A stretch of DNA of 64,000 nucleotides from Actinomycetota bacterium. Lineage in GTDB: Bacteria > Actinomycetota > Thermoleophilia > BMS3ABIN01. Below, in pieces: positions 1 to 64,000 of this stretch. A program made the translations under genes and the position numbers. The notes beneath the pieces are model-generated. The model worked only from the letters and a program-made list of their open reading frames with translations, ran no database searches and had not been told where the DNA came from. The stretch spans positions 1 through 64,000 of the forward strand of contig JAMCPM010000006.1 in NCBI GenBank assembly GCA_023382335.1, given 5' to 3'. Every line of letters starts with the position of its first letter. Within the stretch, counting starts at the first letter, position 1.

Positions 1-77
1 TACTCCTCCGCGTGATCGAGCACCATCCGTACTGCTCGTTCCTTCAACTCTTTGGGATACCGCTTTCGTGTGTTCAT
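1..77 (-). CDS. IS3-family transposase OrfA, N-terminal fragment (runs off the window)
   Basis: Twenty-five codons are visible from an ATG at 77 down to the window edge. The peptide starts MNTRKRYPKELKERAVRMV, which is the typical helix-turn-helix opening of IS3/IS911/IS6110-type OrfA proteins (basic start, YPxELRERAVR). OrfA binds the terminal repeats and is normally fused to the DDE integrase OrfB by programmed frameshifting. GGATGGAG lies upstream of the start. The remainder, including any catalytic part, is outside the window. Confidence 0.8.
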   Translation of the reverse strand, partial: MNTRKRYPKELKERAVRMVLDHAEE

Positions 78-127
78 GACTCCATCCTCTCAAAAGATGG
101 AGCCTCCAGGAAACCCGGGGCGATTCA
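1..127 (-). mobile_element. Terminal part of an IS3-family (IS6110-like) insertion sequence
   Basis: Read on the reverse strand, the element appears to begin at 127 with TGAATCGCCCCGGG and continues with a short leader into a transposase start. The layout (TGA-start terminal repeat rich in CGCCCCGG, GGAGGCTCC box, GGATGGAGTC just before the ATG) matches what I recall of the IS6110/IS986 left end in the IS3 family. Only the first 127 bases are in the window. The element cuts into the 3' end of the neighbouring secreted-protein gene, so the insertion postdates that gene. The exact boundary and target duplication cannot be checked because the other end lies outside. Confidence 0.75.
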
Positions 128-986
128 AACCCAGTGCATCGTTCCAAACATGATATTCGGCGAGATCGAATGAAGAGCCATTCGGGTCATATGGATTCAA
201 GCAGTGGTCTAAGATCGATAAGTAAAAGATTTCGTGATGAACTGCGCCTATGCTCCACCAACCTTCCGAGCCGCCACCCAAGCCCCCTTCCCACATCCTC
301 ATGTGATCTCGTTCTTCTACGTTGTCTAATTTCCAATATTCTTTAACTACTTGCCTGTCTGTCGGTCGCAGATCCCCAATGCCATTTGGCCCAGGCGTAG
401 TGCTTGAAGTATATGCGCATTGGGGCTCTTCCGGCCAATCCGCATCTGCCCAACCTGCTGAAGATAACTTTCTGCTGACGTTCTGCGTCCAGCCGGTGTC
501 GTAGAAAAACATATTGACGGGGTCTGCAGTATCGGCTTTACATTGACCGTCATAAGTTGAACTATATGTGTACTTACTCACATAGGCTGAGTGCTCGCCT
601 ATTTCCAACACGGGCATTTTTTCGCTGCCTTGTTGGTTTTTCTCTTTCATGTAGTCAATATCTGCTTTAATACGTGCATCAAGTTCCGTCTCGGCCTGCT
701 GTTGTCCCTCTTTTTTTGCCTTCTCCTTAAATTTATCTTCCTTCATCAATTTTTGTTTAGTTGCGACGATCTCCTCATCTGAAGGTATGTGATAATTATA
801 GTGCCGGTCAACCTCGAACTCTTTGACCGGAAGCGGCGAACTCGGGTCGGGGGCCGTTGTCGTATATTGAATAGAGCTGGCTTCCTCGGAACCCTGCGAG
901 GTGAAGGCCATAGGAACGACCAATGTCATACCAAACAGTGAAACGACTAAGGAAATGAGCAATGAAAGTTTTGTGTTTGCAAACAA
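90..986 (-). CDS. Secreted protein of unknown function, 3' end replaced by IS sequence
   Basis: 298 aa. The start is TTG at 986, chosen because GGAGGGG lies six bases upstream and the protein then opens with a classical signal peptide (hydrophobic core about residues 7-28). Residues about 70-115 are rich in Lys, Glu and Gln and could form a coiled coil; the C-terminal half is rich in Trp, Gly and Asp and contains VHHE. I do not recognise a family. The last 11-12 codons (position 127 and below) are read from the insertion sequence and end at a TGA inside it, so the native C-terminus is missing. The gene is AT-richer than the rest of the window, which suggests transfer. Confidence 0.6.
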   Translation of the reverse strand: MFANTKLSLLISLVVSLFGMTLVVPMAFTSQGSEEASSIQYTTTAPDPSSPLPVKEFEVDRHYNYHIPSDEEIVATKQKLMKEDKFKEKAKKEGQQQAETELDARIKADIDYMKEKNQQGSEKMPVLEIGEHSAYVSKYTYSSTYDGQCKADTADPVNMFFYDTGWTQNVSRKLSSAGWADADWPEEPQCAYTSSTTPGPNGIGDLRPTDRQVVKEYWKLDNVEERDHMRMWEGGLGGGSEGWWSIGAVHHEIFYLSILDHCLNPYDPNGSSFDLAEYHVWNDALGLNRPGFPGGSIF

Positions 987-1345
987 TCGGATCCCCTCCC
1001 AAAAAATTGTTTTAATCCGACCAGGTCCTATGCTTCTTAAATGGCACCAAAAGACGTTGCTGCTCCATAAATGTGTGCGTGCCTGATTGTCGTTGGCTAC
1101 TCATTACTCATTTGAACTTCAGTTATTACTTGAGGTATAGCAGTATTGGGCTTAATAATATCTTCATCCCCCCCCCACGTGTCAATAGTACTTTGGTATG
1201 ATTTTTACACTCCGATATATCTGTGGCTTAATAGCGAGAGTCGTCTAAAATAGGTGAGCATTCTGATTGTGTTAATCAATTTACTTGAGAACCATCCCTG
1301 TGCCGCTCAAAAGTTCGAGTCCAGCCGGGTGTCATGATTTTGGAG
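987..1345. other. Gene-free AT-rich stretch
   Basis: No convincing coding region, RNA gene or strong promoter was seen. It contains a run of nine C at 1168-1176 and a 17-base match to the tRNA-Ile 3' half at 1313-1329 (separate entry). Base composition resembles the adjacent secreted-protein gene rather than the glycan genes. Confidence 0.5.
1313..1329 (+). other. tRNA T-arm-like fragment, opposite in orientation to the intact tRNA
   Basis: GTTCGAGTCCAGCCGGG differs by one base from the T-loop/3' T-stem/acceptor start of the nearby tRNA-Ile (GTTCGAGTCCAGCTGGG). The 5' T-stem side does not pair, so it is not an intact tRNA. It may be a remnant left by an integrative element or recombination at the tRNA gene. 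The inverted orientation argues against a simple att duplication. Confidence 0.35.
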
Positions 1346-1373
1346 ATAAAAAAATGCCTTAAACAAGGCATTT
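1346..1373 (-). terminator. Intrinsic terminator of tRNA-Ile
   Basis: On the reverse strand a perfect nine-base stem (AAATGCCTT / AAGGCATTT, loop GTTT) runs directly into a seven-T tract. It lies 16 bases past the CCA end of the tRNA, exactly where a tRNA transcript should stop. Confidence 0.85.
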
Positions 1374-1388
1374 CTGAGGGGTGATTTC

Positions 1389-1465
1389 TGGTGGGCCCAG
1401 CTGGACTCGAACCAGCGACCGGCCGATTATGAGTCGGCTGCTCTAACCAACTGAGCTATGGGCCC
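1389..1465 (-). tRNA. tRNA-Ile(CAU), with encoded CCA
   Basis: A 77-base cloverleaf: acceptor GGGCCCA/TGGGCCC, D-arm GCTCAGTTGGTTAGAGC, anticodon arm CCGACTCATAATCGG with anticodon CAT, T-arm CTGGTTCGAGTCCAG, discriminator A, then CCA. CAT anticodons occur in Met and in the Ile2 tRNA whose C34 becomes lysidine. The GACTCATAATC anticodon arm and the GGTCGCTGG variable/T region match the known Ile2 pattern better than elongator or initiator Met. The isotype call is by pattern only; elongator Met is the alternative. Confidence 0.85.
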
Positions 1466-1478
1466 GGGGAACACGGAA

Positions 1479-1484
1479 AGTATA
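1479..1484 (-). promoter_or_regulatory. -10 box for tRNA-Ile
   Basis: TATACT on the reverse strand, 13 bases upstream of the tRNA 5' end, which allows a start site a few bases ahead of the mature tRNA. No good -35 hexamer is seen at 16-18 bases; the region there is the left arm of the hairpin repeat 1500-1588. Confidence 0.5.
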
Positions 1485-1499
1485 CCAAACGGCGAAAAG

Positions 1500-1588
1500 G
1501 GATGTTCCGCCGGCGACACTGGTGAGGCGCACCGGAAATGGCCCGGATAACCGGACACTAGGCCGAACCGTTGAGCCGGGGAACGTCC
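1500..1588. repeat. Long hairpin repeat, family B, copy 1
   Basis: Imperfect inverted arms (GGATGTTCCGCCGGC at 1500-1514, GCCGGGGAACGTCC at 1575-1588) enclose a 60-base core. The core begins GACACTGGTGAGGC and ends near GGCCGAACCGT. Both blocks recur in the element at 63774-63879, which has unrelated but fully complementary arms. This copy sits between the divergent tRNA-Ile and rml transcription units, next to both promoters. Function unknown. Confidence 0.6.
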
Positions 1589-1603
1589 TGTTTCGCATAT
1601 TTC

Positions 1604-1612
1604 TGATATACT
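1604..1612 (+). promoter_or_regulatory. Extended -10 promoter of the rml operon, giving a leaderless mRNA
   Basis: TGATATACT (TATACT at 1607-1612) lies seven bases before the GTG start of rmlA at 1620. Initiation 7-8 bases past the -10 would place the transcript 5' end on the start codon itself. No ribosome-binding site precedes the GTG, which agrees. No clear -35 box is visible. Confidence 0.6.
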
Positions 1613-1619
1613 TTCCTGC

Positions 1620-2687
1620 GTGAATCTCAAGGGATTAATCTTAAGTGGCGGCACCGGCAGCCGCCTGCGGCCGATCACCCATACGAGCGCCAAACAGCTG
1701 GTGCCCGTGGCCAACAAACCCGTGCTTTTCTACGGCATCGAGTCGCTGCGCGACGCCGGCATCACCGAGATCGGCATCGTCGTCGGCGACACAGCCGCCG
1801 AGATCGAGGAAGCGGTCGGCGACGGCTCCCGCTGGGGCGTCAAGATCACCTATATCCCCCAGGAGGCGCCGCTGGGCCTGGCCCACGCCGTGCTCACCGC
1901 CGAGCCCTTCCTGGGCGACTCCAGCTTCGTCATGTACCTCGGCGATAACCTACTGCGCGACGGCATCAGCGACCTGGTCGAGAAATTCGTCAATAACGGC
2001 CCCGACGCGCTCATCCTGCTGCAGGAAGTCCCCAATCCGGAAGCCTACGGCGTAGCCGAGTGCAAGGACGGCGCTGTGGTGCAGCTGGTGGAGAAGCCCA
2101 AGGAGCCCAAGAGCAACCTGGCCCTGGTCGGCATCTACATGTTCACGCCGGCGATACATGAATGCACCCGGGCGATTAAACCCTCGCCGCGCGGCGAGCT
2201 CGAGATAACCGACGCCATCCAGTGCCTGATCGACGAGGGCAAGCGGGTCGAGCCGCACATCGTCAGCGGCTGGTGGAAGGACACCGGCAAGCTCGACGAT
2301 ATGCTCGAGGCCAACCGCCTCATCCTTGATGCTCTTGAGGGCGACATCCGCGGCACCGTCGAGGATTCCGAGATCCACGGGCGCGTAGTCGTCGAGGAAG
2401 GCGCCGTGATAACCGGCTGCACCATCCGCGGCCCGGTGATCATCGGCGAGCGCACGGTGGTGCGGGATTCCTACATCGGGCCCTACACTTCCATCTATAA
2501 CGACGCCGAGATCGGCAATTCCGAGATAGAACATTCCATCATCCTCGAGCAGAGCAAGGTGCTGGACCTGCACGGGCGCATGGAGGGAAGCCTCATCGGC
2601 AAGAACGTACAGATCATCCGCCTGGACCATAAGCCCAAGGCGTACCGGTTCATGGTCGGCGACAATTCCTGGATCGGCATCATCTGA
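1620..2687 (+). CDS. rmlA: Glucose-1-phosphate thymidylyltransferase, long form (RmlA)
   Basis: 355 aa. Transfers dTMP from dTTP to glucose-1-phosphate, the first step of dTDP-L-rhamnose synthesis in the cytoplasm. Residues 1-235 are the nucleotidyltransferase domain with the loop GGTGSRLRPIT (10-20), YLGDN (107-110, metal Asp), VEKP (157-160) and WWKDTG (218-223). Residues about 240-355 form hexapeptide-type left-handed beta-helix repeats, as in the longer archaeal/actinobacterial type that is about 60 aa longer than E. coli RmlA. The start is GTG at 1620, apparently leaderless. It is followed after 16 bases by rmlC, so it heads a four-gene operon. Confidence 0.93.
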   Translation: MNLKGLILSGGTGSRLRPITHTSAKQLVPVANKPVLFYGIESLRDAGITEIGIVVGDTAAEIEEAVGDGSRWGVKITYIPQEAPLGLAHAVLTAEPFLGDSSFVMYLGDNLLRDGISDLVEKFVNNGPDALILLQEVPNPEAYGVAECKDGAVVQLVEKPKEPKSNLALVGIYMFTPAIHECTRAIKPSPRGELEITDAIQCLIDEGKRVEPHIVSGWWKDTGKLDDMLEANRLILDALEGDIRGTVEDSEIHGRVVVEEGAVITGCTIRGPVIIGERTVVRDSYIGPYTSIYNDAEIGNSEIEHSIILEQSKVLDLHGRMEGSLIGKNVQIIRLDHKPKAYRFMVGDNSWIGII

Positions 2688-2703
2688 TAATTCGGAGGCC
2701 AGA

Positions 2704-3159
2704 TTGATTGACGGAGTAAAAACAAAAAGTTTGCGTGTCATCCCCGACGAGCGCGGGCGGCTGGCGGAGATGCTGCGCTCTGACGACGACATCTTCATCA
2801 AGTTCGGGCAGTGTTACATGACTACGACCTATCCCGGCGTGGTCAAGGCCTGGCACTTCCACAAGATCCAGACCGACAACTTCGTGGCCATCACCGGCAT
2901 GTTCAAGGTGGCCCTCTACGACGACCGCAAGGACTCGCCTACGCACGGCGAGGTCAACGAGTTCTTCCTGGGAGATTTCAACGCCACGCTGCTGCAGATC
3001 CCGCCGGGTGTCTACCACGGCTGGAAATGCATCAGCGAGCATGAGGGCATCGTCGTCAACGTCTCCACCGAGACCTACAACTATGACGAGCCCGACGAGT
3101 ACCGCTTGCCTTTCGATACCGACAAGATCCCGTATAACTGGGACATCCAGTTTGGATAG
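2704..3159 (+). CDS. rmlC: dTDP-4-dehydrorhamnose 3,5-epimerase family cupin (RmlC)
   Basis: 151 aa, shorter than classical RmlC (about 180). Expected to epimerise C3 and C5 of dTDP-4-keto-6-deoxyglucose. A cupin core is visible, with GVVKAWHFHK (45-54, candidate catalytic His) and PPGVYHGW (100-107). The usual VxRGLHYQ motif is altered (K for R, HFH for LHY), so it belongs to the short RmlC-like branch; a related sugar epimerase or isomerase is possible. The start is TTG at 2704 with GGAGG five bases upstream. Its place between rmlA and rmlD supports the assignment. Confidence 0.8.
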   Translation: MIDGVKTKSLRVIPDERGRLAEMLRSDDDIFIKFGQCYMTTTYPGVVKAWHFHKIQTDNFVAITGMFKVALYDDRKDSPTHGEVNEFFLGDFNATLLQIPPGVYHGWKCISEHEGIVVNVSTETYNYDEPDEYRLPFDTDKIPYNWDIQFG

Positions 3160-3162
3160 GCC

Positions 3163-4041
3163 TTGAAGATCCTTGTCATAGGCGCGGCCGGACAGCTCGG
3201 CACCGATCTGCTGAAAGTATTTTCCCCCGGCCATGAGGTGATCGGGGCCGATATCGCCGGCGCCGGCGCGCAGCATGATATCGATATCACCGATCCCGCC
3301 GATGTCAATTCGCTGGTTGTAGACCTCAGGGCCGACCTTGTTATCAACTCGGCAGCCTTCACCAACGTCGACGGTTGCGAGAAGCAGAAAGAGATCTGCT
3401 GGGAAGTAAACGCCGACGGCGCCGGCAACGTCGCCCGGGCCTGTGCCGGTTGCGAGTCGACGGCGCTGATCCACGTCAGCACCGACTATGTCTTTGACGG
3501 CAGCGCCCGCGAACCCTACAAGGAGAGCGACCCCACCTCGCCGCTGGGCGAATACGGCAAGAGCAAGTTCGCCGGCGAAGAGCTGGTGCGCCAGGCGCTG
3601 CCGAAGGGGCATCTGATCGTCCGCACCGCCTGGCTCTTCGGCGACAATGGCGCCAATTTCGTCAAGACGATGCTGAAACTGGGCCGCGAGCGCGACCAGC
3701 TCAAGGTCGTCAACGACCAGACCGGCTCACCGACGTACGCCCTGCACCTGGCGAATGCTCTTAAATCTTTGGCTGAAAATCATCTGCAGGATACCGGCGT
3801 CTACCACATGGTCGGCGGCGGACATTGCACCTGGTACGAGTTCGCCGCCGAGATCTTCCGCCTCGCGGCGGTGGACGTCGACCTGGGCCGCACGACCACC
3901 GGGGAATACAACGCTCCGGCGCCGCGGCCAGCCTACTCCGTGCTCGCCAACACGCGGGCTCCGGAGATCGTCATGCCGCATTGGCGCGACGGGTTGATAG
4001 AATGCCTGGATCATCTGGGCGAACTGAAACTGGAGGACTGA
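3163..4041 (+). CDS. rmlD: dTDP-4-dehydrorhamnose reductase (RmlD)
   Basis: 292 aa, the usual family length. NAD(P)H-dependent short-chain reductase making dTDP-L-rhamnose. It shows GAAGQLG (7-13) for cofactor binding, the family signature STDYVFDG (106-113) and the catalytic pair Y131-x-x-x-K135. The start is TTG at 3163, three bases after the rmlC stop, so translation is probably coupled. Some divergence at the C-terminus is normal for the family. Confidence 0.93.
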   Translation: MKILVIGAAGQLGTDLLKVFSPGHEVIGADIAGAGAQHDIDITDPADVNSLVVDLRADLVINSAAFTNVDGCEKQKEICWEVNADGAGNVARACAGCESTALIHVSTDYVFDGSAREPYKESDPTSPLGEYGKSKFAGEELVRQALPKGHLIVRTAWLFGDNGANFVKTMLKLGRERDQLKVVNDQTGSPTYALHLANALKSLAENHLQDTGVYHMVGGGHCTWYEFAAEIFRLAAVDVDLGRTTTGEYNAPAPRPAYSVLANTRAPEIVMPHWRDGLIECLDHLGELKLED

Positions 4042-4042
4042 C

Positions 4043-5041
4043 TTGAAGATTCTTGTTACCGGAGGCGCCGGATTCATCGGCAGCAATTTCGTCCGGCTGA
4101 TCTTAAACAAATATCCCGGCTACGAGGTCATCAACCTCGACGCCCTGACCTACGCGGGCAACCTCGACAACCTCAAGGACGTCGAGCAGAACCAGAACTA
4201 CCGCTTCGTGCAGGGAGACATCCGCGACGCGGATGTGGTCGACAAGGTCATGAAGGGCGTCGACGCCGTGGTCAATTTCGCCGCCGAGTCGCACGTGGAC
4301 CGCTCCATCGGCGGACCGGCGGATTTCATCCAGACCGATGTCTTTGGGACTTTCGTTCTGCTGGAGGCGGCGCGCCAGCACGGCGTCGGCCGCTACCTGC
4401 AGATAAGCACCGACGAGGTCTATGGTTCCATCAAGGAAGGCTCTTTCGTCGAGACCGACCGGCTGGAGCCCAGCAGCCCTTATTCCGCCAGCAAGGCCGG
4501 CGGCGACATGCAGGTCATGGCCTACCACACGACTTACGGGCTGCCGACGCTGATCACCCGCAGCTCCAACAACTTCGGGCCTTATCAGTATCCGGAGAAG
4601 ATCATCCCGTTGTTCATCACCAATCTCGTGGAAGGCAAGAAGGTGCCGCTCTACGGCGACGGCATGAACGTCCGCGACTGGATCTACGTCACCGACAACT
4701 GCGAGGGTATCGACGTGGTGCTCCATAAGGGGAAGATCGGCGAGATCTACAATATCGGCGGCGGCAATGAGCGCAGCAACATCTTCATCACCAACAAGAT
4801 CCTCGAGATACTGGGCAAGGGTGAGGATATGATCGAGCCCGTCGCCGACCGGCTGGGGCACGACTTCCGCTACTCGATCGATTGCTCCAAGGCCAATGCG
4901 CTTGGCTGGACGCCTTCACACAGCTTCGAGGACGCCCTCCGGGAGACCGTCGACTGGTACCTCGGTAACGAGCCCTGGTGGAAGAAGATCAAGAGCGGCG
5001 AATTCGAAGCGTATTACCGCGAGCAGTACCAGAAGTCGTAA
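4043..5041 (+). CDS. rmlB: dTDP-glucose 4,6-dehydratase (RmlB)
   Basis: 332 aa. Converts dTDP-glucose to dTDP-4-keto-6-deoxyglucose with bound NAD. TGGAGFIG (6-13), the dehydratase triad T123-D124-E125 and Y147-x-x-x-K151 are present, together with RSSNNFGPYQYPEK, a strong RmlB signature. The start is TTG at 4043 with GGAGG six bases upstream and one base after the rmlD stop. It is the last gene of the operon and is followed by a hairpin repeat and a terminator. Confidence 0.95.
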   Translation: MKILVTGGAGFIGSNFVRLILNKYPGYEVINLDALTYAGNLDNLKDVEQNQNYRFVQGDIRDADVVDKVMKGVDAVVNFAAESHVDRSIGGPADFIQTDVFGTFVLLEAARQHGVGRYLQISTDEVYGSIKEGSFVETDRLEPSSPYSASKAGGDMQVMAYHTTYGLPTLITRSSNNFGPYQYPEKIIPLFITNLVEGKKVPLYGDGMNVRDWIYVTDNCEGIDVVLHKGKIGEIYNIGGGNERSNIFITNKILEILGKGEDMIEPVADRLGHDFRYSIDCSKANALGWTPSHSFEDALRETVDWYLGNEPWWKKIKSGEFEAYYREQYQKS

Positions 5042-5056
5042 AGATCAAGAAATAAA

Positions 5057-5128
5057 AGCCGGAAGGCATGTCTCCGCGCTCACTTAGGTGTGCGACAATC
5101 GTTCGCCGCGAAGACATACCTTCCGGCT
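5057..5128. repeat. Long hairpin repeat, family A, copy 1
   Basis: Arms of 23-24 bases starting AGCCGGAAGG and ending CCTTCCGGCT pair with two mismatches and a bulge. They enclose a 25-base loop (5080-5104) that begins TCACTTAGGT and ends CGACAATCGTTC. The same loop, identical at 23 of 25 bases, occurs in reverse orientation at 22331-22355 inside arms of mostly different sequence. Here it lies just downstream of rmlB in a convergent intergenic gap. Confidence 0.65.
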
Positions 5129-5150
5129 GAATTACTAATTCAGTTTATTC
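5127..5150 (+). terminator. Intrinsic terminator of the rml operon
   Basis: A seven-base stem CTGAATT/AATTCAG with an ACT loop, followed by TTTATTC. It abuts the hairpin repeat 5057-5128, which may extend the structure. The opposing gene ends just beyond, so termination here would protect it from read-through. Confidence 0.55.
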
Positions 5151-5169
5151 CTCACACCGATTCCGGCAC

Positions 5170-7635
5170 CTACGGCTGAACGCTGTCGTGCGGTATCTGC
5201 GGGAAGTAATCCACGACCGTCGTCGGCCTGTAGGTACTGTCATCGATGCCGCCAGGAATGTAGTGGAACCACAAGAATCCGCCCGCCTTGCGTATCGCCT
5301 CTTCCAGGGGCGCCGTATCGGTTGTTTCCAGCGGGTTGAGCTGCCGGGAGATCTGGTCGGCCTCCACCGCCTGGTCTACTTCCTTCTTATCCAGATATAC
5401 ATGCGCCAGCATTCGCCAGGTCTTGTCGTTCTTGGGATTCTTCTCAAGCGCCTGCAGGAAGAGCTGTTCGGCGCCGTCCAGCTTGCCGAGGCGATACTGG
5501 GCGCGGGCCTGATACACGAGCGCGTCACCGCTCAGAGGATTGAACCTCTGCGCCGAGAGAGCCGCCTGCTCCTCGTTGACTGAATCTCCCTTGCGTTCAA
5601 AATCCATGACCTTGTCCATGCGGTTGCTAGCGAGCATCGGCGGGATGGTCACCGCCATCGCCAGGAGGGCGACGACGCCGACAGCCCCGTACCAGCCGAT
5701 GAGGTTGCGCGGGGACCAGCCGACGTCGGATCTGGTCGCGGATGCAGGCGGCGGATCGCCACCGTCACGTTCGGCCGCGCTGCGGGACAGCTGCCCGTAA
5801 CGCAGCATGGCCCCGGCGAACATGAAGAACGAGAGGAAGATGACCGGCATCTCCCAGTCCCAGTCTATCATCGCATGCACCAGCAGCATCAGGCTGGCGG
5901 CAAAGAAGGCGCCGAGGATCTCGCGCTGCCTTCCCTTTTTGAGGAAACGTATATCCCTGATAGAGCCGATCAAAAACACGGCGACGAATGCCGCCATCAG
6001 CCCGCCGCCGAGGATTCCCAGCTCGGAGATGTTCTCGAAGAACCAGGAGTGGCCGTCCTTGCTGATCATGTCGAAGGGCCGCCATTTATTCCAGCCGATG
6101 ACCCAGGTAGCCGCGCCGGTGCCGGTGAGAGGATGTTCCTTGAAGGTCTCGACCGCGGCCATCCATTCCTGCCAGCGCTCGGACTGCGATGAGCTCAGAC
6201 GCTCTTCCACCGAAGCGGTAGTCGTTGATTTCGTGCTGGCGGTGAAGGAGCTGATGCGGTTCTGCGTCCAGTTGACAGGGCCGCCGCGCCCGCCCACCGA
6301 TGTGTAACCCAGGAAGCCTCCGAAGATGACAACGGCCCCGGCGACTGCCATGGCGATGCCGATCCTGCGGCCGAGCTCCTGTGAGATCTTGATACGGCCT
6401 TCCAGCTTGATCAGGCCCCATTGCGTGGCCGCGGCCAGCACGAACATCAGGATCATCAGCAGGCCGAGCAGGTGGCCCTGACTGGTCCTGTCGGCGTCGG
6501 AAGGCTGCGTCGCCAGCATGGCCGGAAGCCATTTATAGCTGATCGCGACAACCACGCCCATCCAGAAGAACGCCATCGCCGTCTGCAATACCGCGCGCAG
6601 GCGGTTGACCGAAGTCAGCAGGTATACGCCGATGGCCGCCGCCAGCAGGGCGATGCCCGCGCGGGAGACCGTGAAGAAGATGACCACAAGAAAGAGGGAC
6701 AGCGCCGGCGCGTAGATATAACGGGTGATCGATCGCGAGCCCCGGTCGGCCAGGACCCTCAGGCCGATAACGAAGGCCATGCCCATGAAAACGGCCAGGG
6801 TGTTCCAGTAGGTGATCGGGTAGTTGAGGCGGTTCTGCCCGAAGGGATCGGGATCGTTGACGATGTCCGGGACCACCTTGCCCAGCAATGCCCGGATTGC
6901 CACGATCACGGCGATGCCGACGAAGAGATGCCCAAGCCACGACAGCCACTCGCGTTTCGATAAATAGATGTAAAACAACCCGAAGCCGGAAAGGTAGAGC
7001 AGGGCCCGCACGAACTCATTGAAACTGTCGGACGGATTATAAGACCACGCCACCGAGGCCAGGTTCCAGAGGGTGAAGGCGCCGAAGATGCCGACCTCCG
7101 CCCACCCCAGGCGGGGCATGCCTCCCCGCACCTGCAGGCTGAAAAGCAGCCCCAGAACGACCAGATAAAGAATCCAGAGTTCGCCATAGCTTCGTTGAGA
7201 AACGAAATAGCCGCCGGCGGAGAAGGCGTAATAAAGGATGACCAGCATGGCGGCTCCGAGGATGCCCAGCCGGGCGTAATCGGCGCGGCCGTACCCCTGG
7301 CCGGTCAGGCTGACGCTCAAGTTGCTGAAGAATCGTTCGGCGCGAACGGCGCCAGAGGCTGATCTCTTCTTCTTTGGCTCCTGAGTGGGAAGCTTGCGCT
7401 TGGCCTTTTTCGGCGCTGCCTTCGGGGCCGTTTTGGAGGCAGCCACGGCCCTCGCCGGCGGTTTGGCCGGCGCCTTGCGCTTTTTCTTCTTGGCGAAGAA
7501 GATCCCCGACGGCGCCACATCAGCCGCGCCGGCAAGCAGTAAAGTCTCGGGAGCCGGATTAGCTGGCGAGAGCCTGGCGATAAACTTGTTCGGTTTCTTC
7601 AGCAATTCTGTCCCAGTCATTCGCGATTTGCACAT
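5170..7635 (-). CDS. O-antigen ligase/polymerase-type membrane protein with basic N-terminal tail and C-terminal TPRs
   Basis: 821 aa, nearly twice the usual Wzy/WaaL size. Residues about 48-95 are a Lys/Ala/Pro-rich, strongly basic segment ahead of the first membrane helix. Residues about 120-670 hold a dozen or so predicted membrane helices with a large outer loop, the Wzy_C layout that polymerises or ligates lipid-linked glycans. After the last helix, residues about 690-770 form TPR-like repeats. The start is uncertain: ATG 7635 or 7620 would overlap the upstream gene by over 60 bases, and a GTG inside the overlap-free part (about residue 40) is an alternative. Confidence 0.75.
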   Translation of the reverse strand: MCKSRMTGTELLKKPNKFIARLSPANPAPETLLLAGAADVAPSGIFFAKKKKRKAPAKPPARAVAASKTAPKAAPKKAKRKLPTQEPKKKRSASGAVRAERFFSNLSVSLTGQGYGRADYARLGILGAAMLVILYYAFSAGGYFVSQRSYGELWILYLVVLGLLFSLQVRGGMPRLGWAEVGIFGAFTLWNLASVAWSYNPSDSFNEFVRALLYLSGFGLFYIYLSKREWLSWLGHLFVGIAVIVAIRALLGKVVPDIVNDPDPFGQNRLNYPITYWNTLAVFMGMAFVIGLRVLADRGSRSITRYIYAPALSLFLVVIFFTVSRAGIALLAAAIGVYLLTSVNRLRAVLQTAMAFFWMGVVVAISYKWLPAMLATQPSDADRTSQGHLLGLLMILMFVLAAATQWGLIKLEGRIKISQELGRRIGIAMAVAGAVVIFGGFLGYTSVGGRGGPVNWTQNRISSFTASTKSTTTASVEERLSSSQSERWQEWMAAVETFKEHPLTGTGAATWVIGWNKWRPFDMISKDGHSWFFENISELGILGGGLMAAFVAVFLIGSIRDIRFLKKGRQREILGAFFAASLMLLVHAMIDWDWEMPVIFLSFFMFAGAMLRYGQLSRSAAERDGGDPPPASATRSDVGWSPRNLIGWYGAVGVVALLAMAVTIPPMLASNRMDKVMDFERKGDSVNEEQAALSAQRFNPLSGDALVYQARAQYRLGKLDGAEQLFLQALEKNPKNDKTWRMLAHVYLDKKEVDQAVEADQISRQLNPLETTDTAPLEEAIRKAGGFLWFHYIPGGIDDSTYRPTTVVDYFPQIPHDSVQP

Positions 7636-8698
7636 GTTTGCGGCCGGCTTCGGCCTTTTCCCCCAGCTCTCCGAGATTACCCAGAGCCGATAAAAGTTTT
7701 TCCTTCAGGTCGGCCTGGTCGCCGGCGCGATACAGGGCGCCGTAATCGCCGCCCCCAAGGACCTCGCGCGACGGCCCGATGTCGCTGGCCAGCACCGGGA
7801 TTCCCAGCGCCAGCATCTCCAGGGCCACGATCGGCAGCCCCTCGAGCGTCGACGGCAGGACAAACAGCGCCGCGTTCGCCGACAGCTGGGCGAGCAACTC
7901 GCCCTCTACGTTGCCGGTAAAGATGATCTTTCCGGCCGCGGCCCCGCCGGCGCCGGCAGCTTCGGCCGCAGCCGCCTGCTGCTTGAGTTGCGCGACGTAT
8001 GCGTCGGTGTGGCTCGAACCCCCGGCGATCACCAGCGGCATCTCGACGCCGCTACGGATATAGGCTGCGATCAGATCGTGCGCGCCCTTCTCCGGGACCA
8101 ACCGGCCCAGGAACAAAATGTAGCGGCCCGGCTCGATGCCGTAATTCCCCAGCAGTTCCGTTGATTTCGGCCGTACCGCCGGAACCACGCCGTTGGGGAT
8201 ATAAACAGTCTCCCGGCCATAGCGCTCGCGGAAATAATCCTGCAGCTCTCTGGAAACGACGATGGTGCGATCGGGAAAGCGGGCTGAGGCCCTCTCTCCC
8301 GCTTTGAGTACCACGCGGGCGCCCCCGCCCCATTTGTCACGTTGCCAGTCAAGCGCATGCACCGTGGCCACCGATTTCCTTCCCCATAATCCGGGGGCGA
8401 AGCTGAAGAGCGACGGTCCGATACCATGATAATGCATTATGTCAAAATCTCCCCTAAGGGCCGCAAGCGACGCCGCCGCCGTGTGCACAAAGGCGTCCAG
8501 CCCCTTGCTGTCGATCGTCGGCGCGCTGCGCAGGTAGACACCCCGGTAGCTTCCACGCCTCTCCGTATACCAGCCGCGCACGAAGATGGTTACCTCGTGC
8601 CCGCGCGAGGCCAGGCGCGGATACAGCTCCTCGCAATGGCGCTCGATGCCGCCGAAACGGGCCGGGATTCCCTTGGTCCCGATCACGGCGATCCTCAT
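7559..8698 (-). CDS. Glycosyltransferase family 4
   Basis: 379 aa. GT-B fold enzyme moving a sugar from a nucleotide donor to a lipid-linked glycan on the inner membrane face. The N-terminus IAVIGTKGIPARFGGIERH is typical of a GT4 subgroup that includes rhamnosyltransferase-like proteins. The C-terminal half has FLGRLVPEKGAHDLI and the E-x7-E region PSTLEGLPIVALE. The start is ATG 8698, preceded by GGGGGAG at six bases; an ATG seven codons earlier lacks a site. It is separated by 27 bases from the preceding radical-SAM gene in the same operon. Confidence 0.88.
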   Translation of the reverse strand: MRIAVIGTKGIPARFGGIERHCEELYPRLASRGHEVTIFVRGWYTERRGSYRGVYLRSAPTIDSKGLDAFVHTAAASLAALRGDFDIMHYHGIGPSLFSFAPGLWGRKSVATVHALDWQRDKWGGGARVVLKAGERASARFPDRTIVVSRELQDYFRERYGRETVYIPNGVVPAVRPKSTELLGNYGIEPGRYILFLGRLVPEKGAHDLIAAYIRSGVEMPLVIAGGSSHTDAYVAQLKQQAAAAEAAGAGGAAAGKIIFTGNVEGELLAQLSANAALFVLPSTLEGLPIVALEMLALGIPVLASDIGPSREVLGGGDYGALYRAGDQADLKEKLLSALGNLGELGEKAEAGRKHVQIANDWDRIAEETEQVYRQALAS

Positions 8699-8725
8699 TG
8701 GCTCTCCCCCACCCGGCATTGCCCG

Positions 8726-9691
8726 TCAGAGCACCTTTTTGCCCAGATGCGCCCTGGCTTTGCCGGCAGCCACCCATCCGGCGACCTTGACTGGATTCCG
8801 CTTGATCGCTGTTCTGGCGGTGCATACCATCCAGCAGCCCATCTGGCAACCGGCGACGCTCGCCCTTGCCTTGACTGCCGTTTCGGAATTCCAGATCTCC
8901 TCGAAGGTGGCTTCGTGCAGATTGCCCAGGGGGAAGTCCATAACGTTACATGGGTAAATGGTACCAGCGGGGCTCATGAAAAAGAAGTCATCGGCTGCCT
9001 GGCAGGAAAGCTGCCTGCCGCCCCCGGTGGCGTAGCGGTAGAGCCCCTGGTTGAAAAAAGCCCGGACCCAGCGCTTGGGCTTAAAGGTCATCAGCTCGCT
9101 GGCGGCGACCTTGTCGAGCTGTTCATGGATGTCCTCAGCGGCCGCAGGCCTGACGCCAGAGCCCTGGAAGTAGTGCTCGGAGCCTTGCGCCACAGCGGAT
9201 GTGAACTGCACGCCGAGCCTGCGCGAGAGCTCATACACAGCGGCGTAATCCTTGACGTTCTCATCGAATATCGTGAAGGCGATACGGATGTTCTCGATGC
9301 CGTCCTGCTTGATGCCGTCGATGATGGCGACGGCGCGATCGAATGCCCCATCGACGCCCCGGACCCGGTCGTGGGTCTTGCCTATGCCGTCGATCGAGAC
9401 CGCCACGCCGATCCCGGGACTGACCTTGCGGATCTCGGCAAGCGTCTCGCGCAGCCGCTTCTCGGGGATGAGGGCATTGGTGGAGATGATGATCTGCGCC
9501 TGCGGGCTCGCCTTGACCACGGCTGCCACCAGCTCCGGCAGATCCTTGCGCAGGAAAGGTTCGCCGCCGCTGATGTTGACGTAGCGCAACGAATCGGGCA
9601 GCTTGTCAAGCAAGCCGATGTCGAGATCCTCTTTGTCTCCATTCTGCCAGATATTGCACATCAGGCAGCGGGCGTTGCAGCGATATGTCAC
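8726..9691 (-). CDS. Radical SAM protein with SPASM-like C-terminus
   Basis: 321 aa from a GTG at 9691. CNARCLMC (Cys 5, 9, 12) is the 4Fe-4S/SAM motif and ISGGEPFLR follows. Near the C-terminus, AGTIYPCNVMDFPLGNL and a Cys cluster (CQMGCWMVC) resemble SPASM auxiliary-cluster ligands. Substrate unknown. The start is odd: the frame extends back to about 9751 and encodes plausible family residues ahead of the Cys motif, but no ATG/GTG/TTG lies there. AGAGGA sits six bases before an ATC at 9721, so an ATC start is possible. Confidence 0.85.
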   Translation of the reverse strand: MTYRCNARCLMCNIWQNGDKEDLDIGLLDKLPDSLRYVNISGGEPFLRKDLPELVAAVVKASPQAQIIISTNALIPEKRLRETLAEIRKVSPGIGVAVSIDGIGKTHDRVRGVDGAFDRAVAIIDGIKQDGIENIRIAFTIFDENVKDYAAVYELSRRLGVQFTSAVAQGSEHYFQGSGVRPAAAEDIHEQLDKVAASELMTFKPKRWVRAFFNQGLYRYATGGGRQLSCQAADDFFFMSPAGTIYPCNVMDFPLGNLHEATFEEIWNSETAVKARASVAGCQMGCWMVCTARTAIKRNPVKVAGWVAAGKARAHLGKKVL

Positions 9692-9722
9692 TGCGATGAC
9701 TGCGTCGAAAGGAAGGCTGATC

Positions 9723-10958
9723 TTAGGTCCTCTTAACTTCCTGGTAGGTTTTCAGGATCTTTTTGTAGTGGGTCGGCGGCGAATATTCCGTCTCCGCCAG
9801 CCGGCGCGCGTTGGCGCCCATCTCGCGGACGAGTTCGGGCTCTTCCCAGAGGCGCGCGATGGCCTGGCTCAAGTCCCCGGCGTTGCCGGCCTCTGCCAGC
9901 AGGCCGGTTTCCCCTTCCCTTACCATCTCGGGAATGCCGCCGATGCGGCTGGCGACAGCAGGCTTGCCGCAGGCGAAAGCCTCCAGCACGGACATGGGCG
10001 CGTTCTCATACCATTCCGAAGGCGTGCAGATAAAACGCGCATTCTGAACCAGCCGCCGCACTTCTTTTTCCGATTTGAATCCGGTGAATTCGATATTGTC
10101 GGCGCCGAGCTCACGAGCCAGCTGGCGCGCGCTGGTCTCGAGCATGCCCGATCCCACGATCTTGAGCGGGATATGCCGAAGCCTGGACATCGCCCGCACC
10201 AGAGTCCCCACGCCCTTCTCATGCGAGAGCCTGCCGGAGAAGAGTATGTATTCTCCGCCATCGCCGTCGACGCCGGGCGCCCAGCGCTCGGGGTCGACGA
10301 AATTGGGGATGACGGCGACCCGCCGATCCGGAATGCCGCGGCTGAGCAGTTTCTCGGCCACGAACCGGCTGGGTGCGATGAAACGGTCGACTCTGCTGGT
10401 ATAAGCCCGGGTGGCGTCATGGTAGAACATCTCCACGGCGCAGAGAGCGCTGGCGGCACGCGAACCGTGCACGCAGCGCCCGGTGATGCAACTCGAATAA
10501 TGCATCGGCCGGCATTTCTCGCAGACCTTGCCGTTGTTATAGAACCGCAGCGCCGGGCACATCAGCTTGTAATCGTGGATGGTTATGACCGTGCCGACCC
10601 CACGGTCCGCCAGCGGTTTTAATATCGAGGGTGAAAGGTGGTGATAAATATTGTGCATGTGGGCGACGTCGGGTGTCGACATGTCGGCCAGGATGCCGAC
10701 CCTGCCGGCTGCCTCGTGCGAGCTGAGGATGCGCTTGGCGGTGCCGACGCGCTTCCACAGTGGCATCCGGTAGGGATCCGAAAGCTCCACCGGCGATACG
10801 AACAGAGCGGAATAACGGCTGGGTTCGTTGGCCGGATCTTCCATGGCAAATGGAATGATCTCATGCCCGCGCTCGGTGAGCATGCGCGAAAGCTCGAAGA
10901 CGTAGCGCTCGCTGCCGCCGCGCACACGCCAGAATTTGTTGACCTGCATGATCTTCAT
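9723..10958 (-). CDS. Glycosyltransferase family 4
   Basis: 411 aa. GT-B enzyme with the GGSERYVFELSRML acceptor-side motif after a short first strand, VITIHDYKLMCPA in the middle, and FSGRLSHEKGVGTLV plus the APMSVLEAFACGKP nucleotide-binding region. The central Cys-rich insert (CEKC...CITGRC) is common in this GT4 subgroup. The start is ATG 10958, which shares ATGA with the stop of the upstream gene; an ATG 14 codons earlier would overlap more and is less likely. It is part of a translationally coupled run. Confidence 0.9.
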   Translation of the reverse strand: MKIMQVNKFWRVRGGSERYVFELSRMLTERGHEIIPFAMEDPANEPSRYSALFVSPVELSDPYRMPLWKRVGTAKRILSSHEAAGRVGILADMSTPDVAHMHNIYHHLSPSILKPLADRGVGTVITIHDYKLMCPALRFYNNGKVCEKCRPMHYSSCITGRCVHGSRAASALCAVEMFYHDATRAYTSRVDRFIAPSRFVAEKLLSRGIPDRRVAVIPNFVDPERWAPGVDGDGGEYILFSGRLSHEKGVGTLVRAMSRLRHIPLKIVGSGMLETSARQLARELGADNIEFTGFKSEKEVRRLVQNARFICTPSEWYENAPMSVLEAFACGKPAVASRIGGIPEMVREGETGLLAEAGNAGDLSQAIARLWEEPELVREMGANARRLAETEYSPPTHYKKILKTYQEVKRT

Positions 10959-12103
10959 GAGCTGTATACCGCCATTGTCCTGGCTGCTATCGTCTTCCAT
11001 GAATAACGTTCCTCTACCGCCGTCCAGCCCTCGGCCAGCTGCCGCCTGACCGCTTCGTCGCCGGCAAGCCGGCTCATGGCAGCGGCCAGCGCTTCGTCGT
11101 CTTCGGGCGGCACCAGCAACCCGGTGACGCCATCCTCGACGACATCGGTCAAGCCTCCCACTGCAGAAGCCACAACCGGCAGGCCCAGTCCCATCGCCAG
11201 ATGCACGATGCCGCTGGTGGAAGACTCCCGATAGGGCAGGACCACGGCGTCGCCGGCCCGGAAATAAACCTGCACGGACTCCACCGGTATATGCCCGGGG
11301 AAGAACTTCACCCGCTCGCCGATGTCGAGCTCGGCGATCAGCTCCCGGTACTCCTCGAGCGAGCCGCCGCCGGCGTCGCCGGCGATGATGAGGCCGGGGC
11401 CTTCCGTGCGGGCCAGCGCCCGCAGCGCCACATCAAGTCCCTTGTGCGCATCGATGCGCCCGAAGAACAGGAACCAGAAGCGTTCGGGGTCCAGCTCCAG
11501 CTGCTCCCGGGCGGCCTCTTTGGTCAGGCCGGGATCGGTCGCGAAGAAACCATAGTTTCCATGCGGAATGACCGCCATCTTCTCGCGGGGAACAAAGAGC
11601 TGCTCGGCAAGAAATCTCTCTCCCTGCGAGGAGTGCACGATCACCCGGTCGAAGGCGCGGTAGAAAATCTGAAAAAGAGCTTTATGATAAAAACGCACGT
11701 GATGGGGAAGCCAATCGTGGGCGGTGTATATGATCCTGGTGCCTTTCCTCTTCTGTAATTTTAGCAGCACCAGCTCCAACACCGGAAACTTGAGGAAAGA
11801 CTGGTAGTGGACGACATCGGGGAGCCGGCGGCGGTATAGCCGCCAGAAGCGGATTATATCCACCGGATAGTAGCGGCTGCGGTGAAACAGCTTGATCACC
11901 GGGAAGCCGGCCGCCATGAAATCGAGCTCGTAATTGTAATTCGTGATCAGGCATACGTCGGCGCCGCTCTGGTGCAGGGCCCGCGCCAGGCAGTAGCTGT
12001 AATGGGTCAGGCCGCTGTTGCCGGTGAAGACGGTGATCCATATTTTGGGCGCGCGCTTCAGATCTTTTTTGGGTTCCTCATTTTTCCTGTGGCCGCGTTT
12101 CAT
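10955..12103 (-). CDS. Glycosyltransferase family 4
   Basis: 382 aa. The N-terminal 20 residues are basic. TVFTGNSGLTHYSYCLARAL is the acceptor-side opening; FFGRIDAHKGLDVALRAL and YRESSTSGIVHLAMGLGLP mark the donor-binding domain. It probably acts at the inner membrane face on the same glycan as its neighbours. The ATG start shares ATGA with the upstream gene's stop and the stop shares ATGA with the downstream start, so all three are likely co-translated. Confidence 0.9.
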   Translation of the reverse strand: MKRGHRKNEEPKKDLKRAPKIWITVFTGNSGLTHYSYCLARALHQSGADVCLITNYNYELDFMAAGFPVIKLFHRSRYYPVDIIRFWRLYRRRLPDVVHYQSFLKFPVLELVLLKLQKRKGTRIIYTAHDWLPHHVRFYHKALFQIFYRAFDRVIVHSSQGERFLAEQLFVPREKMAVIPHGNYGFFATDPGLTKEAAREQLELDPERFWFLFFGRIDAHKGLDVALRALARTEGPGLIIAGDAGGGSLEEYRELIAELDIGERVKFFPGHIPVESVQVYFRAGDAVVLPYRESSTSGIVHLAMGLGLPVVASAVGGLTDVVEDGVTGLLVPPEDDEALAAAMSRLAGDEAVRRQLAEGWTAVEERYSWKTIAARTMAVYSS

Positions 12104-13320
12104 CCCTTTCCTCCGGCTTCGTTTTTGCCGGCGGCTTCGGCGAGCGCCGCCTCGAACTTCCTCGCCAGGACCGGCCAGTCATATTTTTCCCGGGCCAGCG
12201 CCAGCGCGTTTTCCCGCAGCCGGTGATAGAGTCCGGCGTCTTCGCGCAGGCGGATCACCGCGGCCGCGAATTCCCCGGGCGTGTCGGCGATAAGCAGATG
12301 ACGGCCGTCCTCGACCTCCAGTCCCTCGGCGCCCTTCGTCGTCGACACCACCGGCGTGCCGGCGGCAAAGGATTCCAGGATCTTCAGCCGCGAGCCGCCA
12401 CCTACCAGCAGCGGCACGACCTGGATCGAGCTTTGCCTGTAATAGGGCCGGACGTCGTCGACAAACCCCGTCACTCTCACCGTGGCGCCGTCATCGAGGT
12501 CCAGCACGCGCCGGACCGGATCGCTGCCGATGACGGTCAGCGTCGTGTCCTGATATTTCTCCCGCACCGACGGCAATACCTTCCCGACAAACCACTCGAC
12601 CGCCTCGATATTGGCCGGATAGCTCAGCAGGCCGACAAACATGAGCGCTCCGCAGGGCTCTCCGTGGACCGCGGCCGTTTCGGCATAATCGGCGCTGCCG
12701 ACGCCGTTTTCAACCACGCTGGCCCTTACCCCAGGCACGATCCGGGAAATGGTGTCAGCGTCCTTACGGGTGACGGCGATAACCCCCTGCATCCGGCGCA
12801 TCAGCTTGCGCTCGTAGCGCCCGACCAGCTTCGCCGAGAGCTGCTTTGTCCATCGCCCCGGCAGCTTCTGCCGGCGGGCCATGGACATCATCAGCTCGGA
12901 CTCGATGTTGTGCTCCTGCAGTACCTTGGGAAAATCGAGCCCGAGGATATAGCGGGCCATGAACAGATGCTCGGCTATCACCACGTCAAAATGTTGCCGT
13001 GACCGCAGGGCGGCAAGCTCCCTGAAGATGACGTCCTCCCAGGAGAGCATGAACTCGGCAGGAATGCCGCGCACCAGCAGTTTGGTATAGGCGGCGACCT
13101 TCTGCTCGTGCGTGCGCATCGGTTTGAGCGCCACTGTCATCCCGAAGCCGGCATCGCCGAGGCCCGTTTCCTGCTCCGGGCTCGGGCTCATGCGGCTGAG
13201 GCAGAAGAAATGGACCTCGTGTCCGTTCCGTGCCAACTCACGGTAGAGGTTGAAAATTCGCACCCGCAGACCGTCGGCGGCCGGAAAAGGTATCAGGGGA
13301 ACGCATGCCAGTATTTTCAT
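12100..13320 (-). CDS. Glycosyltransferase family 4
   Basis: 406 aa. Begins MKILACVPLIPFPAADGLR, a start shared with GT4 proteins of the sugar-transferase/PEP-CTERM-associated type. LQEHNIESELM and VPLLVGGGSRLKILESFAAG are the conserved central and donor-site blocks (E-x7-E replaced by the GSRLKILESF variant normal in this subgroup). Four-base overlaps at both ends tie it to the neighbouring glycosyltransferases. Confidence 0.9.
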   Translation of the reverse strand: MKILACVPLIPFPAADGLRVRIFNLYRELARNGHEVHFFCLSRMSPSPEQETGLGDAGFGMTVALKPMRTHEQKVAAYTKLLVRGIPAEFMLSWEDVIFRELAALRSRQHFDVVIAEHLFMARYILGLDFPKVLQEHNIESELMMSMARRQKLPGRWTKQLSAKLVGRYERKLMRRMQGVIAVTRKDADTISRIVPGVRASVVENGVGSADYAETAAVHGEPCGALMFVGLLSYPANIEAVEWFVGKVLPSVREKYQDTTLTVIGSDPVRRVLDLDDGATVRVTGFVDDVRPYYRQSSIQVVPLLVGGGSRLKILESFAAGTPVVSTTKGAEGLEVEDGRHLLIADTPGEFAAAVIRLREDAGLYHRLRENALALAREKYDWPVLARKFEAALAEAAGKNEAGGKG

Positions 13321-14369
13321 ATGTCGCGCTCTTCGGTCGTCATTGCCGCCGATCCGTTTTTGCCGCCGGCCAGCCAGCCGTACCGGCAGCGGCCGAAACG
13401 CCCTGCCAGGAAATCAGCGAAGCCCAGCCCGATAGCGGCGACGAAAGGCCCGGCTTTCAGCCGGTGGGCTCTGAGCATGATATAGCTTTCATGGATGATG
13501 AAGTACCAGAGCAGCTGCCGTCCCTGACGGGATGCAAGCCAGCGGCGCCGCCGGCCGGCGCCCTGCGGAACGGGCCGGCCGGCGCCCAGGTGCATGCTAT
13601 AGACCAGCAGCAGATTCCTGGTCCAGTAATAATAATACAGCGGACTGTAGGCTCCACCCATCGACCGGGAGACCCGGTGCCTGATGACGGACGACGGCTC
13701 ATAGAAGCATGAATAACCGGCCCGGCGCGCCCGCAGGCAAAAATCGAGTTCCTCGCCGTACATGAAAAGCCGTTCGTCAAGCAGCCCCAGCTCGCGGAAG
13801 CGCCCGGCCGGCGCCAGCAGCAGGCAGCCGGTGATGTAATCGACCAGCATGGGACGGTCGAAGGCGGCCGAGTCGGGCAGGCCCTGTCCCCGGTGGGTGG
13901 TGACCCCGTTACGGCGGTTGATCTCGCCGCCGGCGAACCAGATGACATCTCCGGGCCCGTCATAAAAGATCTTGCCGCCGACCGCGGCAACCCGCTGGCC
14001 GGTTTCGGCTCGCGCGACCAAAGGTTCGAGAAAACCAGGCTCGACGACGGTGTCGTTGTTGAGCAGGCAGACATGGTCGGCGCCCGCCGACAGCGCCTTG
14101 CGGATACCCAGATTGCAGCCGCCGGCAAAGCCGAGGTTCTCATCGGAGCGGATGTGCGTATGCTCAGGAAATTCCTGCGCCAGCCTGCCGCCGGACCCGT
14201 CGATCGAACCGTTATCGATCAGCACGGCCTTGAGGTCGGGCCAGGTGGCCGCCGCCAGGCTGCGCAGACAGTCAGCGGTGTCGGCGTACGAGTTGTAGAC
14301 GACGATGACGACCCAGACAGAGGCTCCCCCGGTCATGGCATCTTCACCAGCTGCATGTTTGGCGCTCAC
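13317..14369 (-). CDS. Glycosyltransferase family 2, rhamnosyltransferase-like
   Basis: 350 aa. GT-A fold with VVIVVYNSY at the start, the donor motif LLNNDTVVEP (metal-binding Asp), YITGCLLLAP and MYGEELDFCLRARRAGY, all typical of the GT2 group that includes rhamnosyltransferases. The start is taken as GTG 14369, which overlaps the flippase stop (GTGA) and has AGGAA seven bases upstream; ATG 14336, 11 codons later, is the alternative. The donor could be the dTDP-rhamnose made by the rml operon (inference). Confidence 0.85.
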   Translation of the reverse strand: MSAKHAAGEDAMTGGASVWVVIVVYNSYADTADCLRSLAAATWPDLKAVLIDNGSIDGSGGRLAQEFPEHTHIRSDENLGFAGGCNLGIRKALSAGADHVCLLNNDTVVEPGFLEPLVARAETGQRVAAVGGKIFYDGPGDVIWFAGGEINRRNGVTTHRGQGLPDSAAFDRPMLVDYITGCLLLAPAGRFRELGLLDERLFMYGEELDFCLRARRAGYSCFYEPSSVIRHRVSRSMGGAYSPLYYYYWTRNLLLVYSMHLGAGRPVPQGAGRRRRWLASRQGRQLLWYFIIHESYIMLRAHRLKAGPFVAAIGLGFADFLAGRFGRCRYGWLAGGKNGSAAMTTEERDI

Positions 14370-15814
14370 GTCTGGTTTCCTGATTTCAGTTGCCGGAAGT
14401 AGCCCAGATCGTCCTGTGAGACGATCCTGAAGAGCATCAGGGCGCCGCCGTAGAGGATAACGCCGGCCGCGGTTGCCAGGATCGGCGAGATGCCCACCAG
14501 CAGCAGCATCACCGCCAACGACGCGGCGGCAACAAGGGCCGGTCCGGCGAAGACCTCGAGAAAACGGACATGCCCCAGAAAATATGCGGCGAATCCGTAG
14601 AACAGGACAAAGCTGAAGACCTCCGAGACAAGGGTCGTCACCGCCGCACCCATGACGCCGAAAGGCGGTATCAACAGCAGATTGAGCCCGGCGTTCACCG
14701 CCAGCGACACCAGCGACCATTTCGCCATGCGCCGCTGCAGTTCCATGGCGATGAAAAGATTGCCGAACAGGACGCAGCCGACCATGAAAGGAAGAGCCGC
14801 GCCCAGTACGATCAGCACCCGCACCGCCGGCTCGTATTCGGGAGGCAGCAGCAGCCTGACCACCGGTCCCGCCAGTATGGCGATCAAAGCGGCGGCGAGC
14901 AGACCGACGATCCAGATATACTTCATCCCCTTCTCCAGCAGCAGCATCAGGTTCTTGTTTGACTCATGGTAGATCCTTGACATCAAAGGCAGCAGCGCCT
15001 GCACCGCCAGCCAGCCGAACATGACCGGCACCTCAAACAGTTTGTATGAGGCCGCGTACCAGCCAACCTCAGCCTCGCTCCTGAAGACACCCATGAGCAG
15101 CACGTCGACCTTGTAATAGGCGAGGCTTACCATCTGCCAGTAAAGCACAGGGAAAGATTCCCTGGCCATGTACTTGATGCTGCCGGCGTCGAAACGCCAG
15201 CTGCCGCCGGCGCCCTCGAAGCGGCTCACCAGCCATCGGTAAGCGCCCATGGAGTAGCCGAACCGGATGACATTGGCGCCGAAGAAGACCGCTGTCATGG
15301 CCGTGACGCCACCTCCGCGATAAACCGCCGCCGCGCCGACAGCCGTCAGCACCAGCGAGAAAACCACATCGGCCAGGGCGCTCAGATCCATTTGCTCGTA
15401 TCCCTGCAGGGCCGCCTCGGCCGCGGTCGACATCGATGTCGGTATTATCGCCGCCGTGGCGACGATCAGCGGCAGGGCGAAGTCCCGCTCGACACTGGCG
15501 GCAAGAACTATCAGGGCCACCACGGCAGAAACGGTCACGGTCGCGAGCAAGCGGATCGTCAGCGTGGCGCCAAGCAGGGAATTGGAACGGCTGCGCTGGT
15601 GGCTGACCTCGCGGATAAGGATGTTGGCGGTGCCGAAGTCGGCGGCCATGCCGGCGATCATGACGATCACCAGTATAAGGGAATAGCGCCCGTAGCCTGC
15701 ATCCTCCAGGCGGCGGGCGAGAACAACATTCAGGACCAGCCCCAGGACCCGGCTGGCAGCTTGATACGCGAAAAGATAGGTGATGTTCCTGGCTACCCGC
15801 CGGACAACATTCAT
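14366..15814 (-). CDS. Wzx-type polysaccharide flippase
   Basis: 482 aa, 12-14 predicted membrane helices, MATE/MVF superfamily. The opening VRRVARNITYLFAYQAASR and LARRLEDAGYGRYSL are typical of lipid-linked oligosaccharide flippases, which move the finished repeat unit to the outer leaflet. It lies between the polymerase gene and the glycosyltransferases and overlaps both by four bases. It is one of three flippases in the window. Confidence 0.9.
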   Translation of the reverse strand: MNVVRRVARNITYLFAYQAASRVLGLVLNVVLARRLEDAGYGRYSLILVIVMIAGMAADFGTANILIREVSHQRSRSNSLLGATLTIRLLATVTVSAVVALIVLAASVERDFALPLIVATAAIIPTSMSTAAEAALQGYEQMDLSALADVVFSLVLTAVGAAAVYRGGGVTAMTAVFFGANVIRFGYSMGAYRWLVSRFEGAGGSWRFDAGSIKYMARESFPVLYWQMVSLAYYKVDVLLMGVFRSEAEVGWYAASYKLFEVPVMFGWLAVQALLPLMSRIYHESNKNLMLLLEKGMKYIWIVGLLAAALIAILAGPVVRLLLPPEYEPAVRVLIVLGAALPFMVGCVLFGNLFIAMELQRRMAKWSLVSLAVNAGLNLLLIPPFGVMGAAVTTLVSEVFSFVLFYGFAAYFLGHVRFLEVFAGPALVAAASLAVMLLLVGISPILATAAGVILYGGALMLFRIVSQDDLGYFRQLKSGNQT

Positions 15815-17478
15815 TGAGCGGCGTGATCCCCTGGCCTGCTATCGGCATACCCGGCCCTGCGCCTGTCTGACTCACCCAGGCGGCGGTCCAGGTGGGCGAC
15901 CCGGCTCCTGGTTCGCCGGTCTCCCTGGCGCGCCCGCTGCCGCTCCCAGAGGATGATCGCTTCGATCAGGCCCACCATCAGCGCCACGACAGGCACAGTG
16001 GCATAGTCATAAAATTTGGGGGCGGCGATATTGGCCGCCACAAGGGTGGCCAGCGTGAAGCCGCTGCCCAGCAGGGCCGACGACAGTAACGGGTCGGCTA
16101 TCCGTTTCCAGTAGATGATGCTGCGGATGATCGACGTGCCTATCACTGCCAGGAATGCCAGCAGCCCGATGCCGCCGAAGTAGACCCAGAACCAGAGGTA
16201 TGAATTATGGATATACCATCGCAGGTTGTCGAGCATGTTGGGAACCGGCGGCCGGTAGAATTCGTCCAGGCCGATGCCGAAGACAGGCGATCCCGATATC
16301 GCCTGCAGCGCATAATCCGTCTCGACATTGCGCCCGTACAGGCTCTGCGACTCCAGTGACTGTGAAGAAAGCGCTGAACCGTAACGAACGACCGCCGCTT
16401 CAACATATTTCTGCATCGCGCCCGTGACCAGCGTCAGGACCGCCACCGCCACCACCGCCACCACCAGCACCGAGATCAGTTTGGCGCGCACGTATTTCCG
16501 GTTGAGCAGAGCTGTCAACAGCAGCAGTCCCGCCATTGGCAGGATGTAGCTGCGGTTGAACTCCAGGACCATGCCGGTCAGCATCAACAGCGTGAACGGT
16601 ATGTAAAAGGCCAGGCGCCGCCAGGTCCATGATTGCAGGATGATAGACATCATCCCGGTCCAGAAACAAAGCAGCTCGACGGTGCCGCCCGGAGCCCGAA
16701 GCCGCTGCACCGCCAGGTCGACCATGGGCGTCTCCAGCGCCAGCGGCTCGGAGAACGAGATATCGGTCCAGATGGTCCACTGGGGGAAGAGCAGCTCCAG
16801 CAGCACCCGCAGCATGGTGATGGATCCCAGGACGAAGATGACCCCGACCATCCAGCGCAGCTTCTTGCGCGTGTCGAGGATCAGCAGCACCGGGATGAAG
16901 AGCAGGTAAAAAGTTATTGCCCGGTTGAAGTTGTACATCGCCGATATCGTGCTCAGGGCGAAATGCTTCTCGACAATGATCGTCAGCGCCTTGATGACGA
17001 TGACGGAGAAGAAGATGGTCACCGCCACCGACTGGGGGGTCATGTAGAGGCGCTCGAAGATGCCGACGCCTTCGTGGTTGCGCGACCAGTAGATCAGGGA
17101 GCCCGCCAGGATAAGGAACAGCATCGCTTCCTGGTAATAATAGATCGAGTTGGGATTGACGACGTAGGCGAGGAATTCCGGGGCCAGGATCGTCGACATG
17201 AAGGCGATGATAGCCAGCAGCCCCCAGGCCGGCCACCTGGCTATCGACCAGGAGAAGGGGATGCCGACGACGAGCACCAGTACCGTCGAGAAACCGTATT
17301 TGGGCACGATGTAGCCGATCAGGACCGGCAGGATCAGGGCCGCGCCTATTGCTAACGCCAGCGGCCCCCACATTCCCCGTTGGGAAAAAACGCTTCGGGA
17401 AAAAACGCCGCGCGCCCAGGGCGCGGGCCCGGGAGCCGCCCCTGATGTTATTGATGATGTTGCTGAATTATTTTTCAT
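15811..17478 (-). CDS. O-antigen ligase/polymerase-type membrane protein
   Basis: 555 aa from ATG 17478, about 12 predicted membrane helices with a long outer loop after the middle helices; the order of helices fits the Wzy/O-antigen ligase superfamily. The C-terminus is short and charged (RRTRSRVAHLDRRLGE). An ATG at 17520 would overlap the upstream gene and has no ribosome site, so the internal ATG is preferred, though its own site is weak. Polymerase and ligase cannot be told apart by sequence alone. Confidence 0.75.
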   Translation of the reverse strand: MKNNSATSSITSGAAPGPAPWARGVFSRSVFSQRGMWGPLALAIGAALILPVLIGYIVPKYGFSTVLVLVVGIPFSWSIARWPAWGLLAIIAFMSTILAPEFLAYVVNPNSIYYYQEAMLFLILAGSLIYWSRNHEGVGIFERLYMTPQSVAVTIFFSVIVIKALTIIVEKHFALSTISAMYNFNRAITFYLLFIPVLLILDTRKKLRWMVGVIFVLGSITMLRVLLELLFPQWTIWTDISFSEPLALETPMVDLAVQRLRAPGGTVELLCFWTGMMSIILQSWTWRRLAFYIPFTLLMLTGMVLEFNRSYILPMAGLLLLTALLNRKYVRAKLISVLVVAVVAVAVLTLVTGAMQKYVEAAVVRYGSALSSQSLESQSLYGRNVETDYALQAISGSPVFGIGLDEFYRPPVPNMLDNLRWYIHNSYLWFWVYFGGIGLLAFLAVIGTSIIRSIIYWKRIADPLLSSALLGSGFTLATLVAANIAAPKFYDYATVPVVALMVGLIEAIILWERQRARQGDRRTRSRVAHLDRRLGESDRRRAGYADSRPGDHAAQ

Positions 17479-17500
17479 TGAATCCGTCCCAACCCCTAGT

Positions 17501-19267
17501 CTAGACCATGAAGTCCTCATTCGATAAGCGGATCACGGCCCCTCCCCGGCGCCAGGGCCGGATGTTGATATAAAGGGCGGTCACGGCGGCGATCAGCACC
17601 AGGCTGGGTTTGTCATAAAGGATCATCAGGAAGCTTCCATGCAGCAGCAGTATCACCGGGCACAGCAACAGCAGCGACGCCGGGGACAACGGCTGCTTCC
17701 ACGCCTGGAGGTATTCTCGAACGACCACCAGGACCAGCGCCGCCAGCAGCAGCAGCCCCGGCCATCCGAATTCCATCATCCAGGTGAGCGGCAGGCTGTC
17801 GACGGCATGATGCTCCGTTCCCGGGGAATTATAGAGGCCGACCCCGAGGGGATTGTCCCTGAGCACCTGCCAGGAAAAGGGATAAAGGCTCATGCGGGTT
17901 GTGATGGAGCCGGCGCGGGACATCCACTGCTGCTCGATGACTCCCGGCAGCTTCAACTTGCCCTTCTGCACCGTCACTTCACCCAGCGCCATCATGTTGT
18001 CATCATCGACGATGCGGAAATCCGCCCCCGAATTCTCCCTGCCGCCGAAGAGCGGGTCCCTGATATAAAATGCGGCGGTGGTCCACTTGTGGCTGTCGGT
18101 CTTGTTGATCGCCGCCGTCGGCGTATAGGCGCCGTCTTCAGGGCCGCCTTCCTTGTTGCGCGAATCGTAGTCGATGCGCACGGCGCCAAGCCCGCGGTCG
18201 AAATAATTGATCACCACGGTCACCGGACCCTGGTTGCCGCCGAAGTAGAAGTCGTCGGCGACATCGAAATAAATAAATCTCGTATACGGCTGGACCCCGT
18301 CAGCCTCACCGCTGGCGTGCAGGATCGGCCCGTCGGCCGCCACCCAGTGAAGCCCCTGTTCCTTGACCACCGCGCCCAGCTGGGCCGAGACTTCATCCTG
18401 GTTGACATAATCCAGGAAGATGATAGCCACCGGCAGTATCGCCACCGGCGCCAGCCATCTGATATTGCGCTTCATCCAGTCCCGCGCCCTGAACATGGTC
18501 AGAGGCAGCAGGATCAGGGCGGCGATGATCCAGGAGCCCCGGCTGAAAGTAAGAAACAGTCCGGTGAACAGCAGCACCAGAGATCCCGCCAGCAGCCAGC
18601 GGCGGCGCCAGAAGGCCAGCATCGCCAGGGGCGCCGAAGCCAGCAGTATCGCTCCCACGAATCCCGGATGGCCTATGAGCGAACGGATACGGTAAAACTG
18701 ATCGCTGGCGGCGACGCGGGTGTCAGTGCCGATGGCGTCGATCTGGATGGAATCAAACAGCGGGTTTGACTTCATGGCATATTCGATCAGCCCGAAAACG
18801 CTAACCACCAGCGCCGATCCCACGATCGAGACGATGACCAGGCGCACATCCGATGCCGTCCGGGCTCCCCAGCGGACCAGATAAAAGATCCCGGCGCCGG
18901 TGATGATCCAGTTGAGAGTGGTGGTGAAAGTCTCTGGTGTGAATGCCCCCCGCGCCAGGAACACCACGATCATCAGGCCCATGATGTAGTCGGCGCGGTC
19001 CGGACGCGGCAGCCGTTTCTCCACAGCCCAGCCGGCCATCAGCAAAGCCCAGGAGAGGATGAAGGAGGCCCTGAAGAAGGTGATCATCGTGGGGCCAAAG
19101 CCGGCCCGGCCCGATCCCACCAGGTTGAGCAGATGGAATATACCTGTCGCCAGGGTGACGGCGAGGCTTACCTGCCAGGCCCGGTGAAGGCGGGAAGCAC
19201 TGAAAAACCGGCTTCCGCCTGTACCCCTCGTCCCTGTCCCCTCGCGGGAGTTGGCCTCGGGCGTCAT
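17501..19267 (-). CDS. O-antigen ligase/polymerase-type protein with an inserted beta-rich domain
   Basis: 588 aa. Membrane helices occupy about 35-290 and 485-580. RSLIGHPGFVGAILLA and LTFSRGSWIIAAL are characteristic of the O-antigen ligase fold. The outer loop (about 328-434) is unusually large and carries FIYFDVADDFYF, VVINYFDRG and a block ending in GADFRIVDDDNM. This looks like a beta-sandwich of the carbohydrate-binding type placed outside the membrane, near the active site. The start ATG 19267 follows the upstream aldo/keto reductase stop by 12 bases. Confidence 0.75.
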   Translation of the reverse strand: MTPEANSREGTGTRGTGGSRFFSASRLHRAWQVSLAVTLATGIFHLLNLVGSGRAGFGPTMITFFRASFILSWALLMAGWAVEKRLPRPDRADYIMGLMIVVFLARGAFTPETFTTTLNWIITGAGIFYLVRWGARTASDVRLVIVSIVGSALVVSVFGLIEYAMKSNPLFDSIQIDAIGTDTRVAASDQFYRIRSLIGHPGFVGAILLASAPLAMLAFWRRRWLLAGSLVLLFTGLFLTFSRGSWIIAALILLPLTMFRARDWMKRNIRWLAPVAILPVAIIFLDYVNQDEVSAQLGAVVKEQGLHWVAADGPILHASGEADGVQPYTRFIYFDVADDFYFGGNQGPVTVVINYFDRGLGAVRIDYDSRNKEGGPEDGAYTPTAAINKTDSHKWTTAAFYIRDPLFGGRENSGADFRIVDDDNMMALGEVTVQKGKLKLPGVIEQQWMSRAGSITTRMSLYPFSWQVLRDNPLGVGLYNSPGTEHHAVDSLPLTWMMEFGWPGLLLLAALVLVVVREYLQAWKQPLSPASLLLLCPVILLLHGSFLMILYDKPSLVLIAAVTALYINIRPWRRGGAVIRLSNEDFMV

Positions 19268-19279
19268 CGTCAGACCCGC

Positions 19280-20347
19280 CTAGTCGCCGAAGAGCTTTTT
19301 CTTGACCAGCCGCTTGGGGCTTCGTCGCGGCAGCAGATCCACTTTCGCCCGGGCGAATTCACGCTTGATGGGTATGTGGTACGGGCACTCGCGCTCGCAG
19401 ACGCCACAATTGTCACAGGCTTCCAGGTTACGCTTGAGCGCACGGTACTGCTCGCGGGCCCAGTCTGTGGAGTGGTAACGGTCGAAATATTCATACATGC
19501 GAAGCATGTTGCGGATGTCTATTCCCTGCGGGCACTCGACGCAGGTGTCGCAGCGGCGGCAAAAGACCTTGAAGCATTTCTTCTCCGATTCGGCGATCGT
19601 GTCCATGATCTCGTCACGGCTCACAGGGCGCGCGTCGGCTTCGCTGTCGAGGTTCTGGGTCAGCTCCTCGACGTTATAGGTGCCGACGATGGTAGCGTCA
19701 GGCCCGCAGTTGAAGACATAACGCATGGCGATGTCGGCATTGCCGGTGTAGCCGAAGACCATCGGTTTGATGGAGACATAGCCGATGCCCCGGCGCTTGA
19801 GCTCCTCGAGGAGCTTCCCGGACCCCTCCGCCGCCTCACGGTCGACATAATTCAGGGGAAACTCGACGACGTCGAATGCGGCCATCTCCAGCGCCGCCAG
19901 GATGGTTTCCGGCTGATGGGCGCTGATGCCCACGTGCTTGACATAGCCGGCGACCCTCATCTCCTCGAGAGCGTGATATGACCCGCCGGGACTCATGATC
20001 TCCTTCAGCACCGACATCGTTAAAACATTGTGAAGCGAATATACGTCGATGACATCGGTGCCGAAATTGCCCAGGCTTTCACGGACCTCCTTGAGCGCGT
20101 CGGTCTTCTTGCGCTTGTGGGTGCTGGTTCCAAGAACCACCTGGTCCCGCTCTCCGCGAACCGCCAGGCCGATCTTGTTCTCTGAATCGCGGTACATCCG
20201 TGAGGTATAAAAGAGGTTGACGCCGCGCTCACGCGCGCTACCGATGATATCGGAGGTCTCCTTCTGGCTGATGTACTGGAAAGGAATGCCGCCAAGACCC
20301 AGGCGGGAGATTTCCAGACCGGTATTGCCCAGCTTATTGAGCTGCAT
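19280..20347 (-). CDS. Aldo/keto reductase-type protein with C-terminal 4Fe-4S clusters
   Basis: 355 aa. A TIM-barrel of the aldo/keto reductase family opens with LGNTGLEISRLGLGG, with SRMYRDSEN, THKRK and VYSLHNV at the usual active-site places. The Asp of the tetrad is not obvious (FYTS in place of DTA), so catalysis may differ. The last 85 residues carry two cysteine sets, CRRCDTCVECP and CDNCGVCERECP, for two 4Fe-4S clusters as in ferredoxin-linked relatives. The start is ATG 20347 with AAGGAAG upstream; it overlaps the upstream methyltransferase by 14 bases. Confidence 0.85.
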   Translation of the reverse strand: MQLNKLGNTGLEISRLGLGGIPFQYISQKETSDIIGSARERGVNLFYTSRMYRDSENKIGLAVRGERDQVVLGTSTHKRKKTDALKEVRESLGNFGTDVIDVYSLHNVLTMSVLKEIMSPGGSYHALEEMRVAGYVKHVGISAHQPETILAALEMAAFDVVEFPLNYVDREAAEGSGKLLEELKRRGIGYVSIKPMVFGYTGNADIAMRYVFNCGPDATIVGTYNVEELTQNLDSEADARPVSRDEIMDTIAESEKKCFKVFCRRCDTCVECPQGIDIRNMLRMYEYFDRYHSTDWAREQYRALKRNLEACDNCGVCERECPYHIPIKREFARAKVDLLPRRSPKRLVKKKLFGD

Positions 20348-21335
20348 TATCTTCCTTGCCATTGATGTTTTCCGAACCCTGGCTCGAGGCGGACGCCCCG
20401 GCTGAGGCCGGCGCGCAAGACTCGCGTTTGACGGCATAGACCGTCATCGCCGAGGACTTCTTGCCGCCGTTGACAGCCCGGCGGTAAAAAGAGAGCGCCT
20501 TGGTCACCAGGCGGTCTACCATGGTGGGGTCATGGACGACGTCATTCTTGCGGTGCAGGCGCCTCTCCTTGAAATACTGCCAGTTCATCTGGCTGTAGTA
20601 CAGCGGCGTCTCGAAGACGGTCTCGGCCACGCAAAAACCCGCGGATGAAAGCAGCTTCGCCAGCGAATCGGGGGTGAAGCTGTAAAGGTGGCGCGGAACC
20701 TCGTAAATGAACCAGTCCTCACCCAGCCAGCGCGCCTCGGGCGCGGCGGCGTTCTGCGTGTAGATGACCAGCAGAGCGCCATCGGCTGTGATGCGGCTGA
20801 TCTCCTCGACGGTCTGGCGCGGGCTCTGCACATGCTCGAGCACGCCCCAGAGTGTGACGACGTCAAATGCGCCGTCGGGATAACCGGCATCCTCCAGCTG
20901 GCCGGCCACGGCCTCGATGCCGAGCTCGTCGCGGACCAGGTCGACCATCTTCTGGTTGAAATCCACGCCGGCGACATCCCAGCCGCATTCCTTCATGAAA
21001 TAAAGGAAGGAGCCGTCGCCGAAACCTATGTCGAGAAGCTTGCCATTCTTCTGAAACTTTTCAATGCGGCCCTTGCGCGGACCCTGCAGGCGCCCGAGTT
21101 CGTCCATGCTGCGGTTCTTGAGCCCGGCGGCCTTGTTGTAGAGGTCGTAATCGTCCTGGGGATAGAAACGCGCCATCTCCTCGTAAGAGGGACGGGGATT
21201 GACGAAAACCAGGCCGCAGTCCTGGCAGCGCACCAGCGGGAATTCACCCTCGATATCAAAGAGGCGGTCGTGGCCGACAAACAGCAGTTCGTGATGGGTG
21301 CCGCCGCAGAGATCGCAGCTCACCGGCCCGCTCAC
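20334..21335 (-). CDS. Class I SAM methyltransferase with N-terminal zinc ribbon
   Basis: 333 aa. CDLCGG and CQDCGLVF (residues about 7-45) form a zinc ribbon, followed by a Rossmann-type domain with LLDIGFGDGSFL (SAM loop) and VVTLWGVLEHV. RHLYSFTPDSL is common in this group, which often methylates sugars in glycan clusters. The start is GTG 21335, which overlaps the upstream stop as GTGA. The substrate is unknown; the partner radical-SAM enzyme upstream is probably co-translated. Confidence 0.85.
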   Translation of the reverse strand: MSGPVSCDLCGGTHHELLFVGHDRLFDIEGEFPLVRCQDCGLVFVNPRPSYEEMARFYPQDDYDLYNKAAGLKNRSMDELGRLQGPRKGRIEKFQKNGKLLDIGFGDGSFLYFMKECGWDVAGVDFNQKMVDLVRDELGIEAVAGQLEDAGYPDGAFDVVTLWGVLEHVQSPRQTVEEISRITADGALLVIYTQNAAAPEARWLGEDWFIYEVPRHLYSFTPDSLAKLLSSAGFCVAETVFETPLYYSQMNWQYFKERRLHRKNDVVHDPTMVDRLVTKALSFYRRAVNGGKKSSAMTVYAVKRESCAPASAGASASSQGSENINGKEDNAAQ

Positions 21336-22282
21336 TTCCAGCCCTTCGGCGACGGATACCAGACATTGCGGGTATAGGCCCAATAGTTGCAGTCACGGCA
21401 GAGGTCGATCTCGCCCCAGCGGCCCTGCTTGTGCAGCTCGCGGTAGCGGTTGAACTCCGGGCTCCGCCAGACTTCGGCGATGGTCTGATGATTGAGGTCG
21501 CCGATGATGCCCAGATGGTCGAAGTCGACGTTGCAGAAGCTGACCTTGCCGTCCCAGTTGACCGAGAAGGAATTCCAGAGGAAGGTGCAGGGATAGCGCT
21601 TCTTGGGCAACTGCATCAGGCTCTGGACCTCGGGCCTGTGGCCGCCCCAGTTGATCGCCGGTATCATCAGCACGTCCACTTCATGCGGTCCCCACTGTTC
21701 GCGGAAGAGGCCGATCTCGTTTTTTGTCTCGGCCATGACGATCAGCTGCACCTTGACCTTGGGCCAGACGTAGCCGCGCTCCTTGCGCATGGCCAGGAAG
21801 CGCTCGATATTGGTGACGACTTCATCGTATTTGGTTGACCCTCGCACTTTTTTGTAAGTTTCCGCGGTGGCGGCGTTGACGCTGAAGAGCAACACGTCGA
21901 GCTTCGAGTCGAGGATCTTCTCCGCCTTTTCCTCGTCCAGCAGCAGAGCGTTGGTGTCCATATTGAGCAGGGTGCTGGGCGCCGCTTCCTTGATGCGGTC
22001 GATGAGCTCGAAGATGTGCGGCGCCTTCAGGGGCTCGCCGTCCTTGTGCAGGCGCACCTCCGCCGGTGCCTGATGCGAGATCTCCTCGGCGATCTTGTCG
22101 AACAGGGCCAGGTCGATCTCGCCGACCGGCCGCGTCAGATCCTTGCGCGGGCACATGTTGCAGCGCAGGTTGCACTGGTTTGTGGGTTCTATATTGATGC
22201 GCGTGGGAAAATCGGGGTTGATCTCCGCGGAGCGCACGGCTTTGTTCTTTACCAGGGTTTTGGCTTGTGATTTAAGCGACAT
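21332..22282 (-). CDS. Radical SAM/SPASM protein
   Basis: 316 aa. CNLRCNMC (Cys 37, 41, 44) binds the 4Fe-4S cluster and SAM. KDGEPL takes the place of GGEP. Near the C-terminus WDGKVSFCNVDFDHLG and LCRDCNYW give SPASM-type cysteines. Such proteins modify peptides, sugars or cofactors; this one lies among glycan genes and ends by overlapping a methyltransferase. ATG start; a weak AGGA lies about 11 bases upstream. The hairpin repeat 22311-22375 sits just upstream. Confidence 0.87.
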   Translation of the reverse strand: MSLKSQAKTLVKNKAVRSAEINPDFPTRINIEPTNQCNLRCNMCPRKDLTRPVGEIDLALFDKIAEEISHQAPAEVRLHKDGEPLKAPHIFELIDRIKEAAPSTLLNMDTNALLLDEEKAEKILDSKLDVLLFSVNAATAETYKKVRGSTKYDEVVTNIERFLAMRKERGYVWPKVKVQLIVMAETKNEIGLFREQWGPHEVDVLMIPAINWGGHRPEVQSLMQLPKKRYPCTFLWNSFSVNWDGKVSFCNVDFDHLGIIGDLNHQTIAEVWRSPEFNRYRELHKQGRWGEIDLCRDCNYWAYTRNVWYPSPKGWK

Positions 22283-22310
22283 AGTTACTGATTCCTAATT
22301 GAATTCTTGA

Positions 22311-22375
22311 GCGGATGGGGTGTCTCCGCTGAACGATTGTCGAAGACCTAAGTGAAGCGGAGACACCCCATCCGC
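22311..22375. repeat. Long hairpin repeat, family A, copy 2
   Basis: Twenty-base arms (22311-22330 and 22356-22375) are perfectly complementary and enclose a 25-base loop. Reverse-complemented, the loop matches the loop of copy 1 (5080-5104) at 23 of 25 bases. Only the inner TGTCTCCGC part of the stem is shared; the outer stem is unrelated but still pairs. It lies between two reverse-strand genes of one direction and has no following T tract on either strand, so it is not an ordinary terminator. Confidence 0.7.
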
Positions 22376-22396
22376 CCCATGACTGCTGATTGATGA

Positions 22397-23932
22397 TCAG
22401 GCTACAGGTTCGAAGGTTCCCTTCTTAAAAGTCTTGAACAGGACCCATTCGAAGGGCAGCGAGTAAAATCCCGACCTTACCCGCGCCTGCGCCAGTGCGT
22501 GCATCACCTTGTAGGCGTATTTCTTGGAGCCGTGGTTGAGGCTCTTTTGCATGTTGCTGTCCGGGAAAGCGAAAGGATAGTAAAACCCGTTGACCTTCTC
22601 GATCATCTTCCGCTCCCAGGGTTCGACCCACTGGCTCTCCATCAGCGTCGCCGGGTTGTAGTCGGCCCATTCCTCGAGCGACTTGGGCTCGGCCATGCCG
22701 TACTTGATCGACAGGTCGTAAAGCGGCGTGCCCGGATATGGCGTGAAGACAAAGATCTTGGTGCGGATATTGGGCGAGGTCTCCTTCAGTTTCCTGATGA
22801 AATCAAGCAGGTCCTGCGTCGTCTCCTGCGCCGGCGTGCCGGCTGCGTGGGGAAACCCGGTGATGAAAGTGAAGGTGCCGCCGATGCCGTAATCGCGGCA
22901 GGCCTGGGCGCTCTTGAGATGGTCCTCGGCCGTGGCGCCCTTGCAGATGAGATCGAGCACCGGCGCCGATGCCGACTCGGCGCCGACGATGACGCGCTTG
23001 CAGCCGCTCTTGCGGATGAGCTTGAGCGTCTCCGGCTTGTAACGGTGAAAAGTATCTGGACGGGCCGAGGCCACCCAGCGGATGTTGAGGTTGCGTTCCA
23101 GAAAGCCCTCGCAGATGGTCTGCACCCGCTTCTGGTTGGCGAAAAAGTTGGCGTCGCTGAAGTTGACCTGGTCGAGATTGTAGGTCTTCACCAGCTCCTC
23201 GACCTCGTTGACGACGCGCTCGGCGTCGAGGCCGGTCCAGTGGCGCTGATAAAGCTGCGCGTCGGCGCAATAGCCGCACTTGCCCGGGCATCCCTGGCTG
23301 GAATGGAACTCGGTGGTGCGGATCGGCTCGCGGTTGGTCTTCTGGTTGAGCTCGATAGCGCGGTTGACGTCGATCAGATGATAAGGCGCCGGCAGTACGT
23401 CATTGATGTTGGTCAGGGGCCGCGGCTCGTTGACCACAGTGCCTTCAGGCGTCCAGTAGGCGCAGCCGAGAACGTCCGCGGGCGCCTTGCCGGCGGCCAG
23501 GCTCTCGACGATCTCCTGGAAGGTGACGTCGCCCTGCCCCACGCAGACGATGTCGCAGGCCGTCGATTCACAGCACTGCTCCGGGAAGAGCGAGGGATGG
23601 TAGCCTCCCCAGACGATGGGGACCTCGGGATTCATGGCGCGGATCTTGCGTGCCATGGCGATGCCCCGCTTGATCTGGTAACCGGTGATCGAGCTGATGC
23701 CGACGCAGACGGCGCCGTCGAGATGCTTTAGGACTTCCTGCTCGTAATTGGGGGTCACCCGCTCGTCAACGAGGTGAAGCTCATACTTCCCCTCGAGCGG
23801 AGCCGCGATCACAGCGAGCGCCAGGCCCAGCTCGATGCGGTAATGACCGTATGCCGGCGTGGGAAAGAAGAGCACGACCTTATCCTTGCCGCGCCGGTTA
23901 TAGTTGGTTTTTCTGCTGGATGATGATGTCAT
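22397..23932 (-). CDS. B12-binding radical SAM protein, WGGYHPS group member 1
   Basis: 511 aa. The N-terminal Rossmann-type B12-binding domain (about 18-190) has WGGYHPSLFPEQ (108-119); the usual DxHxxG is absent (SSITGYQI instead), so cobalamin would bind without a lower His ligand. The radical-SAM core has CPGKCGYC (Cys 215, 219, 222) and DANFFANQKRVQTICEGFLE. The last 130 residues share with its paralogues a WAD...FYYPFAFP...LPFEW tail. Members of the superfamily methylate or rearrange unactivated carbons; the substrate here is unknown. It has its own TATAAT promoter and AGGA site. Confidence 0.87.
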   Translation of the reverse strand: MTSSSSRKTNYNRRGKDKVVLFFPTPAYGHYRIELGLALAVIAAPLEGKYELHLVDERVTPNYEQEVLKHLDGAVCVGISSITGYQIKRGIAMARKIRAMNPEVPIVWGGYHPSLFPEQCCESTACDIVCVGQGDVTFQEIVESLAAGKAPADVLGCAYWTPEGTVVNEPRPLTNINDVLPAPYHLIDVNRAIELNQKTNREPIRTTEFHSSQGCPGKCGYCADAQLYQRHWTGLDAERVVNEVEELVKTYNLDQVNFSDANFFANQKRVQTICEGFLERNLNIRWVASARPDTFHRYKPETLKLIRKSGCKRVIVGAESASAPVLDLICKGATAEDHLKSAQACRDYGIGGTFTFITGFPHAAGTPAQETTQDLLDFIRKLKETSPNIRTKIFVFTPYPGTPLYDLSIKYGMAEPKSLEEWADYNPATLMESQWVEPWERKMIEKVNGFYYPFAFPDSNMQKSLNHGSKKYAYKVMHALAQARVRSGFYSLPFEWVLFKTFKKGTFEPVA

Positions 23933-23947
23933 TTAGTTCCTGTTCAT

Positions 23948-23953
23948 ATTATA
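23948..23953 (-). promoter_or_regulatory. -10 box for the gene starting at 23932
   Basis: A perfect TATAAT on the reverse strand, 15 bases before the ATG. A start 6-7 bases past it leaves a leader of about nine bases holding AGGAA. No good -35 hexamer. It suggests a new transcription unit inside the gene run. Confidence 0.5.
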
Positions 23954-24025
23954 GACGTTGCCATCGGGCTATCGCCAGCCGGCTGCAAATACGAAAGCCC
24001 GCGGCTAAAAAGGTCTGGCTCCGGA

Positions 24026-25486
24026 TCAGGTCAGCTTTAGCGCCCGCGCCAGCTTCCATTCCCAGGGAAGCCCGTAGTAGCCGAACCTCACCCTGACCTT
24101 GCAGGCCAGCGTAAACAGGCTGTAAAGGGGCTTGAACTTGCTGCGCGCCACCTTCTCGCGGGCCAGCTGGTTGGGAAAGGCCCAGGGCAGGTAGAAGTCG
24201 GCGATCTGCTTCACCTTGATCTTCTGATTGCGCGTAATCCATGGCGTCTGCACGCTGCGGGCGTCAAAACCGGCCCAGTCCTCGAGCGTATCCGGCAGCT
24301 CGAAGCCCTTCTCGGTTCCCAGCCGCGTCAGGGCCGTGCCCGGATAAGGGGTGAAAAACAGCGTCGTCGTGCGCGTGTCGGCATAGATCTCCTTCAGCTG
24401 CTTCATGAAGTCGAGGGTAATGCGCATCTGCTCCCAGGTCTCCGTCGGGAACCCCAGGATGAAGACGAATGACGGCTGGATCTTGTGATCGCGGCAGCGG
24501 CGGGTCGCCTCAAGCACGTCCTTGGCCTCACTGCCCTTGTTGATAAGCTCGAGGATGGAATCGTCCCCGGACTCGGCGCCCATCATGAACTTGGTGCAGC
24601 CGGAGTCGCGGATCAGCTGCAGGTCCTCGTCGCTGAAGGCCATCACCTGCATCGGCCTGATGGTGGCGAACCACTCGAACTTCCGCGGCGATTCCAGGAA
24701 GCCCTTGCAGATCTCGCGCACGCGGCGCTTGGAAGCAAAAAAGTTGTTGTCATCGAAGTAGACCCGGTCGAGATCGTACTGCTCGACCAGTCCGGTCACC
24801 TCGGCGACCACCCGCTCGGCCGACAGCCCCTTCCACTTGCGCCCGTAAGCCTCGGGATTGGAACAGAAGCCGCAGGCATGAGGACAGCCGAAGCTCGATA
24901 CATAATTGATGGCGCGGCGGGTGTCGTCGTGGTGCACCCGGTTGAACTCGATGTATTTCTCGACGTCGATGAGATCGTACGGCATCGGCGGGAATTCGTC
25001 GAGATCGGCGACCTTGCGCTCGGAGTTCTGCACGATGCCGCCGTTGCGGCGAAAGACCAGGCCGTCGATGTCATCGAGCGGCTGGCCGTTTTGCAGGTGG
25101 CTGGCTATCTCCAGGCAGGTAACCTCGCCCTGACCGCGGGCCACGTAGTCGATCCGGGGGTCACGCGCCGTCTGATCGGCAAGCAGCGAGGGATGATATC
25201 CACCCCAGACCACCGGCTTTTCGGGGTATTTCGACTTTACCACCGCCGAGACCTTGAGGCCGTCGGCGATCTGATATCCGGTCATGGAACTGACGCCGAG
25301 AACATCAGCGTCGGCCATCTTCTCGAGCACCATGCGCTCGTAGTCGGGCTCGACGCGGGCGTCGACGACTTCGACTTCGATGCCTTCGCGGCGCAGCGGC
25401 GCCGCACAGGACAGGACGCTCAGGGGCGAGCTGACCTTGTGCCGGTTATTGACATTGGTTAAAGGAAAGAAAAAGACGAACTTCAT
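24026..25486 (-). CDS. B12-binding radical SAM protein, WGGYHPS group member 2
   Basis: 486 aa. VVWGGYHPSLLADQ (92-105) in the cobalamin domain, SSMTGYQI where DxHxxG is expected, radical-SAM cysteines 201, 205, 208 (CPHACGFC), DDNNFFASKRRVREICKGFLE and a GYYGLPWEWKL tail. The true start is ATG 25486, which shares ATGA with the upstream methyltransferase stop; the open frame upstream of it overlaps that gene and does not look like this family. It is probably coupled to the methyltransferase. Confidence 0.87.
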   Translation of the reverse strand: MKFVFFFPLTNVNNRHKVSSPLSVLSCAAPLRREGIEVEVVDARVEPDYERMVLEKMADADVLGVSSMTGYQIADGLKVSAVVKSKYPEKPVVWGGYHPSLLADQTARDPRIDYVARGQGEVTCLEIASHLQNGQPLDDIDGLVFRRNGGIVQNSERKVADLDEFPPMPYDLIDVEKYIEFNRVHHDDTRRAINYVSSFGCPHACGFCSNPEAYGRKWKGLSAERVVAEVTGLVEQYDLDRVYFDDNNFFASKRRVREICKGFLESPRKFEWFATIRPMQVMAFSDEDLQLIRDSGCTKFMMGAESGDDSILELINKGSEAKDVLEATRRCRDHKIQPSFVFILGFPTETWEQMRITLDFMKQLKEIYADTRTTTLFFTPYPGTALTRLGTEKGFELPDTLEDWAGFDARSVQTPWITRNQKIKVKQIADFYLPWAFPNQLAREKVARSKFKPLYSLFTLACKVRVRFGYYGLPWEWKLARALKLT

Positions 25487-26427
25487 GGACGTTGCTGCCC
25501 GCCGCCGGATTTTCTGCTGTAAGATTCGATCATGATGCCCTGGCCGAGTTTCGGTAATATTTTGGCCGCCGGGGCCACCACCGCCCGGCGCACGACCCGG
25601 TCGATCGCCGATGAGGGAAACACCTTGCCGCGCTTGTTCTCGATGCTGCGCTCGGTCACGTAAGCCGCCCCGTAGTGTAGCAGATCGGCCTGGGCGAAAC
25701 CATTGTTTTGCAGGAGTCTTTTTAACGTCTCGGGTGAAAAGTGCCATACATGCCGCGGCGCCTCGATGTTGAACCAGTACGGCCCGAAATAATGCGCTTC
25801 CCAGCTGCCGATGTTGTGTGTCTGCACCATCAGCAGGCCGCCGTCATTGAGATGTTCGGCGCAGCGCTGGAGGCAGGCATTGGGATCGTCGACGTCCTCG
25901 ATGACGCCCATCAGCACGATGCAGTCATACTTGCCGCCCCAGTCCACCTCGTGTTCGGCGCCGCCCTTGACGTCGAGGCCCAGCTCGTCGCGGGCATAGG
26001 CGGCAACCTTCTCGTGAAGTTCGATGCCGCTGACCTCCCAGCCGCGCCGCTGCATTCCCAGAAGGAAATAACCGTCGCCGCAGCCGACGTCCAGGAGCCT
26101 GCCGGGGCGTTGCCTGCGGTTGAGCTCGGCGATCTGCGGTGCGAAACGGGAGATCCGTTGCTCGGCCTGGGCGCGCTTGCGGCCCAGGGCCCAATCGAAC
26201 AGCGGATAGAGGTCGGAGAAGGCGTTGCGGCGCTCGTCGAAGGCCGGGCGCGGTGACATCCTCAAAGTACCGCAATCCGGGCAACGGACGATGCGGTACT
26301 GCTCGGGAGACCCCAGCAGCGTGTCCCTGACATTCCACATCGGGCGCTGCAGGGCGCTGCCGCACACGGCGCAGTCTACCTGGTGCTCCGCTTCCTCGAA
26401 GGTGTTGCCCGCTGGCGTATCGGACAT
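25483..26427 (-). CDS. Class I SAM methyltransferase with N-terminal zinc ribbon
   Basis: 314 aa. CAVCGSAL and CPDCGTLRMSPRP form the zinc ribbon, then LLDVGCGDGYFL is the SAM loop and VLMGVIEDVDDP the post-motif region. RHVWHFSPETL links it to the same group as the gene at 20334. The start is ATG 26427, three bases after the preceding stop; a further ATG 13 codons upstream would overlap it. It sits between two B12 radical-SAM genes and is likely part of the same modification step or series. Confidence 0.85.
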   Translation of the reverse strand: MSDTPAGNTFEEAEHQVDCAVCGSALQRPMWNVRDTLLGSPEQYRIVRCPDCGTLRMSPRPAFDERRNAFSDLYPLFDWALGRKRAQAEQRISRFAPQIAELNRRQRPGRLLDVGCGDGYFLLGMQRRGWEVSGIELHEKVAAYARDELGLDVKGGAEHEVDWGGKYDCIVLMGVIEDVDDPNACLQRCAEHLNDGGLLMVQTHNIGSWEAHYFGPYWFNIEAPRHVWHFSPETLKRLLQNNGFAQADLLHYGAAYVTERSIENKRGKVFPSSAIDRVVRRAVVAPAAKILPKLGQGIMIESYSRKSGGGQQRP

Positions 26428-26429
26428 CG

Positions 26430-27890
26430 CTACTTTCTCCCGGCGCGCCGCTTTTTCAGCTGCCACTCCAGAGGCGCGCGGAAGTCGCGATTGCCGACGC
26501 GCCAGGAAGCGAGCTTGTGCATGGCGCGGTAGGCGTATCCCTTGGGCCCGCCGGCGGCCATGCGGCGCTTGAGCTCAGGCCCCGGCGACGCGAAAGGCAT
26601 GTAGAAATCTATGATCATGTCAACTTTTTCCTTGTAGACCGGATCGACCCAGGGTGTGTGCAGCTCGGTGAGGTCGAAATCCGCCCATTCCTCGAGCGAC
26701 TGCGGCGGACGGAATCCCAGCCGCAGCGCTTCCTGGTACATGGGCGCTCCGGGATAGGGAGCGAAGAAAAATCCGTGGACCTCGAAATCCTCATTGATCG
26801 CCTTGATGCCTTCAATCATTCGCAGGGTCGCCTCGATGTCCTTCTCGGGCTCCCCGGGGAAGCCGAACATGGTCGTGAAGCGGGCGATGATGCCCAGGTC
26901 GTTGCAGATCCGGGAGACGTGCAGGGTGTCGTCGACGGTAGTCTGCTTGCCGATGCTCTCCAGCGCCTTCTGGGAACCGGACTCGGCGCCCAGCAGCAGG
27001 CGCCGGCAACCGGCGTCATAGACCAGCTGCCTCAGCTCCGCCGGGAAATCGATGAACTGCTTGGTGCGCACGTCGGCCGCCCATTTCAGGTCGATGCCGC
27101 GCTCGATGATGCCCTCGCATATGGCTCTTACCCGCTTCTTGCTGACGAAGAAGTTCGTATCGGCGAAATCGATGGCGTTGACGCCGTAATCCCTTGCCAG
27201 GATCTCGAGGTCGTCGACGACGCGCTCGGGCGAGAAGCCCACCCAGCCGCGGCCGTACATGGCGGTCTCGGCGCAGAAACCGCAACCGAAGGGACAGCCC
27301 TGCGATGAGAAATATTTCATCGTGAGGCTGCCCAGGTCGGGCACCATGTACTTCTCCATGTCGAGGATATCGTAGGGAGTCGAGGGGAACTGGTCGATGT
27401 CGATAAGCTTCGGATGCCCGGTGATCACGGGTTTGCCGTCGCGTTTATAGCACAGACCGGGTATTCCCTCAAGGGACTCGCCGGCCAGCAGACGCTGCGC
27501 CAGCTGCGTCGCCGAAAGCTGCCCCTGGCCGCGGATGACATAGTCGATGTAACTCTCGGAAAGAGTCTCCTCGGGAAGCATGCTGGCGTGATAGCCGCCC
27601 CAGACGACCGGGATGTCAGGATAAGCGTCCTTGACCGCCCGCGAAATGTTGACCGCGTCGTGGATCTGCCAGCCGGTCATGACCGACAGGCCGACGTACA
27701 GCGAGCCGCGAGCCGCTGAGAGGATACGCGGCAGGTGCGGATGAATGACACGGCCGTCGACCAGCTCCACCTGCACTCCGGCGGCTTTCAGAGGTGCCGC
27801 CAGCGCCTGGAGCGGCAAAGGCGCCCAGACGTTACTCTCGCGCCTCAGGCGCGGCATTATCAGTGTTACCTTGTTCGCTTGTTCACCCAA
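26430..27890 (-). CDS. B12-binding radical SAM protein, WGGYHPS group member 3
   Basis: 486 aa. VVWGGYHASMLPEE (95-108) and SVMTGWQI in the cobalamin domain; CPFGCGFC (Cys 199, 203, 206); DTNFFVSKKRVRAICEGIIE; C-terminal APLEWQLKKRR tail, the most divergent of the group there. The start is TTG 27890 with GGGG seven bases upstream. It reads toward, and nearly abuts, the methyltransferase gene at 25483-26427. Confidence 0.86.
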   Translation of the reverse strand: MGEQANKVTLIMPRLRRESNVWAPLPLQALAAPLKAAGVQVELVDGRVIHPHLPRILSAARGSLYVGLSVMTGWQIHDAVNISRAVKDAYPDIPVVWGGYHASMLPEETLSESYIDYVIRGQGQLSATQLAQRLLAGESLEGIPGLCYKRDGKPVITGHPKLIDIDQFPSTPYDILDMEKYMVPDLGSLTMKYFSSQGCPFGCGFCAETAMYGRGWVGFSPERVVDDLEILARDYGVNAIDFADTNFFVSKKRVRAICEGIIERGIDLKWAADVRTKQFIDFPAELRQLVYDAGCRRLLLGAESGSQKALESIGKQTTVDDTLHVSRICNDLGIIARFTTMFGFPGEPEKDIEATLRMIEGIKAINEDFEVHGFFFAPYPGAPMYQEALRLGFRPPQSLEEWADFDLTELHTPWVDPVYKEKVDMIIDFYMPFASPGPELKRRMAAGGPKGYAYRAMHKLASWRVGNRDFRAPLEWQLKKRRAGRK

Positions 27891-27953
27891 CCCTTTACCC
27901 CGAGTACGGCAAATTGCGGTTGAAAAAGTCTGTCGGCCCCGGCTCTCGCCGGA

Positions 27954-29975
27954 TTATCGGCCGCCGGTCAGAAAACTCAGGCGTTCCGGGACGTCGCCCG
28001 GCTCCATCATGCTGGCGACGTCCTCGCCGCTCACCTTTCCCGCGACGATGGCGATGCTGCGGCAATAACTGTTATTGCCGAATTCATCGAAATGCCAGCG
28101 CTTGGAGATGCGGATGGTCGGCTGTCCGTCTATCGGCTCGACATTGGGAAAAGTGATGTGTTTCACCTCTCCTCCATCAATTCTATACCACAGGTGTACG
28201 CCGGCGGGCAAATCGCCGTTGGCGCTGTATAGCTGGGCCGCCACGTAACGGATCACCGAGCCCGGATGCACAGGCTCCAGCGGCAGCGAGGAAATCTCTC
28301 CCTGGCCGGTCTGACTCCCCGTCTTTATCACTATTACCTTGGAGAATTCGTCACCTACCGCCGGCAGATAGCGGGTGGAGAACGCCAGCTGCGTCTCCCG
28401 GCTGGGGTCACCGATCTCGAAATAGGAAGCCGGCCGGTAAGGAGCATCGTTGGAGAAGTCGAACTCAGCCTCGCCGGTGACCCAGAAATCTACGGTGGGA
28501 TCGAAGCCCAGCCTGGTGTTGCTGATACTGACGTCGAGGCTGGGTCTCAGCGAACGCGAGGCGTTCGACCAGCCGGTGTCTTCCCCCTCTTCCAGCGGTG
28601 GCCTCCCGGGAACGCCTTCGCGCCCTTCGTCGATGAAATATCCGTCAGAGGCGTTTACCTCGAAGAAGCGGTCTTCCCCGTAGGTATTGACCCCGCGGTA
28701 GACCCTGTACTTGACGGCGCCGACGTCCTTCTCCCATTGGAGCAGGGAAATGCGTTGGTTGAAGTTGGTCCTCACCCGGGCTTCGGCCGACGGCGGGCTC
28801 TCCTTGCCCTGGGCGTCCACCGACGTCACCCGGTAATAATAGGTGTCATTAGCTTCGAGCATCGAACCGGCCAGCCTCAATTTCAGCGGCCAAGAATCGG
28901 GAGTAATGCCAACACCGGCCACGATCAGGAGCAGGAAGGTGACCGGCGGCAGCGCCATCAGGGGCAGCAGCATCAGACCCAGTTTCCGGCGCCAGGCGCC
29001 GATGCCGAAGCTGAGGGCGGCGCCGGCGCCGAAGACAGCCGTGGAGGCCCAGAGGATCGAAGCCCTCTTGGTTCCGGAATCGTAGAGCTCGCCGTGGAAG
29101 ACCTGGGGCGTGGCCGCCCGCACCCACATGCAGTTCTCGGAGTCGCCATCGAAATACGGTGTGAAGAAATCCTTGGCCTCGGACTGGAAGGCGTCGAGAT
29201 TGGCCACGCCCTTGAAGCCGTCACTGACGACCTCGACCGTGTAGGACGCGGTCCCCGGGGGCAGCCGGTAGATAAAACCGCCATCGCGCACCCAGCCGGA
29301 CGCGGCCGGGTCGACGGGGCCGTCCTGGAATCCCAGCTGTGCTCCGCCGGCGTCAAAGGCCACCAGGCGCACCGTGAGAGCGCCGCCGGCGTAAGAAGTG
29401 ACCTGATGGTCGAAGGAGAGCGTCCGCGGAGCCTGGAAGGTGCCCAGCGCGATCGGGTCGTAAGCCTGGTCGGCGGCCACCGGCATGCGCTCGGCCAGCC
29501 TGGCCACTACCCCCGAGGTCCCCTGCGGGGCCACGCGCAGTGACTTTTTACCGTGGCTGGCGGTGGCGGCGTCGAGGGCCGTTCCCGCTCCCAGCACCCA
29601 GCCCTTGCCCTCGAAGCTGGGGTCGACGATCTCGTTGACGCCGCCCTTGTAGACAGCCATGCCCTGCTTCCCGTCAAAATGGACCGCGCCCTCTGTCTCC
29701 AGGGCATCGAAGTAGATACGTTTGCCGCGGCTGAACAGTTCCTGGTTCTGAAAGTCCGCCAGCAGCTTGATGTCGCGGGAGGTGAGGGGCGCATCCCTGC
29801 CGTTGTTGCCGGTGTAGATGCTGGGCGAGCCGGCCGAATCACCGCAGCCGGCGGCGGCCAGCATGGCAGCCAGGATCAAGGCAAGCGCCGCCGCTGTGAA
29901 GATGATGGTCGATGAGCTTTTGAAACGTGAAATGATGCCCGCCCCTGTTCCACGCAGTTTGCCCGCCCCATTCAA
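27954..29975 (-). CDS. Lipoprotein with central membrane hairpin and fibronectin-like domain, function unknown
   Basis: 673 aa from TTG 29975 (GAGGG nine bases upstream). The signal peptide ends in LAAAGC with the lipidated Cys at 44. Residues about 115-270 look like a carbohydrate-binding jelly roll (VDPSFEGKGW opening). Two membrane helices follow at about 305-326 and 334-356, then a fibronectin-III-like segment (TYYYRVTSVDAQGKESPPS) near 367-470, and a C-terminal beta-rich region. A lipid anchor plus an internal membrane hairpin is uncommon. It lies among B12 radical-SAM genes; it could present or receive the glycan at the cell surface. Confidence 0.65.
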   Translation of the reverse strand: MNGAGKLRGTGAGIISRFKSSSTIIFTAAALALILAAMLAAAGCGDSAGSPSIYTGNNGRDAPLTSRDIKLLADFQNQELFSRGKRIYFDALETEGAVHFDGKQGMAVYKGGVNEIVDPSFEGKGWVLGAGTALDAATASHGKKSLRVAPQGTSGVVARLAERMPVAADQAYDPIALGTFQAPRTLSFDHQVTSYAGGALTVRLVAFDAGGAQLGFQDGPVDPAASGWVRDGGFIYRLPPGTASYTVEVVSDGFKGVANLDAFQSEAKDFFTPYFDGDSENCMWVRAATPQVFHGELYDSGTKRASILWASTAVFGAGAALSFGIGAWRRKLGLMLLPLMALPPVTFLLLIVAGVGITPDSWPLKLRLAGSMLEANDTYYYRVTSVDAQGKESPPSAEARVRTNFNQRISLLQWEKDVGAVKYRVYRGVNTYGEDRFFEVNASDGYFIDEGREGVPGRPPLEEGEDTGWSNASRSLRPSLDVSISNTRLGFDPTVDFWVTGEAEFDFSNDAPYRPASYFEIGDPSRETQLAFSTRYLPAVGDEFSKVIVIKTGSQTGQGEISSLPLEPVHPGSVIRYVAAQLYSANGDLPAGVHLWYRIDGGEVKHITFPNVEPIDGQPTIRISKRWHFDEFGNNSYCRSIAIVAGKVSGEDVASMMEPGDVPERLSFLTGGR

Positions 29976-30004
29976 AGGGGATGCTGCCCTCGCGCGACGC
30001 CTGG

Positions 30005-31549
30005 CTAGTAGCCGCGCAAGGCGTCGATCTGCGAACCGAATTTCCGGAACCGGTTCATCCTCGCCAGCCTCTGTATCAGGCGCCATTCAAAAGGCAGGCC
30101 GTACCAGCCGAACCGGCACCGCGCCGCCGCCATCCAGTGAAGCGGATACAGAAGCGGCTTCCACTTGAGCTGCTCGAGCCTCTTGCGCAAGAGGTGATTC
30201 GGATACGCAAAAGGAAAATAAAAACTGTTGCACCGCTCGACCAGGTCCTTTTCCGCCGGGGTGATCCACGTCGTCTGCACGCTGGTCGATTCCCAGTCGG
30301 CCCAGTCCTCGGTCTTCTCGGGCATTTTCAGATTAAGCTTGACCGCCATATCGTAGATGGGCGTGCCCGGATAAGGCGTCACGTAGAAAGTAACCGTGAT
30401 CACCTCGGGGTGCGATTTGCGCATCCTCTGGATCAGCCTCAGCGTCTGGCGGATCTCATCCTCGGATTCATCGAGTTCCTTGGGGAAGCCAACCATGAAA
30501 GCGTAGCAACCCTGGATGCCTGCCTGCTCCAGTATCTGGTTGGAGCGGATGGCCTTCTCCGGTGACGTGCGCTTGTCGATCATGTCGAGGATCGTTTGGG
30601 AGCCCGATTCGACGCCGATGCCGATCTGCGAGCAGCCGGACTCGCTCATCAGGCGCGACAGCTCCGGCGAGATCCTCACCACCTGGTCGGCTCTGGCGGC
30701 GGCGCTCCAGGTTATGCGGATGCCTCGCTCGAGGAACATGCGGCACATTGCCTCGACCCGTTTGCGGTCGACGAAGAAATTGGGATCGGAGAAAGTGACG
30801 TGGATGAGATGGTGTTTCCTGTACAAAGCTTCGACTTCATCAACGACATGCTCGGCGCTGCGGCCGCTCCACTTGCCGAAGACCTTGGGCTCGACGCAGA
30901 AGGTGCACTTGAAGGGACAGCCCTGGCTGGAGATGAACTGCAGGGCGCGCCTGCCGCCGTTCAGGCGGAAGAAGCGGTCGATGTCCAGCAGCTCGTAGGG
31001 GGCCGGCGGAAAGCTGTCGACGTTGTCCATGGGCCGGTCGGGGTTGCTGACGACCTCTCCGGTAGCGTCGCGGAAGGTGACGCCGGCGACGCCGCTGAAA
31101 TCGGCGCCCGCCTCCAGCCGCGAGATTATCTCCTGGAAGCTGCGCTCGCCCTGGCCCCGGACGACAGCGTCGACGTAAGGCTCGGCGGCGCACTGTTCGG
31201 GCAGCAGCGACGGATGGTAGCCGCCCCAGACGATCGGCATGTCCGGCCAGCGGTCCTTGATCATGCGGGAAAATTTGATGGCTCGTTGCAGCTGGAAACC
31301 GGTGATGGTGCTGACGCCGACGCAGATGGCCCCATCAGCCGCCTTGAGGATATCGCCCTCGGGATCGTCGCGCAGGCGTTCGTCGATGAGGATGACCTCG
31401 TAGCCGTCGGCATGCAGGGGCGCCGCCACCGCCAGGATGGAAAGCGGTATCTCAAGCGAGTAGCCGCTGCCCTCCAGGGGTTCGGGGAAGAGAAGGACGA
31501 TCTTCGGTTTTTGCCGCGGGCTCACCCGTCCGGGCGATGAATTGTTCAA
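30005..31549 (-). CDS. B12-binding radical SAM protein, WGGYHPS group member 4
   Basis: 514 aa. IVWGGYHPSLLPEQ (106-119), STITGFQL in place of DxHxxG, CPFKCTFC (Cys 211, 215, 218), SDPNFFVDRKRVEAMC and a GWYGLPFEWRL tail. The start is taken as TTG 31549, three bases after the upstream stop but with no ribosome site; GTG 31525 after GGACGG is an alternative. It is closest in layout to member 1 at 22397. Confidence 0.86.
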   Translation of the reverse strand: MNNSSPGRVSPRQKPKIVLLFPEPLEGSGYSLEIPLSILAVAAPLHADGYEVILIDERLRDDPEGDILKAADGAICVGVSTITGFQLQRAIKFSRMIKDRWPDMPIVWGGYHPSLLPEQCAAEPYVDAVVRGQGERSFQEIISRLEAGADFSGVAGVTFRDATGEVVSNPDRPMDNVDSFPPAPYELLDIDRFFRLNGGRRALQFISSQGCPFKCTFCVEPKVFGKWSGRSAEHVVDEVEALYRKHHLIHVTFSDPNFFVDRKRVEAMCRMFLERGIRITWSAAARADQVVRISPELSRLMSESGCSQIGIGVESGSQTILDMIDKRTSPEKAIRSNQILEQAGIQGCYAFMVGFPKELDESEDEIRQTLRLIQRMRKSHPEVITVTFYVTPYPGTPIYDMAVKLNLKMPEKTEDWADWESTSVQTTWITPAEKDLVERCNSFYFPFAYPNHLLRKRLEQLKWKPLLYPLHWMAAARCRFGWYGLPFEWRLIQRLARMNRFRKFGSQIDALRGY

Positions 31550-31552
31550 AGG

Positions 31553-33049
31553 TTAGCTTTGTTGACTTGGATGGGCTCCGGCGGGGACTGCTTCCTCGCC
31601 GGGTTTTCTAAGACCAGTATACCGGGGCCCATCCGGGTTAGCCAGCAGCCTTGCCGCCCTTGAAGCTATCCTGCCGCTCTTGCGCGCGGCCTTCCAGGCC
31701 TTGAACGCCAACGGATTCTTTTCCATGAAACGCATCAGCGGCCACCAGCGGCGGTCCCTTTTGGCGAAGGTCAGCATCAGCTCCCGCAGCCGGATCAGAT
31801 AATCGCTGGGGAGGTCCGGCTGGTTGAGCACCGAGCCTTTCCAGATCTCCGTCAACCGCTCGTGGTCGCGGTTGAGTAGCCCCTCCTTCAGGCAGTAATC
31901 ATAAAACGGCGTTCCCTGGAAGGGATAAAAGATCGTTATCTGGAAGATGTCGGGCTGGATCAGGTTGATGAACTCGGTGGTGTCCTGGATCTTGGCCCTG
32001 TCTTCCTTGGGCAGTCCGATCATGACGAAGGCAAAAGTCTTGATGTTGTAGCGCCGGGCGATCGTCACCGCGTCGATGACTTCCTGCTGCCGGGTCTTGC
32101 GATTGAGCATCTCGCGCCGGTACTGCTCGTTGCCCGACTCCAGCCCAAAGGATACGGTGTTGGCGCCGGCCTTCGCCAGCAGTGACATCATCTCGTCGTT
32201 CACGGTCTCCGGGCGGGTGCTGAAGGAGAACGGCAGCCCGATGCCCTCATAGAGCTTGCAGAACTCGCGGATGCGCTTGCGGTTGAGGATGAAGGTCTCG
32301 TCGGTGAAGCGGATATAGTCGACGCCCCTGTCCCTGACGATCTTGTTGACTTCGGCGATGATGCGGGACGCCGATTTTTCCCGGTGGTAGTTGCCCTTGC
32401 CACGATAGATCTCCTGCATCACCGGGGTCATGCAGTAAGGGCATGAATACGGGCAGCCGCGTGAGGTCTCGAGGTCGCCGAAGGTGACTGCCCCCGGGGA
32501 GAAGACCTGGTGGTAGTGCTCGCGGAAGTGCCGCTCGTCCCAGATGTCCCAGTTGGGAAGAGCAAGGCTGTCGAGATCGGCGATGAGGTCGCGCACGTCG
32601 TTGCGATGGATCCGGCCGTCGCGCTTGACCCAGAGATTAGGCATGGTAGTCAGGTCGGCCCCGGATTCGAGCCGCTCGATCAGGTCGATGATCGCCTCTT
32701 CGCCCTCACCGCGAACCAGCATGTCCACGCTCTCGTGGGCGATGACTTCTTCGGGGGCGATGGTGGCGTGGGGCCCGCCGACGACGACGGGAACGCTGAC
32801 CGGCTGGGCCTGCAGTATCTGCTTGGCGGTATCCCACTCGGTGCTGCGGCAGGAGACGCCGACGAGGTCCGGCTGATAATCCGCGAGCGCCTTGCGGTAG
32901 GCGGCCGGGACATCACTGTCGTCAAGGAAGGTGATGTCGAAAATGCGGGAGTCATGTCCGTCCCGGGCCAGTGTCCCCGCCAGGGAACTGAGTCCAACCT
33001 GAGGCGAACGCGAACGCGCCACGTTCGGGTATATGAACAGGACCTTCAC
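31553..33049 (-). CDS. B12-binding radical SAM protein, classical type
   Basis: 498 aa. A cobalamin-domain protein with VVVGGPHATIAPEE (88-101) rather than WGGYHPS, CPYSCPYC (Cys 199, 203, 206), RFTDETFILNRKRI and FGLESGNEQYRR. It resembles the common BchE/HpnJ-like architecture and lacks the LPFEW tail of its neighbours. The start is GTG 33049 with GAGGGGGAG five bases upstream, an excellent site. A gap of about 100 bases precedes it and may hold its promoter (TTATAT near 33080), but no strong -35 is visible. Confidence 0.87.
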   Translation of the reverse strand: MKVLFIYPNVARSRSPQVGLSSLAGTLARDGHDSRIFDITFLDDSDVPAAYRKALADYQPDLVGVSCRSTEWDTAKQILQAQPVSVPVVVGGPHATIAPEEVIAHESVDMLVRGEGEEAIIDLIERLESGADLTTMPNLWVKRDGRIHRNDVRDLIADLDSLALPNWDIWDERHFREHYHQVFSPGAVTFGDLETSRGCPYSCPYCMTPVMQEIYRGKGNYHREKSASRIIAEVNKIVRDRGVDYIRFTDETFILNRKRIREFCKLYEGIGLPFSFSTRPETVNDEMMSLLAKAGANTVSFGLESGNEQYRREMLNRKTRQQEVIDAVTIARRYNIKTFAFVMIGLPKEDRAKIQDTTEFINLIQPDIFQITIFYPFQGTPFYDYCLKEGLLNRDHERLTEIWKGSVLNQPDLPSDYLIRLRELMLTFAKRDRRWWPLMRFMEKNPLAFKAWKAARKSGRIASRAARLLANPDGPRYTGLRKPGEEAVPAGAHPSQQS

Positions 33050-33155
33050 GCTCTCCCCCTCAAGATGATCTGCTGCCTCCTATATAAGTTCGCTTATCAC
33101 CGTAAAAACCTTCCCGGATCAGAGAATCTTACCCTCGGCCCGGTAAAATATAACA

Positions 33156-35039
33156 CTAAGCCTCGTTATCTATAAAACTCCTGTGCCAAAGTTCGAAGAT
33201 GAGCAGCATCCAGACCTGCCAGACGCCCTTGCCCGTTTTTTCATGCCTGTCCATGAGGCTGCGCAGATAAGCCTCGTGGAAATAACCCCTTCCGAGGAAG
33301 CGGTCGGAGAAGATGATCTCGCGCGCATCCCGCCGCAGATGGCCCTGCAGCCAGGGGGTCACCGGCGCCGCGAATCCGGATTTGTCGCGGTAGACGGTAT
33401 CGTTGCGCAGGATGCCTTCCCCCATTTTCTTGAGGATGTATTTCGACTCGGTGCCCTTGAGCACGGCGTCGTCGGAGAGGCTGCAGGCGAACTCGACGAA
33501 ATGATGGTCGAGGAACGGCGTGCGGGCCTCGATGGAGAAGGCGGCGCAGGTCCGGTCGAGGATGCGCAGCATGTTCGGCATCATGTTCTTCATGTCGAGG
33601 TACATCATCCGGTCGATGGTGGTGCTGGCCGCGGCGTTCTGGAAACCGTTGAGATAACGCGCTTCTGTGGTATATCCACCCAGCTCGGAGCGCAGCTTGT
33701 CCGAGAAGAGCTTTTCCTTCTCCTGGGGAGCAAAGGTGCTGGCGATGCGCAGCGCCCGCTGTCCCGAATTCTTGAATGTTTCCAGGAACAGGCCCTTGAG
33801 CGGCCGCGGCCCGTAGAAGTTCTTCATGGCCATGATCTCGCGCACGGCCGCGGCAGGGTTGAGATGTTTGACGGCGCCGGAAAAGACGTCGCCCATCTGG
33901 GCCATGATGTAGCGGTTGTATCCCGCCAGCAGCTCGTTGCTGCCCTGACCGCCCAGCACCACCCGCACGTGCTTGCCGGTGAATTCGTTGAGGATGTAAA
34001 AGGAATGGATGCCGGGGCTGACCGTCGGCTCATCCATGTACCAGATGACCTTCTTCATGATGTCGATGAAAGTGCTGGCCTCGGGGAAGACCTCGATCTC
34101 CTCGTGGCGCACGCGCGCGTTCTGGGCCGCGATGCGGGCGTAGTCGCGCTCGTCGTAATCCTTTTCCCTGAAGCCGGCCGAGAGAGCGATGAGGCGGTCG
34201 CGGTCGATGTCGGCGGCGATGGAAGTGATGAAGCTCGAATCGATGCCGCCGCTCAAATGGATTCCCAGAGGCGAGACGTCGCCTACCTCGAGGGCCACGG
34301 CCTCCTTGAGGATGTTCAGACCTCTCTCTGCCAGCTCGGCCTCGTCCCAGGGGGCGTCGGGCGCGAAATCCATGTCCCAGTACCGGTGCAGGCGGCCCCG
34401 CTTGCCGGCCTCGACGGTGTAGATGGCCCCTGGAGCCAGCGCCATGATGTCTTCGTACATGGTCTGGTCGTCAAAGATATAGGAGAGGGCGAAGAAATCG
34501 CTCATCGCCCGGAAATTGACCTTGCGCTGCACGCCGGGATCGGCCAGCACAGCCTTGATCTCGGAGCCGAAGAGCAGATCGCCGCCGTTATGCGTGTAGT
34601 AGAGGGGCTTGATGCCGATGCGGTCGCGCGCCAGGATCAGGCGGCCCTTGCGGGCGTCGAAGATGGCCAGCCCGAACATGCCATTGACGTCGTCGAGAAA
34701 GCGCTCGCCCTTATCCTCATAAAGATGCACGAGCACCTCGATGTCACTGGGCGTCCTGAATGTGTGTCCCTGCGACTCCAGCCGCGAACGCAGCGCCGCG
34801 TGGTTATAGACCCTGCCGTCACAGACGATGGTGACGCGGCCGTCCTCGTTGGTGAGCGGCTGGGGAACCGAGACCGCGGATGGGATCTTCAGGAACTGGT
34901 GGCTTAAGCCCACCCCGCCTTCGAGGAAATCCTTGCGGCCGTCGGGGCCGCGATGGGCGATGGCGTCAGCGACCCGGTCCAGCTCCTGCTGGCTAACCGG
35001 ACGTGAAGCATCGCGGAATATGCCGGCGACGCCGCTCAT
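33156..35039 (-). CDS. Asparagine synthetase-like protein with degenerate glutaminase site
   Basis: 627 aa, full AsnB length. It begins MSGVAGIF, so the nucleophile Cys of MCGIAGIF is Ser. The active-site Arg of HRRLSI becomes Phe (HQFLKI, about residue 49) and the Asn of YNGEIYN becomes Asp (CDGRVYN, residue 74). The ATP-binding loop LSGGIDSS (262-269) is kept, but GQGSDELFGGY reads GQGSNELLAGY (Asn 368). It probably cannot hydrolyse glutamine; it may use ammonia, borrow it from the intact neighbour, or form another acyl-adenylate product. ATG start; the next gene upstream is 72 bases away. Confidence 0.85.
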   Translation of the reverse strand: MSGVAGIFRDASRPVSQQELDRVADAIAHRGPDGRKDFLEGGVGLSHQFLKIPSAVSVPQPLTNEDGRVTIVCDGRVYNHAALRSRLESQGHTFRTPSDIEVLVHLYEDKGERFLDDVNGMFGLAIFDARKGRLILARDRIGIKPLYYTHNGGDLLFGSEIKAVLADPGVQRKVNFRAMSDFFALSYIFDDQTMYEDIMALAPGAIYTVEAGKRGRLHRYWDMDFAPDAPWDEAELAERGLNILKEAVALEVGDVSPLGIHLSGGIDSSFITSIAADIDRDRLIALSAGFREKDYDERDYARIAAQNARVRHEEIEVFPEASTFIDIMKKVIWYMDEPTVSPGIHSFYILNEFTGKHVRVVLGGQGSNELLAGYNRYIMAQMGDVFSGAVKHLNPAAAVREIMAMKNFYGPRPLKGLFLETFKNSGQRALRIASTFAPQEKEKLFSDKLRSELGGYTTEARYLNGFQNAAASTTIDRMMYLDMKNMMPNMLRILDRTCAAFSIEARTPFLDHHFVEFACSLSDDAVLKGTESKYILKKMGEGILRNDTVYRDKSGFAAPVTPWLQGHLRRDAREIIFSDRFLGRGYFHEAYLRSLMDRHEKTGKGVWQVWMLLIFELWHRSFIDNEA

Positions 35040-35111
35040 GATCTTAAAAGTCTCGTGGAATCAGGGGGTTCGGATGAAGAAATAAGGGGTGCCGGGGGCA
35101 GGGTGGGAAAA

Positions 35112-37007
35112 TTACTGGTGGTTATCGAAGCCCTCGCCATCGGCGTATATTCTACACCACATTTCAAAAGTTACCAATGACCAGATCCGCCAGATGTCCT
35201 TTTTCTGCTCCAGGCAGCGTTTGATCAGCTTCTCCAGGTAGGGCCGCGAGAAGAATCCGCGGGCCGAAGCCCGCTCCCCCAGCAGCAGCTCGCGCACTTC
35301 AGCGCCCAGCGCCCCGACGAACCAGCTGTCGATCGGCGCCGAGAACCCCTGCTTGCGGCGGGTGATGATGCTCTCCGGGACCCGGCCGCGGGCCACCGAC
35401 TTGAGGATCAGCTTGGGATCGTCGCCGCTGACCTTTGCGCTCGAGGGAATGGAAGCGGCAAGGTCGACGAGTCGGCGGTCGAGGAACGGCACCCGCGATT
35501 CGATCGAGTGCGCCATGCTCATGCGGTCCTCGGTCCTGAGGATGCTGGGCAGCATGTTGTGGTAGTCGTTGTAGAGCATCAGGTCGATGAGGTCGTCCGA
35601 GTCGCAGCCGGCCAGGGATCGGCTGAAAGTCTCCATGGGGTCATAACCGGCCACCGAATGTTTGAACTCATCGGTGAAGAGATCGGGGAGCCGGCGCGGG
35701 TGGAAGCCGCTGACGATCTCGTAGATGCGCCGCCCGTCGGAGGCGTTCAGGCGCAGCAGCCCGTTCTTGAGCCCGCCGAGCCCGTAGCGGCCCCGGTATT
35801 CGTTCAGCCCCGCGATCAGATGTGGCAGCCTGAACCCCTTGAAGGAGCGCTGCAGGTCTTTTTCCAGCAAGGCCATGCGGTAGCGCGGATAGCCGCCGAA
35901 AAGCTCGTCGCTCCCCTGCCCGCCGAGCACGACCTTGACCGAAGCAGCCACCAGCCCGCAGAGGAAATAATAGGGATAGACTCCCGGGCTCAGCGTCGGC
36001 TCGTCCATGTGCCAGACGATGCGCCGCAGGTTCTCGAGCATTCCTTCAGGGCCGATCTCGACCTCGTGATGGTTGGAATGGATGCTCGCCGCCATCTCCC
36101 GGGCGTAGACGCGCTCGTCCACTTTTTCCTGTCCGGTGAATCCGGCGGAGAAGGTATTGAGCCCCGGGATGTAGTTGTCGGCGATGGCCGAGACGATGCT
36201 CGAATCGAGGCCGCCGCTTAGATACGTGCCGACAGGCACGTCGCTGACGAGATGGCTTTTGACCGCGTCGTCGAGCAGCTCCGATACGGCGCCGGTAAGC
36301 TCGCCGCCGCAGAGAGCCGTCTTCCCGGCGTACGAGGGCCGCCAGTAGCGCTCTACCTGGGGACGGCCGCCAAGTTGCCACACCAGCGTGTGGGCCGGCT
36401 CGAGTTCGCTGATGCCCTCGAAGGCGGTGCGGCCCTCCTGGATGACGCTCAAGGCGAAGAAATCAACGATGGATTTCCGGTCGGGGGCCGGCAGGCGCGG
36501 CGCCGTCATTACCAGCGCCTTGGCCTCTGAGGCAAAGCCCAGGGCGCCGCCTTCGAAGCTGTAGTAGAGCGGCTTGATGCCGGCGCGGTCGCGCGCCAGC
36601 AGCAGCTGTTTCCTGTTTTCGTCGAAAAGGGCGAAGGCGAACATGCCGTTGAGTTCCGCGACACAGGCGGGTCCGAGCTCTTCGTAAAGATGGATGATGA
36701 CCTCGGTGTCGCAGCGGGTGCGGAACTGATGCCCGGCCGCCAGCAGCCGCTCGCGCAAGGGCATGAAATTATAGATCTCGCCATTGTAGGCCAGCCAGAC
36801 GGTGTCGTCCTCGTTGCCCATCGGCTGATGTCCGCCCTCGAGGTCGATGATGCTCAGGCGCCGGTGGGCGAAGCAGTAGTTCTCCGCCCGCCTGAGGCCG
36901 TCGTCATCAGGCCCGCGGTGCCGGATGATCTCCCCCATCCTGGACGCACGGGCGGCGTCGCTGTCGCCGATGATTTCCTTCCTGACGATTCCCGCAATAC
37001 CACACAT
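35112..37007 (-). CDS. asnB: Asparagine synthetase (glutamine-hydrolysing), intact copy
   Basis: 631 aa. Catalytic Cys2 (MCGIAGIV), Arg50 in HRRLSI, Asn75 in YNGEIYN and Asp100 in CDTEV form the glutaminase site. YLSGGLDSS (262-270) and GGQGSDELFGGYPRY belong to the ATP-dependent amide-forming domain. Members in glycan loci often amidate sugar acids or act on unknown acceptors rather than free aspartate, so the gene name gives the family, not the substrate. The ATG start lies three bases after the flippase stop. Confidence 0.9.
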   Translation of the reverse strand: MCGIAGIVRKEIIGDSDAARASRMGEIIRHRGPDDDGLRRAENYCFAHRRLSIIDLEGGHQPMGNEDDTVWLAYNGEIYNFMPLRERLLAAGHQFRTRCDTEVIIHLYEELGPACVAELNGMFAFALFDENRKQLLLARDRAGIKPLYYSFEGGALGFASEAKALVMTAPRLPAPDRKSIVDFFALSVIQEGRTAFEGISELEPAHTLVWQLGGRPQVERYWRPSYAGKTALCGGELTGAVSELLDDAVKSHLVSDVPVGTYLSGGLDSSIVSAIADNYIPGLNTFSAGFTGQEKVDERVYAREMAASIHSNHHEVEIGPEGMLENLRRIVWHMDEPTLSPGVYPYYFLCGLVAASVKVVLGGQGSDELFGGYPRYRMALLEKDLQRSFKGFRLPHLIAGLNEYRGRYGLGGLKNGLLRLNASDGRRIYEIVSGFHPRRLPDLFTDEFKHSVAGYDPMETFSRSLAGCDSDDLIDLMLYNDYHNMLPSILRTEDRMSMAHSIESRVPFLDRRLVDLAASIPSSAKVSGDDPKLILKSVARGRVPESIITRRKQGFSAPIDSWFVGALGAEVRELLLGERASARGFFSRPYLEKLIKRCLEQKKDIWRIWSLVTFEMWCRIYADGEGFDNHQ

Positions 37008-37010
37008 AGG

Positions 37011-38423
37011 CTAACTCCTCAACAACGCTTTCAGCTCCGCGGGCTTGACGCCGCCGATGAGCATGATCACGACCGGATAAACCATCAGGGCCGCCACTGT
37101 CGCCAGCCAGGGATTATATCGCCACAGCGGCAACGCCACCGCCGCCATGGCCAGGCCGCCGATGATGGGCCTGACGAACAGTACAGCGGTGTGCTTCTTC
37201 AAAAAATGCTTGCGGACGGCCATATAGAAGAGCCACTGCCTCACGGCGGTGCCGCCGACGGTGGCGAAAGCGGCGCCGTTGATGCCGAACGGCGGAATCA
37301 GTATGAAGTTCAAAACCGCGGTCGCCACCGCCACCAGCACCAGGGCCCTGGCCGCCAGCCTTTCCTTGTCGACGACCTGCAGCACGTTGAAATCCACCGA
37401 GGTCGTCAGCATCATCGGCAACGACCAGATGAGGATGATCAGCACAGTCGAGCTTCCCGCGTAAGCGGAAGAGAAGTGCGACAGCGCCGGCCCGGCCATC
37501 AGGCTGATGGCCATGGCTCCGGGGATGCCCAGCATGGCCATGAGCCGGTACCACTGCCAGCTGTTCATGCGGGCGGCGTCGGGATCGCGCACGTAGATCT
37601 CGGTGAACCCGGGAAGCGTCGTGCGCGCCAGCGTCACCGGCACCCAGATGAAAGGCACGAAAAGAGTGTAGGCGACGTTGAAGATACCGACAGCTGAGTA
37701 TTCCTCGAGCAGCCCCAGGGCGATGATATTGACCCGCAGGAAGATCATGCTGGCCGCCGCGCCGATGGCGAACGGCAGCGAGGCGATCAGCATCTCCTTC
37801 AATTGCTGCCGGGGAAACTTGAATGAGAACGATGTGATCTTTTTCAAGACAAAGCCCATGCGCAGGACCGCCTCGACCACGACGCCGGCCACGTAGCACC
37901 ACATCACCACGATCACCGAGGCGCCGGCAAGCAGCGCCGCGATCCCCAGGGCGACGAAGACGATCCGGTCCAGCAGGTTGAAGAGCGAGGAATAAAAGAA
38001 ATTCTGGCTGGAGATAAAAGCCGACTCGGCCGTGTTGATGAATCCGGAGAGGAAGATGGGGATCATGCCCAGCAGCAGCAGATCCTGTTTCTCGGATGCC
38101 GGCACCAGCAGCAGTACCCCGATGACGCCGATGGCGACGAAGGCCACCGAGGTCAGCACTTCCAGCGACAGGATGACGCCGCCGAGCTCAGCCTTCCTGC
38201 CGGGATAGCGGATGAGTTCGCGGGCGCCGTACCGGGTGAGGCCCATGTCCCCGATCGACGAGAGCAGCTCGACGATGGCGAGCACGAATGAGAAGGCGCC
38301 GAAGGCGTCAGGGCCCAGCCGCGAGGCTGCGTAGATGACGAAAACCGTGTATAGCAGGCGGGAGAACAGCCTGGAGCCGAAGACGTAGCTCGTATTCCTG
38401 ACTACTGTTTTAAATCCTGGCAA
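37011..38423 (-). CDS. Wzx-type polysaccharide flippase
   Basis: 470 aa with 12-14 predicted membrane helices. VVRNTSYVFGSRLFSRLLY and GPDAFGAFSFVLAI are typical N-terminal features. The start is TTG 38423, the only in-frame start that keeps the family N-terminus; its ribosome site is weak. Its promoter must lie upstream in 38424-38586, which is shared with the divergent small gene. It is followed by the two AsnB genes. Confidence 0.88.
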   Translation of the reverse strand: MPGFKTVVRNTSYVFGSRLFSRLLYTVFVIYAASRLGPDAFGAFSFVLAIVELLSSIGDMGLTRYGARELIRYPGRKAELGGVILSLEVLTSVAFVAIGVIGVLLLVPASEKQDLLLLGMIPIFLSGFINTAESAFISSQNFFYSSLFNLLDRIVFVALGIAALLAGASVIVVMWCYVAGVVVEAVLRMGFVLKKITSFSFKFPRQQLKEMLIASLPFAIGAAASMIFLRVNIIALGLLEEYSAVGIFNVAYTLFVPFIWVPVTLARTTLPGFTEIYVRDPDAARMNSWQWYRLMAMLGIPGAMAISLMAGPALSHFSSAYAGSSTVLIILIWSLPMMLTTSVDFNVLQVVDKERLAARALVLVAVATAVLNFILIPPFGINGAAFATVGGTAVRQWLFYMAVRKHFLKKHTAVLFVRPIIGGLAMAAVALPLWRYNPWLATVAALMVYPVVIMLIGGVKPAELKALLRS

Positions 38424-38512
38424 TCGCCACTACTCTTCCATGAATGACAAAGCGCGCGCGGGGAACCTGTATGATGCCTTCACAAGCATACATAGACTAG
38501 CATACCGAAGGT

Positions 38513-38540
38513 TTGAGATTGAATACATCGGAGCAATACT
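38513..38540 (+). promoter_or_regulatory. Candidate promoter for the small gene at 38587
   Basis: TTGAGA (38513-38518) and AATACT (38535-38540) are separated by 16 bases. Initiation near 38547 would place the C10 tract (38567-38576) in the leader, directly ahead of the AGAGG ribosome site. Support is by pattern only. Confidence 0.35.
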
Positions 38541-38566
38541 TCGGCAGGCGATCGCTTCTACAAAAT

Positions 38567-38576
38567 CCCCCCCCCC
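38567..38576 (+). repeat. Homopolymeric C10 tract
   Basis: Ten consecutive C, immediately followed by AGAGG and, five bases on, the ATG of the small gene. Such tracts change length by slippage in phase-variable loci. With the start at 38587 it would tune leader spacing or mRNA structure; if translation began further upstream (ATG 38440) it would lie in the reading frame. Confidence 0.6.
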
Positions 38577-38586
38577 AGAGGTTGTC

Positions 38587-38784
38587 ATGGAATATGAAGA
38601 TCTTGAACTATCGCTACGCAGTGAGGCGCAATCGATCTCCCGCGGTAACCGGGACTGGACTTCGGCCGAGGTCTCGCACAAGCTCGAGGAGATAGCCGAC
38701 CGGCTGGCGGATATCAAGCACCGGCGCCAGTCGGGCATCGATGCTTCCATGGGAAAAAGGTCGGGTGGAAAGCTGGAGATCTAG
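38587..38784 (+). CDS. Small charged helical protein, unknown
   Basis: 65 aa. Starts MEYEDLELSLRSEAQ; mostly charged and helical (VSHKLEEIADRLADIKHRR), no membrane segment. The start is ATG 38587 with AGAGG five bases upstream. The frame is open back to ATG 38440, but that start would leave only 16 bases to the divergent flippase gene and has no ribosome site. It is the only forward-strand gene in more than 45 kb of reverse-strand genes. I recognise no family. Confidence 0.5.
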   Translation: MEYEDLELSLRSEAQSISRGNRDWTSAEVSHKLEEIADRLADIKHRRQSGIDASMGKRSGGKLEI

Positions 38785-38819
38785 GAAGAGCCGGCGCCGC
38801 GCGCCGCCGGCGGCCCGCC

Positions 38820-38860
38820 AGAAGACGGGCGGCGGCCCGCTAGAAGACGGGCGGCGGCCC
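38820..38860. repeat. 22-base tandem duplication across the stop codon of the propeller gene
   Basis: AGAAGACGGGCGGCGGCCC occurs at 38820-38838 and again at 38842-38860. The second copy contains the end of the coding sequence and its TAG, the first lies just past it. It appears to be a recent slippage duplication in a GC-rich convergent gap. Confidence 0.6.
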
Positions 38861-41137
38861 CGGCAACCAGTAAGTATTGCCGCCGTCATCCTGGCAGCTG
38901 GCGTAGCTTACGGTCCTGAACTGGGTAACCCCGGCCGGTATCAGGTAGGTGAAGATATAGTCGACCGAAGCGCCACTGCTGATATTCCCAACAGGATAGG
39001 GAAGCGCGTCGAGCAGCATCGCCCCGTTGGACGCGGTCCCCAGATCTATCCGGGCGCCCTGGCAACGGCCCGTGCCGGGGTCCATGAGACGATAGCGCAC
39101 TGACAGATCGTGATTAACATAATTCGCATAGCTCGACCAGTAGACACCGATCGTGGAAAGTGACAGGGTCGGCGATGTGACCGTAAAGCTCCAGGTCTGA
39201 TCGGTGACCTTCTTGTTGACGTCGGAGACGACCAGGCGTACGGAGTGCACGCCGTCGGCGAATCTCGCTCCCCATTCCGGCAGGAAGCTGAACCCGCCCG
39301 AATCCGCGCCGCTTGTGAGGGTGATGGCTGGCGACGCCCTCAGCACTCCATCGATATAGACGCTCACCGAGGCGGCGTCGATGCCGGCGCCATTGCGGGT
39401 CCAGGCCGCCGAGACCGGTGCCACCGGGTTATTGACCACCGCGCCCGCCGACGGTGAGAAGCCGGAAGCGATGGGGCCGCCCTGCACCGTAAAGCTCCAG
39501 TCCTGCGTGGCGGTATTGCCGGCGTTATCGCTCACGCTCAGCGACGCCAGGTGGCTGCCCTCAGGGAGCCCGCCAGCCGGACAGGAAAGTGATGAGGCCG
39601 TCACCGTGCAACCTGCCTGCGGGCTGCCATCCAGTTTCAGAGCCACCGAGCCGGCATTGATGCCGGAGACCTGGTCGGAATAATCGGCGCTCAGGGTGAC
39701 CGTGCCGGAGTTGCCCGTTCCCGCGGGCGAGAGCCCCGTTATAGATGGCGCGGTCGTGTCGACGTCAAAATTCGAAGCACCGGCAACCGCCGCGTTCCCT
39801 GAGAGGTCTTTAAGATTGACGCTGACGCTGTGGTGGCCGTCGGCGATGCCTGCGGCCGCGCAGGTCACTCCGGTTACGGTAACGGTGCAGGCAGCCAGAG
39901 GCGAGCCGTCGAGCGAGACAGTCACAGTCGAGCGGTCGACGCCGGTGCCACCGTCGGAATAGGTCGCCGAAATCGTTGTGCCCGTGCCCGCAATGAGGCC
40001 GGACGGGGTTACCACGCCGGCATGGGGAGCCACCGTGTCCTGGGCCGCATAGATGTCCCAGTTGCCGGCCCGCTTGTCCATCCAGGCGATGCGGGCGCCG
40101 CTGATGACCGGCGTCTTCTGTGCCGAGGACGAGCCCGGAGCGCTGATACGCTCTTCGATGCCGGCGACCATGTTCCTGAAATAGGTGGCCTCGCCGCCGT
40201 CACGCGCGTCCTTCCAGACCGCGAAATCACCGCTGGCGCCGGGCCAGCTCTGGCCGGCGGCGTTGTTGGTCACTCTCGTTTCCACGCCGGTATCGATTTC
40301 CTTCATGTAAACATCCCAGTTGCCGTTGCGAAAATCCTGCCAGTAGATGCGGTGGCCGGCGACAACGGGATTGTACTGATCGGAGGTATTGGTGCAGACA
40401 GCCTGCTCCACTCCGGTCGAAAGATTCTTCATGTAGATGTCCGGATTGTGCCACCAGCCGGAGCCATCCTGGGTGGCGTTGCGCATGTCCTCCCAGGCGA
40501 CGATGTTGCCGTCGATGTCGGGATTGCGCTTGTCTTTTGTGGGATAGGGGACCGCCGGCGATGGATCCGCCAGGCTCACGGGGGCGTCAGCCGGCTGGGT
40601 CAGGTCGCGCATGTAGATGTCGCCGTAATCGGTGCTGTTCCTGTAGTCGCCCCAGACCACGATGTTGCCGCTGATGGAAGGGGTGACCATCTGGGCCGCG
40701 GCCACCGAGGTGTCCTGCTCGCCGCCGGTGGTGAGATTGTGGACTACGATCTTGCCGGTGTCCCAGTTGCGCCAGACGGCGTTGCTGCCGCTGATGTCAG
40801 GATCCAGCGCGTTGTAGGTGGCGGTCAGCCGTTGCTCTGGCCCGCCCGCAAGATCGCGCATGTAGATGTCAGCCGCAGTGCAGTTTTGAGCGGTGGGGCA
40901 GCCCGTGCCGGAGTTGGGCGGGACGATCTGCTTGTTGCGATAATCCTGCCAGACCACGATGCCGCCGCTGATGGAAGGATTGACCTGATCGGAGGAATCT
41001 GCGACGACGGCGGTTTCAGACCACTCGGAGGATGCCGCCGCCAGGGAAGACAGGGCATGGAAAATCGCCATCGTGACGAACACGGAAAACGCCAGGAGAA
41101 GGCTCCGCTTATTGAAAGGTCCCAAAAATATACCCAC
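38840..41137 (-). CDS. Secreted beta-propeller and Ig-like repeat protein
   Basis: 765 aa. Signal peptide about 1-37. Residues 40-375 hold six or so TolB-like repeats with the pattern NPSISGGIVVWQDYRN followed by DIYMRDL. From about 380 to 660 there are three Ig-like repeats, the first two with a paired Cys (AACTVTVTG..TCAAAG), then a C-terminal beta domain. Likely exported and surface-attached; it may be an acceptor of, or reader for, the glycan. GTG 41137 is used; TTG 41125 after GGTGGG is an alternative. An attenuator-like hairpin precedes it. Confidence 0.8.
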   Translation of the reverse strand: MGIFLGPFNKRSLLLAFSVFVTMAIFHALSSLAAASSEWSETAVVADSSDQVNPSISGGIVVWQDYRNKQIVPPNSGTGCPTAQNCTAADIYMRDLAGGPEQRLTATYNALDPDISGSNAVWRNWDTGKIVVHNLTTGGEQDTSVAAAQMVTPSISGNIVVWGDYRNSTDYGDIYMRDLTQPADAPVSLADPSPAVPYPTKDKRNPDIDGNIVAWEDMRNATQDGSGWWHNPDIYMKNLSTGVEQAVCTNTSDQYNPVVAGHRIYWQDFRNGNWDVYMKEIDTGVETRVTNNAAGQSWPGASGDFAVWKDARDGGEATYFRNMVAGIEERISAPGSSSAQKTPVISGARIAWMDKRAGNWDIYAAQDTVAPHAGVVTPSGLIAGTGTTISATYSDGGTGVDRSTVTVSLDGSPLAACTVTVTGVTCAAAGIADGHHSVSVNLKDLSGNAAVAGASNFDVDTTAPSITGLSPAGTGNSGTVTLSADYSDQVSGINAGSVALKLDGSPQAGCTVTASSLSCPAGGLPEGSHLASLSVSDNAGNTATQDWSFTVQGGPIASGFSPSAGAVVNNPVAPVSAAWTRNGAGIDAASVSVYIDGVLRASPAITLTSGADSGGFSFLPEWGARFADGVHSVRLVVSDVNKKVTDQTWSFTVTSPTLSLSTIGVYWSSYANYVNHDLSVRYRLMDPGTGRCQGARIDLGTASNGAMLLDALPYPVGNISSGASVDYIFTYLIPAGVTQFRTVSYASCQDDGGNTYWLPGPPPVF

Positions 41138-41146
41138 CCGATCAGG

Positions 41147-41193
41147 GAAAGAAAAACTCCGGGAAGCCTTCGGCTATTAGGCTCGCCCCGGAG
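41147..41193 (-). terminator. Attenuator-like hairpin in the leader of the propeller gene
   Basis: On the reverse strand CTCCGGG and CCCGGAG pair around an inner AGCCT/AGGCT stem, followed directly by TTTTTCTTT. The T tract ends about ten bases before the GTG at 41137. Because the upstream gene already has its own terminator-like hairpin at 41309-41330, this one looks like a regulatory terminator inside the leader. No known riboswitch consensus was recognised. Confidence 0.5.
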
Positions 41194-41308
41194 CGACTTT
41201 CACTAGCAAAACAGCAGTATTACCTGCAATGGATTTAATCTTACACGGGGTGGTAAAAAAAACATGATGCGTTTGCGGTAATTAACTGAAGCAAAGACAT
41301 CAATAATG

Positions 41309-41330
41309 GAAAAGCCGTCCTGAACGGCCT
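41309..41330 (-). terminator. Terminator-like hairpin after the gene at 41355
   Basis: GCCGT/ACGGC stem with a five-base loop and a short TTTT tract on the reverse strand, 25 bases past the stop codon. Weak but well placed. Confidence 0.45.
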
Positions 41331-41354
41331 CTATCTTCTGAAACGATCAAGGCC

Positions 41355-42836
41355 TCAATCTTCTGACGTGCCCTCGCGCATGCCTCGCAACAGCCACCAG
41401 TCTACCGGCAGGCTCCAGAAGTGAAGCCGGCATCGCGTTTTGCTGGCTGCGCTGGCCACGCTCACGTATGCGCGCCGGAGGGAACTGCGTGCGGCCCGCC
41501 GCCGCACCCACTCTGACGGGTAACCGTAGACCATGTAGAACTCGCGCTGCTTCATGCGGTTCTGGAAGCTCTTGTCCATCCAGGGGAGCCGCCCGGTGAC
41601 GGTCGTGAACTGGGCCCATTCCTCCAGCGATTCCGGACCCTTGAGGCCGAGCTCGACCGCCTTGTCATAGAGGGCGTTCCCCGGAGTCGGAGCATAGAAA
41701 TGCAGCTGGGAATTATATTCCCCCACGATCTTCGAGACCTGTTCCATGACGTCCCAGGTCTCCTCGATCTCGGATGAGGTCTCTCCCGGGAAGCCGACGA
41801 TGAAGCTGTAGGAGATCTTGATGCCGTGCTTGCTGGCGACCCGCGCCGCCTCGAGGATGTCCTCCGGCTCGATGTCCTTCTGCATGCTGGTCAGCTGCGA
41901 CCGCGAGCCGCTCTCGGCCCCGACCAGGAAGGCCCAGAGGCCGCTCTGCTTGAGGAGGTCGAAAGTGTCCTCCGCGAACTTGCCCAGCTGCGGCGCCCTG
42001 GCGTTTGCCGCCCAGCCGAATTTCATGCCGCGCTCGATCATCCCCTGGGAGATCTCGCGGGCTCTTTTTTCCTTGACGAAATAGGTGGAATCGAAATACA
42101 TGATGCCGTTGACGCCGAGGAAGCTCTCCAGCCATTCGAGGTCGGAGAGAACCCGCTCGGGCGTGTAGGCCTTCCAGGCGCGCCCGTATACCAGCGGTTC
42201 GGCGCAGAACTGACAGCGCGCCGGGCATCCCTGGCTGGAGACATAATTGATCACCCGGCTGCCCACGTGCATGTTGTTGAGATACTGCTTGGGATTATCG
42301 AGCTTCTCATACGGCAGGCGCGGAAAAGAATTGATGTCGGCCACCGGACGCCCGGGGTTGTTGAAGGTCTCGCCGCCGCGGCTGAAGGTGATGCCGTCGG
42401 CTCCGGTAAAATCTTCCCCCTGATCGAGGAGGTTGGCGATCTCCAGCAGCGTGACTTCCCCCTGCCCGCGAACGACCGCGTCGACGTACTGGTTCCGGCT
42501 GGTCTGCTCGGGAAGGATCGAGGGATGGTAACCACCCCAGATGATCGGCAGCTTCAGCCCGGCGCCGCGAACGGCTCGCGCCGCCTCCAGGGCAAAGTGG
42601 ATCTGCGGGCCGGTCATGCAGCTGATGCCGAGCATGAGGGAATCGCGGCATTCGTCGACCAGACGCTGCTGCCAGGCCGGGTCGACGTTGGCGTCGATCA
42701 GCTTGACGTCAAAGCCCTCGGCGAACAGCGGCGCTGACGCCGCCAGGATCGGCAGCGGCGCCCAGGTCCACGGATGGTAGACCTTCTCGAAGTGGTTCCG
42801 CGGATATAGGAGGACTATTTTCTTCTTTGCCGTCAT
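41355..42836 (-). CDS. B12-binding radical SAM protein, WGGYHPS group member 5
   Basis: 493 aa. IIWGGYHPSILPEQ (98-111), SCMTGPQI in place of DxHxxG, CPARCQFC (Cys 204, 208, 211), DSTYFVKEKRAREIS, and a C-terminal FWSLPVDWWLLRG. The aromatic tail and central block are altered relative to members 1-4, so this is the outlying paralogue. ATG start with AAAAGG close upstream, nine bases after the GT-C gene stop, hence probably co-transcribed with the two membrane glycosyltransferases. Confidence 0.86.
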   Translation of the reverse strand: MTAKKKIVLLYPRNHFEKVYHPWTWAPLPILAASAPLFAEGFDVKLIDANVDPAWQQRLVDECRDSLMLGISCMTGPQIHFALEAARAVRGAGLKLPIIWGGYHPSILPEQTSRNQYVDAVVRGQGEVTLLEIANLLDQGEDFTGADGITFSRGGETFNNPGRPVADINSFPRLPYEKLDNPKQYLNNMHVGSRVINYVSSQGCPARCQFCAEPLVYGRAWKAYTPERVLSDLEWLESFLGVNGIMYFDSTYFVKEKRAREISQGMIERGMKFGWAANARAPQLGKFAEDTFDLLKQSGLWAFLVGAESGSRSQLTSMQKDIEPEDILEAARVASKHGIKISYSFIVGFPGETSSEIEETWDVMEQVSKIVGEYNSQLHFYAPTPGNALYDKAVELGLKGPESLEEWAQFTTVTGRLPWMDKSFQNRMKQREFYMVYGYPSEWVRRRAARSSLRRAYVSVASAASKTRCRLHFWSLPVDWWLLRGMREGTSED

Positions 42837-42845
42837 AAGCCTTTT

Positions 42846-44492
42846 CTATTTTACCAGTTGGAATACCAGAGTTTCCTGCCCGGTGCCCGGGCGGATCCTG
42901 TCGATGAGCCTCCAGTCGGGATGTTGCGAGTCGTCCTGCATCAGCACCGCCAGGTCCGGCCGCGAATTGTTGATGTCCCAATCCGCCATCACCAGGTAGT
43001 CGACGTTCTTGAGCCTGGCGTAATGGGTGGTGCTTTCATAATCTGCGTAGGGAAGAATAACCGAAACCCCGCCCGAATAATAAGCGACGCTCGAGTCCCG
43101 GCTCATGACCCGGCTGCCGGGGCCTGCCTCCTGCCGCAGCCACTGGCCGGCTTCCTTGTACTCGACCGGGTAGCTCTGCCGGGCCACGGTGACGCCGGAC
43201 ATGATCAGCAGCGGCAGCAGCACCGCCGTCCCGATCAGCCAGGGCGCCCAGCGGCGCCAGAGCGCTTCATGAGGCCCGGCCAGGCTGTGGGTGATGGTGT
43301 CGCTGCCCCACTCCTCGAGCTTCTGCCAGCCCTGCGCCACCCAGATGATCGCCAGCGGTACAAAGGGCATGAAGAAACGGCTGTGGGCATACATGGCCAT
43401 GATCACCAGAGCCGGCACCATCATCAGCAGCAGGAAGCCCACCTTGGCCGCCCGCCGGCGGTCCCAACCCCGGGCGAACAGGCCCAGCCCCAGCAGCGGC
43501 AGCAGCCAGAGGGGAAATACCTGGACCAGCTCCTGCGTGTAGAAGATATTGGTCTGGTTAGCAAATATCTTGATATATGTCAAAGGATGCCTGATGACGC
43601 TGCGGTCGTTGATCCCCGGCAGCTCGTCCAGCCGCAGGATGCGCACTTCCTGCCCGTCATTGGTGAGGCTGTAGAGATCCTTCTCCCACTCAACGGTGTT
43701 GTACCTGAGGCCGTGCACGGCGGAGTAGTAATGGATCGCCGGCGTGATGTCCTTGCCGGTGAAGGACCACTTGCCCATCTCGCTGTGCAGGAAGATAAGG
43801 TAAGGGGCGGCAACGATGAGGAAGAAGACCAGCAGCATCGAGACCGACTTGAGCATGGTCCCCCAGCCCCCGCGGAAGAAGGTTATGACCACAGCCAGGC
43901 CCGCGATTATCACCACGTAATAGACCGACGTCGGATTGGTCAGGTAGGCAAACCCGATCGATACTCCCGCCATGATGCCGCAGGTCATGCGGCGGTTCTT
44001 CAGAAGGTGCCAGCCGAAGTAGATGCCGAACAGCAGGAAAAAGATATAGACGCTCTCGTTGTAGAGCTTCGAGGAGTAGTCAACAAAGATGGGGAAGACG
44101 GCCAGCAGCGCCGCCGCCATCAGCCCCGCCCTCTCGTTGACGAACTCGCGGCCAAGCAGGAACGTCGGGATGACCATGAGGCTGCCGAAGACCACGGCGA
44201 CGATGTAACCGGAGAGAACGTAGCTGCGGAAGACCACGGCCACGCCGGCGACGAACAGCGGATAGAGCGGCGAGAAGAACACCCGCGAAAATTCCATCAG
44301 GTCAAGCGGGCCCTTGCCCGCCGCCAGGTTCTCGGCCATGCGGGCGTAGACGGCCTCATCCAGCTCGATCATGGGACGCTTGAGCGCCGCCAGGGCCCGG
44401 ATGGCCAGGGCTGCGAAAAAGATCAGCGCCAGCAGGATCTGCCAGCTGCGCCTGCGGCTTGCGCCTTGGGATTGTGATTCAGGATTCATCAA
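42846..44492 (-). CDS. GT-C membrane glycosyltransferase (ArnT/PMT-like)
   Basis: 548 aa with about 11 predicted membrane helices and a soluble C-terminal domain of about 120 residues. ELDEAVYARMAENLAAG in the first outer loop carries the acidic pair typical of GT39/GT83 enzymes that use polyprenyl-phosphate sugars outside the membrane. TTG 44492 or ATG 44489 may start it. It is a close paralogue of the next gene upstream and probably adds a side sugar to the exported glycan or to surface proteins. Confidence 0.85.
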   Translation of the reverse strand: MMNPESQSQGASRRRSWQILLALIFFAALAIRALAALKRPMIELDEAVYARMAENLAAGKGPLDLMEFSRVFFSPLYPLFVAGVAVVFRSYVLSGYIVAVVFGSLMVIPTFLLGREFVNERAGLMAAALLAVFPIFVDYSSKLYNESVYIFFLLFGIYFGWHLLKNRRMTCGIMAGVSIGFAYLTNPTSVYYVVIIAGLAVVITFFRGGWGTMLKSVSMLLVFFLIVAAPYLIFLHSEMGKWSFTGKDITPAIHYYSAVHGLRYNTVEWEKDLYSLTNDGQEVRILRLDELPGINDRSVIRHPLTYIKIFANQTNIFYTQELVQVFPLWLLPLLGLGLFARGWDRRRAAKVGFLLLMMVPALVIMAMYAHSRFFMPFVPLAIIWVAQGWQKLEEWGSDTITHSLAGPHEALWRRWAPWLIGTAVLLPLLIMSGVTVARQSYPVEYKEAGQWLRQEAGPGSRVMSRDSSVAYYSGGVSVILPYADYESTTHYARLKNVDYLVMADWDINNSRPDLAVLMQDDSQHPDWRLIDRIRPGTGQETLVFQLVK

Positions 44493-44503
44493 GTACTTTC
44501 ATA

Positions 44504-46192
44504 TCAAGTATCCGCTTTTTCCAGGTGAAAAATCAAAATTTGGTCGGCGGGATCGCTGCTCGACGAGGGTTGGATCTCATCAACAAGCTTCCATTCCGGG
44601 TGGCTTGCGGCAGGCCCCAGCAGCCGTGACAGCTCGGCATGGTCACCTGCAAGCGCCTTGCGGTCGAACACCATGTAATCCACGTGCTGGTAGCGTGCAT
44701 AGGCCGTGGTCCGGTCATAATCGGCAAAAGGCGGGGTGACCAGCGTGCCGCCGGCATAATAGGCGGCCACGGCATTCATGATCCGCGCGCCGCCGCCGGT
44801 CTCGGCCTTGATCCATTGCCCGGCTTGCTTGTCTCCGGTGTCATAGGTATAGAGATAGCCATCGTGCGCGGCCAGCGCCAGCGGCGGCAGCAATATGGCC
44901 ACGCCCAGGATCCAGGGAACCCAGCGGCGATAGCGCGACGCCCGCGGCTCGCTGAAGCTCAAGCCCACGGTCTCGCCGCCCCATTCCTGCAGTTTCGACC
45001 AGCCCATGGCCACCCAGACCATCAGCAGCGGTACGAAGGCCAGAAAGAACCGCGGATAGGCCAGCACCATCATGTTGAGCACGCCCGGCCCCAGCATCAG
45101 CAGCAGATAACCCACACCGGCCGCCTTGCGGCGGGTCCAGCCGACCGCGAACAGCCCCAGGCCCGCCAGCGGCAGCAGCCACAGGGGAACCAGCTCGACC
45201 ATTACCTGGTTGTGGAGCACGGTCAGCTGGCTGAAGAAATTCTTGACGGCCTGTTTGGGGTAAGCGATAGCAAAATTAATCGGATTGTTAACACTGGTGT
45301 CAGCCTCGAGTTGAAAGATCTTCAGCGTGGTGTTGTCGTCGGTCAATGACTCGAGATCGCGCTCCGACTGGATCGTGGGCGCGCCGCTCAGATTGTTGCT
45401 CGCCTCGTAGATGGGACCGCCGACGGTCTTGCCGCTATATGTCCACCTGCCAAGCTCGGCGTGCAGAAACAGTACATAGGGCGTCGCGAACAGGGCGAAG
45501 AACAGCAGGAACAGCCCCGTGGCCTTGGCCATATGGCGCCAGATGCCATTCCGGATGGCGACCGCGGCCGCCAGGCCGGCGAATAATAAAACGTAGTAGA
45601 GTGCCGCCGGATTGGCCAGATATGCCAGCCCCAGCGAGGTCCCCGCCAGGATCGAGCACGGCACGCGGCAGCCCCTGAACATGTGACGGCCGAAGACGAT
45701 CGCGAACAGGAGGAAGAAGATGTAGAGGCTCTCGCTGTAGACGTATTCGCGGTTGACGATGAAGGCGGGCATGACCGCCACCAGCGCCGCTGCCATAAGC
45801 CCGACCTTGCCGTTGGCGAGCCCGCGGCCAAGGAGGTAAGTCGGAACCGTAATCAGGCTCCAGAAGATCGTAACGACCAGATAAGCCGAAAACACGTAGC
45901 TCCTGAAGACGGTTGCCGCGGCGGCGATGCCTAGCGGCAGCAGCGCCGTGAAGTGGGTCGAGGTCAGGCCGCTGACCTCAAGCGGGCCTTTGCCGGCGGC
46001 GAGGTTCTCGGCCATGCGCACGTACTCGATCTCATCGAACTGCAGCGTCGTGCGCTTCAGCGTCATTATCGTATTGATAATCAGGGACGCAAGCACGATG
46101 AGGAACAGTATCGTCCCCTGCGAAAGCCCGCGTGCGGTGTGTTGATGTTCAGGATGTCGGCTCAAATGGCCTGGCTTGCTGCTTTGCCCCAA
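44504..46192 (-). CDS. GT-C membrane glycosyltransferase (ArnT/PMT-like), paralogue
   Basis: 562 aa, same layout as the gene at 42846: FDEIEYVRMAENLAAGKGP in the first outer loop, LGLAYLANPAALYYVL in the middle, and a soluble C-terminus with VAAYYAGGTLVTPPFADYD. The two share this loop and C-terminal pattern, so they arose by duplication. The start is TTG 46192, 12 bases after the aminotransferase stop; its site is weak. Confidence 0.84.
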   Translation of the reverse strand: MGQSSKPGHLSRHPEHQHTARGLSQGTILFLIVLASLIINTIMTLKRTTLQFDEIEYVRMAENLAAGKGPLEVSGLTSTHFTALLPLGIAAAATVFRSYVFSAYLVVTIFWSLITVPTYLLGRGLANGKVGLMAAALVAVMPAFIVNREYVYSESLYIFFLLFAIVFGRHMFRGCRVPCSILAGTSLGLAYLANPAALYYVLLFAGLAAAVAIRNGIWRHMAKATGLFLLFFALFATPYVLFLHAELGRWTYSGKTVGGPIYEASNNLSGAPTIQSERDLESLTDDNTTLKIFQLEADTSVNNPINFAIAYPKQAVKNFFSQLTVLHNQVMVELVPLWLLPLAGLGLFAVGWTRRKAAGVGYLLLMLGPGVLNMMVLAYPRFFLAFVPLLMVWVAMGWSKLQEWGGETVGLSFSEPRASRYRRWVPWILGVAILLPPLALAAHDGYLYTYDTGDKQAGQWIKAETGGGARIMNAVAAYYAGGTLVTPPFADYDRTTAYARYQHVDYMVFDRKALAGDHAELSRLLGPAASHPEWKLVDEIQPSSSSDPADQILIFHLEKADT

Positions 46193-46204
46193 AAACTTCT
46201 TGAC

Positions 46205-47296
46205 CTAAAACTCCTCGATCGCCGTGGCGACCTTCTCCAGTTGCTCGCTGGATATCTCGGGGAAGCAGGGAAGCGACAGGATCTCTCCCACGGCTTTCTC
46301 CGTCTCCGGCAGCGGACCGTGCGCCTCACCGGCATACGCCGGCTGCAGATGCACCGGTACCGGATAGTGTATCAGTGTCTGGATGGATTTTTCAGCGAGG
46401 AATCGCTGCAGGCGGTCGCGCTCCTTTGAGCGCACTACATAAAGATGATAGACGTGGCGGGCCCATTCCTTCTCGGCGGGAAGCCCGAGGCCGGAATCCA
46501 CAAGCCGCTCGCGATAAAAAGCCGCGACCCGGCGCCTGCTGCCGGTGGCCTCGTCGAGCCGCTTGAGCTTTATCCTCAGGATCGCCGCCTGCAACTCGTC
46601 CAGGCGGCTGACCTCGCCCCGGTAGATGTTGTGGTACCGCTCCTGGCCCTGCCCGCAGTTGGAGAGCGAGCGGATCTTCGCCGCCAGGCCGGCGTCATCG
46701 GTGGTAACGGCTCCGGCGTCGCCGCAGGCGCCCAGATTCTTGGTGGGATAAAAACTGAAACAGCCAGCCGCCCCCATGGTTCCGGCACTCCGGCCTTTGT
46801 ACCGGGCCCCGTGGGCCTGGGCGCAGTCCTCGATAACCTTCAGGCTGTGCCGCTGCGCGAATTCAGTGACCGCATCCATATCGCAGGGGTGCCCATAGAG
46901 ATGGACCGGCATGACCGCGCGGGTGCGAGCGGTCAGGGCCGCTTCCAGCAGAGCGGGGTCAATACAATAACTTTCGGCATCGATGTCAACCAGGACCGGC
47001 GCCGCGCCGGCCTTCGAGATCGATAGCGCCGAATTGACAGCGGTGTGGGAGACGGTGATGACCTCATCGCCGGCGCCGATGCCCAGCGCCTTCAGCGTCA
47101 GGTAGATGGCGTCGGTGCCGGAGCCAACAGAGACCGAGTAAGCCGTGCCGACCCAGCGGGCGAATTCCTCTTCGAAAGCGGCGACGTTCTCGCCCAGCAC
47201 ATAGTGGCCGCTTGCGAGTACTGTGGATACCGCCTCGTCAATCTCATCTTTGAGGCCACGGTAAGCGGCGGCGAGGTCGACGTAGGGTACGTCCAT
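46205..47296 (-). CDS. DegT/DnrJ/EryC1 sugar aminotransferase
   Basis: 363 aa, the usual length. PLP-dependent transfer of an amino group to a nucleotide keto-sugar. Schiff-base Lys186 in FYPTKNLGACGDAG, Asp157 in EDCAQAHG, and GSGTDA (58-63) at the phosphate site. The keto-sugar might derive from the dTDP-4-keto intermediate made by RmlB, giving an amino-deoxy sugar (inference). The ATG start is three bases after the radical-SAM gene stop. Confidence 0.92.
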   Translation of the reverse strand: MDVPYVDLAAAYRGLKDEIDEAVSTVLASGHYVLGENVAAFEEEFARWVGTAYSVSVGSGTDAIYLTLKALGIGAGDEVITVSHTAVNSALSISKAGAAPVLVDIDAESYCIDPALLEAALTARTRAVMPVHLYGHPCDMDAVTEFAQRHSLKVIEDCAQAHGARYKGRSAGTMGAAGCFSFYPTKNLGACGDAGAVTTDDAGLAAKIRSLSNCGQGQERYHNIYRGEVSRLDELQAAILRIKLKRLDEATGSRRRVAAFYRERLVDSGLGLPAEKEWARHVYHLYVVRSKERDRLQRFLAEKSIQTLIHYPVPVHLQPAYAGEAHGPLPETEKAVGEILSLPCFPEISSEQLEKVATAIEEF

Positions 47297-47299
47297 GCC

Positions 47300-48391
47300 C
47301 TAGATGAACTCCAGGTGCTTCTCGTTCTGGACGATCCAGGCCCGCGCCAGCACCGCCGCCTCATGGAAGGGGCAGTCGAAGACGGCGCACTCCTTGGGCT
47401 TGGTGCTGCGGAATGCCTCGAAATGGCGCTCGCTGTACCAGATCTCCGGGAAGCTCTTCTCGTAGATGTTGCCGATCTTGTGGGTGTCTTTGCGGTGATG
47501 GAAGAATGCACATAAATACATGTCACCCTTGGCGTCAACCACCGGATGTATCGGGTTGAGGAAGCAGCGGCCGATGGGTTTGGTCTTGGCCAGACTGCCA
47601 AAGACCTGGAAATTCTTGTCACTCAGGCCGCGCGCCTGCTCGGCCACCTCTTCGGCCTGCTTGAGCGCCTCCTCGTCGAGCGTGAACTTGCTGGCGCGAA
47701 GCGCCTTGAACTGCAGGTAGTCGAGGCCGATCTCGCGGGCCAGCTCTGCGGCCTGCGCGAGTTCCTGCCAGTTCTTGGTAGAAACCAGATATTTGGCGCC
47801 CACGGTGGCCGTGCCGAATTTTGCCTTGGTCTGACGGCGCTCCGAAGAAGCCTTCTTCTCGCCGCCGATCTTGGACTTGTACCGCACCACGGTCTCGAGG
47901 TTTTTTATCAGGGTCTCGAAATCGTCGCGGCCGTGGATCTTCTTGTAGGTCCCGGCTGTGCCGGCGTCAAAGGCGATCCTCAAAAACAGCAGGTTCTGCA
48001 CCAGGAATTCCGAAAGCTCGTCGGTGAGCAGGGTGCCGTTGGAGAACATGCCGACCTTGAGCCCCTTGCCGCGCATGAAGGCGATGGCCTGGATGATCTG
48101 CGGATACATCAGCGGCTCGCCGCCTCCCGAGATCTCGACGCCCTCGACGCCCAGTTCGGCGAAATCGTTGACGACATCCTTCATGGTGTCAAAATCGAGG
48201 AAGCGATCCTCGTTCTTGTGCATGTAGCGCGAGTGGCAGCCGGCGCAGGCATGGTTGCAGACGTTGGAGAGGAAGAACTCCATTGTCCGCGGCACCGGCA
48301 TCTTGCCCGCCAGTATCTGCTGCACCTCGTGGTAGCAGGAGAGTATCTTCATGGCCCCGATGGGGACCTTGTCCAGGCTTATGTTGTCCAT
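47300..48391 (-). CDS. Radical SAM/SPASM protein
   Basis: 363 aa. CNHACAGC (Cys 45, 49, 52), ISGGGEPLMYP, FSNGTLL and a SPASM-like end (RCFLNPIHP, MYLCAFFHH, CAVFDCPFH). Similar proteins in glycan clusters are often near aminotransferases, but no activity is known to me for this group. ATG 48391 with AGAGG five bases upstream. It is co-oriented and nearly contiguous with the aminotransferase. Confidence 0.87.
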   Translation of the reverse strand: MDNISLDKVPIGAMKILSCYHEVQQILAGKMPVPRTMEFFLSNVCNHACAGCHSRYMHKNEDRFLDFDTMKDVVNDFAELGVEGVEISGGGEPLMYPQIIQAIAFMRGKGLKVGMFSNGTLLTDELSEFLVQNLLFLRIAFDAGTAGTYKKIHGRDDFETLIKNLETVVRYKSKIGGEKKASSERRQTKAKFGTATVGAKYLVSTKNWQELAQAAELAREIGLDYLQFKALRASKFTLDEEALKQAEEVAEQARGLSDKNFQVFGSLAKTKPIGRCFLNPIHPVVDAKGDMYLCAFFHHRKDTHKIGNIYEKSFPEIWYSERHFEAFRSTKPKECAVFDCPFHEAAVLARAWIVQNEKHLEFI

Positions 48392-48452
48392 CTCTACCTC
48401 TATTTTTGCGGCGGAAGCCCCCGCCTGATTTGCTAATCGGCGGCGGCGGCTT

Positions 48453-49184
48453 TCAGGCCGCGCGCCGCTTCTGTTTTTTCAGCTGGTTGAAACGCCGCTT
48501 TACCTTGAGGGTGCCGGTAAGCATCTTGACGCTCTCGCTCCAGACCTCGGTCTCACCGCTGGTCGTGTCGTGAAACCAGGGCAGGCCCACCTCGGTCACC
48601 TTGAAACCGGCGGCGTTTGCCTGGGCGATGAATTCCACCAGCAGCTCGAAACCGTCAGATCTCAGATCGAGCGACGGCAATATCCTCCGGTAAAAACCCA
48701 TGAATCCTGTCTGTGTGTCAACCACGCTCATGTTGAACAGCACCCGCGTCAGCATCGTGTATCCACGGCTGAAGATGCGCCGCTTGAGCGGATAGTCGGC
48801 CTTGATGCCCACATACCGCGAACCGATCGCCAGATCTGTGTGCTTCAGCTCTTCCAGAAAAGCGGGAATCGCCACCTCGACCGGCATCGCCAGATCGCAG
48901 TCCATCTGGATGATGATCTCGCCCATCGCGGCGTCGTACAGCTCGCGGTAGGTGAAGCCGGCGCCCCGGTTGGGGAAATGGCTGGTCACCCGTACCGCGT
49001 GATCCGCCGCCGCAATCTGCTCCAGCATCGGCAGCGTCGCGTCGGCGCTGCCGTCGTTCCCGAATATTATCTCATAGGAAACACCCTGTGCCTCGCAGGT
49101 ATCCTTGATGCGCCTGTAGTTCGCCTCGATGATCGCCTCTTCGTTGTAGCAGGGGACGCAGACGCTCATCCTGATGGCGCTCAC
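48453..49184 (-). CDS. Glycosyltransferase family 2, polyprenyl-phosphate sugar synthase-like
   Basis: 243 aa. SVCVPCYNEE opening, GNDGSADAT, and the donor motif MDCDLAMP; DTQTGFMGFYR is typical of dolichol/undecaprenyl-phosphate mannose or glucose synthase-like GT2 proteins. It lacks membrane helices. It could make the polyprenyl-phosphate sugar donor used by the nearby GT-C enzymes (inference). The start is GTG 49184, overlapping the upstream stop as GTGA; ATG five codons on is the alternative. Confidence 0.87.
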   Translation of the reverse strand: MSAIRMSVCVPCYNEEAIIEANYRRIKDTCEAQGVSYEIIFGNDGSADATLPMLEQIAAADHAVRVTSHFPNRGAGFTYRELYDAAMGEIIIQMDCDLAMPVEVAIPAFLEELKHTDLAIGSRYVGIKADYPLKRRIFSRGYTMLTRVLFNMSVVDTQTGFMGFYRRILPSLDLRSDGFELLVEFIAQANAAGFKVTEVGLPWFHDTTSGETEVWSESVKMLTGTLKVKRRFNQLKKQKRRAA

Positions 49185-50584
49185 AACAGGTCCTTCCGGT
49201 TCGGGTCCCTGCGGGAAGCCACGGCGTACTTCAGGAAATCCCTGGAAGCTTTCAGAGTCTCCCGCGGATGCCGGGCCAGACTATTAAATTTTCGCACAAC
49301 ATAGCCCGGTCTCAAATAGTAGCGGCGGTAGAATTCGGCTTCCCGCTCGGTGCCGGACTGCTCCTTGAACTGGCAGACATAGGGCAGCAGGCTGAAATCG
49401 ATGTTCTGCTCTTCCCGCTCGTAGAGTTCGGTGTTGGGATATGGCACCAGCGTTGAGACGGCAATAAACTCCAGCTTGAGCTCGCGCGCCAGCTTGATGC
49501 TCATCTCGAAGTCCTCGCGCGTCTCCACCGGCGAGCCGACGATGAACCAGCCGACCATCTCCAGGCCGCTGTCGCGCACCTCTCTCAGGTTATCCATGAC
49601 CTGCTCCAGCTTGTATCCCCTCTTCAGATAATCGACGACTTTCTGCGAGCCGCTCTCGATGCCTACATAGACCCGGGTGCAACCGGCGGACTTAAGCGCT
49701 TCGGCCACTTCACCGTCGATGGTGTTGGGCCTGACCAGGCAGCTCCACTGGATCGGCGTCCCCAGACCCTTGAGCCCCTCGCAGATCTCGAGCACCCGCC
49801 GCCGCGAAGCCGTGAAGGTATCGTCCATGAACCGGAAGTACTTGATACCGAACTGCTCGACCGCAGCCTTGACCTCGCCGACGACGTGCTCCGCCGAGGC
49901 CATGACGAACTTGCGGCCGTAAGTGCGCACGCAATAAGCGCAGGGAAAGGGACAGCCGCGCGACGAAAGAAATGTCGTGTATGGATGCCCGAAGAATGGC
50001 TCGCCGTAGCGAGAATGGTCGATGGCCGACTGGTCGGCATAGGGAAGCTCGTCCAGTGAGGGATTGCGCTGGTAATCGGCGCCGGTGAAGCCGTTCTCGT
50101 TCAGCACGGCGACGCCCTCACCGACGGCCTCGCCGCCGCCGGTGCGCCGCTTGAGCAGCGATCCGAAAGCCAGGTCGGGCTCGCCAACGAGCACGTAATC
50201 GATGCCCGTCGCCGTCATCGTCTCCTCGGCGTAGTTGCTCGGCAGATGGCCGAAACAGCCGACAAGCGCTTGGGGCAAAGCCTGCCTGAGCTGCCCCAGA
50301 AACTCGATATCGTTGTCGAAAAACTCGATCGCCATGATGGAAAGGACCACCTCGGGATCGAAGGCTTTCGCCCTGGCCAGGGCGTCACCCGGGCTCAGCT
50401 TCTCGGCGATGCAATCAAGCAGCAGCACCTCGCAACCGTCAACCAGCTTGGCCTGTGCGGATAGGTACATGAGTTCGAGGGGCGGGAACAGGAAATTCGG
50501 CGCGTTGTAGGAACAAACATAGCGCCGGATAATCTGTGACCGGTAAGGAGGATTGATTAAAAGGACTCTCAAATTACCCTGCAT
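49181..50584 (-). CDS. B12-binding radical SAM protein
   Basis: 467 aa. The cobalamin domain starts VLLINPPYRSQII with FPPLELMYLSA and has GCFGHLPSNY at the loop that carries GGPH or GGYH elsewhere. Radical-SAM cysteines 211, 215, 218 (CPFPCAYC), RFMDDTFTASRRRV, YVGIESGSQKVVDYL. No LPFEW tail, so not in the WGGYHPS group. ATG start; a TATACT promoter lies about 50 bases upstream. The stop overlaps the GT2 start. Confidence 0.86.
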   Translation of the reverse strand: MQGNLRVLLINPPYRSQIIRRYVCSYNAPNFLFPPLELMYLSAQAKLVDGCEVLLLDCIAEKLSPGDALARAKAFDPEVVLSIMAIEFFDNDIEFLGQLRQALPQALVGCFGHLPSNYAEETMTATGIDYVLVGEPDLAFGSLLKRRTGGGEAVGEGVAVLNENGFTGADYQRNPSLDELPYADQSAIDHSRYGEPFFGHPYTTFLSSRGCPFPCAYCVRTYGRKFVMASAEHVVGEVKAAVEQFGIKYFRFMDDTFTASRRRVLEICEGLKGLGTPIQWSCLVRPNTIDGEVAEALKSAGCTRVYVGIESGSQKVVDYLKRGYKLEQVMDNLREVRDSGLEMVGWFIVGSPVETREDFEMSIKLARELKLEFIAVSTLVPYPNTELYEREEQNIDFSLLPYVCQFKEQSGTEREAEFYRRYYLRPGYVVRKFNSLARHPRETLKASRDFLKYAVASRRDPNRKDLL

Positions 50585-50631
50585 GTGCTACACATCGTGT
50601 TTTTAATGTCTGCATCTCAGACTTCTTCGTA

Positions 50632-50637
50632 AGTATA
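50632..50637 (-). promoter_or_regulatory. -10 box for the gene starting at 50584
   Basis: TATACT on the reverse strand, giving a leader of about 40 bases. No good -35. It marks the start of the reverse-strand run that ends near 41355. Confidence 0.5.
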
Positions 50638-50711
50638 GCAGGGAAAGGTCCGCAGGCTAGCCAAAGTAATTTGTTTTCGAGAATTTTTATAAAGACGAAT
50701 ACTTCCGCCAT

Positions 50712-51008
50712 CTACTTTTCCTGTCTCCCCGAGGCTCTCTTGTAAACCGCAAACTTCTCGCGCTTGCCGACCGCGATCACGATGACACAGATTTCCCTGT
50801 CATTGACCTCGTAAACAAGACGGTAGCCGGACGCACGCAACTTGATCTTGTAATGATTTGGGAAGCCGCGCAGCTGGCTGGCAGGAACATGCGGTTGTTC
50901 GAGGCGCTCCGCCAGTTTGTTCTTGAACTGAAGCTGGATCGGTCGATCCAGCTTCTTCCATTCCTTGAGCGCCGAAGGGACGAACTTCAGCCTGTATTTA
51001 GAGCTCAT
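50712..51008 (-). CDS. RelE/ParE-family toxin
   Basis: 98 aa. FVPSALKEWKKLDRPIQLQF at the start, RLRGFPNHYKIKLR-like core (LRGFPNHYKIKLRASGYRLV) and VIVIAVGKREKFAVYKRA at the end are typical of RelE, a ribosome-dependent mRNA endonuclease. Arg and Lys residues expected at the active site are present. It overlaps the antitoxin gene by 11 bases, the usual antitoxin-toxin order. Confidence 0.9.
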   Translation of the reverse strand: MSSKYRLKFVPSALKEWKKLDRPIQLQFKNKLAERLEQPHVPASQLRGFPNHYKIKLRASGYRLVYEVNDREICVIVIAVGKREKFAVYKRASGRQEK

Positions 51009-51249
51009 CGATGTCGACGGCGACGGCTTTCACTATTTCGTCCTGCCGCTCCCTGACGATGAGGCCAAGTTGATAATCCTCGATCCGCTCCATGATCATC
51101 TCGTAGGTATCCGCGGGAATAAGGTATGCGGTAGGAGTGTTGTGATTGAGGATCGCCACGGGCTCGCCTTCTGATTCCTCGATCAGGGCGCTTGGATTCC
51201 TTTTTAGCTCGGATATGCTGGCAGAGCGGTTTGCGAGTACTGACCTCAT
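50998..51249 (-). CDS. Phd/YefM-family antitoxin
   Basis: 83 aa. The N-terminus (SVLANRSASISELKRNPSAL) and GEPVAILNHNTPTAYLIPADTY are the Phd/YefM DNA-binding dimer fold; the acidic C-terminal tail (IVKAVAVDIDEL) would wrap the toxin. AAGGA lies eight bases before the ATG. These complexes normally repress their own promoter. Confidence 0.9.
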   Translation of the reverse strand: MRSVLANRSASISELKRNPSALIEESEGEPVAILNHNTPTAYLIPADTYEMIMERIEDYQLGLIVRERQDEIVKAVAVDIDEL

Positions 51250-51280
51250 TTTTTCAATCCTTTTTTGGTATTTAATTTAG

Positions 51281-51309
51281 GTTATATATTAGCTCATTTT
51301 AATGACCAA
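51281..51309 (-). promoter_or_regulatory. Promoter of the toxin-antitoxin operon
   Basis: TTGGTC (51304-51309) and TATAAC (51281-51286) on the reverse strand, 17 bases apart, 32 bases upstream of the antitoxin ATG. The surrounding 80 bases are much AT-richer than the flanks. Confidence 0.55.
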
Positions 51310-51428
51310 TACAAGATCTTTATTTTTAGCGTCCAGAGCGCCTCCCCCGCGTCTCCTCCCGGATACGGGCGTCCAACTTTTGTTAATATGGCCTTGGGCC
51401 GATAGGTCTCCATCCGACACACTGCCAA

Positions 51429-51836
51429 ATGATCCTAATAATTATCATCATCACTATCTTCGCGAATCTCGCCGACCTGCTGCTCAAGATCGGCGCCAAT
51501 CACGCCGGCGACTCGGTGGGCGACGTGCTTGCCATCTTCCTCACTCCCTATGTCTGGATGGGCGCCGTGCTCGGCGTCAGCGCCATGGCCCTGTGGGTCT
51601 ATATACTGGGACGGCATCACATCAGCCACGCCTATCCCATCTTCGTCGGACTCGGCTTCGTCAACATTACGCTGGCATCCTGGCTTTTCCTGCACGAAGA
51701 GGTCAGCCTCAGGCGTCTCGGCGGCACGCTCTTGATACTCGCGGGCATCGTCGTGGTCCACTTTCAGTCGACCCGGCCGGAGGCCGCGGCTACATCCGAC
51801 CCGCCCGATTCCGCGCAATCGGAGGCCGCCGGATGA
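51429..51836 (+). CDS. SMR-type four-helix membrane protein, first of a pair
   Basis: 135 aa. Four predicted membrane helices; LADLLLKIGANHAG, LWVYILGRHHISHAYPIFV and LFLHEEVSLRRLGGTLLILAG follow the EmrE/EamA half-transporter pattern. The C-terminal 25 residues are a soluble Ala/Ser/Pro tail. Overlaps the next gene by ATGA. Paired SMR proteins such as ArnE/ArnF flip lipid-linked sugars; a similar job fits this locus, but multidrug or metabolite transport is possible. No ribosome site is evident upstream. Confidence 0.8.
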   Translation: MILIIIIITIFANLADLLLKIGANHAGDSVGDVLAIFLTPYVWMGAVLGVSAMALWVYILGRHHISHAYPIFVGLGFVNITLASWLFLHEEVSLRRLGGTLLILAGIVVVHFQSTRPEAAATSDPPDSAQSEAAG

Positions 51837-52198
51837 TCGCGGTCAAGATCATACTGGTGCTGATGACCTCGATCACGGCGACGATGGGAAACTCGCTGCT
51901 TAAGGTCGGGGCTTCGGGGGACAATGAGGAAGAGCTGCTGGAGTTCAAACATCTCCCCCGCACACTGCTGAAGCCGGCGATAATCGGCGGCGCCGCGCTC
52001 TACGCGTTCTCGCAGCTGCTGTGGATCAGCATCCTCAGGATCGCCGACCTTTCGCTGGCGTATCCACTCATGATCGGGCTCAACTTCCTGCTGATCATGT
52101 TCGTGGCCTGGTCGTACTTCAAGGAGCCGGTGTCGCCTGGGAAGCTGGCGGGCATGGTGTTGATCTTCATCGGCATCATGGCGATCGCCCTGGGATAA
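51833..52198 (+). CDS. SMR-type four-helix membrane protein, second of a pair
   Basis: 121 aa from ATG 51833, which shares ATGA with the preceding stop; the open frame upstream is not coding in this frame. Four helices with MGNSLLKVGASG, LWISILRIADLSLAYPLMIG and WSYFKEPVSPGKLAGMVLIF. The LSLAYPL motif at helix 3 is conserved with the first protein. Probably forms a heterodimer with it. Confidence 0.8.
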   Translation: MIAVKIILVLMTSITATMGNSLLKVGASGDNEEELLEFKHLPRTLLKPAIIGGAALYAFSQLLWISILRIADLSLAYPLMIGLNFLLIMFVAWSYFKEPVSPGKLAGMVLIFIGIMAIALG

Positions 52199-52254
52199 AC
52201 CGCAGTCGTTGCGCCGCTCGCGCGCCGGCGCATCACCACGCAAGAACCGCCTAG

Positions 52255-53154
52255 TCAGATCTCCTTGCGGGCCGCCATGAACAGGTCGATCGTCCGCAGA
52301 TTTATCTTCCGGTCCCTCAGATGCAGCCATCCCAGCAGCTTCGACAGTACGCCCGCGGCCGGCTGGCTATACTGCGCCAGTTTGCTGACCAGAAAATCCA
52401 GATTTACCAGGAACGGGCTCGACTGCGCCCTTACCACCTTGAGCCCGGCCCGGCCCATGGCCCGCGAGAGCGAGCGCCGGTTGTAATAATAGACGTGCTC
52501 GCGGATCTTGGTGAAGCCGAACCAGCGCCGCCCCATCAGCCTGGCCCAGACGCTACCGAAATCGGGGACGCTGACGAACAGGTAGCCGCCCTTTTTGAGC
52601 ACCCGGTGGATCTCACGCAGCTCGTCAAGCGGCTCGGTCAGATGCTCTAGCACATCCCAGAGCACCACCACGTCGAACTCATCGTCAGCAAACTTCGCTT
52701 CACGCAGCGTTGCGTTGAAGATCGGCACCTTGAGGTTCTCTTCCCCCCACTTCGCCGCAGTGCCTGAAACCTCCACGCCCTGCGCGTCGAAGCCCTGCTT
52801 GCGGGCCTCGTCGAGGAACCAGCCGGTGGCTGCCCCGGCTTCCAGCAGCTTTCCACCACGGATATACGGCTGCATCAACTTAAGCCGGCGCCTGGCGGTC
52901 TCCCTGATCTCGTCCTCGAGAGAAAAGTAATCCTCATAGCCCCATTCGAGGTGGTCGCCGCTGGCGAAATAGTCGTCCTGATAATCACGGATGAGTTCTT
53001 CGTAATCGGGAAGGGGGTAGACGAAAACGGCCTCGCAGGTACTGCATTTTTTGAGCCGCCTGCCCTTGATCTGGAAGAGGTCGTGAACGTCGGAGGAAGA
53101 ACAGAGGCCGCAAACGGCGGCGGGCCCGCTCATCTGCAGCACTCGGCCGCTCAC
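52255..53154 (-). CDS. Class I SAM methyltransferase with N-terminal zinc ribbon
   Basis: 299 aa. CGLCSSSD and CSTCEAVFVYPLP form the ribbon, LLEAGAATGWFL the SAM loop, VVLWDVLEHLTEP the post-motif, and REHVYYYNRRSL the C-terminal block. Same group as the genes at 20334 and 25483. GTG 53154 or ATG 53133 may start it. It lies downstream of a B12 radical-SAM gene, repeating the pairing seen earlier. Confidence 0.85.
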   Translation of the reverse strand: MSGRVLQMSGPAAVCGLCSSSDVHDLFQIKGRRLKKCSTCEAVFVYPLPDYEELIRDYQDDYFASGDHLEWGYEDYFSLEDEIRETARRRLKLMQPYIRGGKLLEAGAATGWFLDEARKQGFDAQGVEVSGTAAKWGEENLKVPIFNATLREAKFADDEFDVVVLWDVLEHLTEPLDELREIHRVLKKGGYLFVSVPDFGSVWARLMGRRWFGFTKIREHVYYYNRRSLSRAMGRAGLKVVRAQSSPFLVNLDFLVSKLAQYSQPAAGVLSKLLGWLHLRDRKINLRTIDLFMAARKEI

Positions 53155-53211
53155 GATGTCACCGGGCCGCTCATGCCGGCATCAAGCCGCGGGGTAACGG
53201 CGCCAGCAAGC

Positions 53212-54633
53212 TCATACCCAGGTGAGAAAATCCTTGACCATGCGCGCGAAGTTGGCGACATCGCCGCTGGAGCGCACCTTGCGCACGGTGTTGAGCACCA
53301 CATGCGGCTGGAAGTAAAACTGCTTGTAGGCCCGCTCCCTGGCGTCCATGACCTGCTGGGCCGTCAGCTGAGGCGTGGTGATCACCGAGAAGTTCTGCTC
53401 GAAGTATTTCCAGTCGGATTCATCCAGCCAGCCGCTCTCCTGGCAGAAGTCGAAGAGTTTCGATCCCGGGAAGGCAACGGCGCAGTAGAACTGCACGTAC
53501 TCGAGCTTGAGGAACTTGGAGAAGTCTATCGTCTGCTGCATCGACGCCTCGGTCTCGCCGGGGAAGCCGAGGATGCAATGTCCGGTGACCTCCAGCCCCA
53601 CCTCGTGCGCCATGCGCACCGAGCGCACGGCGTCGCTGATGGTGGTGCCCTTGTGCACCGAATCGAGCACCTCCTGGCTGCCCGACTCGATACCGAAACC
53701 GATCATCCAGCAACCCGCCTTCTTGATCGTGCGCAGCAGCTTCGGCGAGACGGTGTCGACGCGGCTGTTGCAGACCCAGCTGATGTCGAGGCCCCGCCGC
53801 ATTATTTCCTCGGCGGTCTCGATGGCATATCCCTGGTCGGTGGTAAAGGACTCCGACCAGATCAAGAAGTCACGGATGCCGAACTGCTCGACTGCCCACT
53901 GCATCTCGTCGACGACCCTCTGCGGCGAGCGCCGGCGCAGCTTGGCTCCATAAAAGATCTTGTTGGCGCAGAAAGTGCAGCCGTAGGGGCAGCCGCGCGC
54001 GGTGGCGACCAGCAGAAAACGCTTGCCGCTGAAAGGCAGGGTGTAAAGGTTTGTGTCGATCAGGTCCCAGGCGGGAAAGGGCAGCTTGTCAAGTGACTGG
54101 ATGAACGGACGCTTGCGGTTCGTGTGGATCTCCCCGTCCACGCCACGGTAGAGCAGGCCGGCGACGCCGTCGAGCGGTTTGCCGTCGCGCAAGGCCGTGG
54201 CAGCTTCGCGGATGGTGTATTCGGGCTCGCCGCGAACGACCATGTCGAGCTCGGCGTCCATCTCGAAGCACGATTCCGGCAGGGCGCTGGGATGGATTCC
54301 CATTGCCAGCGTCCTGGTCTCAGGATAAGCCGCCTTGGCCAGTGAGGAAACAGCGATGTCGCTATCGATCGAAGGCGTCGCTGTGTTGATGACCACCATA
54401 TCGGGCTGCCAGGAAGAGATCAGCGCCGAAAGGCCCGCTTCATCCATGTCCTCGACGCTGCAGTCGGCGATCATCGGCTCGAAGCCTGCCTCGCGCACGA
54501 CTGCCGCGGTGGTCGCCAGAGAAACGGGAGCCCAGACGGAAGTCCAGGCGCCGGTCCGCTGCATGCAGCGGCCTTCACGGACCACGTTTATGCCCTCGAA
54601 GGGCGGCGGATTGAGGAAAAGGATCTTTTTCAT
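53212..54633 (-). CDS. B12-binding radical SAM protein
   Basis: 473 aa. Begins KKILFLNPPPFEGINVVRE and has MQRTGAW (24-30), a common motif of this superfamily that helps bind cobalamin. MGIHPSALPE replaces WGGYHPS at 111-120. Radical-SAM cysteines 215, 219, 222 (CPYGCTFC); IWSESFTTDQGYAIE; FGIESGSQEVLDSV. No LPFEW tail. ATG start; no clear ribosome site. Confidence 0.87.
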   Translation of the reverse strand: MKKILFLNPPPFEGINVVREGRCMQRTGAWTSVWAPVSLATTAAVVREAGFEPMIADCSVEDMDEAGLSALISSWQPDMVVINTATPSIDSDIAVSSLAKAAYPETRTLAMGIHPSALPESCFEMDAELDMVVRGEPEYTIREAATALRDGKPLDGVAGLLYRGVDGEIHTNRKRPFIQSLDKLPFPAWDLIDTNLYTLPFSGKRFLLVATARGCPYGCTFCANKIFYGAKLRRRSPQRVVDEMQWAVEQFGIRDFLIWSESFTTDQGYAIETAEEIMRRGLDISWVCNSRVDTVSPKLLRTIKKAGCWMIGFGIESGSQEVLDSVHKGTTISDAVRSVRMAHEVGLEVTGHCILGFPGETEASMQQTIDFSKFLKLEYVQFYCAVAFPGSKLFDFCQESGWLDESDWKYFEQNFSVITTPQLTAQQVMDARERAYKQFYFQPHVVLNTVRKVRSSGDVANFARMVKDFLTWV

Positions 54634-54673
54634 TGGTTGAGGAAAATCACCCTGGCGCTTTTTTTCATTCTTG

Positions 54674-55387
54674 TTACTTTTTCAGCAGGCCCTTGACCAG
54701 GCTCCATACATAGCGGTAGGCCATCTTCCAGACGACGATTTGCGATTCGCCGGCCTTGCGCTTGTATTCGTGTGTCGGCGCCTCGCCCACCCTGAAGCCC
54801 TTCCTGAGACATTCCATGATCATTTCCTGCTCGATGGTGAATATGTTCTCGGTCAATGTGATCGCCCGGCCGGCCCTGGTCGAAAGCGCTCGCAGGCCGT
54901 TCTGGCTGTCGGTCAGCCTGACTCCCCAGCGATAGTTGATCGCCAGGGTGATGATCGAGCTGCCGGTGCTGCGGATGAACTTGCCCATATCGCCGCCGAG
55001 CTCGTCGCTTCCCCCGGTCCAGCGTGATCCGACTACCATGTCATAATCGCCGGCAAGGATAGGGGCGGCCAATTTGGGGACGTCGGCGGGGTCATGCGAG
55101 CCGTCGGCGTCTATGAACACGACGACGTCGCTGCTCGCCACCTCGATGGCTTTGCGGATGCCGTCACCCTTGCCATGGCCGTCATCGAGGAAGACCTTGG
55201 CGCCGAGCGATTCGGCCAGCTCGCGTGTGCGGTCAGTGGAATGTCCGTCGATGACGAGGATCTCGTCGCCATAGGGCATGACCCCCCGGACAGCCTCTTC
55301 GACGGTGGCCTCCTCGTTGCGCGTCATGATGGCCACCGAAACCGTGCCTGAAGTCTTATTATTCGCAGTATTCAGCGGAAAAATCAC
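54674..55387 (-). CDS. Glycosyltransferase family 2, polyprenyl-phosphate sugar synthase-like
   Basis: 237 aa. VAIMTRNEE opening, DGHSTDRTRELAESLG, FIDADGSHDP as the donor/metal motif, and SQNGLRALSTRAG. No membrane helices. This is the DPM1-like group that charges polyprenyl phosphate with a single sugar. The start is GTG 55387, close behind a possible TATGCT -10, which would leave a very short leader. Confidence 0.86.
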   Translation of the reverse strand: MIFPLNTANNKTSGTVSVAIMTRNEEATVEEAVRGVMPYGDEILVIDGHSTDRTRELAESLGAKVFLDDGHGKGDGIRKAIEVASSDVVVFIDADGSHDPADVPKLAAPILAGDYDMVVGSRWTGGSDELGGDMGKFIRSTGSSIITLAINYRWGVRLTDSQNGLRALSTRAGRAITLTENIFTIEQEMIMECLRKGFRVGEAPTHEYKRKAGESQIVVWKMAYRYVWSLVKGLLKK

Positions 55388-55466
55388 CTATTCAAAAATA
55401 GCATAAGGCCATGGACAATACTAAGGCGGGAACCGGCCGGAACCCGTCCGGCCCGAAGCTCGAAAC

Positions 55467-56198
55467 CTAGACCGCCATCTCGGGGGAGCCGATGTAATCG
55501 ATTATCCCCTGCACGAAAGCCTCGCGCTTGCGGCCGTGAAGCTCTCCGGATGTCTCCTGCCGCACCGGGCTGTCGGTCACCAGCAGGGCGATGGTGCTCT
55601 TCATCTTCATCCAGTTAGACAGGGCAAACAGCGCCGAAGCCTCCAGCTCCACCCCGAGATAGCCGTCCCGGTTCCACTCGGCGAGAATTTCTTCAGTCTC
55701 GCGCAGGACCGCCCCCGTAGTCACGATCGGACCGCTGTGAACCGCGATTCCGCGGCGGCTGAGGAAGTCCGAAAGCGACACAGTGAGGCCTTTGTCGGCA
55801 GGAATCACCTGATTGTAATCAAATCCATAGTGCAGGGACATGCAATCGCCGGCCTTGGCGGAGTCGGCGACGATGACGTCGCCGCAATCGATCTCCTTTT
55901 GAAGGGCGCCACAAGTGCCCAGCCCGATGACGTGATCGACACGGGTGAACTCCAGGGCGCGCATGATCCCTTCGAGGATCACCGTGCCCGGCGGCACCTT
56001 CACGTAGCCGACGCGATGACCGCCCAGCAGTCCGCTGTAGAGAGTCCCGAAATGCTCGTGGCGCTCGAGCCGGGGGCTGATGAAATCCTCGCCGAACGCA
56101 AGGATCAGCGTCCGGGGAGCGTAGTCGTGGGGGTCCGTGCCCTGGAAAACCCAGCGCTCGGCCACGAAGCGGACGAATTTTTGTTCCCAGGTTGCCAT
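55467..56198 (-). CDS. Nucleoside phosphorylase (PNP/UDP family)
   Basis: 243 aa. Phosphorolysis of a nucleoside to base and ribose-1-phosphate. LGTCGAL (93-99) at the phosphate/base site and LGVELEASALFAL near the C-terminus (ribose-binding Glu) identify the family; the uridine-type subgroup is likely. The start is ATG 56198 (MATWEQKF), since the frame upstream of it overlaps the divergent promoter region. Its role in a glycan locus is unclear; it may be a passenger gene. Confidence 0.8.
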   Translation of the reverse strand: MATWEQKFVRFVAERWVFQGTDPHDYAPRTLILAFGEDFISPRLERHEHFGTLYSGLLGGHRVGYVKVPPGTVILEGIMRALEFTRVDHVIGLGTCGALQKEIDCGDVIVADSAKAGDCMSLHYGFDYNQVIPADKGLTVSLSDFLSRRGIAVHSGPIVTTGAVLRETEEILAEWNRDGYLGVELEASALFALSNWMKMKSTIALLVTDSPVRQETSGELHGRKREAFVQGIIDYIGSPEMAV

Positions 56199-56286
56199 AG
56201 AGTGGTGTATCGCCCGGAAAGGCTGCTTCCTTTCACCGGGGATGGTCGATACTATAGCACATAAACCGTCTGAAACAGGGAAAGAA

Positions 56287-57753
56287 TTGACCACAAAAAG
56301 CAGGGTTCCTCTTAACGCCGTCCTTCTCAGCTCCGCGCAATTTCTAAGGGCGGTAATCGGCTTTCTCTTTTTTCTGTTCCTGGCTCGCCACTTCGGCCCC
56401 GAGGACTACGGCAAGTATGTCTTCGCCTTCTCCCTGGCCGAGATCTTCTCGATCCTGGGAGACATCGGCCTGCACGAATACACCATCCGCGAGTTTGCCC
56501 GCAAGCCCGAGCAGTTGCGCGAGCGGTTGACCGGCATCCTGGTTCTGAAGACATTGCTCTCCAGCACCTCGGCCATCATCATGGTGGCGATACTGCCTCT
56601 TATGGGGAAGGACCAGTCGACCCAGCTGGCGGTCGCCGCCTTCGCCGTCGCCCAGATCGGGTATTCCTGGTTCTTCGCCTCGACCATCGCCTTCTCGGTC
56701 AAGCAGGACATGCACATCCAGGCCTTCCTCTGGCTGATGGAAAAGGTCCTTTTCGCCGGCGCAGGGCTGGCGGTGCTGTTCGCCGGGCGCGGTTTCGTCG
56801 CCGTCGCCCTTAGCAACACCTTCGTGCAATTCTTCGGCGGCTCGCTGGCCGTCTGGATCGCCTGGCGCAAGTACGGTCCCTTCGTTTTGAAACTCGACAG
56901 CAGGCTCTGGACCGGCTATCTCAAATCGGCGCTGCCGTTCGGCCTCATCGTCGCCTTCTTCCTGGTGTACTTCCGCATCGACAGCGTCATGGTCTCGTTT
57001 TTCCGCGGCGACGAGGAGGTCGGCCAGTACGGCGCCGCCTACAACCTGGTCGCGGCGCTGCTCTTTCTTCCCTCGGGGCTGGTGGCGGCGATGTTCCCCA
57101 GGCTGGCGGAATCCTACCGCTCGCGCGAGGACAACGTCGACGCCCCTTTCCAGCGCGCCGCCCGCTGGCTGCTGGCGGTGTCGCTGCCGATGGCCGTAGG
57201 CATATGGCTGCTGGCAAGCCCGCTGGTGCTGGCACTGCTCAAAGACACATATCTGCCGTCTGTCAATGCTTTTGCCATCCTCGGCTGGACGCTGCCGGTG
57301 TGGTTCATCACCTTCCTGCAGGGAAACATGCTGACGATCGTCGAGCGGCAGAAGGCCGTGGCCTGGGTCGGCCTGTTCAATATGGTCCTCAACGTCGGCC
57401 TCAATCTCTACGTCATTCCTCATTATGGTTTCACCGGGGCGGCGGTGACGACGCTGGTCACGGAGATCGTGGGGCTTGTGCAGATGTTCTGGCTGCTGAG
57501 GAGGAATATATCGCTGACGGCAACGGCGGTGATGTCGCTGAAGGTGACGGCGCCGGTTGTGGTGATGGGGGCGCTGGTGTGGGTCCTGCGCGACCGCATC
57601 AACGTCTTTGCGGTCATCGCCGCGGCGATCGCCGTCTACACGCCGGCCATCGTCGCCATCGGCATCATCCCCCTGTCGGAGATCAAGGAGGTCCTGCGCC
57701 GGGGTGGCGGCGCTGAGCCGCCGGCCGAGATCCAGCCGAACGAAGGACTCTAG
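56287..57753 (+). CDS. Wzx-type polysaccharide flippase
   Basis: 488 aa with 12-14 predicted helices. LLSSAQFLRAVIGFLFFLFL and ARHFGPEDYGKYVFAFSLAE are the family opening. The start is TTG 56287 with GGGAAAG just upstream; the frame runs open for 50 further codons but overlaps the divergent gene and is not family-like. It is the third flippase in the window and the only one on the forward strand. Confidence 0.88.
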   Translation: MTTKSRVPLNAVLLSSAQFLRAVIGFLFFLFLARHFGPEDYGKYVFAFSLAEIFSILGDIGLHEYTIREFARKPEQLRERLTGILVLKTLLSSTSAIIMVAILPLMGKDQSTQLAVAAFAVAQIGYSWFFASTIAFSVKQDMHIQAFLWLMEKVLFAGAGLAVLFAGRGFVAVALSNTFVQFFGGSLAVWIAWRKYGPFVLKLDSRLWTGYLKSALPFGLIVAFFLVYFRIDSVMVSFFRGDEEVGQYGAAYNLVAALLFLPSGLVAAMFPRLAESYRSREDNVDAPFQRAARWLLAVSLPMAVGIWLLASPLVLALLKDTYLPSVNAFAILGWTLPVWFITFLQGNMLTIVERQKAVAWVGLFNMVLNVGLNLYVIPHYGFTGAAVTTLVTEIVGLVQMFWLLRRNISLTATAVMSLKVTAPVVVMGALVWVLRDRINVFAVIAAAIAVYTPAIVAIGIIPLSEIKEVLRRGGGAEPPAEIQPNEGL

Positions 57754-57781
57754 CCCCGCGGGCGTACTCGAGGAATACTCA

Positions 57782-58816
57782 CTAGCCCCGCGCCACGATA
57801 AACACCGTCGAGCCCCACTCCTTGGGAAAGAGAGGATTAAGGGCGCGGGCGGCCACTCCTGTAGCAAAACTCATCGTCCGGTCAAGTTGCTTGTTGCGGT
57901 CGCAGGCATGGCCGAAGGCGGCGAGTGCTTTAAGCAGCTTCGACTGGGCCGCGTACTCGGGCCCCAGCCGCTTGGAGTATTCCTCGGGAGGAAAGATGCC
58001 GGCGCGGAAAAAAGGCCAGTTCTTCTCGACCTTGAAGCCCGCGGCCTCGAAGCGCGCCTCGATCTGCGAGGGCAGCTCCAGCCCGTAGTGGCCGTCGAGC
58101 TCGATAAAATATTTCTGGAAGAGTTCGTGGTCACGCTGCACCAGCTTGTAGAAGGGCGCCGTGCAGTGCGCCTCGATTATATGCAGCATGCGGCCGCCCG
58201 GCTTTAGCACCCGCTTCCATTCCGCGAGCACGGCGTTTTTGTAATCGAAGGGAATATGCCCGAAGACGTCCCAGCTATTGATGATGTCGAAAGTGCCGTC
58301 GGCGAAGGGCAGCGAGGTGGCGTCAGCAGTGGCGACCGCACGGTAGATCTCCCCGGCCGACCTCAAGCCGGCAAACGAGAGGTCGATTCCCACGGTGCGC
58401 CAGGGCGCCAGCACCTCGTTGCCGCCGCCGCAGCCCACATCGAGGATGAGCGTACCGGGGCCGTAGTGACTGAGGAACTCGCGGGTGAACTGATGCTTGA
58501 CCGTGGTCGACGACCAGCGGTCGTAAAAAGCCTTGACCTTGCGTTTGGGCCCGGCGCGCTGAGCCACGCCGTCCTGGGTCGGGGCCGTGAACTTGCCCTC
58601 ATAAAAGCGGTCTTCGGGAACGAAACAGGGGATGCCCTCGCGGATGCGGTAGACCGAACCGCAGACCGAGCACGCCAGCAGCTCCAGCCCGGCGGTCTCA
58701 GGCGTATCCGGCTGGACCACCCGCCCCAGCTCGCCCCGGTCCCTGGGGCAGCGGAAGAGATCAGCGGGGTCGGAACTCAAAGTATCAGCGGGATCGGAAC
58801 TCAAGGCACTGCTCAC
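57782..58816 (-). CDS. Class I SAM methyltransferase with Trm112-like zinc region
   Basis: 344 aa. CPRDRG and CSVCGSVYRIREGIP form a Trm112/zinc-ribbon-like head, then LILDVGCGGGNE (SAM loop) and IINSWDVFGHIPF. HIIEAHCTAPFYKL follows. The N-terminus has a short tandem repeat (SSDPAD twice) from a 24-base duplication at 58761-58806. The start is GTG 58816, sharing GTGA with the upstream glycosyltransferase stop. Confidence 0.83.
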   Translation of the reverse strand: MSSALSSDPADTLSSDPADLFRCPRDRGELGRVVQPDTPETAGLELLACSVCGSVYRIREGIPCFVPEDRFYEGKFTAPTQDGVAQRAGPKRKVKAFYDRWSSTTVKHQFTREFLSHYGPGTLILDVGCGGGNEVLAPWRTVGIDLSFAGLRSAGEIYRAVATADATSLPFADGTFDIINSWDVFGHIPFDYKNAVLAEWKRVLKPGGRMLHIIEAHCTAPFYKLVQRDHELFQKYFIELDGHYGLELPSQIEARFEAAGFKVEKNWPFFRAGIFPPEEYSKRLGPEYAAQSKLLKALAAFGHACDRNKQLDRTMSFATGVAARALNPLFPKEWGSTVFIVARG

Positions 58817-59928
58817 TTCCCGGCACGGCCGATCCCAGCCTCTTTTACCCTGGCGTCAACGAACTCCGAGAACTCCTTCTTGAAGCGCTCCTTCGAGAAT
58901 CTCGCTGCGTGTTTGCTCAGCTGGGCCGGATCGAAATCTTCAGGGCGAAAGCGTGAGACAGCGTCGGCGAGCGAAGCCGCGCTCGCCTCGGGAAACATGA
59001 CCGCCGTCTCGCCGTCGATGGCGCTCTCCAACAGCCCGCCCCGGGCGAGGCCGATCACAGGCCTGCCGGCGGCCATCGCCTCGACCGGCACGATGCCGAA
59101 ATCTTCTTCTCCGGGAAATATCAGCGCCTGGCATCCGGAGATCAGCCCCGGCAGATCGTCTTCCTCCACGAAGCCAAGAAACTCGATGTTGGGGCCGGCC
59201 ATCGCCCTGAGCCGGTCGCGCTCGGGACCGTCGCCGACGACTTTGAGCGGCAGGCCCAGCCTGGTAAAGGCCTCAACGGCCAGCTCGACGTGCTTGTAAG
59301 GCACCAGCCGCGAAACTACCAGGAAGTATTCACGGGGGCAATTGACAACGGGAAACCTCTCGACGTCAACCGGCGGATAGATGACCGCCGCCTCGCGGCG
59401 ATAAAATTTGGCGATCCTGGCAGCCACGTGGTCGGAGATGGCGATGAAATGATCTACCCGGTCGCTGGCCAGCCGGTCCCAGAGGCGCAGGTAATGCACG
59501 ACCAGATCGTTGGCGGCCTTGACCGCCACATTGGCATGCCCCAGCCTTTTGTCAAGATGCGGCTGCCAGGCATAGCGCAACGGAGTGTAGCAATAACAGA
59601 TGTTGAGCGTCTCGGGTCCGGTGAGCACTCCCTTGGAGCAGGCGGAGCTCGAGGTGATCACCACGTCGTAACCGTCGAGGTCGAAAGATTCGAACGCCAG
59701 GGGGAACAGGGGAATGTACTTTTGCGAGATGCGGTGCAGCAGCGGCAGTTTCTGTACGAACGAGGTGCGTACGTCCCAGCTGCGCACGGAGGCGGGCAGG
59801 TTTCGGTCCGAGAGGAAGGTCGTGTATACGGGCGATCCCGGGTAGACCTCGAGCATCGTCTCCACCACCCGCTCGGAGCCGCCGAGCGTCGTCAGCCATT
59901 CATGAGCGATAGCTACTCGCAAAGCCAT
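58813..59928 (-). CDS. Glycosyltransferase family 4, WbaZ-like
   Basis: 371 aa. VAIAHEWLTTLGGSERV opening, CYCYTPLRYAW in the middle, VVSRLVPYKHVELAVEAF and GEEDFGIVPVEAMAAGRPVI at the donor site, typical of the mannosyl/rhamnosyltransferase group called WbaZ-like. ATG start with GGAAAGG immediately upstream. It overlaps the methyltransferase gene and the pair is probably translated together. Confidence 0.9.
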   Translation of the reverse strand: MALRVAIAHEWLTTLGGSERVVETMLEVYPGSPVYTTFLSDRNLPASVRSWDVRTSFVQKLPLLHRISQKYIPLFPLAFESFDLDGYDVVITSSSACSKGVLTGPETLNICYCYTPLRYAWQPHLDKRLGHANVAVKAANDLVVHYLRLWDRLASDRVDHFIAISDHVAARIAKFYRREAAVIYPPVDVERFPVVNCPREYFLVVSRLVPYKHVELAVEAFTRLGLPLKVVGDGPERDRLRAMAGPNIEFLGFVEEDDLPGLISGCQALIFPGEEDFGIVPVEAMAAGRPVIGLARGGLLESAIDGETAVMFPEASAASLADAVSRFRPEDFDPAQLSKHAARFSKERFKKEFSEFVDARVKEAGIGRAGK

Positions 59929-60019
59929 TCCTTTCCTTCGAATGCGGCGGCGCCGGCCGTTCGCAAAAAAGCAACTAATCCAAGGGTATTCCCTGTTTTA
60001 ATTCCGTGCTCGAAAGCAT

Positions 60020-60025
60020 TATACT
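60020..60025 (+). promoter_or_regulatory. -10 box for the gene starting at 60046
   Basis: TATACT with TTTAAT 17 bases upstream (59997-60002). Initiation near 60032 leaves a leader of about 14 bases with no ribosome site. Confidence 0.5.
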
Positions 60026-60045
60026 TTTTCTGTGAGTATTCAGTC

Positions 60046-61032
60046 ATGAAACCGTCGATTCAACCCCTGCCCGAGAGCAAGCCTCTTCCCGCCAGCACAC
60101 CACAGAACCGGAAGCTGCAGGATGAAGCCATGATCAGGGCCCTGTGCTATTCGGACATCTTCGACTTTCCCCTTACGGTCGACGAGATCGTCCGCTTCGC
60201 CCCGGAAACCGCCATTACCATCGACGAGGCCGAGGAGCGCCTGAACTCCGAAGGCCCCCTGACCGGAGTAGTCAAGCGGTGCGGCAATTTCTACCATCTC
60301 GACGGCCGCGCCGAGAACTGCCAGCGCCGCATGGACCGGGAAACCGAGTCACGGCAACAGCTGGAAATCGCCCTCAAGAGACTCATTCCCCTGCAGGGAA
60401 TTCCTTTCCTGCGAGCCGCCGCCGTCACCGGCGCTCTCGCGGCCATGAACTCGCCCGCCGGCGACGACGTCGATCTGCTCATCATCAGCTCCCGGGGACG
60501 CACCTGGACTGCTTATTTCTTCCTGAGACTATGGCGCCGTTTTAGCCACAACCCCGATATCTGCTTCAACGTGTTTGTTTCCGAGAGCGATCTCGTCTTC
60601 CGCAACCAGAACCTTTTCTACGCCCGCGAGATCCTCGGCGCGCTGCCGGTGTTCAACAACGGAGCTTACGACCGCTTCATCGATGCCAACCGCTGGATCT
60701 TCGACGTCTTTCCATCCTGGAGCCCGTCGGCCGACCGCATACGCTACCGCCTCAGCAAGAGTCCGCTCTGGAAGCGCCGTCAGCGCATGCTCGAGCGCGT
60801 GCTGAGCGGGCCGCTGGGAGACCTGTTCGAGTATGCCGTCCACAAGATCCAGGCAAAGAATCTGATCAGCTCCGCCACCGAGACCTCGATGCGGATGCGC
60901 CGCAACCGCATCAAGCTGCACAAGCGCGATAACCGCTCGCCGATCCTGGTGAAGTTCGAACAGAGGATGGACACCTGGCTGGGAAGGTACCGCGAGCTGG
61001 CGGGCGAGCCGCCGATCAAGCCGGTCGACTGA
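60046..61032 (+). CDS. Nucleotidyltransferase-like protein with winged-helix start
   Basis: 328 aa. Residues about 28-80 (ALCYSDIFDFPLTVDEIVR) resemble a winged helix. GDDVDLLIIS near residue 139 matches the G-x-D-x-D strand of nucleotidyltransferase folds, and a basic C-terminus (MRMRRNRIKLHKRDNR) follows. Relatives occur near sugar-phosphate and glycosyl transferases, without a proven activity known to me. ATG 60046 is used; the open frame extends far upstream but overlaps the divergent gene. A regulatory or nucleotide-transfer role is possible. Confidence 0.65.
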   Translation: MKPSIQPLPESKPLPASTPQNRKLQDEAMIRALCYSDIFDFPLTVDEIVRFAPETAITIDEAEERLNSEGPLTGVVKRCGNFYHLDGRAENCQRRMDRETESRQQLEIALKRLIPLQGIPFLRAAAVTGALAAMNSPAGDDVDLLIISSRGRTWTAYFFLRLWRRFSHNPDICFNVFVSESDLVFRNQNLFYAREILGALPVFNNGAYDRFIDANRWIFDVFPSWSPSADRIRYRLSKSPLWKRRQRMLERVLSGPLGDLFEYAVHKIQAKNLISSATETSMRMRRNRIKLHKRDNRSPILVKFEQRMDTWLGRYRELAGEPPIKPVD

Positions 61033-61034
61033 TC

Positions 61035-61052
61035 GGCGCAAGTCCCTGCGCC
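61035..61052. terminator. Hairpin between convergent genes
   Basis: GGCGCA/TGCGCC with a six-base loop, immediately after the stop codon at 61032. No T tract, so efficiency as a terminator is doubtful. Confidence 0.3.
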
Positions 61053-61085
61053 CGGCTCGTGGCGCAGCCCTCTTCTGCTTGAATC

Positions 61086-62501
61086 CTAGGCGTCGCGGTC
61101 CACGAAGGCGAAAACCGTCTTGAGCATGATCTTGATGTCCAGCCAGGGGTTCCAGTTCTCGATGTAGTAGATGTCGTGCTCGACCCTCTCACCGATGTCC
61201 GTGTCGCCCCTCAACCCATTGATCTGTGCCCAGCCGGTCAAGCCCGGACGCACCCGGTGCCGGCTGTTGTAGGCCCGGATGTCCCGCTCGAAGCGCTCGA
61301 CGTGCTCGGGACGCTCCGGACGCGGCCCCACCAGGCTCATCTGCCCCCTGATCACGTTGATCAGCTGCGGCAGTTCATCGATGCCCAGCGGCCGGATGAT
61401 CCGGCCAACGCGCGTACGGCGGGCGTCGCCCGCGGTGGACCATCCAGGCTTGCCCTTTTCAGCGTCGTGCCGCATCGACCGGAACTTGTAGATCTCGAAT
61501 GGTTTCTCGTTCTTGCCCAGCCTGACCTGCCGGTAAAAGACCGGCCCGGGTGAATCCAGCTTGATGGCGATCGCCACCAGCAGCAGAAACGGTGACAGCA
61601 GTAGCAGCACGACCATCGAGATGATGATGTCCATGGTCCTTTTCACCAGGCCTTCCAGCCCGGTGATGCTGCTGCGCTTGAGGCCGAGGACCGGCAGCCC
61701 CCGGATGTGCTCCACGCCGACGCTGTCACTGAAGATCTCATAGAGGCGCGGCACCATGGTGAACTCGATGTTGTACGGGCGGCAGCGCTCCATGATCTCG
61801 ACGATGGCGTCGTGACGGTCGCGCGAGAAACCGACCACCATATGCTGGATGTGATACTGGCGCAGCACTTCCTCCAGTTGGTCGTAATCGTCGAAGACTT
61901 GGTAAGAGCCGAAGCCGGTGGCAGCCTCGGAAGGCTTCTCGTCGAGGAAGCCGACGAACCGCAGGCCGAGGTCAGGATTCTGCATCAGTTTGGTGGCGCA
62001 GGAGATGCCGACCTTGCCGGCGCCCAGCACCAGGGTGTTTTTCACGTACCAGCCATGGCTGCGTCCGTACCGCTGCGCCGCGTAGATCAGCAGGCGCGCC
62101 ACGGAGACACAGGCGATCGTCGTGATCCAGGAGATGACGATGATGTTACGTGAATAATGGACTACCGGAAAGATGACCATGGTTATTCCCAGCATCACCA
62201 TCGACGCCTCGGTAACCGCCATCAGGATCGCCGGGAATACTTCCAGCAGACTCAGGTTGATGCGGAACCGGTAGAGCCCGTGCAGCTTGAACAGCAGCCA
62301 GTAGAATGGCAGGATGCCGGCCGCCAGCGCCAGGTAGAAATTATAGGAAGGGGAAGCCGCTTCGCCGGCGTAGAGCACACCCCACTGGATGTAGATGAGG
62401 AATGCCAGGCGGAAGCCCGCGATTACTCCCAGCAAGTCCGCTATGACCAGCGAAAAGTGGGAAAATCGATGAGAAGTAAAAAATTTGGCTGCTTTTGTCA
62501 A
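61086..62501 (-). CDS. Undecaprenyl-phosphate sugar-1-phosphate transferase (WcaJ/WbaP type)
   Basis: 471 aa. Starts glycan assembly by moving a sugar-phosphate from a nucleotide sugar to undecaprenyl phosphate. Four or five N-terminal membrane helices (about 15-145), a CoA-binding-like domain with LVLGAGKVGI, and the catalytic C-terminal third beginning VKRTMDIIIS, with KFRSMR, IRPLGIDELPQL, MSLVGPRPERPEH and RPGLTGWAQI. Start TTG 62501 with AGGGA five bases upstream. It is the only initiating transferase seen in the window. Confidence 0.94.
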   Translation of the reverse strand: MTKAAKFFTSHRFSHFSLVIADLLGVIAGFRLAFLIYIQWGVLYAGEAASPSYNFYLALAAGILPFYWLLFKLHGLYRFRINLSLLEVFPAILMAVTEASMVMLGITMVIFPVVHYSRNIIVISWITTIACVSVARLLIYAAQRYGRSHGWYVKNTLVLGAGKVGISCATKLMQNPDLGLRFVGFLDEKPSEAATGFGSYQVFDDYDQLEEVLRQYHIQHMVVGFSRDRHDAIVEIMERCRPYNIEFTMVPRLYEIFSDSVGVEHIRGLPVLGLKRSSITGLEGLVKRTMDIIISMVVLLLLSPFLLLVAIAIKLDSPGPVFYRQVRLGKNEKPFEIYKFRSMRHDAEKGKPGWSTAGDARRTRVGRIIRPLGIDELPQLINVIRGQMSLVGPRPERPEHVERFERDIRAYNSRHRVRPGLTGWAQINGLRGDTDIGERVEHDIYYIENWNPWLDIKIMLKTVFAFVDRDA

Positions 62502-62578
62502 CTTAGTCCCTGAAACCCATTCTAGTCAATTTTACCCATTTTTTACAGGTGTTTTTCGTCGGCGCCGGATTCTCCGGC

Positions 62579-62600
62579 CGGCCCCTGCGGGCCGTTTCTT
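62579..62600 (+). terminator. Terminator-like hairpin upstream of the gene at 62636
   Basis: CGGCCC/GGGCCG with a CTGC loop followed by TTTCTT. It sits between two divergent genes, just before the promoter at 62600, so it may block transcription that enters from the left, or act in DNA form. Confidence 0.4.
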
Positions 62601-62629
62601 TGTCGGCTCCGAGCAGGCAGTGCTAAAAT
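62600..62629 (+). promoter_or_regulatory. Promoter for a leaderless mRNA
   Basis: TTGTCG (62600-62605), 18-base spacer, extended TGCTAAAAT (TAAAAT 62624-62629). The ATG at 62636 is seven bases past the -10, which would make the transcript start on the ATG. No ribosome site is present (only a C tract). Confidence 0.55.
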
Positions 62630-62635
62630 CCCCCC

Positions 62636-63766
62636 ATGCTGCACATTGGCATTAACGGCCGCTCCCTCTTCCGGCAACTGACCGGCGTGCAGCACTACGC
62701 CCGTGAGATCGCCTACGCGCTTGAGTCGCTAAAGCAGGAAGATGCACGCTTTACCGTCTTTTCCGGCCGCGAAGGGCGCGGCGCTGGGGAAGGCCTGCCG
62801 TTGACAGCCAGCTCCATTCCCGCCGGCGGCCCGGTGCGGGGACTCATCTGGGAACAGACCGTGCTCAGGCGGATGGCCAGGAAGGCCGGAGTTGACATTC
62901 TGTTTAATCCTGCCAATGTGGCGCCGCTGTATCCGCCGGCCATAAGCGTGGTTACCATCCATGACCTCTCATTCCTGCTTTTCCCGCAGTACTTCTCACG
63001 CGCCTTCGGCACATATTACCGCTCCGTCATCCCCCGCATAATCGGACAGGCAGCCGCGGTGATCACCGATTCGGAGAATTCCCGTCAGGACCTGATCGAG
63101 CGGATGAACGTGCCGCCGGACAAAGTAACGGCCATCCACCTCGGAGTATCGCCATCGTACCGCCGCCGGCAAAAAAAGGCGGAGATCGAGGAGATCCGCC
63201 GCCGTCAGGCGCTGCCGCCAAGGTTCTTCCTGTCGGTGTCGAGCCTGGAGCCGCGCAAGAACCTGGGCCGCCTGGTGAAAGCATACGGCATGCTTCCGGA
63301 GGAAGTAACCAGCGTCCATAAACTGGTGCTCGTCGGCGCCGGCAATCGCATCTTCGCCGATCCGGCGCTCACGCATGAGCTCTCGAAGCTGCCGCCGGGC
63401 TCGGTGATCACTCCCGGGTACATTCCCGAGGAAGACCTGCCGGCGGTCTATCGCATGTCCACGGCGCTGGTATTCCCTTCCCTCTATGAAGGCTTCGGCC
63501 TGCCGGTCATCGAGGCGATGGCCGCCTCGACGCCGGTCATCACCTCCAGCCGCTCGTCGCTTCCGGAAGTCGCCGGACCGGCGGCGGCGCTGATCGATCC
63601 TGAGAGCCCCCAGGAGATAGCGGCCGCCATGGAGCTGATCGCCCAGGATTCGGGCACCCGGAATCTGCTGATCGAACGCGGAAAAAAGCAGGCCTCGAAA
63701 TTCACCTGGGAGAAAGCTGCTGTAGAAACCCTCGCGGTGCTGAAGTCTGCTGCGGGTGCTACCTAA
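62636..63766 (+). CDS. Glycosyltransferase family 4, mannosyltransferase-like
   Basis: 376 aa. IGINGRSLFRQLTGVQHYAREI is near the start of this group (first 20 residues include GVQHY). VVTIHDLSFLLFPQYFSR, SVSSLEPRKNLGRLV and FPSLYEGFGLPVIEAMA with the E-x7-E pair mark the donor domain. ATG start, leaderless by promoter position. It ends just before the hairpin repeat at 63774. Confidence 0.92.
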   Translation: MLHIGINGRSLFRQLTGVQHYAREIAYALESLKQEDARFTVFSGREGRGAGEGLPLTASSIPAGGPVRGLIWEQTVLRRMARKAGVDILFNPANVAPLYPPAISVVTIHDLSFLLFPQYFSRAFGTYYRSVIPRIIGQAAAVITDSENSRQDLIERMNVPPDKVTAIHLGVSPSYRRRQKKAEIEEIRRRQALPPRFFLSVSSLEPRKNLGRLVKAYGMLPEEVTSVHKLVLVGAGNRIFADPALTHELSKLPPGSVITPGYIPEEDLPAVYRMSTALVFPSLYEGFGLPVIEAMAASTPVITSSRSSLPEVAGPAAALIDPESPQEIAAAMELIAQDSGTRNLLIERGKKQASKFTWEKAAVETLAVLKSAAGAT

Positions 63767-63773
63767 GAGTTCA

Positions 63774-63879
63774 GGGGGAAGGGGGTTGGCTGGAGCGATA
63801 CTGGTGAGGCCTGACCGGGCAACGCCAGACGATAGAGCGGCTGGCCGAACCGTATCGAGTCAGCCAACCCCCTTCCCCC
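63774..63879. repeat. Long hairpin repeat, family B, copy 2
   Basis: Perfect 19-base arms (63774-63792 and 63861-63879) with an inner CGATAC/GTATCG stem. The 68-base core starts GAGCGATACTGGTGAGGC and contains CTGGCCGAACCGT; both blocks match copy 1 at 1500-1588 although the arms differ. It lies between two convergent genes, where it could end transcription from both sides, but copy 1 lies between divergent units, so termination cannot be the shared role. Confidence 0.65.
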
Positions 63880-63880
63880 G

Positions 63881-64000
63881 TTAATCTTTAAAACCCGCCT
63901 CATAATCCAGCCACGAGGTCAACCCGAGGTAGATGAAGAACAGGAATGAGATCCCTGTCTGCCAGAGGAAGAAATCATCCAGGCCGTGGACGAGATAGGC
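63881..64000 (-). CDS. C-terminus of an O-antigen ligase-type membrane protein (runs off the window)
   Basis: The last 39 codons and a TAA at 63881. The visible peptide has VHGLDDFFLWQTGISFLFF, a final membrane helix and a short charged tail ending YEAGFKD. HG-x-D-x-FLW with a last helix is common at the end of O-antigen ligase/polymerase proteins. With only the end visible the family call is moderate. Confidence 0.55.
   Translation of the reverse strand, partial: AYLVHGLDDFFLWQTGISFLFFIYLGLTSWLDYEAGFKD

Follow-up and report, generated by a model that had tools for sequence, protein, structure and literature searches.

Why should one surface-glycan locus carry five genes for cobalamin-dependent radical SAM enzymes, and what might such a set do there? 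The question arises from a window of 64,000 nucleotides (the whole stretch of DNA analysed) from an Actinomycetota genome, in which an initial annotation had described a local family of B12 radical-SAM proteins. The five genes proved to be real and to lie where first reported, all on the minus strand and with operon-like packing, and all five products score above Pfam cut-offs for both the B12-binding (PF02310) and the Radical_SAM (PF04055) domain:

22397–23932, minus strand: T1, B12-binding and radical SAM protein (Pfam PF02310 and PF04055), WGGYHPS, tail LPFEW, 511 aa
24026–25486, minus strand: T2, B12-binding and radical SAM protein (Pfam), WGGYHPS, tail LPWEW
26430–27890, minus strand: T3, B12-binding and radical SAM protein (Pfam), WGGYHAS, tail APLEW, 486 aa
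30005–31549, minus strand: T4, B12-binding and radical SAM protein (Pfam), WGGYHPS, tail LPFEW, 514 aa
41355–42836, minus strand: T5, B12-binding and radical SAM protein (Pfam), WGGYHPS, tail LPVDW, 493 aa

The listed open reading frame of T2 (24026–25747) is over-extended; its start was moved to the likely ATG (MKFVFF) at 25486 because of the alignment and the overlap with the stop of the upstream methyltransferase gene. T2–T5 are 31–41% identical to T1. All five proteins contain CxxxCxxC, with C215, C219 and C222 invariant, and carry the WGGYH-[PA]-S loop and the LPFEW-like C-terminus that had been noted. A D-x-[NT]-[FY]-F block, also put forward as a shared mark, is present in the five, but is a variant of the D-x-x-F that other B12 radical-SAM proteins in the window have too.

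T1–T5 are embedded, as first described, in a glycan locus, here of the Wzx/Wzy type, together with the following genes:

14366–15814: second Wzx-type flippase (Pfam)
15811–19267, minus strand: two Wzy_C membrane proteins, O-antigen ligase/polymerase type (Pfam)
19280–20437, minus strand: aldo-keto reductase fused to a 4Fe-4S ferredoxin-like domain (Pfam)
20334–21383, minus strand: MTb, class I SAM methyltransferase with an N-terminal CxxC (Pfam)
21332–22282, minus strand: radical SAM/SPASM protein, directly after T1 (Pfam)
25483–26427, minus strand: MTa, class I SAM methyltransferase (Methyltransf_23, Pfam E 1e-28), between T3 and T2
27954–30086, minus strand: conserved protein with hydrophobic segments, between T4 and T3, 710 aa, start uncertain (synteny)
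31553–33049, minus strand: R6, B12 radical-SAM protein of another subfamily, without WGGYH and without the tail, adjoining T4 (Pfam)
33156–35039 and 35112–37007, minus strand: two asparagine-synthase-like amidotransferases (Pfam)
37011–38423, minus strand: Wzx-type flippase (Polysacc_synt, Pfam)
61086–62501, minus strand: bacterial sugar transferase, initiating polyprenyl-phosphate glycosyl-1-phosphate transferase (PF02397, E 6e-72)

Methyltransferases had been placed between the copies, which is right for MTa (listed open reading frame 25483–26466), between the third copy and the second. R6 falls outside the clade that carries the tail and is syntenic in relatives. The product of 27954–30086, which has no Pfam or NCBIfam match, is likewise syntenic in relatives but only 38–48% identical.

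The tail, with the consensus R-x6-[YFW]-x2-P-x-[ED]-[W] common to T1–T5, defines a subfamily that is real, yet far from local: it spans many bacterial and archaeal phyla and sits mostly in glycan loci. Three other B12 radical-SAM genes within the window have neither WGGYH-[PA]-S nor the tail. A tail HMM built from non-actinomycete relatives alone matched exactly T1–T5 among the open reading frames of the window (E 2e-7 to 1e-3), while the full tail HMM gave E < 1e-3 in 114/123 subfamily members and in none of the 49 other B12 radical-SAM open reading frames in the loci examined, ruling out the tail as a feature of the whole superfamily. The pattern WGG[YWF][HF] occurs in 104/119 members against 0/47 non-members, a frequency among members that is biased upward because WGGYH was one of two seeds in the database scan that found them. 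Alignment columns over 58 members give S-x-[IMLV]-T-G and [WL]GG[YW]H-x-[ST], with K331 and W422 invariant and W435 near-invariant; T1–T5 fit them all. The tail has a cationic, aromatic character and includes a terminal helix. From other actinomycete classes, relatives without the tail (L121, L122) were considered but not counted as members; plasmid carriage was discounted, the plasmid matches among those listed ending at about residue 403–463, before the tail; and no relatives were found in viral contigs.

An AF2 model of T1 (pLDDT 93, pTM 0.91) predicts an N-terminal Rossmann cobalamin domain, a radical-SAM barrel and, at the C-terminus, a helical domain that closes with the R-x6-[YFW]-x2-P-x-[ED] helix. 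Its best fold matches are TsrM, OxsB, MgmA, TokK, CysS and AprD4 (Foldseek probability 1.00 for TsrM, OxsB, TokK and CysS), at query-normalised TM-scores against known structures of only ~0.6, which leaves room for a different substrate pocket. OxsB, TsrM, TokK and CysS act on nucleotide, tryptophan, carrier-linked or carbapenem compounds. With these class 1 enzymes T1–T5 share the domain order, C-terminal helices, a cobalamin Rossmann domain lacking the His ligand and the radical SAM barrel (PMC13331322), but identity is 15–21% and the sequence match stops before the C-terminal tail. The best named sequence relatives over most of the protein length are HpnJ and BchE, but here too the match stops before the P-x-E tail and scores are far below the cut-offs: 132–152 bits for HpnJ (TIGR03471; equivalog cut-off 577.6) and 118–162 bits for BchE (TIGR02026; 481.35), while TIGR04295 (B12_rSAM_oligo) gives 41–52 bits against 400. 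None of the five reaches any NCBIfam cut-off and, in keeping with the earlier remark that no member is characterised, a family-wide NCBIfam scan found no named family that covers the members and none characterised or named; literature searches for papers on such clusters gave nothing on the tail subfamily. We assign T1–T5 to a single subfamily, as yet without a name, of class-1 cobalamin-dependent radical SAM enzymes.

The cobalamin site needs a different reading from the one first given, in which an STG-type motif replaced the cobalamin-His motif. In the alignment, S-x-[IM]-T-G corresponds to the residue beneath the cobalt (OxsB Asn186), not to DxHxxG. In T1–T5, S80-x-[IM]82-T83-G84 occupies the S-x-L position, with 26 residues after position 82 and then GG109-110, and S80-x-[IM]82 aligns with OxsB S184-V-N186; DxHxxG would fall ~42 residues further upstream and is missing in all five, as is usual for class-1 cobalamin radical-SAM enzymes. 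The residue aligned with Asn186 is M, I, L, V or F in 57/58 members. In OxsB, Asn186 lies under the cobalt, and the radical methylase TokK places a hydrophobic Trp there (PMC13331322); T1–T5 have Met or Ile at this point, as against Asn, Arg or Trp in OxsB, TsrM, TokK and CysS. Most likely, T1–T5 each bind cobalamin base-off with the hydrophobic Met or Ile under the cobalt, and their motifs point to a 4Fe-4S cluster alongside it. The genome also has a gene for CobT and three cobalamin riboswitches.

The clustering had been called a tandem expansion, which is misleading: each copy is an ancient lineage, represented by orthologues of its own in numerous species. We reject recent tandem duplication because the paralogues are 31–41% identical while each copy has orthologues at ~68–80% (range of T1–T5 medians), conserved across seven genera of one bacterial family. 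Among close loci, T1 has 13 orthologues with a median identity of 80%, and the medians for T2, T3 and T5 are 74%, 78% and 79%. T1 and T4 are sister lineages (tree support 97/94); an AU test (p 0.29) is compatible with a single origin of the actinomycete copies without establishing it. The cassette occurs in 19/19 genomes of that family against 1/21 elsewhere in the class, and the order T3-MTa-T2-(MT)-T1-SPASM-MTb-AKR-Wzy1 is kept wherever contigs span it, save in one genome without T2-T1 there; the conserved neighbourhood thought worth seeking is thus present, interleaved methyltransferases included. MTa (median 72%) is found at an unchanged position in every locus that covers it, the position of the SPASM protein (78%) is invariant, and the amidotransferases (72% and 71%) are syntenic; MTb and the aldo-keto reductase have medians of 71% and 73%. 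The core enzymes, at 71–80%, resemble RmlB (76%), whereas the Wzy, second Wzx and PMT genes stand at 41–54%, the two Wzy_C proteins diverging to 54% and 44%.

The best explanation, held with about even confidence, is that five anciently separated members of the subfamily, in a conserved Wzx/Wzy surface-glycan cassette, modify C–H bonds of a lipid-linked sugar unit. T1–T5 would most likely be distinct, position-specific C-methylases (or ring-contracting relatives) acting on the lipid-linked sugar unit of a Wzx/Wzy-type polymer. Each would use a 5'-deoxyadenosyl radical to activate one particular C–H bond of that unit (or of its lipid), and at the activated carbon a methyl group would be transferred, or a C–C bond formed or rearranged. 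The interleaved methyltransferases, the SPASM radical-SAM protein and the Fe-S aldo-keto reductase would supply companion O/N-methylation and redox steps, and the modifications, perhaps made by T1–T5 one after another, would precede flipping and polymerisation. C-methyltransferase activity is suggested by the enzyme class and by the hydrophobic residue under the cobalt, as in TokK; methylation is not readable from sequence because close structural relatives include the non-methylases OxsB (ring contraction) and AprD4 (diol dehydration). MoeK5 (moenomycin) and GenK/GenD1 (gentamicin) are cobalamin radical-SAM enzymes that C-methylate the sugars of a glycolipid or an aminoglycoside, a precedent at the level of function. 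They are single enzymes in antibiotic clusters, whereas T1–T5 form a five-member set in a cell-surface locus; all three are named in PMC8992657.

Sugar ring contraction or rearrangement, or C–C bond formation on the lipid-linked sugar in the manner of HpnJ or OxsB, is an unlikely substitute for methylation, even with ring-contracting OxsB among the best folds and HpnJ as top NCBIfam match of T1, T2 and T5 (and in the top three for T3 and T4). HpnJ belongs to a pathway that builds a cyclitol from sugar on a lipid: formation of bacteriohopanetetrol cyclitol ether needs hpnJ as well as hpnI and hpnK (PMC5462960). The resemblance is nevertheless at superfamily level, because the HpnJ scores amount to roughly a quarter of the cut-off and BchE and ApyD match about as well; five different ring contractions in one pathway would also be less economical than five methylations. 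Rather improbable, too, is the reading in which the substrates are lipids (the polyprenyl carrier, a glycolipid anchor or an exported lipid) and the glycan genes mere neighbours. Lipid enzymes (HpnJ, HpnR, TIGR04072) are among the nearest named B12 radical-SAM families, the cationic, aromatic tail with its terminal helix would suit such substrates, and in one relative the T2-T1 pair forms a unit outside a glycan locus, adjoining TetR and MMPL transporter genes without glycan genes, a placement that favours a lipid or small-molecule substrate for that pair. That pair is the exception: members were not found mainly outside glycan loci, their neighbours in distant phyla being mostly glycosyltransferases and sugar-nucleotide enzymes (epimerases, RmlD-like proteins) along with flippases, and within the same bacterial family T1–T5 sit in the Wzx/Wzy locus.

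We consider it very unlikely that the proteins, like AprD4, dispense with cobalamin and remove a sugar hydroxyl as radical diol dehydratases, with the aldo-keto reductase as reductase partner. AprD4 (6FD2, NF033070), similar in fold and solved with the sugar substrate on which it is known to act, gives the strongest sequence match of the solved structures, and an Fe-S aldo-keto reductase does lie within the cassette. However, the above-threshold match covers the radical-SAM half, the N-terminal half aligning instead with the cobalamin domains of OxsB and TsrM; T1–T5 score far under the AprD4 family cut-off, and all five keep PF02310 above cut-off and S-x-[IM]...GG. It is scarcely credible that the shared features are merely general B12 radical-SAM traits and the clustering a recent local duplication without special meaning: D-x-x-F, CxxxCxxC, GG and DxHxxG loss are superfamily-wide, but the tail and WGG[YW]H are missing from the other B12 radical-SAM proteins examined, and the divergence of the paralogues and conservation of their orthologues do not fit.

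To our knowledge, a substrate has been established for only a minority of cobalamin radical-SAM proteins. The subfamily has a simple sequence signature, is spread over many phyla of bacteria and archaea and comes in multi-gene arrays, where the succession of genes gives a hint of the succession of pathway steps; it can be tested in a named relative whose genome is available, Granulicella mallensis (locus L065). The proposed chemistry, if true, would imply an entire class of surface glycans or glycolipids whose units bear C-methyl or C-C modifications, and would provide a paralogous enzyme set in which to study how an enzyme of this kind selects its carbon. More tentatively, and on the doubtful side of possible, the locus may be a decorating line in which at least five position-specific enzymes of the subfamily, set among ordinary methyltransferases in fixed order, add C-methyl groups or C-C modifications at several points of a single lipid-linked repeat unit. 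This would give a so far undescribed class of surface polymer throughout one family of uncultured Actinomycetota, while Acidobacteriota and Bacteroidota would have independent arrays of the subfamily for comparable work.

Five B12 radical-SAM genes were found on the reverse strand where the initial annotation had placed them, and the window holds ten radical-SAM genes in total, including two of SPASM type:

22397-23932, reverse strand: T1, B12 radical-SAM protein
24026-25486, reverse strand: T2, B12 radical-SAM protein
26430-27890, reverse strand: T3, B12 radical-SAM protein
30005-31549, reverse strand: T4, B12 radical-SAM protein
41355-42836, reverse strand: T5, B12 radical-SAM protein
31553-33049: further B12 radical-SAM ORF
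49181-50584: further B12 radical-SAM ORF
53212-54633: further B12 radical-SAM ORF
21332: SPASM-type radical-SAM gene
47300: SPASM-type radical-SAM gene

The T2 ORF (24026) is over-long; its conserved start is the ATG at 25486, overlapping the stop of the upstream methyltransferase. T1-T5 all exceeded the curated Pfam cut-offs for PF02310 (B12-binding) and PF04055 (radical-SAM), and the other four share 31-41% identity with T1. They have in common P-[IV]-[VI]-WGGYH-[PA]-S, D-x-[NT]-[FY]-F and a C-terminal tail (R-x6-[YFW]-x2-P-x-[ED]) ending in LPFEW, LPWEW, APLEW, LPFEW and LPVDW; WGGYH and the tail are absent from the three further B12 radical-SAM ORFs.

The family had been described as local. 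However, scanning genome contigs with a five-sequence profile (WGGYH was among the scan seeds) recovered 69 loci, spread over Actinomycetota, Acidobacteriota, Bacteroidota, Pseudomonadota, Myxococcota, Planctomycetota, Spirochaetota, Elusimicrobiota, Omnitrophota, Shapirobacteria, Falkowbacteria, Diapherotrites, Woesearchaeota, Bathyarchaeota, Methanosarcinales and others. A tail HMM matched 114 of 123 members (status set by whole-protein score, tail included) versus 0 of 49 other B12 radical-SAM ORFs and is thus subfamily-specific, not superfamily-wide; a version trained on non-actinomycete members matched exactly T1-T5 among window proteins. Several exceptions are Methanosarcinales/Methanoperedens members with a different ending: L061, L062, L067, L072 and L078 group with the subfamily and carry a different short C-terminus in place of R...P-x-E. 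Across a 58-member alignment, R484 (54/58), P493 (51/58) and E/D495 (53/58) are conserved in the tail and, outside it, K331 and W422 are invariant and W435 occurs in 57/58. The tail thus marks a subfamily and is not a local feature. No NCBIfam model reached cut-off for any of T1-T5; the commonest matches over the 58 members were BchE (58), HpnJ (57) and ApyD (57), with all those listed for the first member far below cut-off.

An AlphaFold2 model of T1 from the 58-row alignment (pLDDT 93, pTM 0.91) folds the tail into two helices (471-487 and 494-503) and was matched by Foldseek to TsrM, OxsB, MgmA, TokK, CysS and AprD4 at TM-scores of 0.60-0.65 (normalised to the query). By modelled fold and domain order, T1-T5 are assigned as predicted class-1 cobalamin radical-SAM enzymes. 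A cobalamin-free, AprD4-like enzyme is disfavoured because the N-terminal half of the subfamily aligns with the OxsB and TsrM cobalamin domains, while the above-threshold match to AprD4 is confined to the radical-SAM half. The host genome encodes CobT and has three cobalamin riboswitches. Canonical DxHxxG is absent from T1-T5, as is usual in the known class. In OxsB, TsrM and TokK the residue under cobalt is Asn186, Arg69 and Trp76, respectively (PMC13331322). The proposed STG replacement of the cobalamin-His motif was a mis-assignment: G-[IV]-S-S-M-T-G aligns in the family profile with OxsB G-L-S-V-N186-F-G, and position 82 (Met 34, Ile 7, Leu 7, Val 7, Phe 2 and Cys 1; n = 58) is predicted to lie under cobalt because of that alignment. 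The putative reaction is most likely radical C-methylation of a lipid-linked sugar unit, with HpnJ-like ring contraction (PMC5462960) and lipid modification as real alternatives.

The locus itself contains an initiating sugar transferase, two Wzx flippases, three Wzy_C proteins, glycosyltransferases, RmlB, a nucleotidyl transferase, two asparagine-synthase-like amidotransferases and a DegT aminotransferase. The proposed glycan setting held, with one exception: in ~18 distant loci the commonest neighbours are glycosyltransferases of families 2 and 1, epimerases, RmlD and GDP-mannose dehydratase, but one T2-T1 pair lies apart from glycan genes. In genome JAJYOG (G006), T1 and T2 are missing from the main locus (L036); a second contig (L024, 4125-7100) carries a diverged pair, 43% and 45% identical, in the same order and grouping with T2 and T1 in trees, beside TetR and MMPL transporter genes and with no glycan genes there. 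The arrangement points to T2 and T1 acting together, possibly on a lipid or other exported compound. Acidobacteriota and Runella have separate arrays of two to three members each, plus further B12 radical-SAMs, methyltransferases, a SPASM protein and glycosyltransferase or Wzy_C proteins (L057, L060, L064, L065, L066 and L076, Granulicella mallensis among them).

Genome G000 has 17 PF02310 matches in 2.45 Mb, and a second cluster of B12-binding proteins, from other subfamilies, occupies G000:C5:14000-24600 (L116), with three ~470-aa ORFs in a row, an HpnJ-like ORF (247 bits), one more radical-SAM gene, and GT2 and PMT-type proteins. Interspersed among the window's radical-SAM genes are two large conserved proteins that contain hydrophobic segments, at 27954-30086 (fast evolving, no family match) and 38840-41137 (bacterial Ig-like domain), and a small adjacent ORF pair at 50712-51249 resembles, by eye, a RelE/RelB-type toxin-antitoxin module.

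The copies are not a recent tandem expansion: in trees, T1-T5 each fall in their own supported orthologue clade. T1 and T4 are sister lineages (support 97/94), and a common origin for all actinomycete copies is compatible with the AU test (p 0.29) but not demonstrated. The order T3-MTa-T2-(extra methyltransferase in some)-T1-SPASM-MTb-AKR-Wzy1, where MTa and MTb are class I SAM methyltransferases and AKR is an aldo-keto reductase fused to a ferredoxin-like domain, is constant wherever contigs span it, except in JAJYOG. The subfamily occurs in 19/19 genomes of the window's bacterial family (its own included) versus 1/21 others in the class; phylum-wide, matches at E<=1e-75 occur in 17/297 genomes, of which five belong to that family, and most of the remaining alignments stop short of the tail. 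The tail subfamily and conserved cassette are well supported as real. Median orthologue identities in close loci are 80%, 74%, 78%, 68% and 79% for T1-T5, 72% for MTa, 78% for SPASM, 71% for MTb, 73% for AKR and 76% for RmlB, and are lower for Wzy1 (54%), Wzy2 (44%), the second Wzx (41%), the PMT-type protein (44%) and the 710-aa protein between T4 and T3 (43%). From this pattern we infer that the chemistry is conserved while the envelope varies, which differs from a variable O-antigen locus.
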